In this document: piece by piece, positions 1-32,334 of the stretch
Numbering within the stretch: the first letter of the stretch is position 1
How the letters are laid out: every line of letters starts with the position of its first letter
From: Rhodospirillaceae bacterium
Lineage (GTDB): Bacteria > Pseudomonadota > Alphaproteobacteria > TMED109
DNA: 32,334 bases
Reading direction: 5' to 3'
NCBI GenBank assembly: GCA_902614225.1
Contig: CACMKJ010000008.1
Span: 1-32,334, forward strand
The notes under the pieces: generated by a model
Database searches by the model: none
What the model saw: the letters and a program-made list of their open reading frames with translations, nothing else
What the model was told of the DNA's origin: nothing
Translations under genes and position numbers: made by a program

Positions 1-45
1 TGGTATGATACATATGGTAACATAATAAGAACTGAATTATATTGA
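1..45 (+). CDS. possible C-terminal tail of a CDS entering from the left edge (WYDTYGNIIRTELY*)
   Basis: Open frame 1 from base 1 to TGA at 43-45; too short to verify. Confidence 0.25.
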   Translation, partial: WYDTYGNIIRTELY

Positions 46-237
46 AATATGTAAAGACGTTGAACTAATAGAAACTATTGACCATTAACAATATTGAGGG
101 GGTGAAAAAACTTTTTCCTTAATCATAAAAAATCACCTGCTCAAGATTTGGAAAAATAAGGTCATAAATTATTATAAAATTGAATAGTTTTATTGTCTTA
201 TTTTGTTATAAAAGTACCTTTAAACTAAGACGTTATT

Positions 238-708
238 TTAATTTCTTGAAAACTCTATATATGCTTTTTCTGATATCTTACATTTTTCGATAGAATAGTT
301 CGCTTCTTCAAAATATTTAATTCCATATTTGCATTCTGCACCTATTAAGTATTTCCAGGGACCAGTTCCGTCTACATACTTATTTATCCCGACTCCTGCA
401 TCAAATTCACTAGACTCTCTTTTTATAACTGACCAATTTTTATTTCCCTTATGATCTATAACCTCACATTTCATATTTAATTCAATACTTTTATTTTTAT
501 GAGTAGTAAATAAACCAAAACATTTATTTTTTCCATAATTACCAAAGTTATCTGTCCATAAACCAGAGGATTTTATATTTGTGTGTATAGTACCATTTTC
601 CAACTCATATTTTTCTTCTTCAACAGTAGCATAACTTGTAGTAATTAATTCTTTTGCATTAGAAGCATAAATACAAGAGAATAAAAGTATAGCAATCAAA
701 AATTTCAT
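238..708 (-). CDS. array paralog 1: secreted four-Cys protein, C-tail subfamily
   Basis: Family motifs WTDNFGNYGKNKC, MKCEV, FDAGVG, GTGPWKYLIGAECKYG, EKCKISEKAY; start at internal ATG 708 (MKFLIAILLF) favoured by promoter spacing over ORF-track start 732. Confidence 0.88.
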   Translation of the reverse strand: MKFLIAILLFSCIYASNAKELITTSYATVEEEKYELENGTIHTNIKSSGLWTDNFGNYGKNKCFGLFTTHKNKSIELNMKCEVIDHKGNKNWSVIKRESSEFDAGVGINKYVDGTGPWKYLIGAECKYGIKYFEEANYSIEKCKISEKAYIEFSRN

Positions 709-742
709 ACTTTTAATATAATAGGTTATCATAAATATCCAA
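709..742 (-). promoter_or_regulatory. promoter of paralog 1: TTGGAT-16-TATATT-6-ATG
   Basis: Same geometry as other array promoters; -10 ends 6 nt before ATG. Confidence 0.55.
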
Positions 743-999
743 ATAGAAATTTGACCTTACTTCAGGACACTTCTCTTTTAACTTTTCATCTTTCATTTTT
801 TCTTTTCATTGTAAATAGTTGTGATTACCTTTAAACTTTTTTTCTCTTGTACTAATATCTTTACCTACAAATCATTATTCAATCAACTGCTAGATATACT
901 TTCAATAATATTTACACAAAAATGATTTAAACCAAATATTCTTTACACAAAAAGATTTACACTAATTTAAAAAAAATAAAGATTTCTGAATGATACGAT

Positions 1000-1057
1000 A
1001 AAGAGCACGAGAATAATAATCCCAAAGTCGTAAGTTTAAATGTTGTTACCGCCACCA
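1000..1057 (+). pseudogene. decayed tRNA(CAU)-like 3' half, copy A
   Basis: aagagcacgagaataataatcccaaagtcgtaagtttaaatgttgttaccgccaCCA aligns with copy B (2928-2997); anticodon lost. Confidence 0.5.
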
Positions 1058-1159
1058 CAAATCTATAGTCAATCTAACTTTTAAAGGATTATTACTTCAC
1101 TAAAAATAGCTCAAATCTGTGATACAGTTTGAAAAAGTAAAAATATGGTACGAAATATA

Positions 1160-1187
1160 AGGACAAAGGAGATGTTTTTTATATAAT
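1160..1187 (+). promoter_or_regulatory. array promoter: AGGACA-16-TATAAT, 6 nt to ATG
   Basis: GGACA 1161-1165, TATAAT 1182-1187, ATG 1194. Confidence 0.75.
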
Positions 1188-1193
1188 GATTTT

Positions 1194-1655
1194 ATGAAAA
1201 TATTATTTATATTTATATACTTCTCTTTGATTAATTCATTATTTTCTTATGATTTTGAAATGGAAATTCTTTCTGTAGGTGATGAAAGAGACACTAACAT
1301 TTTTAAATACTCTGATACTATTACTTATAGGCATTTTAATAATACTACAAACTGGAAAGATAATTTAGGTGATTGGGGTAAATTACAATGTGCGGGTAAT
1401 CATACTATAATAAAGAATCAAGGCACAATACTTAAAAATTATTGTAAAGGTACAAATAAAGATGGTGATATTTTTTGGTTAATGATGGACAGAAAGTCAA
1501 ATGACTTTGATTCTGGTATTGGTACAATAGTATATGAAAAAGGCACTGGAAAATTTGAAAAATACGATGGTGCTCAATGTGTTTATGCAATTACGTTTCT
1601 TCCTGAAAGAGATGGATCATTTATTAAAAGTAAATGTAAATTTAATGATCAATAA
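1194..1655 (+). CDS. array paralog 2: secreted four-Cys protein, FWL subfamily
   Basis: Signal peptide MKILFIFIYFSLINSLFS; NWKDNLGDWGKLQC, YCKG, FWLMMDR, DSGIG, GTGKF, QCVYA, KCKF. Confidence 0.92.
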   Translation: MKILFIFIYFSLINSLFSYDFEMEILSVGDERDTNIFKYSDTITYRHFNNTTNWKDNLGDWGKLQCAGNHTIIKNQGTILKNYCKGTNKDGDIFWLMMDRKSNDFDSGIGTIVYEKGTGKFEKYDGAQCVYAITFLPERDGSFIKSKCKFNDQ

Positions 1656-1693
1656 TCTACTATCTTATATTTTAAAAACAAAATCGAAATACA

Positions 1694-1721
1694 AGGACAA
1701 CAAATAAGATTTGCATATACT
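1694..1721 (+). promoter_or_regulatory. array promoter: AGGACA-16-TATACT, 6 nt to ATG
   Basis: GGACA 1695-1699, TATACT 1716-1721, ATG 1728. Confidence 0.75.
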
Positions 1722-1727
1722 ATTTAT

Positions 1728-2183
1728 ATGAAATTTTTTTTAATTATATTTATTTTTTTATCTATTAATATTACTTATTCAGAAGAATTTTCTTTAAAAT
1801 GGAGTATAAGTGTTACAGTTTTAGACAATATTGAATTCATAGATGGTGGAAACTATGAAGTCAATAGAGCAGAAGGTTCATGGGAAGATAACAAAGGCTA
1901 CTATGGATACTTAAAATGTATAGGACCTTTACTAATTGATAAAGAAAAAAATTTGAAACTAGATTTAATCTGTGATGGATATGATAATAAAAATGATAAG
2001 TTTCAAATTAATTTAAAGAGAAATTCTTTTGAAGATGCGGGCATAGGCAAAGCAATCTATATTAGTGGTACTGGTAGATATTTAAATTTTATCAAAAAGG
2101 AATGCACATATGCAGTTAATTATTTAGATCCTAGAGAAAGGGGTAAAAGATTAGGATTTTATAAACAAATATGTAAGGACTAA
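1728..2183 (+). CDS. array paralog 3: secreted four-Cys protein
   Basis: Signal peptide; SWEDNKGYYGYLKC, LICDG, FQINLKRN, DAGIGK, GTGRY, KECTYAVNYL, QICKD. Confidence 0.9.
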   Translation: MKFFLIIFIFLSINITYSEEFSLKWSISVTVLDNIEFIDGGNYEVNRAEGSWEDNKGYYGYLKCIGPLLIDKEKNLKLDLICDGYDNKNDKFQINLKRNSFEDAGIGKAIYISGTGRYLNFIKKECTYAVNYLDPRERGKRLGFYKQICKD

Positions 2184-2230
2184 TTATTACATTCTGTAAT
2201 GTAGAGATTTAATATAGTAAACTTTTTTTA

Positions 2231-2680
2231 TTATTTTAATTGACATTTATGCTTTGAAAAAGCACTTTCATCTAAAAGTTTTACTGCATAAATACATTCA
2301 GTTCCAATCAGTTCTTTGTATTTACCTGTTCCAAAAATAAATTTTGATTTTCCAATACCAGCATCAAAATCTTCAGTATTTCTTCTTAGTTCTAACCAAA
2401 ACTTTTCATTATCTTGATTTTTGCCATCACAAAAACCCAATAATTTAGCATTACTGTTTTTATCTCCCAAATAAATATTAAATAGACATTTTAAAACTCC
2501 ATAATCTCCATATGAGTTTTGCCAGTTAGCAGTATTTTTTACATGTTGGTATTTAGTATTATTAGGGAAATCAATTATATCTATGTCATTAGAATTAATA
2601 CTAAAAAAAATTTCTACTTCAAAACTTTTTGCAGATAAATTAAAAAAAATAAAATAAAATAGTATGATTAAAATTTTCAT
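2231..2680 (-). CDS. array paralog 4: secreted four-Cys protein, FWL subfamily
   Basis: NWQNSYGDYGVLKC, GFCDG, FWLELRR, DAGIGK, GTGKYKELIGTECIYAV, HKCQLK; ATG at 2680 preferred over TTG at 2686. Confidence 0.9.
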   Translation of the reverse strand: MKILIILFYFIFFNLSAKSFEVEIFFSINSNDIDIIDFPNNTKYQHVKNTANWQNSYGDYGVLKCLFNIYLGDKNSNAKLLGFCDGKNQDNEKFWLELRRNTEDFDAGIGKSKFIFGTGKYKELIGTECIYAVKLLDESAFSKHKCQLK

Positions 2681-2927
2681 TAACAAATGTTATACTTTAT
2701 AAACAAAACTGCCAAATAAAATCTACTTTTCAAGAACTTAAAGAGATTTCTAATTATTCTGTCTAATAATAACAATTATTTATCATTTTTCATACAATCT
2801 ATCACTTACTTAACTTGCGAATATACATTAATAAAAATATTTACATTATTACGGTTTAAACCAAATGTTCTTTGCACAAAAAGATTTACACTCACATTTA
2901 TACTAACTAAAAAACCCAAGCTTTCTG

Positions 2928-2997
2928 CATGATTCTAAAAAAAAGTAGGGGAATCATAATCCTAAGGTCGCAAGTTTACATTTTGCCACCGCAACCA
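2928..2997 (+). pseudogene. decayed tRNA(CAU)-like sequence, copy B (best preserved)
   Basis: GGGGAATCATAATCCTAAGGTC GCAAG TTTACAT TTTGC CACCGCA A CCA: anticodon arm with CAT, T-arm pairing GCAAG/TTTGC, acceptor 3' strand and encoded CCA; D-arm/5' acceptor decayed. Confidence 0.6.
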
Positions 2998-3091
2998 CAA
3001 AACCACAGTCATTTTACATATAGAGATATTCAAAAATCAAAAAAAATTATTTTTTTCCCTTTTTACCCTTAAAAAATCAGAACGAAATATA

Positions 3092-3174
3092 AGGACAGCA
3101 GATGAATTTTTTTTCTATCGAGGATATTAAACACTTACTCATCATATTCAGTTTATATTTTCTTAGAATTTAAT
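3092..3174 (+). pseudogene. orphan array promoter plus signal-peptide relic of a deleted paralog
   Basis: AGGACA, 16 nt, TCTATC, exactly 6 nt (GAGGAT), then ATT AAA CAC TTA CTC ATC ATA TTC AGT TTA TAT TTT CTT AGA ATT TAA = (M>I)KHLLIIFSLYFLRI*. Confidence 0.55.
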
Positions 3175-3179
3175 TTTAC

Positions 3180-3221
3180 GTGTTGTTATTTTAAAACCGG
3201 GAGGAGATAAGATAACAACAC
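3180..3221. repeat. inverted repeat GTGTTGTTAT - 22 nt - ATAACAACAC, loop containing GGGAGGAGA
   Basis: Perfect 10-bp stem read directly. Confidence 0.65.
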
Positions 3222-3398
3222 ATTATAAATATACCATTTTAATATTTAAAAAAAATAACAACTAGATTTATTATATAATGAAATTAAATAACGGATCATG
3301 AAAATTATTTTTAATGGCAGCATTTAATTAAAAGATTATTGACAGGTCATAATTCTGTAATAAATAAATGATCTAATTGAAAATTATACGTATTTTAA

Positions 3399-3893
3399 TT
3401 AATCGTATTTAAAATTAACTATACGGTCATATGATGCTTTTGTAACATTACAAGAAGCATCAAAAAGATAATAATTTTGATCATGAACTGTTCTGAGTGC
3501 TCCTAAACATCTTGCACCAACTAACTCTTCAAATGGTCCAGTTCCATGAGTTATTTTAAATGGATTTACCTCTGCATCCAAATCTCCTCCAGGATCATCA
3601 TGAAAAGTCCAAAAAGAAAAACCGTTTTTTGCAATTCCTTTACATGTAATAAACTGTTTATTTATTTGCCCTTTACTATTTAATTCCATAGTTCCTGTAC
3701 ATTCACTAGAACCAAATAAACCAACGTTACTAGTAAAGGTATTTGAAGAGGTCCAATTAAATACAATTCCTTGATTATTTGGAAACTCAATAGTATTTTC
3801 AATTTTTTGTTTGCCGCCAAAAGACATTTTTACGGTTTCTGCATTAATAGAATTTATTATGAAGAAAAAAATTATAAAAAATAAACGATACAT
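3399..3893 (-). CDS. array paralog 5: most divergent member
   Basis: Signal peptide; FTSNVGLFGSSECTG, TCKG, FWTFHDDPGGDLDAEV, GTGPFEELVGARCLGAL, ASCNVT; keeps four Cys, lacks the conserved Arg. Confidence 0.82.
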   Translation of the reverse strand: MYRLFFIIFFFIINSINAETVKMSFGGKQKIENTIEFPNNQGIVFNWTSSNTFTSNVGLFGSSECTGTMELNSKGQINKQFITCKGIAKNGFSFWTFHDDPGGDLDAEVNPFKITHGTGPFEELVGARCLGALRTVHDQNYYLFDASCNVTKASYDRIVNFKYD

Positions 3894-4059
3894 AGCGCTT
3901 ATATTAATAATTTAGGAAAAAAAAACAAGATATTACTATTAATTAGTATAAAAATTAATTATTTTAAAAATTATAGTACTAGCTTTGCATTTAATTTCTT
4001 CAAGAACGTTTGTGTCTAATGTTTTACTCAAATAAAAAACTTAGAAAATCTGGTGAAAC

Positions 4060-4120
4060 AAAGATTAACTGTGAAATCATAATTTTAAAATCGTAATTTT
4101 TAATCTTGCTACTGCCACTT
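4060..4120 (+). pseudogene. decayed tRNA(CAU)-like 3' half, copy C
   Basis: ctgtgaaaTCATAAttttaaaaTCGtaatttttaatcTTGCtACtGCCActt aligns with copies A and B. Confidence 0.42.
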
Positions 4121-4215
4121 CATAATTATAACTAACTATACTTTTCAAGTAATAAAAATAAAAAAAAATTTAAAGCTGTGAAATACTTAGAAATTTAATA
4201 TAGTGAAAAAATATT

Positions 4216-4243
4216 AAGACAGAATAATAGATTAATATATGAT
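4216..4243 (+). promoter_or_regulatory. array promoter: AAGACA-16-TATGAT, 6 nt to ATG 4250
   Basis: Exact geometry if the second ATG (MKFIFTIKL) is the start. Confidence 0.65.
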
Positions 4244-4249
4244 ATGAAC

Positions 4250-4702
4250 ATGAAATTTATATTTACAATTAAACTTATCTTATTAGCAAACATATTATAC
4301 TCTAGTGACTTTGGAATTGAGATATTATCAAGTGACTCTGATGTAAGAGTTACAGAGATACCTGATGTAATGACTTATAGGCAGTTCCAAGTAAATTCAA
4401 ACTGGAAGGATACATTAGGTGATTGGGGTATATTAGAATGCACCGGCACGTTTACTTTATTAAAAGAAAATAAAACCATATTAAAAAATTACTGCAAAGG
4501 AACAAATGTTGAGGATGAAAATTTTTGGTTGATAATGGATAGAGAATCGGACAATTTTGACTCTGGAATAGGAGAAATTCAGTATGTGCAAGGTAATGGA
4601 AAATTTAAAAAATATATAGGAGCAAAATGTGTTTATGCTGTATCACATCTGAAAAGACGTATAGGAACATTCATAAAGGCAAAATGTGATTTAATAAAAT
4701 AA
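4250..4702 (+). CDS. array paralog 6: secreted four-Cys protein, close to paralog 2
   Basis: NWKDTLGDWGILEC, ILKNYCKGTN, FWLIMDRESDNFDSGIG, GNGKF, KCVYAV, KCDL; ORF-track start is 4244. Confidence 0.9.
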   Translation: MKFIFTIKLILLANILYSSDFGIEILSSDSDVRVTEIPDVMTYRQFQVNSNWKDTLGDWGILECTGTFTLLKENKTILKNYCKGTNVEDENFWLIMDRESDNFDSGIGEIQYVQGNGKFKKYIGAKCVYAVSHLKRRIGTFIKAKCDLIK

Positions 4703-4773
4703 AGTATAAAAATGTGCTTTTTAACTATATTATTGAAAATTTAAATATTTGAGTAGTCTAATTCAATACATAC

Positions 4774-5199
4774 ATGAAATACTTGATGGTTATATTTGCT
4801 TTATTAATGATGTCAGTTGCTTTTGGAATAGAGCCTAATAAAAAAGGTATTTTTTTAAAAAATATATTAGAAAGTTATAAATGGAAAAAAAGATTTTTAG
4901 TTCTTGTTACAAACAAAGAAGATATAGTTTTAATTAAAGAGGTTCAAAAATTTTTTAAAAATAATGAATGTAGAAATCATGAAAGAGAGTTAGAACTGAT
5001 TAAAATCATTATAGAAAAAGATTATGATCCACTGTTGCCACTTTATTTTAAAAACAAAAAAGGAATTTGGCTAATAGGGTATGACGGAAAAATAAAAGCA
5101 TATTCTCGAGATAATTCTTTATTATTAAATTTATATGACATAATAGATATTATGCCTATTAGAAAATTAGAAATAGAAGCGCCTTCAATTTATTATTAA
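4774..5199 (+). CDS. secreted DUF4174-like protein
   Basis: Signal peptide; LESYKWKKRFLVLVTN ... LYFKNKKGIWLIGYDGKIKAYS ... LYDIIDIMPIRKLEI resembles DUF4174. Confidence 0.7.
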   Translation: MKYLMVIFALLMMSVAFGIEPNKKGIFLKNILESYKWKKRFLVLVTNKEDIVLIKEVQKFFKNNECRNHERELELIKIIIEKDYDPLLPLYFKNKKGIWLIGYDGKIKAYSRDNSLLLNLYDIIDIMPIRKLEIEAPSIYY

Positions 5200-5212
5200 A
5201 TTATCTTATATT

Positions 5213-5428
5213 ATGATTTATAAAATTAAAGATAACTTAGGTATTGAATATGAAATTAAAGATATTAAAAAATTTGCTAGTCATATTTTTCAGTTTCATT
5301 CTTTTGGTATTTCATTACATCAAGAAAATGGCCATGATTTTACAGTAAATGCTGCTTTTAGAGAGAGAATATCTAAATTTCTAATAATAGAAAAAAATGA
5401 AAATACTAATAAAAGAAATATTAAATAA
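5213..5428 (+). CDS. small uncharacterised protein (FGISLHQENGHDFTVNAAFRERI)
   Basis: 71-aa ORF, first of a compact overlapping trio. Confidence 0.65.
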   Translation: MIYKIKDNLGIEYEIKDIKKFASHIFQFHSFGISLHQENGHDFTVNAAFRERISKFLIIEKNENTNKRNIK

Positions 5429-5663
5429 TAAATTTGAAGTAATAGTTAAAAATAAGATTAATACAAAACACACTGTCATAGTATCTGAGGAATATTATTT
5501 AAGTTTAACGTCAAAAAAAATATCTAAAAAAAAATTAATTGAGTATAGCTTTAAATTTCTTTTAAATAGAGAAGCTAATACATCAATTTTATCCTTCTTT
5601 GAACTAAATGTTATAACATCATATTTCCCTGACTTTGAGAGTGAAATAAAAAAATTATTGTAG
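5397..5663 (+). CDS. small uncharacterised protein with LLNREANTSILSFFELNVITSYFPDFE C-terminus
   Basis: 88-aa ORF overlapping the previous by 32 bp. Confidence 0.7.
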   Translation: MKILIKEILNNKFEVIVKNKINTKHTVIVSEEYYLSLTSKKISKKKLIEYSFKFLLNREANTSILSFFELNVITSYFPDFESEIKKLL

Positions 5664-5670
5664 TAATCTA

Positions 5671-5874
5671 TTGAGATACAGAAAAAAAAAATGTTACAGT
5701 TGTAATAGAGATAAGGAAATATTATATCGTTGTAGACATGATGAAATTTTCTTAGAAAGAAGCAGAGTCTATAAAAGTTGGTTTTTTGTTTGTGAATATT
5801 GTTTACAAGATATTAAAAAAAAATTTAAAAACTCTTATCAATATGGAGGAACCTGGAAAAGTAGAAAAAAATAA
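5671..5874 (+). CDS. small zinc-ribbon-like protein (CYSC...CEYC...YGGTWKSRKK)
   Basis: TTG start; two CxxC pairs; typical YGGTWK tail. Confidence 0.65.
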   Translation: MRYRKKKCYSCNRDKEILYRCRHDEIFLERSRVYKSWFFVCEYCLQDIKKKFKNSYQYGGTWKSRKK

Positions 5875-5935
5875 GTGATTAATTATTTTTTGAGTAAAAC
5901 TAAAAATATTTTTAAAATATTAGGAAAATAGATTT

Positions 5936-6421
5936 ATGGTAAGTATAATTAAAGGAACAAAATCATTAATATTTTATTTATTCATGTTTAATACAAATGT
6001 ATTTGCTGATATATATAATTTTAAATGGTACAACGAAGAGAAACAGAGCGACAAGATAGTATTACCAGATAATTCAAATTTTTTTTCATTTACTTCTTCA
6101 GGAATATGGGAAGATAATTTAGGAAATTATGGAGAGATGAAATGTGTTGTTTCATTATTTTCAGATAGCATGCAGGGTATTGAACTAATTGGGTATTGTG
6201 AAGCTAAAGATAATAAAGATGAGAAGTTTTGGACTAAATTAGATAGAACTTCTTCAGGGCAAGAGTTAGGAATTGGAAAAATGACCTTTTTGTCTGGTAC
6301 CTCTAAATACTCTAGGTTAAAAAACATAAGCTGCCCTTATGCAGTTGAATGGGTTGGAAGTGGAGGTATCTTGAAAGCAAGGTGCAGCAAAGAGATAAAT
6401 ATAAAGGGCCTATTAAAATAA
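5936..6421 (+). CDS. array paralog 7: secreted four-Cys protein, FW subfamily
   Basis: IWEDNLGNYGEMKC, GYCEA, FWTKLDR, LGIGK, GTSKY, SCPYAV, ARCSK. Confidence 0.9.
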   Translation: MVSIIKGTKSLIFYLFMFNTNVFADIYNFKWYNEEKQSDKIVLPDNSNFFSFTSSGIWEDNLGNYGEMKCVVSLFSDSMQGIELIGYCEAKDNKDEKFWTKLDRTSSGQELGIGKMTFLSGTSKYSRLKNISCPYAVEWVGSGGILKARCSKEINIKGLLK

Positions 6422-6516
6422 TGGATAATGCACTTATTAATTATAAAATTTAATTTAGAATGTTTTTAAAGTATTGACTAGAAATAAAGTATCAAATGCT
6501 ATAGTGTTGATAAATA

Positions 6517-6879
6517 ATGATAAAATTTAATTTACTACTTAAAGAACCACATTTAAAAGCAATCAGTGATCTTAAAGAAAAGTTTTTAGCTAAAAGTGAT
6601 CAAGAAATAGTAAATAAATGCATTGAGTCTGCACTAAATTTAAATAAAAATGATTTGATTTTTAGCACTGTAAAGGAAAAGTGTAGTGGGGGCTGCTTCG
6701 CATCTGAACCTCAATTTGAAATTGAATTAGATGAAAACACTTTTATGCAACTTAAAAAAATTTATATTAATAATAATTTTGATGATTATAAAACCGAAGA
6801 GGAAAGAATTAGTAAAGTTATCAGATGTATTATAAATTTTTTTGAGGATGAATCAAAACTAATAACTGTAAAATCCTAA
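6517..6879 (+). CDS. hypothetical protein, N-terminal ribbon-helix-helix-like segment
   Basis: LLLKEPHLKAISDLKEKFLAKSDQEIVNKCIESAL; two similar-looking halves; no signal peptide. Confidence 0.55.
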   Translation: MIKFNLLLKEPHLKAISDLKEKFLAKSDQEIVNKCIESALNLNKNDLIFSTVKEKCSGGCFASEPQFEIELDENTFMQLKKIYINNNFDDYKTEEERISKVIRCIINFFEDESKLITVKS

Positions 6880-6894
6880 ACTAAATTAAATAGG

Positions 6895-7029
6895 TCAAGA
6901 TTTTTTCTCGTCAGTATTATTTTTTTTCATTTTACCTTTTTTCTTGCATATTTTTTTAGCAATTAAACCTGACATTAATCCTAGAGAAATTCCTAGGATA
7001 GCTCCTCTTATAAATCCAAAAGCAAACAT
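6895..7029 (-). CDS. 44-aa single-TM protein MFAFGFIRGAILGISLGLMSGLIAKKICKKKGKMKKNNTDEKKS
   Basis: Read from reverse strand; below ORF-track cutoff. Confidence 0.45.
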   Translation of the reverse strand: MFAFGFIRGAILGISLGLMSGLIAKKICKKKGKMKKNNTDEKKS

Positions 7030-7168
7030 ATTTATATTCCCTGATTCATTTTTTTATAATATAAACATATAGTAATTAATTAGAATTTTAACAGTATATA
7101 TATTAAAAAATGTATATAAAAATTTTACATTAAATTTTTAAAGCAATGGTTTTTGAAAGAAAAATATA

Positions 7169-7196
7169 AGGACATCAGGAATTTTTTTTATATAAT
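7169..7196 (+). promoter_or_regulatory. array promoter: AGGACA-16-TATAAT, 6 nt to ATG
   Basis: GGACA 7170-7174, TATAAT 7191-7196, ATG 7203. Confidence 0.75.
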
Positions 7197-7202
7197 CATT
7201 AT

Positions 7203-7679
7203 ATGAAAAATAATTTAGTACTATTATTATGTTTTTTCTTATTTTCTAATTTGTATTCTGCAGAAATTGAAATGCAGAGTAATTCAAGAGTTAAATATGA
7301 TGAATTTATTTTCACAAACAAATCTAAATACATTATTATTAATCATGAGGGGCAATGGACTGATAGTATAGGTAATTATGGTTCTAATGAATGCAAAGGA
7401 TTAATAAAAAAAAATGAAAATGATGTAGTTTATTTTCTTGATGTGATTTGCGAGTTAGTTGACCAAAATAATCAAGTAACCTGGAGGAAGTTTGAAAGAA
7501 CGGGAAGTCAAATAGAGAGAGGCGTAGGTGTATCAACTATAATAGATACTACTAGCAAGTATAAAGATGAGTTGATTGGTACTAAATGTACTTATGCTGT
7601 TAATAGAACGAAAGATATGGTATTTGGTAAGTCAATTTGTAAAGTATCGGATGAATTATTTAAAAAATTAATAGAATAA
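7203..7679 (+). CDS. array paralog 8: secreted four-Cys protein, C-tail subfamily
   Basis: QWTDSIGNYGSNECKG, VICEL, RGVG, LIGTKCTYAV, ICKVSDELFKKLIE. Confidence 0.9.
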   Translation: MKNNLVLLLCFFLFSNLYSAEIEMQSNSRVKYDEFIFTNKSKYIIINHEGQWTDSIGNYGSNECKGLIKKNENDVVYFLDVICELVDQNNQVTWRKFERTGSQIERGVGVSTIIDTTSKYKDELIGTKCTYAVNRTKDMVFGKSICKVSDELFKKLIE

Positions 7680-7690
7680 GTCAGTTTTAA

Positions 7691-8140
7691 CTAATTTAGT
7701 TTACATTTATTATGTGCAAAGTTTTTATTATCTAAATATTTTATTGCATAAGAGCATCTAATCCCAATAAACTCCCTGTATTTTCCTGTAGCATCAAATA
7801 TAATACTCTTACCAACGCCTGCATCCGCATCTTGATTACCTTCTCTATTAACTCTGTGCCACATCTTTTCATTATCTTGATTTATATACTCATAAATATG
7901 GTCTAATTTAAAATAACTAGAATTTTTCTCTATAGGTCCCATGCATTTTATATGTCCATAATCCCCTAAATTATTTGTCCATGAACCTTCTCCTTTATAA
8001 ATTGAATATGTACCATTATTAGAATATGTAAAAGTATCAAGTATATATGATGCACTACCTTGAATTATCATTTCCTTTGAAAATGTTGCAAATGCAAAAA
8101 CAAAACTAAAAATAAACATTATAATTTTATAAAATATCAT
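7691..8140 (-). CDS. array paralog 9: secreted; second Cys replaced by Tyr
   Basis: SWTNNLGDYGHIKCMG, HIYEYINQ (TAT codon 7892-7894 instead of Cys), DAGVGK, IRCSYAIKYL, NKCKLN. Confidence 0.9.
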   Translation of the reverse strand: MIFYKIIMFIFSFVFAFATFSKEMIIQGSASYILDTFTYSNNGTYSIYKGEGSWTNNLGDYGHIKCMGPIEKNSSYFKLDHIYEYINQDNEKMWHRVNREGNQDADAGVGKSIIFDATGKYREFIGIRCSYAIKYLDNKNFAHNKCKLN

Positions 8141-8361
8141 AAAAAAATATTATACTTTTTGCTTGAAACATCAAAATAAATTATTTTTTTTGAATTTAAA
8201 CACAAGTAATAGTTTTGTTTTAAAGGATATTTATATTATAAATTTCAATTTCTAATAATTATCAAAACCAATAAAATATATTTTTTAGTATTAAAGCTTA
8301 TAATTAAATTACTAAAGTATTTTAAATTTTACATATAATATTTTTTTAAATATGATTAATA

Positions 8362-8814
8362 ATGAAGAATTTTTTAATAATAATTATATTTTTATTAGTT
8401 CAAAAAAATTTCTGTGATGAAATACAAGAATGGACATTTAAATTTTCTGGGTTTATGGAATCAAAAACTATTAACTTCCCAAGTGGAGGAAAAGTTAACA
8501 ATTTTATTCAAAATGGTACATGGGAAGATAGTTTAGGTAATTATGGTAAAGGTTTTTGTTATGGAATAATTGAGTCTAAAGATAAAAAAGATAGCTTTTT
8601 TCAATACTACTGTGAAGTAAGCGATCAGGATAATGATAAATTTTTCACCAAAGGTACAAGAAAATCAGAAGATGCTAAAGCTGGCGTAGGTAAACAAACA
8701 ATAATTGATGGGTCTGGGAAATGGAAAAGCTTGATTGGCACAATATGTATTTATGGAGTAAAATATGTTGATGATGTCTTATTTGCCTTGCAAAAATGTA
8801 AGTTTTCTAATTAA
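8362..8814 (+). CDS. array paralog 10: secreted four-Cys protein
   Basis: TWEDSLGNYGKGFCYG, YYCEV, KAGVGK, GSGKWKSLIGTICIYGVKY, QKCKF. Confidence 0.9.
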   Translation: MKNFLIIIIFLLVQKNFCDEIQEWTFKFSGFMESKTINFPSGGKVNNFIQNGTWEDSLGNYGKGFCYGIIESKDKKDSFFQYYCEVSDQDNDKFFTKGTRKSEDAKAGVGKQTIIDGSGKWKSLIGTICIYGVKYVDDVLFALQKCKFSN

Positions 8815-8903
8815 TATTATTTTTTAATAAATAAAACATATAGTTGAAAATAATTTGTAGATTTTTAACTAAACTAAAAATTTTCACATAAAATATAATT
8901 ATG

Positions 8904-8931
8904 AGGACAGTGCTGAAGTTTTTTATATAAT
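8904..8931 (+). promoter_or_regulatory. array promoter: AGGACA-16-TATAAT, 6 nt to ATG
   Basis: GGACA 8905-8909, TATAAT 8926-8931, ATG 8938. Confidence 0.75.
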
Positions 8932-8937
8932 AAAAAT

Positions 8938-9414
8938 ATGAGAATTTTTATAGTTATATTTTTTTATTTTTTTTTATTACATCTCACTAGTGCAAAAACC
9001 CTTATAATTGATAGTGCAAGTAAAATTACTAATGATCAGGTATTTAATTTAAATAATGGGATGAAAATAATAGCATTTCATTTAGAAGGGCATACTAAAA
9101 ATAATTTAGGTTATTATGGTCAATCAAAATGTAATGGTATACGGGAAATGCAAGATGATAAATTATTAAAGCTAAATGTATTCTGTGAAATAATTTTTCA
9201 AGACGGAAGCAAAATCTGGTCAAAGTCAGAAAGAAGCGGAGAATTAAATCAAGCAGGAGTAGGGCGTTCAATATTTATAGATGCATCCAGTAAATTAAAA
9301 AGTCTTATTGGTACTGAATGCATATATGCTGTTAATAAAGTTTTAAATTCAGATTTTTTCAAGGCTAAGTGTAAAATATCTGAAGAGATATTCAATAAAC
9401 TTAAAATACAATAA
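8938..9414 (+). CDS. array paralog 11: secreted four-Cys protein, C-tail subfamily
   Basis: NNLGYYGQSKCNG, VFCEI, AGVGR, LIGTECIYAV, AKCKISEEIFNKLKIQ. Confidence 0.9.
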   Translation: MRIFIVIFFYFFLLHLTSAKTLIIDSASKITNDQVFNLNNGMKIIAFHLEGHTKNNLGYYGQSKCNGIREMQDDKLLKLNVFCEIIFQDGSKIWSKSERSGELNQAGVGRSIFIDASSKLKSLIGTECIYAVNKVLNSDFFKAKCKISEEIFNKLKIQ

Positions 9415-9417
9415 AAT

Positions 9418-9906
9418 ATGCAGTTTATTATTATTTTAATAACCATGTTAATTTCTTCTTTAAAAGCTGAAGATGAAAAGGAATACATAATAACAGGCTC
9501 AGATGACACTGTAATTAAGTCATTCCAATTAGAAAATAAAAGTAAATTTTCGAGTTTTACATCTAATGGAAGTTGGACTGACAATTATGGTAACTATGGA
9601 TTTACAAGTTGTATGGGGATAATGAATAAAAAATTTAAAAAGGTAGAGCTATATTTTATGTGTGAGTCAGAAGATAAAAATGGATATAAAATATGGACTA
9701 TAAGTAAAAGACAGTCAGAGTCAGAAACAAGCGGAGTAGGATCTTTTGAAATAGTTGACGCCACAATACCAAAGAAAGAGTTATATATAGGTAAAAAGTG
9801 TACGTACGCTGTTAAATATTTAAAGGAAACTAATTTTTATAAAAGTAAGTGTAAAATATCAGAAGAGCTTTCAAGAGTTTTTGAAGAAATGGGAGCAAGG
9901 AAATAG
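9418..9906 (+). CDS. array paralog 12: secreted four-Cys protein, C-tail subfamily, 3 nt after paralog 11
   Basis: SWTDNYGNYGFTSCMG, FMCES, SGVG, IGKKCTYAVKYL, SKCKISEELSRVFEE. Confidence 0.9.
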   Translation: MQFIIILITMLISSLKAEDEKEYIITGSDDTVIKSFQLENKSKFSSFTSNGSWTDNYGNYGFTSCMGIMNKKFKKVELYFMCESEDKNGYKIWTISKRQSESETSGVGSFEIVDATIPKKELYIGKKCTYAVKYLKETNFYKSKCKISEELSRVFEEMGARK

Positions 9907-9992
9907 ATTTAAAATGATTGTTAAATTAGTAGTTTTAGGAAAAATATTCTAAATCATAAATTATTTACTTGCTTAATATATTTTTAAAGTAC

Positions 9993-10021
9993 AGGACAAC
10001 AACAAAAAATTCTTGTAATAT
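9993..10021 (+). promoter_or_regulatory. array promoter: AGGACA-17-TAATAT, 6 nt to ATG
   Basis: GGACA 9994-9998, TAATAT 10016-10021, ATG 10028. Confidence 0.6.
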
Positions 10022-10027
10022 TTTATA

Positions 10028-10504
10028 ATGAAAAAATTAATAATATTTTCTTTATTCTTTACTTTTACTACTAAACTTTATGCAGAATTTTATATTGAGA
10101 GTACTATTACAGGCATTATAGAAAATGAAGGTTATCAATTGCCTAATGGAAATCAATTTTTAATGATAAAAGGAACTTATCAGTGGACAAATAATATAGG
10201 TTATTATGGAACAGCGACATGTAAAGGTTTATTAGAAAAAGAAGGTACTATATCTTCAATTAATTACCTATGTGAAGCAATAAATCAAAAGGGAGATAAG
10301 CAATATATTTTATCTAAAAGAAAATCTGCTGATTTACAATCTGGAGCAGGAAAGCAAATAGTTGTTGATGCAACAGGAAATGATAAAATTTTTATTGGAA
10401 CAGAGTGTAACTTTGCCATAAGTTATTTGAAAAATAATGCTTTTGCTAAGACTAAATGTCCAGTTAGTAAAGAGGTATATAATAAATATAAAAATAATTT
10501 ATAA
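10028..10504 (+). CDS. array paralog 13: secreted four-Cys protein, C-tail subfamily
   Basis: QWTNNIGYYGTATCKG, YLCEA, SGAGK, IGTECNFAISYL, TKCPVSKEVYNKY. Confidence 0.9.
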   Translation: MKKLIIFSLFFTFTTKLYAEFYIESTITGIIENEGYQLPNGNQFLMIKGTYQWTNNIGYYGTATCKGLLEKEGTISSINYLCEAINQKGDKQYILSKRKSADLQSGAGKQIVVDATGNDKIFIGTECNFAISYLKNNAFAKTKCPVSKEVYNKYKNNL

Positions 10505-10589
10505 GATCTAAATTAAAATATTTTTAAATAATATGAATAACAAAGTAATTTTAATAATAGATAAAGAAATAAATCAAAAAAATAAAGAC

Positions 10590-10607
10590 ATGAGAAAATT
10601 TTCTCAT
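10590..10607. repeat. 18-nt perfect palindrome ATGAGAAAATTTTCTCAT between convergent paralogs 13 and 14
   Basis: Read directly; possible bidirectional terminator or AT-rich chance palindrome. Confidence 0.5.
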
Positions 10608-10719
10608 AAAATTAGGATATGAAATTTTTTCATAGTTAGTAAATTTACTTACACTCTCATTTATACAAGTAGAAGAGGATAGCTTAAAAATAATAAAAAA
10701 TTTATTATTATTGCTATTT

Positions 10720-11160
10720 TTATAGTTTGCACTTTTGTTTATAAAACATTCTATCTTCAAAGTAGTTTACTGCATAAGGACATTTTTTTCCTTTTAGTGA
10801 TTTATATTTACCATCTCCGTAAATATATGTGGCAATTCCAATTCCTATTTCCATATCTGAAGTTCTATTTAAATTTAACCAAAACTTTTCTTCATTTTGA
10901 TTTTTTGCTTCACAAAAAGCTTGTAGAATATCAGAATTTTTTTGATTTTTCGTTGTTATGGTGGCAAGACAATTTATCACGCCATAGTCACCTTGAGTGT
11001 CCTTCCAATTAGCTGAGCCCTCTAATTGTATATATTTATTACCATTAGGAAAATTTATTTCTCTTTGATCTGTAACATGCATGTAGATCTCTAACTCAAA
11101 ACTACTTGATATAGATGTTCTAAATAAAAAAAGAGCTACTATAAGTATTAAAATTTTCAT
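10720..11160 (-). CDS. array paralog 14: secreted four-Cys protein, FWL subfamily
   Basis: NWKDTQGDYGVINC, AFCEA, FWLNLNR, IGIG, GDGKYKSLKGKKCPYAVNY, QKCKL. Confidence 0.9.
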   Translation of the reverse strand: MKILILIVALFLFRTSISSSFELEIYMHVTDQREINFPNGNKYIQLEGSANWKDTQGDYGVINCLATITTKNQKNSDILQAFCEAKNQNEEKFWLNLNRTSDMEIGIGIATYIYGDGKYKSLKGKKCPYAVNYFEDRMFYKQKCKL

Positions 11161-11318
11161 AATAAATACTACCTTATATAAGTTTTACTTTACTTTATAG
11201 AGCTAGTCTTTAAAAGAAAATTTTGTATAAATTTTTATTATCCTTCAAAATCATCAAGTTTTTAATTTAGATGATTAAACTTAATTATACTTTTTTTCTT
11301 AAAATCTTATAAAAAATG

Positions 11319-11346
11319 AGGACAGGAAAAAAAGATTTAATATAAT
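11319..11346 (+). promoter_or_regulatory. array promoter: AGGACA-16-TATAAT, 6 nt to ATG
   Basis: GGACA 11320-11324, TATAAT 11341-11346, ATG 11353. Confidence 0.75.
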
Positions 11347-11352
11347 ATAAAT

Positions 11353-11799
11353 ATGAAATCTTTTTTATTAACATTTTTAATTTTAAATGTAATTAGTTCT
11401 TCTTTTACGCAAGATATAATAATAGATGTAAGAGGTTATTATCAAAATGATGAAATAGTTATGAATAACGGAAATAAACTAGTTCATTTAAGTAGTAAGG
11501 GTAATTGGAATGACAATTTAAATAATTATGGAAGTGTTTTCTGTAAAGGAAGTATTATGATGAATAAGGATGGTAAAAGAAGTGACAGTGAATTGGTCCT
11601 ATGTGAAGCAGAAGATGTAAATGGAGATTTTTTTTGGTTAGTACCAAAAAGAAGTGACTCCGAGTGGGATGCAGGCGTAGGAAAGGCTTCTATAGTCTCT
11701 GCTACAGGAAAATATCAGAATTTATTAAACAAAAAATGCATTTATGCTGTTTCATATTATAAAGATACTTTTCATTCTAGAACAAAATGTGAAAAATAA
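11353..11799 (+). CDS. array paralog 15: secreted four-Cys protein, FWL subfamily
   Basis: NWNDNLNNYGSVFCKG, VLCEA, FFWLVPKR, DAGVGK, ATGKY, KKCIYAVSYY, TKCEK. Confidence 0.9.
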   Translation: MKSFLLTFLILNVISSSFTQDIIIDVRGYYQNDEIVMNNGNKLVHLSSKGNWNDNLNNYGSVFCKGSIMMNKDGKRSDSELVLCEAEDVNGDFFWLVPKRSDSEWDAGVGKASIVSATGKYQNLLNKKCIYAVSYYKDTFHSRTKCEK

Positions 11800-11841
11800 T
11801 TGATGTAATAGATTAGTGAAAGAATATTTGATCAAGTAATT

Positions 11842-12298
11842 ATGAAAATTATTTTAATTTTACTTTTGAATTTTATTATTCATTTTTTATTTTCAGATGA
11901 TATCTATAAATATAGAATTATATTTAGTACAACCAACTACGATTGACCTTCCTGACTGAAGCATATTTTAAATTGTTTTTGGTAAGGGAGGATTGATCCA
12001 TAATAAGGGAAATTTGGAGATATACTAGCCATAGAACAAGAGAGGCTGATATGAATAATAATCTACTAGATACTAATGTATTATTTGTACTAGAAAAGGA
12101 TAAAAAAATAAATTTTGGGGAAAAGCAATTAGAAAAAATTCAGGCACTGATGCTCGTGGAGGTGTCATGTTTCTTATTATAGCGGGAATTAGAGAATTTG
12201 AAAATTTAGTTGAAAAAAAGTGCAACTATGCACTTGCTGCAACAAAAAAATTTACTGTTATGCAAGATAATATCTATAAAATAGTAGCTAATAATTAA
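11842..12298 (+). pseudogene. frameshifted paralog of the array family
   Basis: Signal peptide MKIILILLLNFIIHFLFSDDIYKY... stops at TGA; middle TNVLFVLEKDKKINF; then shifted frame DARGGVMFLIIAGIREFENLVEKKCNYALAATKKFTVMQ matching DAGVGKxxIIxGTGKxxxLIGxxCxYAV. Confidence 0.8.
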
Positions 12299-12354
12299 AA
12301 TTATTTATGTAATTTACCTATTGTAAAATTTAATTTAATAAATAAACTAATTAT

Positions 12355-12651
12355 ATGTTCTTAAGAATCGGAATTATGAAATTTCCCTCTCAGGATAAAA
12401 TGGATGCTTATATTGCTATGCTTGAGAGTGTATTTGTTAAAAGATTTCAAGAGGATACACTTATGCTCCAACATTTAGTTGTTAAAACAGGAGAGGCTAA
12501 ACTTGCAGGTTATGGTTTATATAAGTCAAAAGAAGATTTTCTTAAAACAGGTAGTAGAACAAAAAAAATGCTTACTGATTTTGTTAAATCTCAGGATGGT
12601 ATTGTAGAGTTTAATGATGGCGAAGTTATTGTAAACTGGGAAAGAGAGTAG
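12355..12651 (+). CDS. hypothetical cytosolic protein, possibly dimeric alpha/beta-barrel (ABM-like)
   Basis: 98-aa ORF without signal peptide. Confidence 0.55.
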   Translation: MFLRIGIMKFPSQDKMDAYIAMLESVFVKRFQEDTLMLQHLVVKTGEAKLAGYGLYKSKEDFLKTGSRTKKMLTDFVKSQDGIVEFNDGEVIVNWERE

Positions 12652-12785
12652 AAAGTTTTTAAACAAATATTGTTTAGTAAAAAATACTTTTTACTTGTTT
12701 CTTGGGAGTAAATTTAAAATGAATATATTCTCTAAAATTTTATATAAATATTTATAATGTCAATCTTTTCAGAGATTCTAAAATA

Positions 12786-13274
12786 GTGATTATTGTTAAA
12801 AATATTCTTTTTATCATATTTTTTTTTATTTTGAAGAACTCATATTCTAAAGAATATGACTTAATTTATAATTTTAGTGGATCATTTGAAAAGAATGAAA
12901 TGGTATTTTTAGATAATAGTAAACTTACCCACAATGTTTATGAAGCAGAGTGGACTGATAATTATGGGAATTATGGTACTTCTTATTGTTTAACAAGTAT
13001 CAAGTATGATTCAAAAAAAATAATTATCAGACTAGATAGTTATTGTAGACTTAAAGACCAGGAGGGTAACATTTTTACTCAATATAATGGTAGGGCAGGA
13101 AATGAGCTTAATGCAGGAAGTGGAAAAGTAAAATTTATCGAGGGTCAAAAAAAATGGAAATTTTTAATTGGAGCCGAATGTTTATATTCAATTAAATATT
13201 TAGAAAATAGAACATTTAGTATTAGAAAATGTAAGATCACAAAAGACATGCATGATAAATTATTAAATCAATAA
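12786..13274 (+). CDS. array paralog 16: secreted four-Cys protein, C-tail subfamily
   Basis: GTG start; EWTDNYGNYGTSYC, SYCRL, AGSGK, LIGAECLYSIKYL, RKCKITKDMHDKLL. Confidence 0.88.
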   Translation: MIIVKNILFIIFFFILKNSYSKEYDLIYNFSGSFEKNEMVFLDNSKLTHNVYEAEWTDNYGNYGTSYCLTSIKYDSKKIIIRLDSYCRLKDQEGNIFTQYNGRAGNELNAGSGKVKFIEGQKKWKFLIGAECLYSIKYLENRTFSIRKCKITKDMHDKLLNQ

Positions 13275-13754
13275 ATGTTAAGGGCAATCATTATATATTG
13301 TTTGTTATTTACTTATAACAGTTGGTCTAAAGATATCGTATTTAAAATGGAAGGGAGTGGAAGAGGCATAGAATACGAAGTAATGAGTTTAGATGAAAAA
13401 AACAAGGTTATTTTATATAAAACAGAAGGTAATTTTAAAACAGATTTGGACCTTTATGGAGGCATGGATTGTTTAGGGGTTTTTAAAAAAATTAATAGTG
13501 CAGCAGATTTAGATTTAACGTGCGAATTTGTTGATCAAAATAATGACAAAATGTGGGCATCTTTGATTAGAAAAACAGAGGATATTGATGCAGGAGTAGG
13601 AAGGGTTTTTATTATAGGAGGAACAGGAAGATGGAAGTATTTATCAGGATCTGATTGCAAATATGCTGTTAAACTTAATAAATCAATTTGGTTTACTTCA
13701 ACAATTTGTGATATAGAAGAGTATAAGTATTTAAAATTTATAGAAAGATTGTAA
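13275..13754 (+). CDS. array paralog 17: secreted four-Cys protein, C-tail subfamily, abutting paralog 16
   Basis: LDLYGGMDCLG, LTCEF, DAGVGR, GTGRWKYLSGSDCKYAV, TICDIEEYKYLKFIERL; ATG directly follows TAA. Confidence 0.9.
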   Translation: MLRAIIIYCLLFTYNSWSKDIVFKMEGSGRGIEYEVMSLDEKNKVILYKTEGNFKTDLDLYGGMDCLGVFKKINSAADLDLTCEFVDQNNDKMWASLIRKTEDIDAGVGRVFIIGGTGRWKYLSGSDCKYAVKLNKSIWFTSTICDIEEYKYLKFIERL

Positions 13755-13813
13755 ATTTATTTAAGAATAAAACTATATTTCGTCTCTGAAAAAATACTTT
13801 TATTTTATTAGTA

Positions 13814-13841
13814 TTGAAATAGTAAAAAAGATAGATAACAT
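13814..13841 (+). promoter_or_regulatory. array promoter: TTGAAA-16-TAACAT, 6 nt to ATG 13848
   Basis: Geometry matches if the second ATG is used. Confidence 0.55.
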
Positions 13842-13847
13842 GGCATG

Positions 13848-14294
13848 ATGCATAAATTAGTAATGATAGTTTTCTTATTTTATTTTAACTCTATTAGTTT
13901 AAAAGCTGAGGAGTATAAACTTGAAATGTTTTTTACAAATAATTTTGAAATTATAAAATTTCCAGATAAAAGTATGTATTATCATGTAAGTGGAACTGGG
14001 GTTTGGAAGGACTCTTATGGTGATTATGGCAATATGCAATGTTATGGCAGAATTTTAGAAAGTAAAGAGAGAAGCACTAATCTAGATATTTTTTGTGATG
14101 CCGTAGATCAAAATAATTTAAAGTTTTGGTTAAGACTGGCAAGAGACTCAGATCAAACTGATGCTGGGGTAGGCACTACAACTTACTTATATGGTGAAAA
14201 AAAATATAATAAACTTGTTGATAAAAAATGTATTTATGCGTCTAAAATTTTTGGGAAAAATGCAATTGTTAATCAAAAATGTAAAATTAACTAA
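13848..14294 (+). CDS. array paralog 18: secreted four-Cys protein, FWL subfamily
   Basis: VWKDSYGDYGNMQCYG, IFCDA, FWLRLAR, DAGVG, KKCIYA, QKCKIN; ORF-track start 13845. Confidence 0.9.
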   Translation: MHKLVMIVFLFYFNSISLKAEEYKLEMFFTNNFEIIKFPDKSMYYHVSGTGVWKDSYGDYGNMQCYGRILESKERSTNLDIFCDAVDQNNLKFWLRLARDSDQTDAGVGTTTYLYGEKKYNKLVDKKCIYASKIFGKNAIVNQKCKIN

Positions 14295-14360
14295 CACTTT
14301 ATAAAAAATTTTTAGCGTAGTCCCTAAATAATATTTTGATTGAGTTTAAATAAAAAGAGC

Positions 14361-15032
14361 CTATTCTAAGGCCATTTCCCAAAAATCAGTTTCTAATAAA
14401 GTAGAGGTTTTAAATATATTAATTAATTTTTTCCATTTATATGTTTTTTTATAGTTTTTTCCTAATCTTAATTTTATTGCATTATCGAAAAGCTTACCCA
14501 CTTCCTGAGAAATATTTTGATATTCTTCACTTGAATAAGTCTGTATCCATTTTTGATACATTTGATTTGATGGTTTGCTATTTTTAATTTTTAAACCTAT
14601 CTCAGCATAGCCAAGAACGCATGGCATAAGAGCACAAATTAAATCTAAAAAATCTCCTGAATGACCACAATTAAGTACATATCTAGTATAAGCAATATTT
14701 TTATTTTTTTCAGTTGCATTAACTAAAGTATGTTTTTTTATACCATAGCTTTTGCATAAATTAATATGTAAATCCATTTCAAAATTTATTAAACCGTTTA
14801 CTGTATTAGAACAGATTTTCATTTCTTCTAAGTTTTCCGATTTAACTATTGCTAAAGACCATGCCTTTGAAAATTGAATTAGAAATAGGTAATCTTGAAT
14901 TAAGTAATTAATGAATTTACTTTTTTGAAGAGTATTATTTGAAAGTCTTTTTATAAAACTGTGGTTAGTATAGTATTTCCATTCTTTTGCAGTTTTTTTT
15001 TTAAGTATTAAGAAACTCTGCCCATAAAACAT
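14361..15032 (-). CDS. tenA: TenA / thiaminase II-family protein
   Basis: HSFIKRLSNNTLQKSKFINYLIQDYLFL...ALMPCVLGYAEIG...YSSEEYQN...ETDFWEMAL typical of TenA. Confidence 0.8.
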   Translation of the reverse strand: MFYGQSFLILKKKTAKEWKYYTNHSFIKRLSNNTLQKSKFINYLIQDYLFLIQFSKAWSLAIVKSENLEEMKICSNTVNGLINFEMDLHINLCKSYGIKKHTLVNATEKNKNIAYTRYVLNCGHSGDFLDLICALMPCVLGYAEIGLKIKNSKPSNQMYQKWIQTYSSEEYQNISQEVGKLFDNAIKLRLGKNYKKTYKWKKLINIFKTSTLLETDFWEMALE

Positions 15033-15211
15033 AAAAATACCTCTCTGTATATTTAATTTATAATTATGTTAATAAATTTATTATATGATATCTTAAGAAT
15101 AATATATATATTCATTTATGCTTTAATTATTATATTAAAAATTTATGATTAACGGAGCAACAAATTACACTTTATATAGATTGATAATAATTGAATATTA
15201 ATTAAAAAAAA

Positions 15212-15655
15212 ATGAAATTTATAAAACTCATAATAGGACTAGTTTTTTTCAACTCATTTCTAAGCGCTGAAGACTTTAAAAGAGAAGGTTCAGGTTTTAG
15301 TGAGACAGAGGAGTTTTTGTATGATAATAATAAGGTTATTAATTATAAAAATCAAACAACTTGGAAGGATAGTATAGGTAATTATGGAATATCTAAATGT
15401 TTAGGCCTTATAGTATCTGATAAAAAAAATAATATTATAGATTATAAAATGTATTGTAATTATACAGATCAAAATGAAGATAAGTTTACGCATAAATACG
15501 AAAGAGATACTGACTTTTCTGCTGGAGTAGGCAGTAGTATTATAATTTCTGGTACAGGAAAATGGGTAAAATATATTGGCACCAGCTGTACTTATGCTAT
15601 AGATTATTTGAGTAAAGCACTTTTCATTGTTGAAAAATGTAATTCTAGTCAATAA
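15212..15655 (+). CDS. array paralog 19: secreted four-Cys protein (last copy)
   Basis: TWKDSIGNYGISKCLG, MYCNY, AGVGS, GTGKWVKYIGTSCTYAI, EKCNS. Confidence 0.9.
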   Translation: MKFIKLIIGLVFFNSFLSAEDFKREGSGFSETEEFLYDNNKVINYKNQTTWKDSIGNYGISKCLGLIVSDKKNNIIDYKMYCNYTDQNEDKFTHKYERDTDFSAGVGSSIIISGTGKWVKYIGTSCTYAIDYLSKALFIVEKCNSSQ

Positions 15656-15708
15656 TGTTTTAGTCTTATATATTTATATTCATAATTAATTTTACTGTAT
15701 ATATTTAG

Positions 15709-16428
15709 ATGAAGTTATTTTTTTTATTTATATTTCTCACTTTCTCAAAACATACATTTTGCATTGATATAGAATATAAAGATTTATCAAAAGTTGATGG
15801 TATTTATTATAAAAATAATTCTAAAAAGTCTTTTACAGGAAATGTAACTGGTAATATAACAGGAAATTTTATAAATGGAAAAAAAACAGGAGTTTTTTTA
15901 AAGTTTTATAAAGACGGTAAAATACTTAGTAAGTCAAGCTATCGAGAAAATAAACTTAATGGACAATCATTAGAGTATTACAGAAATGGTAATCTATTGA
16001 GTAAAAAATATTATAATGAAAATAAACTTAATGGTGAGTTTTTTAATTATTTTAGTTTTGGTCAAGTCTACAGTAAAAGTTTTTATGTGAATAATAAGTT
16101 AGAAGGCAGGTATGTCGAATATTATAAGAATGGTCAAATACATATAGAAAAGAATTATAAAAATAATATTCTTGAAGGTGAATATATTTCTTATCATGAA
16201 TATGAATTTAATATAGTTAAACAAATAAAGAGTAAGAAAAATTATGTTAATGGAAAAGTTGATGGAGAATTCTCAGAATATCATGAAAATGGAAAACTAA
16301 AAAATTTAGGTTTTTATAATAATGGTAAAATTGAAGGAAAATATTATTTTTTTGATAGAAAAGGAAATATTAAAGAAAAGAGATTATATAAAGACGGAAA
16401 CTTAATCAGAGTAACTAAAATGAATTAA
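15709..16428 (+). CDS. secreted MORN-variant repeat protein (YwqK-like)
   Basis: Repeated (E/F)YxxNGxxxxxxxYxNxKxxGE(Y/F) units after a signal peptide. Confidence 0.8.
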   Translation: MKLFFLFIFLTFSKHTFCIDIEYKDLSKVDGIYYKNNSKKSFTGNVTGNITGNFINGKKTGVFLKFYKDGKILSKSSYRENKLNGQSLEYYRNGNLLSKKYYNENKLNGEFFNYFSFGQVYSKSFYVNNKLEGRYVEYYKNGQIHIEKNYKNNILEGEYISYHEYEFNIVKQIKSKKNYVNGKVDGEFSEYHENGKLKNLGFYNNGKIEGKYYFFDRKGNIKEKRLYKDGNLIRVTKMN

Positions 16429-16431
16429 TTA

Positions 16432-16457
16432 GATGAGGTAGCATATGCTACCCCATC
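16432..16457. terminator. hairpin GATGaGGTAGCATATGCTACCcCATC between convergent genes
   Basis: 16-nt perfect palindrome with extended flanks, downstream of 16428 (+) and 16465 (-). Confidence 0.55.
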
Positions 16458-16464
16458 ATCCTTA

Positions 16465-16572
16465 TTATTTAAAAAGCTTTGAACTGAAAATAGATAAAAG
16501 TTTAAATAACTTTCTTCTATTCTCGATGGCTTGTCTTTCTTTTATAAAGTAATATAAAGACATTCTATCCAT
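16465..16572 (-). CDS. 35-aa ORF MDRMSLYYFIKERQAIENRRKLFKLLSIFSSKLFK
   Basis: RBS-like AAGAAAGGAAGTGAATT before ATG; lies downstream of the tandem structured element. Confidence 0.55.
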   Translation of the reverse strand: MDRMSLYYFIKERQAIENRRKLFKLLSIFSSKLFK

Positions 16573-16609
16573 AATTCACTTCCTTTCTTAAAAAATTAAA
16601 AAAGTTAGT

Positions 16610-16713
16610 GCGTTCCTTCGGTACCATTACCTACTTCCGTCTCTTGAAGAGATGAACGAATGTAATGCGTTCCTTCAGGCTAGAAGCCTTACTTCCGTCT
16701 AGATAGATGAACG
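16610..16713 (-). ncRNA. tandem pair of structured RNA elements (candidate 5'UTR regulator)
   Basis: Two units CGTTCATC-hp-ACGGAAGTA-hp-GAAGGAACGC (16713-16667 and 16658-16610); second hairpin AGGCT/AGCCT versus GGTA/TACC preserves pairing with different sequence. Confidence 0.65.
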
Positions 16714-16751
16714 TCTTTAAAATTTAGTATATTTTATACTAAATTTAAAGA
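16714..16751. repeat. inverted repeat TCTTTAAAATTTAGTATA-TTT-TATACTAAATTTAAAGA
   Basis: Near-perfect 17-18 bp arms; at the 5' side of the minus-strand RNA, possible operator/promoter. Confidence 0.6.
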
Positions 16752-16821
16752 TAATAATTTTATTTGCTGTGTTTTATCAGAATTGATAAACTTTAAATAT
16801 TACTATAACTTTTGAGGTATC

Positions 16822-17319
16822 ATGAAATATTTAATAATTATTACTATTCTAATTCTAAATACATTTATTTATGCTGAAACTCTTTACTATAAGAAAGTAA
16901 ACTCCGCTGAAGAAGATGCAGGCTTAATGCAGGTAGAATTTCCTGATGATTGTCTAGAAATAATAGAAATTAGAAATGATAATTCTTTAGAATTTAAAAA
17001 TAATAATGTAGTAGATAAAATAGTGTCTGAATGTAATGCTTTTCTTAAAGGAAAAAAAGTAAAAAATACTTTTAAAGCTGGCTCAGATAAAATCTTAGAT
17101 ACTGGTAAAAAAGTTAAAGAAGGTTTAAAATCAGGCACAGAAAATTTTATTGACTCAGTAGCTAAAGATACAAATGTTATTATAGATGATACAGTAGAAA
17201 TAACAGATGGAATAGTTAGTGGTACTGGTAAGGTAATTAGTGGTACTATTAAGACAGGAAGTAAAATTACCTCTGGCGTATCATCATTTTTTAAGGGTAT
17301 ATTTAGTTCAGAAAATTAA
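16822..17319 (+). CDS. secreted hypothetical protein with repetitive amphipathic C-terminus
   Basis: Signal peptide; KVKEGLKSGTENFIDSV...GIVSGTGKVISGTIKTGSKITSGVSSFFKGIF. Confidence 0.7.
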   Translation: MKYLIIITILILNTFIYAETLYYKKVNSAEEDAGLMQVEFPDDCLEIIEIRNDNSLEFKNNNVVDKIVSECNAFLKGKKVKNTFKAGSDKILDTGKKVKEGLKSGTENFIDSVAKDTNVIIDDTVEITDGIVSGTGKVISGTIKTGSKITSGVSSFFKGIFSSEN

Positions 17320-17368
17320 AAAAATTTAAGCTATTTTTTATTAAATTTTTAATTATAATAATTTAAAA

Positions 17369-17548
17369 ATGATAAATATACTATTTAAAACAGCTATTAA
17401 AAAACTAGCTTTTAAGCTAGCCACAGATGAAAACCTCAGAAATAAAGTAAAGACTGGAATATCTAATGCTCAAGAATTGAATTCGCAGGGCGAGTTAATC
17501 AAATCATTGGGAAAGGCAGCAGGGCGAATTAAACGCAAACTAAAATAG
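17369..17548 (+). CDS. 59-aa basic hypothetical protein
   Basis: MINILFKTAIKKLAFKLATDENLRNKVKTGISNAQELNSQGELIKSLGKAAGRIKRKLK. Confidence 0.5.
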   Translation: MINILFKTAIKKLAFKLATDENLRNKVKTGISNAQELNSQGELIKSLGKAAGRIKRKLK

Positions 17549-17572
17549 CACAATTCATTTAGATTTAAACTT

Positions 17573-17983
17573 ATGAAGAATTTAATACTAACACTCATTC
17601 TACTACTTATTTTTTTATTTTGCTTAAATACTAAAGCCAAAGATTGGACTGAAATAACAAAAGGAGAGAATGGGCATATTTTTTTTGTTGATATGATAAA
17701 ATTAAATGAAAATAAAGGTTATATTTATTTTTGGCAATTAATTAATTATAATAAAAGAGATGAATATGGTGATATGTCTGCTAAAATTTATGTGAAGGCA
17801 GAATGTGAAGCGTTTAAGTTTAAATGGATGAAAGTATCTTATCATAAAATGTCGATGGGAAAAGATTTTGTAAAGCCAGGTAATCCATCAAAGTTAGTTT
17901 CAGGATGGCAGTTTCCTAGTATTGGCAGTACTTCCTATGCAGTATTAGACCATGTCTGTAAAAATAAAGGCGTGTTTTTATAA
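17573..17983 (+). CDS. secreted protein, surface-adhesin protein E-like
   Basis: DWTEITKGENGHIFFVDMIKLNENKGYIYFWQLINY...SYAVLDHVCK. Confidence 0.6.
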   Translation: MKNLILTLILLLIFLFCLNTKAKDWTEITKGENGHIFFVDMIKLNENKGYIYFWQLINYNKRDEYGDMSAKIYVKAECEAFKFKWMKVSYHKMSMGKDFVKPGNPSKLVSGWQFPSIGSTSYAVLDHVCKNKGVFL

Positions 17984-17998
17984 TTAAGAGCCTTTTTC

Positions 17999-18175
17999 AT
18001 GAGATATTTTTTTTATAGCCTTCTAATTATACTTTTTATTGTGACTATAATAAGGCAAGACAGTAAAATAAGAAAAGATCAGTTATGCAAAGAAGGATTA
18101 TTTTTCCAAATGATCTTTAAAAAGTGTACACCAAGAGACTTTCTCTTAAAGGAAGATGAACAAGAAAATATTTAA
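17999..18175 (+). CDS. 58-aa hypothetical membrane/secreted protein
   Basis: MRYFFYSLLIILFIVTIIRQDSKIRKDQLCKEGLFFQMIFKKCTPRDFLLKEDEQENI; below ORF-track cutoff. Confidence 0.45.
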   Translation: MRYFFYSLLIILFIVTIIRQDSKIRKDQLCKEGLFFQMIFKKCTPRDFLLKEDEQENI

Positions 18176-18215
18176 ATATTTTTTTAAATACTAAAATAAT
18201 AGATATATAGTGATT

Positions 18216-18621
18216 ATGGACTTGAGATATCTATTTTTTTAACTAACTGCAATTTATTTTTTTTCATTTTCCTTGTACTCTAATGTAGGGTATCTATTGT
18301 ATTATTTTTTATGCTGATAATAAAAAAGTCTTTAATAGGGTTGGATAAGAGTTATGAAAGAGAAAAAAATAAATGGATAAGATTAGAAAATGTAGAATTT
18401 TTAGAAAAAAATATATTTTATATTTATAAAAACTAATAAAAAAATACTTTGACAAGAATTCTAGGATTACTATTAAAATTACAAAAGTTATTAATAATTC
18501 AAGATTTTTTGATTATCAAAGTGTTGTAAGCAATGATTTTTTACAAATAGATGCTATAAAAGAAATAAGTATAAAAAATCTTCAAAAAGACTTCTATTAT
18601 ACTATAGATTATAAAGAATAA
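18216..18621 (+). pseudogene. degraded secreted-protein gene
   Basis: Signal-peptide-like MDLRYLFF*LTAIYFFSFSLYSN with in-frame stop, then frame-shifted segments ending RFFDYQSVVSNDFLQIDAIKEISIKNLQKDFYYTIDYKE*. Confidence 0.55.
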
Positions 18622-18626
18622 TATTA

Positions 18627-19478
18627 TTGAAAAGTAAAAATAAAATAAAAAATTGTTTAAAGAAACACCTTATTGATTTTGGGTTTAGATTTTTTAGTAA
18701 TTTTGATCAATATTACCTTTGGCAAGAAGACTGCTTTGAAAAAAGTAAAATTTCTACTGTGACTAAAAAAAAATATATAAGGTTTTTGGAAAAAAATTTA
18801 AATAGTAATAGTTATAGTTTGGGTGATGACTTTTATGATTTGATAGCAAAACAAAAAAAATTGATGTTAATTGCACACTCAATGAAATCAAATGAAATAC
18901 TAAATAGTGGACTATCTGTAATAAATGAACTTAAAGAAAATATAAACATTCTTGATATTGGTTGTAACTCAGGGTATTTAACTTCATTTTACGCTAAAGT
19001 ATTTTCTAATTCTAATTTTGTAGGATTTGATAAAAGCAGGAATTCTATATTACAAGCCTTTAAAATAATTAATTTTAAGCAATATAATAATCTAGTTTTA
19101 TCTCACGATTATAATATTTTAACTAAATATAAGTTCAATTTTATAACCGATACACAGTGTTTTTGTACCTTAAATAGAGAAGAGTTATCTACTATATTAG
19201 ATCTATTAAAAAAATCCTTGCATTTAAATACTAAAATAATATCTATAAGTGCCCTTAGAAATGAAGAAAATGCTGATATTTTTTTAAAATTATTTTTTAA
19301 AAAAGGATTATTTGTAGAAAGCATAACTCCATTATTTGTTGATACTTTAAACGGAATAGTTGCGTATACGAAAATAATATTTACTAAAAAAAAGAATAAC
19401 AATAATTTTAATTTAAACTTATACTTTAAAAATGTTAGAAAAAAAATTTCTATATTAAATTTAATTAATTTAAATTAA
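18627..19478 (+). CDS. class I SAM-dependent methyltransferase-like protein
   Basis: NILDIGCNSGYLTSFYAKVFSNSNFVGFDKS motif I; TTG start. Confidence 0.7.
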   Translation: MKSKNKIKNCLKKHLIDFGFRFFSNFDQYYLWQEDCFEKSKISTVTKKKYIRFLEKNLNSNSYSLGDDFYDLIAKQKKLMLIAHSMKSNEILNSGLSVINELKENINILDIGCNSGYLTSFYAKVFSNSNFVGFDKSRNSILQAFKIINFKQYNNLVLSHDYNILTKYKFNFITDTQCFCTLNREELSTILDLLKKSLHLNTKIISISALRNEENADIFLKLFFKKGLFVESITPLFVDTLNGIVAYTKIIFTKKKNNNNFNLNLYFKNVRKKISILNLINLN

Positions 19479-19497
19479 TATTTTTAGGGAGGAGAAT

Positions 19498-20109
19498 ATG
19501 AAATTTATTAAGTTTTTATTTATACTATGTATTATATTTTTAATTAGTAAAAGTTATTCAAATGAGCATGAAGGAGTACTTAGTTACTTAAAAGGATCAG
19601 ATAAGTACAGCTACTTTTATAAATTAATAAAGAAAGCTAATTATGAAAAACTTTTTATTAAAGAGTCTAAATTTAAAAAAGTATTATATATTCCTGATAA
19701 TGATGCCTTTGATAGATTACCACCAAGGCTACAGAAATATATATGGGACGAAACAGATAATGATGCTGCTAAGAAGGTTATTAAAACGCATTTATATACA
19801 GGATCAGTGAAGCAAGTTTTTAAGGATCCAAATAAAAAAGTAGTTATCGTAGAACGAATAGAGCTAAATGGCGAAAAAGTAAAGATTTATAGCAATAGTG
19901 ATCTTTTTGTTAAAGATATGGTAAATAAAAAAAAAGCAATAATAAAAGATTATACAGAAATAGTTCCTGTAAGCTGTGTTATGTATTTACAGCCTAGCTT
20001 TTCTGATGACAGATTAAGTGATTTAGAAAAAAAAGAATCTTTTGTGACAAGTTGCTGTATGTTGAGTGATCAAGAAATAGATAACTTTATGAAAGGCGAT
20101 ACTATATAG
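19498..20109 (+). CDS. secreted fasciclin (FAS1)-domain-like protein
   Basis: FYKLIKKANYEKLF...LYIPDNDAFDRLPP...IKTHLYTGSV; RBS AGGGAGGAG. Confidence 0.75.
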   Translation: MKFIKFLFILCIIFLISKSYSNEHEGVLSYLKGSDKYSYFYKLIKKANYEKLFIKESKFKKVLYIPDNDAFDRLPPRLQKYIWDETDNDAAKKVIKTHLYTGSVKQVFKDPNKKVVIVERIELNGEKVKIYSNSDLFVKDMVNKKKAIIKDYTEIVPVSCVMYLQPSFSDDRLSDLEKKESFVTSCCMLSDQEIDNFMKGDTI

Positions 20110-20500
20110 ATTTGATAAAATCCAAGTTTTTTTCAAAATTACTACCATCAAATTTTATAATTTGACTAATTTTTGGAGGATTTTCCACACTATTATAGTT
20201 TATACTAAATGCATTCTGATGGGATCTGGGTTGGTAAAAACTTTTTATTCCACAAAATTTACAAAAAAAGTGTTTGGCTTTTTTTGTGCCAAACTGGTAG
20301 CTTTTAATATTTTTTTTATTGCTAATTAGTTTGAAATCTTCATGGGGAATTATTAAGTGCAAGTATCTTAAGGGCTTACATATAGTACAGTTACATTTAA
20401 TTAGTTTTACTTTAATTTGAGAAACAAACTCAAATAATACTTTTTTGCAATGACAGCCTGCTAAGTATTTTTTTTTTACTGTATCCATTACAAATAGCAC
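20102..20500 (-). CDS. GFA-family (glutathione-dependent formaldehyde-activating-like) zinc protein
   Basis: GCHCKKVLFEF...CNCTICK...HFFCKFCGIKSFYQPRS. Confidence 0.75.
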   Translation of the reverse strand: MLFVMDTVKKKYLAGCHCKKVLFEFVSQIKVKLIKCNCTICKPLRYLHLIIPHEDFKLISNKKNIKSYQFGTKKAKHFFCKFCGIKSFYQPRSHQNAFSINYNSVENPPKISQIIKFDGSNFEKNLDFIKSI

Positions 20501-20507
20501 ATATCAT

Positions 20508-21188
20508 TTATGCATTAGTGTCTATTACATTACTTTTTTGTTTTTGTTCTATAGAGTGATAATTATAAAAATTATGATAGATAGATTCTTTCTTTATTAC
20601 TGAAATGGAACTAGGGGCATGAAGCTGTTCTTTTGTATCTTCAATTGTTGATTTTGAGGATTTAATAAAACTCCGAGCATTACCTGAACTTTCTATTAAT
20701 TTATTATTTTCCTTTAAGATAGAATTTGTAATATTTGATTCTTTTGTAGATTTAGGTTTGATTGCTACTTTATTTGTAGGCATTAGTTTATTAAGTAACC
20801 ATCCTCCTATTCCTTTTGCTAATCCCATAGGACCGCCGCCATATATGGCTCCACCAATAGCAGACTGAACAATATCTAATGATTTGCCAGTTTTATTTGC
20901 CATATTATTTAAAGTGCTGATTATAGGCAGGTGATTAATTGGATTTAATGTATTTAACAACCAAGATGAGAGGTTAGTATTGTCATTTCTATTTATATTA
21001 GATTTTTCAATATTATTTTTTTGTAAAGCAATAGTTAATTCTTGAGTAAACAATTTTCCATTTGTTACATTCATATTTTTAATTTTAGTACTTTTAATTT
21101 GGGTTGATTTGACTGTAAAATTTTGTGCTATTTTACCATTGTTTAAGTAGCGAGTGTTATACATCATTATATGGTTTTTATTTTCCAT
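20508..21188 (-). CDS. hypothetical protein 3' of motB with Gly-rich GGAIYGGGPMGLAKGIGG segment
   Basis: NPINHLPIISTLNNMANKTGKSLDIVQSAIGGAIYGGGPMGL; probable motAB operon member; start uncertain (21200/21188). Confidence 0.6.
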   Translation of the reverse strand: MENKNHIMMYNTRYLNNGKIAQNFTVKSTQIKSTKIKNMNVTNGKLFTQELTIALQKNNIEKSNINRNDNTNLSSWLLNTLNPINHLPIISTLNNMANKTGKSLDIVQSAIGGAIYGGGPMGLAKGIGGWLLNKLMPTNKVAIKPKSTKESNITNSILKENNKLIESSGNARSFIKSSKSTIEDTKEQLHAPSSISVIKKESIYHNFYNYHSIEQKQKSNVIDTNA

Positions 21189-22335
21189 AGTTAATTTCAA
21201 TTTCTATTCTTCTATTTTTACTTCTACCTTGTCTAGTTTGATTGCTTGCCACAGGCTGTGTTTCTCCTTTACTTGTAGCAATTAGTCTTTTAGCATCTAT
21301 CACATTAGTTTCTTGAAGACTTTGTACTACAGAGGCAGCTCTAGCAGCTGCTAAATCCCAGTTATCTCTATATTGCGATCCAAATAATAATGGAACATTG
21401 TCTGTATGGCCTGTAACTTTTATATTACTATTACCTTTTTTATTAACTTCTGCAATGTTAGACATAATTTTCTTTGCTGCAGGTGTTAGTTGAGCAGTCC
21501 CAGAAGGAAACGCTCCTCCAGCTCCAACTGTTACTATAACTTTATCTTCTTTTTTTTCTACAGTTACAAGACCTTGACCAATCTCTTGTTTTAAGGCTAC
21601 CTTTAACGATTCTTCTGTTAGATCAGCTTTTTCAGTCGCATCTTTAAATTCCTCTTTTTCTTTATTTTGCTTATCTAATGCTTCTTGGGCTGAGTCAAGT
21701 GCTTTGGCAACTTGCTCTAGTTTATCTTCTATACCTCCTACTAAGACATCTTTTTCTGACTTTCCAGCAGCAGATTTTGCCTTTTCAATAGCATTTAATG
21801 TTTCTTGCAATAATTGAGGCAATTCTTTTTCCTCTGCTTCTGTAGGAGTAAAGTTTAAGACAACATTTTTACCTAAAACTTGAATATCAATATCTCCTCT
21901 AGCTACTGCTTCTTCAACAGCTTTAGCCAATTCTTTAGTATCATCTTTAAAGTCTTCATCTTTATCTTTTGTTTGAAGATCTAAATTAGGTTCTTCTTCT
22001 AGTGTAGTTTTCTGCCTAACTGTTTCTTGTACTGATGGAGAAGGTGATGGACTAAAATTTAAACTTAAAATAGTAGTTCCTTTTGGTTGTTCTACAACAG
22101 GCAAAACTCTCTGAACACCGAAAGCATTTTTAAGGCTACCACTAATTTGTTTAAATTTAGGCACATTAAATTCTGCAAATGATAATATTAATACAAAAAA
22201 AGCCATTAGTAGAGTTGCCATGTCTGCAAAGGTAGACATCCAAGCAGGGGCTCCAACGGGAGGACATTTTGGGCAATCATCCTCCGTAAAAGCGTCTTCT
22301 ACTACTACTTCTTCAGCTTCTTTTGATACAGCCAT
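21178..22335 (-). CDS. motB: flagellar motor stator protein MotB
   Basis: CPPVGAPAWMSTFADMATLLMAFFVLILSF; OmpA-like C-terminus VTGHTDNVPLLFGSQYRDNWDLAAARAASV. Confidence 0.92.
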   Translation of the reverse strand: MAVSKEAEEVVVEDAFTEDDCPKCPPVGAPAWMSTFADMATLLMAFFVLILSFAEFNVPKFKQISGSLKNAFGVQRVLPVVEQPKGTTILSLNFSPSPSPSVQETVRQKTTLEEEPNLDLQTKDKDEDFKDDTKELAKAVEEAVARGDIDIQVLGKNVVLNFTPTEAEEKELPQLLQETLNAIEKAKSAAGKSEKDVLVGGIEDKLEQVAKALDSAQEALDKQNKEKEEFKDATEKADLTEESLKVALKQEIGQGLVTVEKKEDKVIVTVGAGGAFPSGTAQLTPAAKKIMSNIAEVNKKGNSNIKVTGHTDNVPLLFGSQYRDNWDLAAARAASVVQSLQETNVIDAKRLIATSKGETQPVASNQTRQGRSKNRRIEIEINYGK

Positions 22336-22347
22336 AATTACCCTTCT

Positions 22348-23121
22348 TTAATTAGCTGCAGCTGCAGCTTCAATTTTTTCTTGTTGCTTAGGTGGTAAGT
22401 TAGCTAAAAGTTGATCTTGAATATTTCTAGGACTTTCTCCTCTAGATATAGCCCTTAAAGCACTTACTATCATTTCTCTGAACACTATTTCCTTTTGTGT
22501 ATTTTGCTCTAAAGTTAATTTCATTGGTAAAAAAATTACGTTTGCTAACATAGCACCATACAAGGTAGTTAAAAGAGCAACTGCCATAGCAGGACCTATA
22601 GCTTTAGGATCAGCCATATTTCCTAGCATAGCAACCAATCCTACAAGAGTACCTATCATACCCATAGCAGGACCAATATCAATCCAGGACCCAATAACGG
22701 CATGATTAGCTTCATGTCTTTTCTTCATAGCTGCAAGTTCTAACTGTAACTGTTCATTTAGCTTAGCTTCATCTGCCCCGTCTACTAACATTTGTAAGCC
22801 TTTTTCAAAAAACTTATCCGGTACTTCTTGCCCCTCAAGTGCCATCATACCGTCTTTTCTAGCAATTGTAGCAAGTTCAGAAACTCTCGAAATTAATTCT
22901 TCAACATTTCTTTTTCCTGGCATAAATACTTTTCCCATTACTCCAAAGCTTCCTAAAAACTGAGGTAATTCACATCTATACATAACAGCAAAAAAAGTTC
23001 CTCCAAAAACAATCAACATTGAAGGCACATCTATATACATTCCTAAACCACCAGCAGAAATCATTGCTCCTGCTATCATACCCATTGCTCCTAAAAAACC
23101 TATTAATGATGCTATATCCAT
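22348..23121 (-). CDS. motA: flagellar motor stator protein MotA (PomA-like)
   Basis: ASLIGFLGAMGMIAGAM...GGTFFAVMYR...IGPAMGMIGTLVGLVAML...GPAMAVALLTTLYGAMLAN. Confidence 0.92.
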   Translation of the reverse strand: MDIASLIGFLGAMGMIAGAMISAGGLGMYIDVPSMLIVFGGTFFAVMYRCELPQFLGSFGVMGKVFMPGKRNVEELISRVSELATIARKDGMMALEGQEVPDKFFEKGLQMLVDGADEAKLNEQLQLELAAMKKRHEANHAVIGSWIDIGPAMGMIGTLVGLVAMLGNMADPKAIGPAMAVALLTTLYGAMLANVIFLPMKLTLEQNTQKEIVFREMIVSALRAISRGESPRNIQDQLLANLPPKQQEKIEAAAAAN

Positions 23122-23170
23122 ATTTGTTGACCCTCTCAGTTAACCAAATTATATTAATTAGATAAATAAT

Positions 23171-23186
23171 TGCAAGTTATAGACCA
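23171..23186 (-). promoter_or_regulatory. candidate sigma-54 promoter of motA: TGGTCTATAACTTGCA
   Basis: -24 TGG and -12 TTGCA with 10 bp between GG and GC; predicted 5'UTR about 40 nt. Confidence 0.55.
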
Positions 23187-23189
23187 TTT

Positions 23190-23699
23190 ATGATAATAAA
23201 TAAAAATAAAAAGTCTAAATATATAATATACATTATAATAATTTTAATATTTTTTTCTAGTATTAAGCTTAAGGCAAACGATGCTTTTTATGCTAAAGAT
23301 CATATTATTCATGATTTAAAACTAAATATATTATGGCTTAGGTGTAGTGTAGGACAAGTGTGGAACTTGAAAACAAATAGTTGTGACGGAAAAGCCATCA
23401 AACTAAAAATGAATCAAATTGATGAGGTTATTATTCAAGCTAATAATCAACTAGGTGGTTCGTGGAGATTGCCTACCAGAAAAGAACTGGAAAATTTAGT
23501 GTGTATGTCTTGTGATAAGGTTAAGATCAATAATAAATTTTTTCCAAATACACCATACGAACCTTTTTGGACAGGAGAAAAAAATAATTGGTCAAAAACT
23601 AAGGGTTTTTATTGGTCAGTTAACTTTTTTACTGGACATACTTTTGGAAGGTTTCCCGGCCATATTCCTAACTTTGTTAGACTTGTTAGTGAACGTTGA
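23190..23699 (+). CDS. secreted DUF1566 (Lcl_C)-like protein
   Basis: HDLKLNILWLRCSVGQVW...CDGKAI...GGSWRLPTRKELENLV...FWTGEKNN...FVRLVSER. Confidence 0.8.
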   Translation: MIINKNKKSKYIIYIIIILIFFSSIKLKANDAFYAKDHIIHDLKLNILWLRCSVGQVWNLKTNSCDGKAIKLKMNQIDEVIIQANNQLGGSWRLPTRKELENLVCMSCDKVKINNKFFPNTPYEPFWTGEKNNWSKTKGFYWSVNFFTGHTFGRFPGHIPNFVRLVSER

Positions 23700-23894
23700 T
23701 TTTTTTTTAAGATAGCTAAATAGCTTGAATAAAAAAATTAAAATACCTAACATAATTACAAGATAAGATATTTTTTCAGGATTGATAAAGGATAAATATT
23801 TCATTTTATCTGTAAATAACAAAGCAGCCAAAATCATTACCAATACAGCAATAATAAAATATCTAATAATTAAACAATTTTTACAATTATTCAT
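23616..23894 (-). CDS. small membrane protein, 3' end antisense to the DUF1566 gene
   Basis: MNNCKNCLIIRYFIIAVLVMILAALLF...; two predicted TM segments; 84-bp tail overlap. Confidence 0.5.
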   Translation of the reverse strand: MNNCKNCLIIRYFIIAVLVMILAALLFTDKMKYLSFINPEKISYLVIMLGILIFLFKLFSYLKKKSTFTNKSNKVRNMAGKPSKSMSSKKVN

Positions 23895-24078
23895 ATCTTT
23901 ATGTAATAAAGTGTAGTCATTTATCTGACCACTATAATATAAAAAAAAATAAAAAAAAATATAAATAGCTTAAATATTGAGTAATTTTGGTCAATTTTAT
24001 GACATTTTCTTATGTCAAATTAAAATTTTGCTTTTCTTTACTTAAAAGATCAAATTATTAAAAACAGAGGAGATTATT

Positions 24079-25479
24079 ATGCAATTTAACCAAAGATTAA
24101 ATATTAAACATTCACAGTCAATTGTTATGACACCTCAATTAAGGCAAGCAATTAAATTATTACAATTTTCTAATTTGGAGCTATCTAATTATATCGAGGA
24201 AGAAATAGAAAAAAATCCTTTTTTAGAAAGAAAAAACAATAATGATTTAAAACGATCAAAAGATATTCCTCTTGCTCAAGCCAATGAATCTGAGCATAGA
24301 TGGGAGCTTCCTTATAAAAATAATAATACTAATTTTCAGTATGATGATCTATCAAACATTGAGGATAGAGTAGGAGAACCCAAAAAAACTCTAAGAAATT
24401 TTTTATTAGATCAGATCTTATTAGAAATTCCTGATGGTGCAGAAAGAAAAGTAGCTTTATTATTTTTAGATATCATTGAGCCAACTGGATGGATTAATAT
24501 TGATATAGATAAATTTTTAGTAAAAAACAATATAAAAAAAGATACAACCTTAAATGTATTACAAAAACTTCAAAAACTTGAACCTTGTGGTGTTTTTGCT
24601 AGAGATTTAGGCGAATGTTTACGTATTCAACTAGAAGAAAAAAAGTTACTAAATGAAGCTAATATTAAACTTACAGAAAATTTAAGCTTACTAGCAAAAG
24701 GAGAAATAAAAAAGTTATGCAAAATTACAGGTTTAAATGAACACAATTTATCTGTTGAAATAAATAATATTAAAAAATTAAATCCAAAACCAGCAGAAGA
24801 GTTCTCTGACAGTGACTTCAGGATAGAGCCTCCAGATGTTATGATTAATAGCACAGAAAAAGGTTGGAAAGTGGAATTAAATAAATCAACTTTACCTACA
24901 TTATTTGTTCAAGAAGATTTTGCTGAAGAAGTAAAAAAAAGCAATAAGACAGATAATGATAAGAAGTTTGTTAATGAGTCAGTTAACTCAGCACGTTGGC
25001 TTTTGAGAGCAGTAGAACAGAGAAATTCAACTACTTTGAAAATAGCTGTAGAGATTTTAAAAAAGCAAAAAGCATTTTTTAAGTATGGCCCAGGTCATTT
25101 AAAACCTTTAGTTTTAAGAGATGTAGCTGAAGCAGTCAGTATGCATGAAAGTACTGTAAGTAGAGTAACACGCTCTAAATTGTTACAAACACCGTGGGGT
25201 ATCTTTCAAATGAAAGATTTTTTTAGTAGTTCTTTAGGAGATACTGATCAAGAGGCACATGCTGCAAAAACAGTTAGAAATATATTGCAAGAAATAATAA
25301 AAAATGAAAAAGATTCAAAACCTTATAGTGATGAAGAAATTTCTAAAGTTTTTAAAGATAAAGGTATTAATGTAGCAAGAAGAACAGTAGCAAAATACAG
25401 AGAAATGTTAAATATTCCTTCTTCAGCTGAGCGAAAAAGACTTATGAGATTAAATAAGGTTATAAATATAGAAAAATAA
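24079..25479 (+). CDS. rpoN: RNA polymerase sigma-54 factor RpoN
   Basis: N-terminal QSIVMTPQLRQAIKLLQFSNLELSNYIEEEIEKNPFLE; C-terminal RPON box ARRTVAKYREMLNIPSSAERKR. Confidence 0.97.
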   Translation: MQFNQRLNIKHSQSIVMTPQLRQAIKLLQFSNLELSNYIEEEIEKNPFLERKNNNDLKRSKDIPLAQANESEHRWELPYKNNNTNFQYDDLSNIEDRVGEPKKTLRNFLLDQILLEIPDGAERKVALLFLDIIEPTGWINIDIDKFLVKNNIKKDTTLNVLQKLQKLEPCGVFARDLGECLRIQLEEKKLLNEANIKLTENLSLLAKGEIKKLCKITGLNEHNLSVEINNIKKLNPKPAEEFSDSDFRIEPPDVMINSTEKGWKVELNKSTLPTLFVQEDFAEEVKKSNKTDNDKKFVNESVNSARWLLRAVEQRNSTTLKIAVEILKKQKAFFKYGPGHLKPLVLRDVAEAVSMHESTVSRVTRSKLLQTPWGIFQMKDFFSSSLGDTDQEAHAAKTVRNILQEIIKNEKDSKPYSDEEISKVFKDKGINVARRTVAKYREMLNIPSSAERKRLMRLNKVINIEK

Positions 25480-25494
25480 TATTATAACTAATTC

Positions 25495-25701
25495 TTATTT
25501 TAGTGATCTAGAGCATAAGCTCTCAATTATTTTCTGCTCACTCATAGAAGGCATAGGGTCATAAATATAGTTACCTAACGGAATTAACTTTTCTTTTTCC
25601 AAATTATCATTGTCATCATAAAACCCAACTTCTACTGCGAAATTTTTTTGATAAAGCTGTTCTAATTTATTTTTTAAATTTTGATAAACTGTTTCTGACA
25701 T
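25495..25701 (-). CDS. hypothetical 68-aa acidic protein
   Basis: ORF convergent with rpoN. Confidence 0.5.
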   Translation of the reverse strand: MSETVYQNLKNKLEQLYQKNFAVEVGFYDDNDNLEKEKLIPLGNYIYDPMPSMSEQKIIESLCSRSLK

Positions 25702-25751
25702 ATTTTGCTCCTATATTGTTAGTTATAGTTGCAATCTTCTTGCCAAATATT

Positions 25752-26060
25752 TTATTTAGCCATTTTTAGTAAATCCACCGTTAAAGCTGTAAACTCCTTT
25801 GAAGTAAATATTTTTTTTATTAAAGTTTCTTTTGGTATAACAAGTACTTCACTTTTGTTTTCTGAAACTACAGTATTTTTCCATTTTTTTTCTTTTAGAT
25901 TATCAACAATACCAAAAACCTCACCGCTGCAAATATGTTTTAATATAGTAGAACCGTTTGAGTTTAAAACATTAGCTTTACCCTTTATTAATATAAAAAA
26001 GTTTATTATAGGATGTCCGCGTTTTATTATGGCTTCATTATGAAAAAATATTTTTTTCAA
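25752..26060 (-). CDS. single cyclic-nucleotide-binding-like domain protein
   Basis: IIKRGHPIINFFILIKGKANVLNSNGSTILKHICSGEVFGIVDNL. Confidence 0.65.
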   Translation of the reverse strand: MKKIFFHNEAIIKRGHPIINFFILIKGKANVLNSNGSTILKHICSGEVFGIVDNLKEKKWKNTVVSENKSEVLVIPKETLIKKIFTSKEFTALTVDLLKMAK

Positions 26061-26061
26061 T

Positions 26062-26460
26062 TTAACTCCATAAGTTTTTATTTTGATTATCTATGTCTAT
26101 AGCAAGAGTTTTTAATAAAATAGACTCATATTTGAAAGGTTTTAAGAAATCTAAAAAGTAATTTTTATTAACTAATGCTAAAATTGAGGTTTTTTTTGCA
26201 AGCATAGTTTTACTGTAATTTCTATTAAGTATAAAATCCATTAAGCCTAGAGAACTACCTTTTTTAAGTATTAAGTTGGTATTTACTGTTTTATTTTTTA
26301 CTAAAAAACTTTCTATTTCTCCATTTAAAATTATATAAACAAAATTTATTTTTTCTCCTTTAGAGTAGATGATGCTCCCTTTTCTATATAATTTAGTTTC
26401 ATAAGACTTTAAGTAAGGTGTGCTCTTACTCGTACTTTGTATTTTATGATTAAATACCAT
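26062..26460 (-). CDS. single cyclic-nucleotide-binding-like domain protein
   Basis: LYRKGSIIYSKGEKINFVYIILNGEIESFLV...LILKKGSSLGLMDFIL; 1-nt gap to the next ORF. Confidence 0.7.
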   Translation of the reverse strand: MVFNHKIQSTSKSTPYLKSYETKLYRKGSIIYSKGEKINFVYIILNGEIESFLVKNKTVNTNLILKKGSSLGLMDFILNRNYSKTMLAKKTSILALVNKNYFLDFLKPFKYESILLKTLAIDIDNQNKNLWS

Positions 26461-26496
26461 AATATATATAACGGAATATATATATTTTATTTAGTA

Positions 26497-27252
26497 TTAG
26501 GATGTAATTTTATTTTGTAATTTTATAGCTTTTTTCTTGAAAAGTTTTTCAATATGAGCCTTATTATCAATTAAAGAAAGCTCTTTCAAATATTTTTTAG
26601 CTAGCATCAAATCTTCATCCTCTCCAAGCAAATAATATCCATATGATAACTCATATAAAATACTAATTTCATTCTTACCTGAATTATAAGCTTTAGAAAA
26701 ATGATTCCTTGCTTTTTTTTGGTTAGCTCCATAAAGTGCTTTAGCTAAGGTTTTTCCCGCTTGATTAATTATTTCTGCGTGCCACAAGCCTTTTGACAAA
26801 TGAGCTAAAGTATGAGAGCTATCAATTTTTAATGCTTTATCTAGGTATGTTTTTACTCTATCTGCTATACCTTCTGTAATTGCAGACATAATACCAATTT
26901 TTTGTCCATATCTGCCAAGTGCATGTGCTGCTTCTAAATATAAATCTGCATTCTGGGTTTCTTTTAAGGATATTTTTTTTACTATTTCATAAGCTTTAAG
27001 GAATTTATTTTTTGCAACATCATCTTTCAAGAAAAAGTGAGCATATACTGACATAGCTCTAGCTTGAAATATTTTAGAATCTATATCATTAAGTTTAGAG
27101 GATATACCAATAGCATTCTCATAATTACCTAATAGAAACTCTTTTTTAGCGAAATCTAAGTTTTCTGATTTAATTTTTTGGAAACAAAATATAAAAAAGA
27201 TAAAAAAAAGTAAAAAAAAATCTAAATTTATTTTTTTAGTAAATATTCCCAT
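26497..27252 (-). CDS. secreted/membrane-anchored TPR-like protein
   Basis: N-terminal hydrophobic segment; repeated ALKIDSSHTLAHLSKGLWHAE-type helices. Confidence 0.65.
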   Translation of the reverse strand: MGIFTKKINLDFFLLFFIFFIFCFQKIKSENLDFAKKEFLLGNYENAIGISSKLNDIDSKIFQARAMSVYAHFFLKDDVAKNKFLKAYEIVKKISLKETQNADLYLEAAHALGRYGQKIGIMSAITEGIADRVKTYLDKALKIDSSHTLAHLSKGLWHAEIINQAGKTLAKALYGANQKKARNHFSKAYNSGKNEISILYELSYGYYLLGEDEDLMLAKKYLKELSLIDNKAHIEKLFKKKAIKLQNKITS

Positions 27253-27410
27253 AACTCTAAAGGTATCAGAAATTCTGGTATTAACAAAACAATTAATAAT
27301 AGTATTAATAAAGCAACTATGAAAAATACCTTATTTGCTCTGTAAATATAAGTTAAAACTCCACCAATAATTAAAACTATAAGTAAATGAAATACAATAT
27401 TAGGATCCAT
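27228..27410 (-). CDS. small two-TM protein
   Basis: MDPNIVFHLLIVLIIGGVLTYIYRANKVFFIVALLILLLIVLLIPEF; overlaps start of TPR gene. Confidence 0.55.
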   Translation of the reverse strand: MDPNIVFHLLIVLIIGGVLTYIYRANKVFFIVALLILLLIVLLIPEFLIPLELWEYLLKK

Positions 27411-27421
27411 TTATAATTTTA

Positions 27422-27577
27422 TTATATAATACACTTTAATTGCTTTAACTCCTGTTTTGCAAGATTATGATTAGGTTGAATGCTTAGCAAATTTTCATAT
27501 AATGATTTTGCTTCTTTAGCATAACCTAACTTTAAAATTGTTCTTGCCAACAATAAAGTTTTTTCTACATCAAACAT
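27422..27577 (-). CDS. 51-aa TPR-like small protein
   Basis: MFDVEKTLLLARTILKLGYAKEAKSLYENLLSIQPNHNLAKQELKQLKCII with GGAGG RBS; below ORF-track cutoff. Confidence 0.6.
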   Translation of the reverse strand: MFDVEKTLLLARTILKLGYAKEAKSLYENLLSIQPNHNLAKQELKQLKCII

Positions 27578-27624
27578 AATTTAACCTCCTATATTTAATG
27601 AAGCAAAATTAATGCCATTCTTAT

Positions 27625-27653
27625 AAAAAGAGGGTATTTTAAACCCTCTTTTT
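27625..27653. terminator. rho-independent terminator AAAAAGAGGGT-loop-ACCCTCTTTTT
   Basis: Perfect 11-bp stem with A/T tracts, just 3' of metY (minus). Confidence 0.85.
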
Positions 27654-27665
27654 ATTTATAATTTA

Positions 27666-28949
27666 CTATAGTGAATTTAAAGCGTTATCTAAATCATCAA
27701 TTATATCATCTATGTGCTCAATACCTATAGAAAGCCTAATATAATTATCAAAAACGCCAGCTTTTTTTTGGTCTTCTTTACTTAGTTGGGAGTGAGTAGT
27801 AGATGATGGGTGTATAGCTAAACTTCTAACATCTCCAATATTTGCTACATGATAAAATAATTTTAGGTTATCAATAAAAGTCTTACATGCTTCATACCCT
27901 TTATCGATATGAAAGCCAATTAAATTACCATATAAATTTTTGTTTAAATATTTTCTATTTTTATCACTGCCATTAGGGTAAATAACTTTAGAGACATTTC
28001 TATTATTTTGTAAAAAACCTGATACTTTAGCTGCATTCTGAGACTGCCTTTCAATTCTTAATGGCAGTGTTTCAATTCCTTGTATAAATTGAAATGCATT
28101 AAAAGGACTCATAGCTGAACCTAAATCTCTTAATAGTGTTGTTCTAGCTTTAAGTATGTAAGCTATAGGTCCTAATGGTTTAACCGCCTCTGTCCAAATA
28201 ACTCCATGATAACTTGGGTCAGGGTTATTCAAGGCAGGTTGTTGATCTTTAAATTTTTCCCAATCAAATTTACCACTGTCTACTATTATTCCTCCAATAG
28301 CACTTCCTTGTCCTCCTATGTATTTAGTTGTAGAATGAATAATAATAGCGGCACCAAACTGAAAAGGTTTGCAAATATAAGGTGCAGCAGTATTGTCTAA
28401 TATTAATGGGATACCAAGTTTTTGTCCTATTTTAGCTACTTCTTCAATTGGAAAGATATTTAATTTTGGATTTGGTAATGTTTCACCAAAATAAGCTCTT
28501 GTCTTATTATCAGTAGCTTTTATAAAAGCACTAGGATCACCTGGGTCAACAAATCTAACCTCAATACCTTGGTCTTTTAATGTATTAGCAAATAAGTTCC
28601 AAGTTCCACCATAAATATCTGTTGAACTTACAATATTATCACCATTTCTAGCTATATTTTGAATAGCTAATGCTGATGCAGATTGTCCTGAGGATACAGC
28701 TAGAGCTGCGACACCACCTTCAAATGCTGCTACTCTTTTTTCTAAAACATCACATGTTGGATTCATTATTCTTGTATAAATGTTACCTAACTCTTTTAAA
28801 GCAAATAAATCCTCAGCATGTTGGGCATTATTAAATTGGTAGGAAGTAGTTTGGTGTATAGGAACAGCAACTGAATTAGTGCTTGGATCAGCACGCCAGC
28901 CAGCATGTACTACTTGTGTTTCTTCATTAGTAAAGTTTAAATTTGGCAT
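27666..28949 (-). CDS. metY: O-acetylhomoserine aminocarboxypropyltransferase (PLP-dependent)
   Basis: TQVVHAGWRADPSTNSVAVPIHQTTSYQF...HSTTKYIGGQGSAIGG...LSIGIEHIDDIIDDL; RBS GGAGATAAT before ATG 28949. Confidence 0.92.
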   Translation of the reverse strand: MPNLNFTNEETQVVHAGWRADPSTNSVAVPIHQTTSYQFNNAQHAEDLFALKELGNIYTRIMNPTCDVLEKRVAAFEGGVAALAVSSGQSASALAIQNIARNGDNIVSSTDIYGGTWNLFANTLKDQGIEVRFVDPGDPSAFIKATDNKTRAYFGETLPNPKLNIFPIEEVAKIGQKLGIPLILDNTAAPYICKPFQFGAAIIIHSTTKYIGGQGSAIGGIIVDSGKFDWEKFKDQQPALNNPDPSYHGVIWTEAVKPLGPIAYILKARTTLLRDLGSAMSPFNAFQFIQGIETLPLRIERQSQNAAKVSGFLQNNRNVSKVIYPNGSDKNRKYLNKNLYGNLIGFHIDKGYEACKTFIDNLKLFYHVANIGDVRSLAIHPSSTTHSQLSKEDQKKAGVFDNYIRLSIGIEHIDDIIDDLDNALNSL

Positions 28950-29010
28950 ATTATCTCCATTTCTGTTAATGCTCCAGATCAAAAAAAATAATACTGTTGA
29001 GAATTTATTA

Positions 29011-29063
29011 ACCTCTTTAGCAGTATTTATAAAGCGCTCGCAAGCTGGAGCTCAAATCAGCGC
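29011..29063 (-). promoter_or_regulatory. SAM-II-type riboswitch upstream of metY
   Basis: GCGCTGATTTGAGCTCCAGCTTGCGAGCGCTTTATAAATACTGCTAAAGAGG: GCGCT/AGCGC stem, ATAAAT, GCTAAA-AGG pseudoknot strand as in SAM-II. Confidence 0.85.
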
Positions 29064-29112
29064 AATTAATAAACTATTTATTTTTTTAAGAAAGTCAATA
29101 TGTTTAATATAT

Positions 29113-30156
29113 ATGAACGTAGCCTTTATTTATAATGATATATATAGAAATTCACTTTTTGGCGAAAATCATCCTATCACAGAGAAAAGAATTTCTAATG
29201 TTTATGATTTATCTAAAATAATAAGTTTTAACAATGTAAAATACTATAAAAGTTCTATAGCTAGTGTTAAACAGTTATCTATTTTCCATGAGAAAGATTA
29301 TATAGCTGCTTTATATCAGGCTGAAAAAAAACAAAAAGTTTCTTTTGAAAATAGGAAAAAATTTAATATAGGTACTGCAAGTAATCCTATATTTAAAGAA
29401 ATGTATAGAAGGCATGCTGTTGCAACGGGGAGTTTAATATTAGGATCTGATTTAATACTTAATAAAAAATTTAATTATATTTTTTCTCCTGGATCAGGTG
29501 CTCACCACGGAAAAAAAAATAAAGCATCAGGTTTTTGTTATTTTAATGATATAGCTACATGTATTTTATATCTTAAAAAAAATAATGTTAAAAAAATAGT
29601 TTACTTCGACATGGATGCTCATTATGGAGATGGAGTTATGGAGTATTTTAAATCTAATGATGATATTCTTGCTATTTCAATACATCAAAAAAATCTTTGG
29701 CCTAGAAACGGTGATTATTTTTATAAAGATAATTTTATAAGTTTCCCTGTTGATGAAGGATTTAATGATACTGAATTTAAAGATATTTTTGAAAAAAAAA
29801 TAGAAATGAAAATAAAACAATTTAAACCTGAAATAGCAATTTTACAAATGGGAGCAGATTGTTTAATTGATGATCATATGTCAAAACTATGTTTGACTAA
29901 TAATTCTATGAGATACATTATTGAAAAGTTTAAAAATTTATCAAAAAATATAATTGTTATGGGAGGAGGTGGATATAATCCTTGGATAACGCTTAGAGCA
30001 TGGATATATAATTTAGCAACTTTAGCAAATGAAAATAGTAAACTAAATTTGAATAGCAAAGGAAAAAGTTTTTTAAAAAATATTAAATGGAAAAAAAAAC
30101 CAAAACAAAATTGGTTGAATGAAATCACAGATTTACCAAATATCTTTAGTCTGTAG
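29113..30156 (+). CDS. histone deacetylase / acetoin-utilisation (AcuC-like) family protein
   Basis: SPGSGAHHGKKNKASGFCYFNDIA...VYFDMDAHYGDGVMEYF...LQMGADCLIDD...MGGGGYNP; ATG 29113 preferred to ORF-track start. Confidence 0.9.
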   Translation: MNVAFIYNDIYRNSLFGENHPITEKRISNVYDLSKIISFNNVKYYKSSIASVKQLSIFHEKDYIAALYQAEKKQKVSFENRKKFNIGTASNPIFKEMYRRHAVATGSLILGSDLILNKKFNYIFSPGSGAHHGKKNKASGFCYFNDIATCILYLKKNNVKKIVYFDMDAHYGDGVMEYFKSNDDILAISIHQKNLWPRNGDYFYKDNFISFPVDEGFNDTEFKDIFEKKIEMKIKQFKPEIAILQMGADCLIDDHMSKLCLTNNSMRYIIEKFKNLSKNIIVMGGGGYNPWITLRAWIYNLATLANENSKLNLNSKGKSFLKNIKWKKKPKQNWLNEITDLPNIFSL

Positions 30157-30242
30157 TAAAATGAAGGGGTGCTTACTATATTTAATTTATCCATTAATTA
30201 TCATAACAATTTTAATATTACTTTATCTAATTTTTATTTAAT

Positions 30243-31145
30243 ATGGGTATATTATTAGCAATATTTTCCGCTTTGTTATGGTCTTTATTTGATGTGGTCA
30301 GAAAAAAGGCTGTAGAAAATAATTCGGCATTACAAGTTATATTTATAATTATTTTATCTCAATTTTTCTTTTTCTCTTGTTTTCTAGTTATATCTAATTT
30401 ACAAATTAATTTACGTGCTTATTTTTTGATTGGTGCATGTTTAGTAATTTTAAATGTTTTATCTCTATATTTATTTTTATTAGTATTAAAGTCAGGAAAA
30501 ATTAGTATTTATATTCCAATGCTAAGTTTTACTCCTTTTTTTTCAGCAATATACTCAAAGTTAATTTTAAATGAAGAATTAGTATTTATACAATATATAG
30601 GCATGCTTTTTATAGTAATAGGGTCATTAACTCTACATAGTTCACAATTTAATTCTCAAACAAAGTTATCAATTAATTATAATTATTTAAATAATAAGAA
30701 TTTATTATATATATTGATAGTCTCACTTATTTGGAGCTTAACTCCTGTTTTAGATAAGGAATGTTTAAAATATACTGGTGTATATCTACATGGTTTTTTA
30801 CAGTCTTGTGGTATGTTGCTTTTATTTCCATTAATACTTTTGAATAGCAATAAATATAAATCTACTTTAATAAAAAAGATGAATTATAATCTCATATTTT
30901 TCTTAATTATAATATTAGGGTTTTTAACTGCATTTATTCAATTAATCGCTTTACAATATGTTTTTGTTGCGGAGTTAGAGTCTCTTAAAAGAGGGATAGG
31001 TATTGTTTTGTCTTTAGTTTTTGGTTATTTCATATTTAAAGAAGAAGTTAATCTAAAAAAAATATTTTCCGTATTAATTATTGTATGCGGTGTAAATTTT
31101 ATTATTAATTTTACAAAATTTACAAATTTACAAATATTAATGTAA
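30243..31145 (+). CDS. EamA/DMT-family transporter
   Basis: About ten hydrophobic segments in two related halves. Confidence 0.75.
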   Translation: MGILLAIFSALLWSLFDVVRKKAVENNSALQVIFIIILSQFFFFSCFLVISNLQINLRAYFLIGACLVILNVLSLYLFLLVLKSGKISIYIPMLSFTPFFSAIYSKLILNEELVFIQYIGMLFIVIGSLTLHSSQFNSQTKLSINYNYLNNKNLLYILIVSLIWSLTPVLDKECLKYTGVYLHGFLQSCGMLLLFPLILLNSNKYKSTLIKKMNYNLIFFLIIILGFLTAFIQLIALQYVFVAELESLKRGIGIVLSLVFGYFIFKEEVNLKKIFSVLIIVCGVNFIINFTKFTNLQILM

Positions 31146-31273
31146 AATTATTTACTGAAATAAATCAATATATTCAGTAACTTGTTCACATTTGGCATAA
31201 ATATTGTAAACTTTGTTATATTATTATAATATCATTTTAGTCGTGTTAAAATAAATTATTAAAAGGAAAAAAC

Positions 31274-31555
31274 ATGAAATATTTAAAGATTTTTGTTATT
31301 TTGGTTACTTTTTTATTTACAAATCTCTCATTAGCTTGCAACGAAGATGTTAATAACAAGAGCAAAAGTGAGATTTCAAAATGGTTAGGAGACAACTCCT
31401 TGTTTTCTAAAGCTTACAAAGATGGAAAATGTGTATTGGATAAAGCTTTAGTAAATATTCCTATTGAACAAAGAAAGGTTATAGCTAATTTAATTGCTAA
31501 GTCTTATGGTATAGAAGCTAAAAAACTGAAGGAACTATCAAATTACAATTATTAA
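31274..31555 (+). CDS. small secreted hypothetical protein
   Basis: Signal peptide MKYLKIFVILVTFLFTNLSLAC. Confidence 0.6.
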   Translation: MKYLKIFVILVTFLFTNLSLACNEDVNNKSKSEISKWLGDNSLFSKAYKDGKCVLDKALVNIPIEQRKVIANLIAKSYGIEAKKLKELSNYNY

Positions 31556-31582
31556 TTTTTGAGTTATACTTATTAATTAAGT

Positions 31583-31975
31583 ATGGCTTATAAATTTATA
31601 TTCACACTGGTAGCTATTTTGCTACTAATTTACATGGTAGTCCAATTATTAGAAGTTAAAAAAGAGAAGAACGAAATTATAAAGGTTAAAATTACCCTAG
31701 ATAACAAATGTGAATTTTTTGATAAAGTTTTTATGGTAAAAGCTATTCCCTCTGGCAAGACAGCAAGATTCATAGATAAGAAAGCTGAAATGTTCCTAAA
31801 AAAGTCTAGCAAGGTTCAGCTAGTGGTTAGCGATGAGTTTCCAGGTTTTCATTTTACAAGTATTCCTGTAGGTGTAAGTTATAACACTAAGTTAGTGGCG
31901 GATTGTTCGAATTCTGAAAGATTGGATAATATTTTTGAGTCTCTGAAGAATCAATTTAACAAGGATGCTAATTAG
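31583..31975 (+). CDS. membrane-anchored hypothetical protein
   Basis: N-terminal TM then beta-rich domain. Confidence 0.6.
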   Translation: MAYKFIFTLVAILLLIYMVVQLLEVKKEKNEIIKVKITLDNKCEFFDKVFMVKAIPSGKTARFIDKKAEMFLKKSSKVQLVVSDEFPGFHFTSIPVGVSYNTKLVADCSNSERLDNIFESLKNQFNKDAN

Positions 31976-32196
31976 TTTATTTTATATTTCTTATTTGACA
32001 AAATACATTTTGTCAAATTATTTGAAATGCTACAGACATAAATTTTTTTTGAATTATGTATAATTAAAGTGGCCTCATTTGTAGAATACAGTTTAGTCTC
32101 TAAAATCTTTCCATTTTCAATGATATTTATATCTGATAATGCATTAAAAATTACTAAGTAAGATATATTTATAATTATAATAAAATACTTAAACAT
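31972..32196 (-). CDS. small secreted hypothetical protein
   Basis: Signal-peptide-like MFKYFIIIINISYLVIFNALSD. Confidence 0.45.
   Translation of the reverse strand: MFKYFIIIINISYLVIFNALSDINIIENGKILETKLYSTNEATLIIHNSKKIYVCSISNNLTKCILSNKKYKIN
31993..32018. repeat. 26-nt inverted repeat ATTTGACAAAAT-AC-ATTTTGTCAAAT
   Basis: Perfect 12-nt arms, 2-nt centre. Confidence 0.7.
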
Positions 32197-32227
32197 ACTA
32201 TATATAGTATATGTATAATCTTATATT

Positions 32228-32334
32228 TCAAGATTTATTTGTTATTTTAACATAAAACTTCTTGCCCTTATATTCAATATGATGATGGGCAACTTTGTTT
32301 TCTATAACTTGATCAAGATGTACGATGTCATTTT
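32228..32334 (-). CDS. partial CDS at right edge (...DIVHLDQVIENKVAHHHIEYKGKKFYVKITNKS*)
   Basis: Open frame to window edge with TGA at 32230-32228. Confidence 0.4.
   Translation of the reverse strand, partial: NDIVHLDQVIENKVAHHHIEYKGKKFYVKITNKS

Follow-up and report, generated by a model that had tools for sequence, protein, structure and literature searches.

The question raised by this locus is how a small-genomed ocean bacterium came to hold, side by side, many divergent genes for one kind of small exported protein, and what it may do with them. We analysed a contig of 32,334 nucleotides of a Rhodospirillaceae bacterium (CACMKJ010000008.1), hereafter the window.

Make-up of the array and extent of the family

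Between positions 238 and 15655 the window harbors 19 intact, mutually divergent ORFs for exported four-cysteine proteins of 146-164 aa, together with one decayed twentieth copy (Table 1). The original prediction had counted 19 intact ORFs of these lengths with five inverted, and all of them are present at confirmed coordinates, 14 on the plus strand and five (starting at 238, 2231, 3399, 7691 and 10720) on the minus strand. Their strong divergence is borne out as well, with 24-39% identity to the first sequence in a full-length alignment of the 19 members. The motifs said to be shared by all copies stand in part: G67, C71, C134 and C151 are invariant in this alignment, and C89, R105, G113 and G115 are nearly so, but the member at 7691 has a tyrosine in place of the second cysteine, the member at 3399 lacks both the conserved arginine and the G-V-G motif, and the terminal K-C-K is common rather than universal. 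Since non-family genes (starting at 4774, 6517, 12355 and 14361) are interspersed among the members, the locus is a gene-rich island, not a pure tandem array. Arrays of the family have no constant partner gene beside them; their neighbours are varied metabolic genes, and ECH, SDR, ABM, GYD and SnoaL-like proteins occur in the islands. Adjacency of the array to motA was not found in relatives with long flanks.

The resemblance among the copies far exceeds chance: a profile built from the 19 proteins picked up another 37 matches in the rest of this genome (best E 1.8e-43). The total number of family matches is 57 in an assembly that is 55% complete. This bacterium thus has no fewer than 57 distinct copies of a single undescribed exported family, which makes up about 2.4% of the assembled DNA. 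Among 190 genomes of the class, the profile matched only two, including the window's own, and expansions of the family are confined to three genera within a single marine order of the Alphaproteobacteria. The family falls into no described family of Pfam, NCBIfam or PADLOC, whose models gave no credible match; PHROG models gave no significant match, and PDB sequences returned nothing credible. Only one member matched a CIM metallo-beta-lactamase (E 1.3e-4), and we disregarded this match. As to a viral origin, two viral-contig scans, a phage collection and a viral structure library yielded no match.

Table 1. Positions of family members, other cargo genes, att units and predicted promoters in the window.
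Feature	Position	Strand	Basis or remark
Family member 1	238..732	-	ORF and alignment; AlphaFold model
Family member 2	1194..1655	+	ORF and alignment
Family member 3	1728..2183	+	ORF and alignment
Family member 4	2231..2686	-	ORF and alignment
Family member 5	3399..3893	-	Most divergent in window (18-25% identity); same fold predicted
Family member 6	4244..4702	+	Start probably 4250
Family member 7	5936..6421	+	ORF and alignment
Family member 8	7203..7679	+	ORF and alignment
Family member 9	7691..8140	-	Second Cys replaced by Tyr
Family member 10	8362..8814	+	ORF and alignment
Family member 11	8938..9414	+	ORF and alignment
Family member 12	9418..9906	+	ORF and alignment
Family member 13	10028..10504	+	ORF and alignment
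Family member 14	10720..11160	-	ORF and alignment
Family member 15	11353..11799	+	ORF and alignment
Decayed family copy	11870..12256	+	Profile match E 2.2e-6; nine in-frame stops
Family member 16	12786..13274	+	ORF and alignment
Family member 17	13275..13754	+	ORF and alignment
Family member 18	13845..14294	+	ORF and alignment
Family member 19	15212..15655	+	ORF and alignment
Exported DUF4174 protein, island cargo	4774..5199	+	Relative in G001 behind same att + promoter unit
120-aa protein, island cargo	6517..6879	+	Relatives adjoin arrays in G001 and G010
Small ORF, island cargo	12355..12651	+	Resembles ~100-aa ORFs recurrent beside arrays; no Pfam match
TenA/THI-4 protein within array	14361..15032	-	E 8.3e-44
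Exported MORN_2-repeat protein, right edge of array	15709..16428	+	Relatives behind att + promoter units in L141 and L164
att unit: degenerate tRNA-Met 3' half, spacer, leaderless promoter (predicted)	1016..1188	+	nhmmer E 2.1e-29; ends 6 nt before next family ATG
att unit: tRNA-Met 3' half and left end	2955..3114	+	nhmmer E 4.8e-28
Decayed att unit, tRNA-Met 3' half	4078..4158	+	nhmmer E 0.024
Promoter element B, AAATATAAGGACA-N9-TTTTTTATATAAT, leaderless (predicted)	1153..1187	+	
Promoter element B variant, before member 3	1687..1721	+	Sequence
Promoter element B variant, before member 6	4209..4243	+	Sequence
Promoter element B, before member 8	7162..7196	+	
Promoter element B, before member 11	8897..8931	+	
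Promoter element B variant, before member 13	9987..10021	+	Sequence
Promoter element B, before member 15	11312..11346	+	

Predicted fold, cysteine pairs and export

A small beta-barrel of the allene-oxide-cyclase (AOC)/DUF3224 type had been guessed for these proteins. Sequence models of AOC-barrel families (Dirigent PF03018, allene oxide cyclase, DUF3224 and DUF3237) matched none of the 19 members at E up to 1, nor the distant relatives L124 and L125. Structure prediction agrees with the guess: the AlphaFold models of two members only ~24% identical to each other (pLDDT 94 and 91) are eight-stranded barrels of the AOC/dirigent/DUF3237 type, and Foldseek searches with both returned mostly PloI4, PyrI4, AbyU, AbmU, dirigent proteins, AOC2, DUF3237 and DUF3224 (TM 0.42-0.72; several at rmsd 2.5-4 A; 8-16% identity). 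We are therefore confident, on these models, in predicting that the family adopts the AOC-type eight-stranded antiparallel barrel. It has in common with the spirotetronate cyclases PloI4, PyrI4 and AbyU, dirigent proteins, AOC, DUF3237 and DUF3224 the eight strands and a short helix before the last hairpin, but differs from them in its bacterial export, its two predicted hairpin disulfides, its dozens of copies per genome and the lack of a Pfam model match. In characterised AOC-type barrels the lumen is where small molecules are bound or converted (PMC10946715, PMC12607616); as the fold match is distant, ligand binding by the present proteins is suggested by analogy. With the lumen orientation inferred from residue alternation, charged residues on the barrel strands amount to 6% on the Cys-bearing faces versus 34% on the other face, and the non-Cys positions of the Cys-bearing faces are equally variable (2.98 versus 2.85 bits on the other face).

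The four cysteines had been taken to form two disulfides, and their distribution in the family points the same way. The patterns are CCCC (145 members), ..CC (35), CC.. (4) and .... (3), with one exception, so that C71 and C89, and likewise C134 and C151, are lost together, these pairwise losses representing at least 7 and 2 independent changes. Because the cysteines are lost in pairs, C71-C89 and C134-C151 are almost certainly two hairpin disulfides; DsbB is present. The claim of a signal sequence is upheld, although by itself such a sequence predicts only the periplasm, not the surface or extracellular site originally envisaged. A lipoprotein signature was not seen, there being no conserved cysteine after the signal-peptide cleavage site and Ser or Ala occupying position -1 in ~80% of 188 members.

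tRNA-derived units and exchange between genera

The arrays are additive tRNA-targeted genomic islands. Their units are marked by repeated 3' halves of tRNA-Met or tRNA-Ser, and the tRNA-Met type consists of the tRNA 3' half, ~100 bp, a putative leaderless promoter and the cargo gene, in this order. Direct repeats of a tRNA part bound cassettes at three tRNA-Met att sites in the window (1016, 2955 and 4078), which were scored with an nhmmer model seeded only outside the window (reversed control, E 6.1); the inner sites are decayed. One relative has, inserted in tRNA-Ser, an entire 2.3-kb element that encodes a tyrosine integrase as well as a family member; close relatives have this tRNA-Ser site empty (L150) or occupied (L163), and a tyrosine recombinase adjoins the tRNA-Ser target in L163 and L182. 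No integrase or recombinase was found on this genome's tRNA-Met contigs (C8, C12 and C20). A TATAAT-like box at a distance of exactly 6 nt from the start codon occurs in 52 of 195 members versus 28 of 432 other genes, and about three quarters of the members have no recognised promoter class. As the -10 box is 6-7 nt before the ATG, the messages are predicted to be leaderless.

Several known systems resemble these islands. In integron cassette arrays most units comprise one gene, a recombination site recurs and the exported cargo is diverse, and the present arrays may be seen as analogous in these features; here, however, the repeat is a tRNA 3' half instead of attC, each unit has its own putative promoter, and several members are inverted. 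Another element, A, was considered as an integron attC site and is better read as a promoter, found once directly behind the 3' end of tRNA-Ser(GGA). Other counterparts are the additive flexible islands with tRNA-fragment repeats of Actinomarinales (PMC7771536) and Methylopumilus (PMC10872708), which likewise have tRNA-inserted cassettes, direct repeats of tRNA parts and cross-genus exchange, whereas in our case one protein family dominates the cargo and a conserved, probably leaderless promoter lies near the att site immediately upstream of the cargo ATG. Tycheposons, described in Prochlorococcus and reported in Methylophilaceae (PMC10872708), share the tRNA target, the cargo and, at tRNA-Ser sites here, the tyrosine recombinase; as far as the citing paper allows a comparison, our units differ in being ~1-3 kb long and in having no recombinase on the tRNA-Met contigs.

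The original prediction saw the array as a diversifying expansion, and the relationships among the copies speak against this. No genome contains a within-genome pair at 70% identity or above, the closest relatives of the copies are in other genomes, and same-genome sisters number 2 versus the 10.5 expected by shuffling. Single copies are 90-97% identical between genera, in shared blocks of ~400-1070 bp set in different neighbourhoods; at 70% identity, 6 of 54 copies of the present genome are shared with G017, of another genus, and 5 with G003, of the same genus. Since transfer and ancient orthology both give mixed tree labels, we judged between them by dS and patchiness and not by the labels alone. 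Cross-genus family pairs have a dS of 0.12-0.5, versus ~0.9-2.2 for housekeeping genes; judged from these sequence comparisons, the copies are ancient subtypes that have moved horizontally. Within recent pairs dN/dS is 0.05-0.28, which indicates purifying rather than diversifying selection and, together with the kept disulfide pairs, argues that the protein product is under selection.

Possible roles of the repertoire

In our view the best explanation, to which we give about an even chance, is that additive tRNA-island units carry non-redundant periplasmic barrels, each for a different small ligand. An island would grow as small units insert time and again at a tRNA-Met gene, each unit starting with a copy of the tRNA 3' half, followed by ~100 bp, a promoter and finally a single cargo gene or a few of them; in sister islands the target would be a tRNA-Ser gene. 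The commonest cargo would be the new family of exported AOC-fold barrels, braced by the two putative hairpin disulfides, and units would be swapped between species and genera while dozens of subtypes, with no near-duplicates, are kept per genome. With swappable cassettes at tRNA genes, each cell line would therefore have its own non-repeating set. From the computed fold, cysteine pairing, att sites, promoter spacing, cross-genus exchange, non-redundancy and purifying selection, we infer that the proteins may act in the periplasm and that the uncharged, variable lumen of each subtype may accommodate a small and mostly hydrophobic ligand of its own, by analogy with the characterised barrels. The ligand might be captured, neutralised or converted there, and the benefit to the cell would be the possession of many different pockets.

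Among the alternatives, a phage-exclusion repertoire fares best, although we consider it unlikely. Each exported barrel would block the adsorption or DNA entry of one phage, and the island would shuffle single-gene defences between lineages; mobility, fast turnover, non-redundancy and single-gene units do resemble known defence and superinfection-exclusion genes, and phage-related functions are frequent on marine flexible islands (PMC10872708). However, a search of the 19 members against the PADLOC models of known phage-defence systems gave no match, the PHROG, phage-record and viral-contig searches described above brought no support, no known exclusion protein of this fold came up, and the neighbours are metabolic instead of defence genes. 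Less probable still is that the barrels are extracytoplasmic enzymes (cyclases, decarboxylases or isomerases), with one substrate per subtype and tied to the small-molecule enzymes of the islands. The characterised fold relatives are enzymes, and the neighbours listed above would suit this reading, but they are not consistent, no polar residue other than R105 is strongly conserved, and at G64-G67 and G113-G115 the surrounding motif seems to have a structural role. An orphan array of periplasmic immunity proteins against many toxins from competitors, for which a large, mobile, exported and diversified single-gene repertoire would look alike, is about as improbable, if not slightly more so: a scan of neighbouring genes revealed no cognate toxin gene next to a member, the 28 genomes of the order that were searched have no T6SS sheath gene, and the selection in recent pairs is purifying. 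It is very improbable that the proteins are mere passengers of a promoter-bearing mobile cassette that sustains the family with no benefit to the host; island units do have their own promoters and decay in place, whereas the evidence for selection on the protein product and the missing within-genome near-duplicates speak against it. Finally, a row of many divergent copies might point to tandem duplication on the spot and to a surface adhesin or competition protein under positive selection, but this is the least credible reading in view of the distant same-genome relationships and low dN/dS given above.

Small-genomed ocean bacteria have few paralogs as a rule, yet in this genome such a share of the assembled DNA goes to a single exported family absent from the databases. 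Extending the preferred explanation of mobile, non-redundant periplasmic barrels, we raise, tentatively and with some doubt, the possibility of a tRNA-based system of promoter-bearing single-gene cassettes that shuffles at least about 130-250 subtypes of one secreted binding protein across species and genera, and would thus constitute a heritable, exchangeable and non-redundant recognition repertoire outside the cytoplasm. Should ligand binding be confirmed, the family would amount to a naturally occurring library of pockets. As one family combines a predicted fold of a ligand-binding type with the cassette spread of single subtypes across genera, it allows tests of how streamlined bacteria maintain and exchange large sets of secreted proteins, and of the reasons for this.

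A family of predicted periplasmic barrels

ORF calling recovered the 19 intact family genes of the original prediction, 14 of them on the plus strand and five on the minus strand. Their products (146-164 aa) align with the first member over the full length at 24-39% identity and conserve four cysteines, one arginine and a glycine-rich core. A decayed twentieth copy with nine in-frame stops indicates that the array also loses members (see table). Each copy has a hydrophobic signal segment that starts with lysine, ends in Ser or Ala and contains no lipobox, for which export into the periplasm by the general route is the default prediction. Of the secretion described earlier, the signal sequence predicts only the step into the periplasm.

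In the AlphaFold model built from the 19-sequence alignment (pLDDT 94, pTM 0.81), a signal helix is followed by eight antiparallel strands, with a short helix preceding the last hairpin, and the most divergent member in the window (18-25% identity) was predicted to have the same fold (pLDDT 91). Foldseek matched both models to allene-oxide-cyclase-type barrels (PloI4, PyrI4, AbyU, AbmU, dirigent proteins, AOC2, DUF3237 and DUF3224), in agreement with the common allene-oxide-cyclase/DUF3224-like small barrel first suggested. The two disulfides proposed at the same time are likewise borne out: strand limits in the model place C71 opposite C89 and C134 opposite C151 in neighbouring strands, and the patterns counted in seven genomes, over 188 near-complete members, were CCCC (145), ..CC (35), CC.. 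(4), none (3) and one exception, the two pairs changing together at least seven and at least two times in the tree. A DsbB gene is present in the window's genome and most related genomes. On the Cys-bearing strand faces 6% of residues are charged, versus 34% on the faces opposite, so the former are probably the lumen side. Their non-Cys positions vary as much as those of the outside face; judged from residue alternation, not coordinates, such a variable lumen would be expected of pockets with different specificities.

A non-redundant repertoire drawn from a shared pool

The window's assembly (1.06 Mb, 71 contigs, 55% complete) contains 57 family matches, and since many lie close to contig ends, the true number is probably higher. 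The survey of relatives originally proposed covered 28 genomes of one marine alphaproteobacterial order (one family, eight genera) and found expansions of 5-57 copies in genera g1, g3 and g6, zero to three weak matches per genome in g2, g4, g5 and g7, and none in g8, which has larger genomes. Those members of the genera that have names, e.g. AG-919-G06, AG-390-K05, SP3058, SP81 and TMED93, come from marine single-cell sequencing or are marine MAGs. Class-wide, only 2 of 190 genomes were matched, one being the window's; SAR116 genomes carry distant single-copy relatives. The family is unnamed in every library searched.

No within-genome pair reached 70% identity in seven genomes (maximum 63%). 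Clustering the 188 members at 70% gave 132 groups, of which 92 were confined to one genome (Chao2 richness about 250). Between genera, however, single copies are 90-97% identical, with dS down to 0.12-0.5, versus about 0.9-2.2 for motA, motB, rpoN, metY and others compared across the same genera and medians of about 1.1-1.8 for neighbouring ortholog sets. A few non-family genes adjoining arrays also have low dS, indicating that the whole zone is exchanged. The window's genome has 5 of 54 copies in common with a genome of the same genus (G003), whose housekeeping proteins are 88-99% identical, and 6 of 54 with a genome of another genus (G017). Same-genome sister pairs in the tree numbered 2, against 10.5 expected by shuffling. 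Taken together, each genome draws its repertoire from a common pool and keeps it free of near-duplicates, rather than generating it by recent tandem duplication. Diversifying selection is not supported either: dN/dS within close family pairs is 0.05-0.28, which indicates purifying selection.

tRNA-derived units and promoters

Transferred copies share homology over stretches of about 400-1070 bp, set in differing neighbourhoods. Three short elements (A, B and C) recur upstream of family genes: A is TTGATA followed 17 bases on by a -10-like TATTAT; B is AAATATAAGGACA, nine bases, TTTTTTATATAAT, six bases and ATG; and C is shorter than both. Searching for A and B with up to three mismatches found them confined to genomes with family expansion, and the reversed-pattern control gave no occurrences. 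In 52 of 195 members, versus 28 of 432 other genes, a TATAAT-like box lies exactly 6 nt upstream of the start codon, which predicts leaderless transcription for about one quarter of the family. Two further genes with element-B-like promoters are possibly co-regulated (L157 and L184 in the table).

The tRNA-Met 3' half is copied about 85-120 bp upstream of element B and recurs along arrays of four genomes (G000, G001, G003 and G004). A nucleotide profile of this unit, seeded solely from outside the window, recovered the units in the table (reversed control, E 6.1). Units of this kind are also found in front of MORN_2 and DUF4174 genes, two families that the window contains as well. In other arrays the repeats come from tRNA-Ser(TGA), as 3' parts and as additional full-length-like copies. 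In G004, two tRNA-Ser(TGA) copies flank a 2.3-kb insert, for which G003 has the empty site. On contig C5 of G001 (L154, L155), three tRNA-Ser(TGA) copies occur in about 14 kb with family genes near two, a layout that suggests several insertions at a single tRNA. The intact tRNA-Met of the window's genome adjoins three family genes on contig C12, and contig C20 has more tRNA-Met repeats, so these two contigs and the window's (C8) are probably parts of one island. In the relatives with long flanks the array does not adjoin motA, unlike in the window's genome.

Coordinates of features in the window and in loci of relatives (L)
Location	Feature	E-value	Remark
1016-1188	tRNA-Met unit	2.1e-29	ends 6 nt before second member's ATG
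2955-3114	tRNA-Met unit	4.8e-28	
4078-4158	decayed tRNA-Met unit	0.024	
4774	DUF4174 gene		
11870-12256	decayed family copy		
15709	MORN_2 gene		
17573-17983, 19498-20109, 23190-23699	more exported proteins		right of array; Adhesin_E, fasciclin-like, Lcl_C domains
21178-25479	motB, motA, rpoN		adjoin island; genome about 25% GC
L163:2567-4986	tyrosine integrase and family gene		G004 insert
L150:4939-5028	single tRNA, contiguous stretch		G003, same chromosomal stretch
L182:2543-3953	393-aa integrase-like ORF		directly behind tRNA-Ser(GGA); start of element-A array, G017 contig C6
L143:13259-14887	543-aa integrase-like ORF		start of element-A array
L157:5343-5377	element-B-like promoter		before 140-aa ORF resembling (p)ppGpp-hydrolase-type HD protein
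L184:3464-3494	element-B-like promoter		before 638-aa membrane-protein-like ORF

Tycheposons use tRNA targets and a tyrosine recombinase. Additive islands with tRNA-fragment repeats are on record for aquatic bacteria with streamlined genomes (PMC7771536, PMC10872708); the present arrays resemble them in the repeated tRNA parts, but here one cargo family dominates, non-redundantly. As the family itself, the way it dominates the cargo without redundancy, and the promoter at the att-proximal end (the tRNA-copy end) of each tRNA-Met unit appear to be new, we regard the arrays as a variant of a known island type.

Possible roles of the family

Among array neighbours (L138-L185), small ABM-, GYD- and SnoaL-like proteins of 90-165 aa are repeatedly encoded between members of the family, as are ECH and SDR enzymes. 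Spirotetronate cyclases have their active site in the lumen, with a mostly hydrophobic pocket (PMC10946715), and for a DUF3237 protein the predicted activity is decarboxylation of a lignan acid (PMC12607616). Neither a partner gene among the neighbours scanned nor a phenotype favours any one of three specific roles: phage exclusion is unlikely, extracytoplasmic catalysis rather more so, and toxin immunity the most doubtful. The fold, disulfides, export signal, mobility and selection on the protein are shown, all by computation; we infer that the family proteins act in the periplasm and bind small ligands in their variable lumen.

Follow-up and report, generated by a model that had tools for sequence, protein, structure and literature searches.

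A putative leaderless promoter block at proposed tRNA-Met(CAT) integration junctions in gene arrays of a Rhodospirillaceae bacterium

Integron gene cassettes are cargo genes lined up in a row and served by a common promoter that is tied to the recombination site. Other islands are anchored at tRNA genes. Among these, tycheposons are cargo elements of 4-200 kb that lie beside a tRNA and carry a recombinase, and PMC10872708, from which this description is taken, also reports a tRNA-Met tycheposon and, in Ca. Methylopumilus, an additive island marked by recurring tRNA-Lys 3' ends. Leaderless mRNAs are documented in Zymomonas mobilis, with 119 TSS-gene pairs (PMC7566282).

The locus analyzed here resembles integrons in having lined-up cargo genes that would be expressed from a promoter linked to a recombination site. 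Yet, class A has a tRNA 3' half as its site and class B the 3' end of an integrase gene, and every unit has a promoter of its own. With the tRNA-anchored islands and tycheposons, as presented in PMC10872708, it shares marine or streamlined bacterial hosts, repeated tRNA 3' fragments, variable cargo, and tyrosine recombinases, the last seen here beside tRNA-Ser. In contrast, its units are 1-4 kb long, many of them lack an integrase, and each has a conserved, putatively leaderless promoter at the tRNA-proximal end, a feature that does not occur in the passages of that source considered here. We considered classifying the tRNA-Met units as tycheposons and rejected this because of their size (1-4 kb vs the 4-200 kb given there). 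As in Z. mobilis, the host is an alphaproteobacterium and the promoter is of the sigma-70 type with a start point that would be the start codon, but leaderless transcription is here predicted from sequence alone and is concentrated in the island genes of one lineage (compare PMC7566282).

The window, i.e., the whole stretch of 32,334 nt that was analyzed, encodes 19 intact paralogs of an uncharacterised, lineage-specific family of secreted proteins arranged in arrays. The source genome (55% complete, 1.06 Mb) has 57 matches to this family, of which at least one is clearly broken. According to the structure predicted for the product of the gene at 7203..7679, the family protein folds as a secreted allene-oxide-cyclase-like barrel. 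The predicted fold resembles allene-oxide-cyclase-like barrels, DUF3237 proteins, and spirotetronate cyclases (PDB 3c5o, 9m2z, 7x7z) with TM-scores of ~0.5-0.65, but the identity is ~10%, the best Foldseek E-value is 1.7e-3, and the window family is secreted and has four conserved cysteines. Sequence searches of Pfam, NCBIfam, and PDB with the family protein matched no family.

An earlier, sequence-only reading of the window had proposed a fixed distance between the -10 element and the ATG of these paralogs, and the counts confirm it: in 11 of the 19 intact paralogs, precisely 6 nt separate the end of a TAnnnT -10 from the start codon (6.3% expected, p=3.2e-9). The arrangement AGGACA-16-TATA(A/C)T-6-ATG precedes five class A genes, all on the forward strand. 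These are 1194..1655 (promoter 1150..1193, CGAAATATAAGGACA-16-TATAAT-6-ATG, with AGGACA at 1160-1165 and the -10 at 1182-1187), 1728..2183 (promoter 1684..1727, AGGACA 1694-1699, TATACT 1716-1721), 7203..7679 (promoter 7160..7202, AGGACA 7169-7174, TATAAT 7191-7196), 8938..9414 (promoter 8895..8937, AGGACA 8904-8909, TATAAT 8926-8931), and 11353..11799 (promoter 11310..11352, AGGACA 11319-11324, TATAAT 11341-11346). The earlier count of six AGGACA copies is correct, since the class A-like promoter of 10028..10504 (+) also has it (9993..10027, AGGACA 9993-9998, TAATAT 10016-10021, 6 nt to the ATG), with the 17-nt spacer that had been reported there. A seventh copy, in front of the class A variant gene 4250..4702 (+), has AAGACA instead (promoter 4208..4249, AAGACA 4216-4221, 16-nt spacer, TATGAT 4238-4243, 6 nt).

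The same rule had been used to place the starts at 708, 4250, and 13848. It holds at 4250. The promoter of paralog 1 (238..708, -) fits the distance but belongs to a separate upstream family, which we call class C (709..744, -, TTTGGATATTTATGATAAGAG..., TTTGG..TATATT-6-ATG), and that of paralog 18 (13848..14294, +) is weak (13814..13847, TTGAAA-16-TAACAT-6-ATG). The paralogs at 2231..2680 (-) and 7691..8140 (-) have a TAnnnT at 6 nt as well, but a better -10 at 8 nt. Eight paralogs lie outside the 6-nt rule: 3399..3893 (-, divergent), 5936..6421 (+), 8362..8814 (+), 9418..9906 (+, beginning 3 nt past the preceding stop and probably co-transcribed), 10720..11160 (-), 12786..13274 (+), 13275..13754 (+, abutting the preceding stop), and 15212..15655 (+).

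To look beyond the window, we compared 153 family members from eight genomes with control genes drawn from sampled stretches of genomes. An offset-6 TAnnnT precedes 59 of the 145 family genes that start with ATG (41%) and 56 of the 428 other genes (13%, p=1e-11). In the family the spike is sharp and restricted to 6 nt, the remaining offsets being at ~6%. The non-family genes also peak at offset 6, more weakly (56 observed vs 27 expected, p=4e-7), and so do the control stretches alone (17 vs 8.3, p=0.006). This shows that a geometry of the leaderless type, as judged by its spacing, is general in this lineage and enriched at family genes. All 13 class A members have a 6-nt leader when 3-12 nt are permitted, with three of them also fitting a shifted 18/4 register, and the leader columns hold ~0-0.2 bits, except for a T at -1; overall, T at -1 is slightly enriched (p=0.04). 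Because the distance is invariant, the 6-nt leader nearly free of information, and the spike sharp across species, the earlier proposal that the mRNAs are leaderless is well supported by the sequence, and transcription starting at the A of the ATG would be the best reading of the geometry. We had also considered Shine-Dalgarno depletion as an independent proof (a Shine-Dalgarno in 2/118 genes with TAnnnT at 6 vs 115/463), but genes with TAnnnT at neighbouring offsets are equally depleted, since the hexamer fills the Shine-Dalgarno window, and we dropped this argument.

The class A flanks CGAAATATAA and AAGTTTTTTA are conserved although they were not selected for. The source genome has five exact AGGACA-N16-TATAAT sites, four of them in the window and the fifth on another contig (C12), and each lies at a family gene. 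A PWM of the block gave a single weak match in 180 kb of control DNA searched on both strands.

Upstream of some of these promoters we found relics of the 3' half of tRNA-Met(CAT), all on the forward strand: 1002..1057 (tRNA positions 22-77, 84%), 2944..2997 (positions 24-77, 89%), and 4075..4118 (positions 32-75, 75%), the last upstream of the 4250 promoter. Arm-like repeats with TTTACAC motifs take the place of the tRNA 5' half before the first relic (904..1001, +, labelled D11, 85% to 2833-2892), and similar ones precede the second (2833..2943, +). The CCA end of the first relic lies 103 nt from the -35. Of 25 tRNA-Met genes or 3'-half relics that could be assessed, 22 have the block 79-93 nt past the CCA end, compared with 0.8% of random stretches, and the intact tRNA-Met genes on C12 and in the relative G003 have the matching layout of tRNA then block. 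The block is missing at one relic (L206 11171) and at both tRNA-Met genes of genus g5. Relics retain tRNA positions ~22-77, with four or more distinct flanks in place of positions 1-21, i.e., the 3'-end direct repeats with foreign flanks for the 5' half that characterize tRNA-integrated islands. Matching arm repeats at both unit ends are convincing in some units only, and SAG contigs frequently break off at such repeats. No tRNA relic was detectable at the interior class A promoters 1728, 7203, 8938, and 11353 or at three in G011. In the stretches read, no integrase gene adjoins an intact tRNA-Met, the integrases being found beside tRNA-Ser. In viral contigs, one paralog found no relatives, and neither the class A block nor the class B repeat nor the tRNA-Met arm had a match. 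By its layout, the AGGACA block appears to be the conserved terminus of DNA that integrated at tRNA-Met(CAT).

The genes behind tRNA-Met vary, comprising family genes and MORN-like, DUF4174-like, pilin-like, and methyltransferase-like genes. In relatives, the block itself also precedes MORN, DUF4174, and pilin-like genes. Hence, the block, which had been taken for a property of the paralog family, would rather be one of the tRNA-Met integration junction, found also before unrelated secreted genes. Our main reading, to which we assign a probability of about 68%, is that DNA units were integrated one after another at a tRNA-Met(CAT) gene, and that a sigma-70-type leaderless promoter lies at the inner end of each. 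We infer that a tyrosine recombinase acted on tRNA-Met. Each unit would open with a tRNA 3'-half copy, followed by a stretch of ~80-95 nt that contains short arm-like repeats, then by the promoter and by a gene fused to it at the start codon. AGGACA-16-TATAAT-6-ATG would be an RpoD promoter whose transcripts begin with the A of the start codon and are leaderless, so that the promoter could be fused straight to a coding sequence and no ribosome-binding leader would be needed. The junction-owned promoter would express the first secreted-protein gene behind it, mostly of one family in the window and also MORN, DUF4174, or pilin-like in relatives. In related genomes it stands at a fixed distance from the tRNA-Met integration scars and so resembles a ready-made switch for incoming genes.

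One might instead expect tandem duplication of gene plus promoter to explain the shared promoters, integration having no role. Family members indeed sit in arrays, class C is consistent with the gene tree (its 5 leaves need only 2 changes), and class A genes share 48% identity at the start of their coding sequences. However, the class A proteins have a median identity of 32%, against 29% for random family pairs, yet their 37-nt block is 68% identical. Moreover, class A labels are scattered on the family tree, where 15 leaves need 11 changes (14.4 for random labels; 7 after collapsing branches below 95), which suggests that the block goes with the junction and not with the gene lineage. The scatter falls a little short of the random expectation, so some spread by gene duplication is likely. 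Duplication alone would leave unexplained the non-homologous genes behind the block and its fixed distance from relics with different flanks, and we find it unlikely. Even less can be said for the 6-nt spacing being an accident of base composition: TATAAT-like hexamers are common in DNA of 26% GC, with a background of ~6% per offset, but offset 6 alone spikes (p=1e-11 for the family, p=3e-9 for the window) and does so again in other species, making this explanation almost negligible.

The sequence-only reading had raised a dedicated sigma factor or activator as a possibility. In the corresponding rival explanation, such a factor would read GGACA and control these genes as a regulon. The conservation of GGACA and ~10 nt upstream of it, beyond a normal -35, and the near confinement of the block to these islands would fit. 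The -10 is nonetheless the consensus TATAAT, and spacers of 16-18 nt are within those of sigma-70 (RpoD) promoters. A point against our main reading is that AGGACA agrees with TTGACA at only 4 of 6 positions. Besides, the leaderless geometry accompanies TTGATA and other -35s and occurs in unrelated genes, and the distance to the tRNA offers another explanation of the conservation. In G003 (93% complete) there are only five sigma-70-type proteins, none within the array stretches examined. A dedicated factor in control of a regulon is thus quite improbable and its sigma version unsupported, while an activator may yet be involved because of the ~10 conserved nt. The block is, from its distribution, not family-specific, and a special sigma factor would be unnecessary. 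We give equally little credence to the idea that the block serves chiefly to bind a recombinase within the attachment region and acts as a promoter only incidentally. It does adjoin arm-like repeats, and its distance from the tRNA scar is fixed, but it is also retained in interior copies that have no relic, and the -35, the -10, and the 6 nt to the ATG are kept in 14/16 blocks with an intact ORF and mostly lost without one (kept in 2/8; p=0.005). That comparison uses 24 hand-picked blocks with at most 2 mismatches, two matches outside islands having been left out by hand, and is not significant with chance matches included (18/33 vs 3/10, p=0.28).

Genes that have just integrated into a new host are often without a functional promoter and ribosome-binding site there. 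A leaderless promoter at the integration scar, as in our main reading, would meet both needs in ~45 nt, and would explain the family's rise to its present number of matches in such a genome. It would connect leaderless translation with the capture of genes by streamlined ocean bacteria in a way that can be tested, and for many island genes that lack annotation the geometry predicts the start site. A putative class B leaderless promoter, TTGATA-17-TATTAT-6-ATG, lies on repeated copies of the 3' end of an integrase gene. We tentatively suggest, with some doubt, that small integrative units bring a conserved, cargo-independent leaderless promoter at their tRNA-Met end, which would give immediate expression to whatever coding sequence is fused to it at the ATG, that class B reuses the integrase 3' end as repeat and promoter, and that both form integron-like expression arrays without attC in a lineage of marine alphaproteobacteria.

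Decay is visible in the window. The block at 3083..3120 (+) keeps AGGACA (3092-3097), 95 nt past a tRNA relic, but has lost its -10 and has no ORF behind it. The block at 10577..10618 (+; AAGACA 10585-10590, TAAAAT, 6 nt) leads to the ATG at 10619 of a broken ORF. A family pseudogene occupies 11842..12297 (+; match 11864-12256, 10 stops). The earlier description lacked the two decayed copies (at 3092 and 10585), the relics of tRNA-Met, and the further leaderless promoter classes. As for the neighbouring genes, which had been credited with Shine-Dalgarno leaders, this holds for rpoN, motA, and FAS1, whereas metY has a SAM_alpha riboswitch leader instead.

The sequenced genome from which the window derives (contig C8) spans 1.06 Mb and is 55% complete. 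The window has a GC content of 25.8%. In it, a family of secreted proteins of about 150 residues with conserved Gly and Cys, whose export we infer from their N-terminal sequences, is represented by 19 intact genes and a single pseudogene. The genome as a whole contains 57 matches to the family. We sampled 61 genomes (the genome itself, around 27 of the same taxonomic family and others drawn from different families of the class); the 18 that have matches all belong to the same GTDB-type family. A single relative, Rhodospirillaceae bacterium AG-430-C17, turned up in the named genome collection. The AlphaFold2 model of a family protein (pLDDT 93.9, pTM 0.82) shows a confident barrel after a signal-like helix, and its fold is most similar to barrels of the allene-oxide-cyclase-like and DUF3237 types (best E-value 1.7e-3, TM 0.5-0.65).

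The fixed promoter geometry noticed in front of these paralogs in the sequence-only reading was confirmed. AGGACA-16-TATA(A/C)T-6-ATG precedes the genes starting at 1194, 1728, 7203, 8938 and 11353, while gene 10028 has a 17-nt spacer and gene 4250 has AAGACA in the place of the -35. In 11 of the 19 paralogs, exactly 6 nt separate a TAnnnT hexamer from the start codon (offset 6), where 6.3% would be expected (p=3.2e-9). The excess in the sampled genomes is restricted to this offset, which 59 of 145 ATG-starting family genes show (62/153 when non-ATG start codons are included), other offsets averaging 8.6. Unrelated genes, whose starts were assigned mechanically as the first ATG, also peak at offset 6 (56/428 vs 27 expected, p=4e-7; 17/152 vs 8.3, p=0.006, within the control stretches only). 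Hence, the leaderless geometry is a habit of the lineage that is enriched in the family.

By established promoter geometry, a sigma-70 -10 element ending at -7 would place the transcription start at the A of the ATG. Clustering of upstream regions separated class A (CGAAATATAAGGACA...), class B (CAGATAATTGATAGGATTAGTTAATTAAGTTATTAT, i.e., TTGATA-17-TATTAT-6-ATG), and class C (TTTGGATATTTATGATAAGAGTATTATATT). As GGACA and TAnnnT were selection criteria for class A, only the flanks and the leader length are informative: the leader is 6 nt long in 13/13 members, although 3-12 nt were allowed, three of them being compatible with a shifted 18/4 register as well. Apart from a T at -1, the six leader columns are nearly devoid of sequence information, and such conservation of length without sequence points to a positional constraint. 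The lack of Shine-Dalgarno motifs was dropped as additional proof, because the -10 hexamer occupies that window. The dedicated sigma factor proposed for AGGACA is not needed to explain leaderless geometry, since classes B and C and family genes outside the three classes (30/114) also have offset 6. Five sigma-70-type proteins are encoded in the near-complete relative G003, none within the array stretches examined.

The class A promoter block is associated with tRNA-Met(CAT). On contig C12 of the same genome, an intact tRNA gene is followed by a class A -35 located 91 nt past its CCA end and then by a family gene, and the window has three relics of the tRNA 3' half, at 1002, 2944 and 4075, each followed by a block. 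In the genomes examined, a block lies 79-93 nt downstream of 22 of the 25 assessable tRNA-Met genes or relics vs 0.8% of random stretches, counts that are not independent because blocks share ancestry. The relics keep tRNA positions ~22-77, whereas at least four unrelated flanks take the place of positions 1-21. Such joining of different flanks at one tRNA point is the hallmark of site-specific integration, as opposed to simple tandem duplication. Both sides carry arm-like repeats of the TTTACAC, TTTCCCCC, and TTAGACAG types. No recombinase for tRNA-Met was identified in the stretches read; SAG contigs often end at the repeats. In three stretches (L204, L207, L208), a tRNA-Met 3' fragment and a class A block that has partly decayed lie behind a guaA-like gene, apparently marking a second tRNA-Met-like insertion place.

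The class A promoter is not tied to the gene family. Pfam assigns window genes 4774 and 15709 to DUF4174 and MORN_2, and in relatives the block lies upstream of DUF4174-like, MORN-like, and pilin-like genes, recognized there by sequence similarity. On the family tree, the 15 class A genes require 11 changes (random 14.4), or 7 once branches below 95 are collapsed; class C needs 2. Median protein identity is 32% within class A vs 29% for random pairs, and at the DNA level the 37-nt block is 68% identical vs 33% just upstream. Among blocks with at most two mismatches, tallied by hand, the -10 and 6-nt geometry is kept in 14/16 with an ORF vs 2/8 without (Fisher p=0.005). One tRNA-Met island (L205 4034-10405, genome G005, contig C27) carries a tandem series of around nine type IV pilin-like genes whose N-termini are near-identical.

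The class B repeat corresponds to the 3' end of a tyrosine-recombinase-like gene, whose last codons recur through the arrays. In the stretch L210, the end of the 23-mer coincides exactly with the stop codon of a ~440-codon ORF (...GTKTALGSYTSANLKMAVSFYEQIIDRIS*). The 23-mer has 29 matches over 29 genomes, and the reversed control has none. TTGATA comes from this same gene end, with the -10 directly beyond the stop codon, so this second, putatively leaderless promoter also sits at an integration-linked repeat. Copies are spaced through gene arrays in L210 (6165-6187), L209, L067, L094, L135, and others; in L067 there are three at intervals of ~570 nt, each accompanied by a single family gene. 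L083 and L089 contain many incomplete tRNA-Ser(TGA) copies, of which some retain just the 5' half, and a tyrosine recombinase adjoins such copies at L089/L211.

The window also contains riboswitches on the reverse strand. Two tandem glutamine aptamers (RF01739; 16607-16715; E-values 4e-11 and 1.5e-8) precede a 35-residue ORF, MDRMSLYYFIKERQAIENRRKLFKLLSIFSSKLFK (16465-16572, reverse strand), which may encode a small regulator under glutamine control, here in an alphaproteobacterium. A SAM_alpha riboswitch (28996-29073) lies upstream of a metY-like gene.
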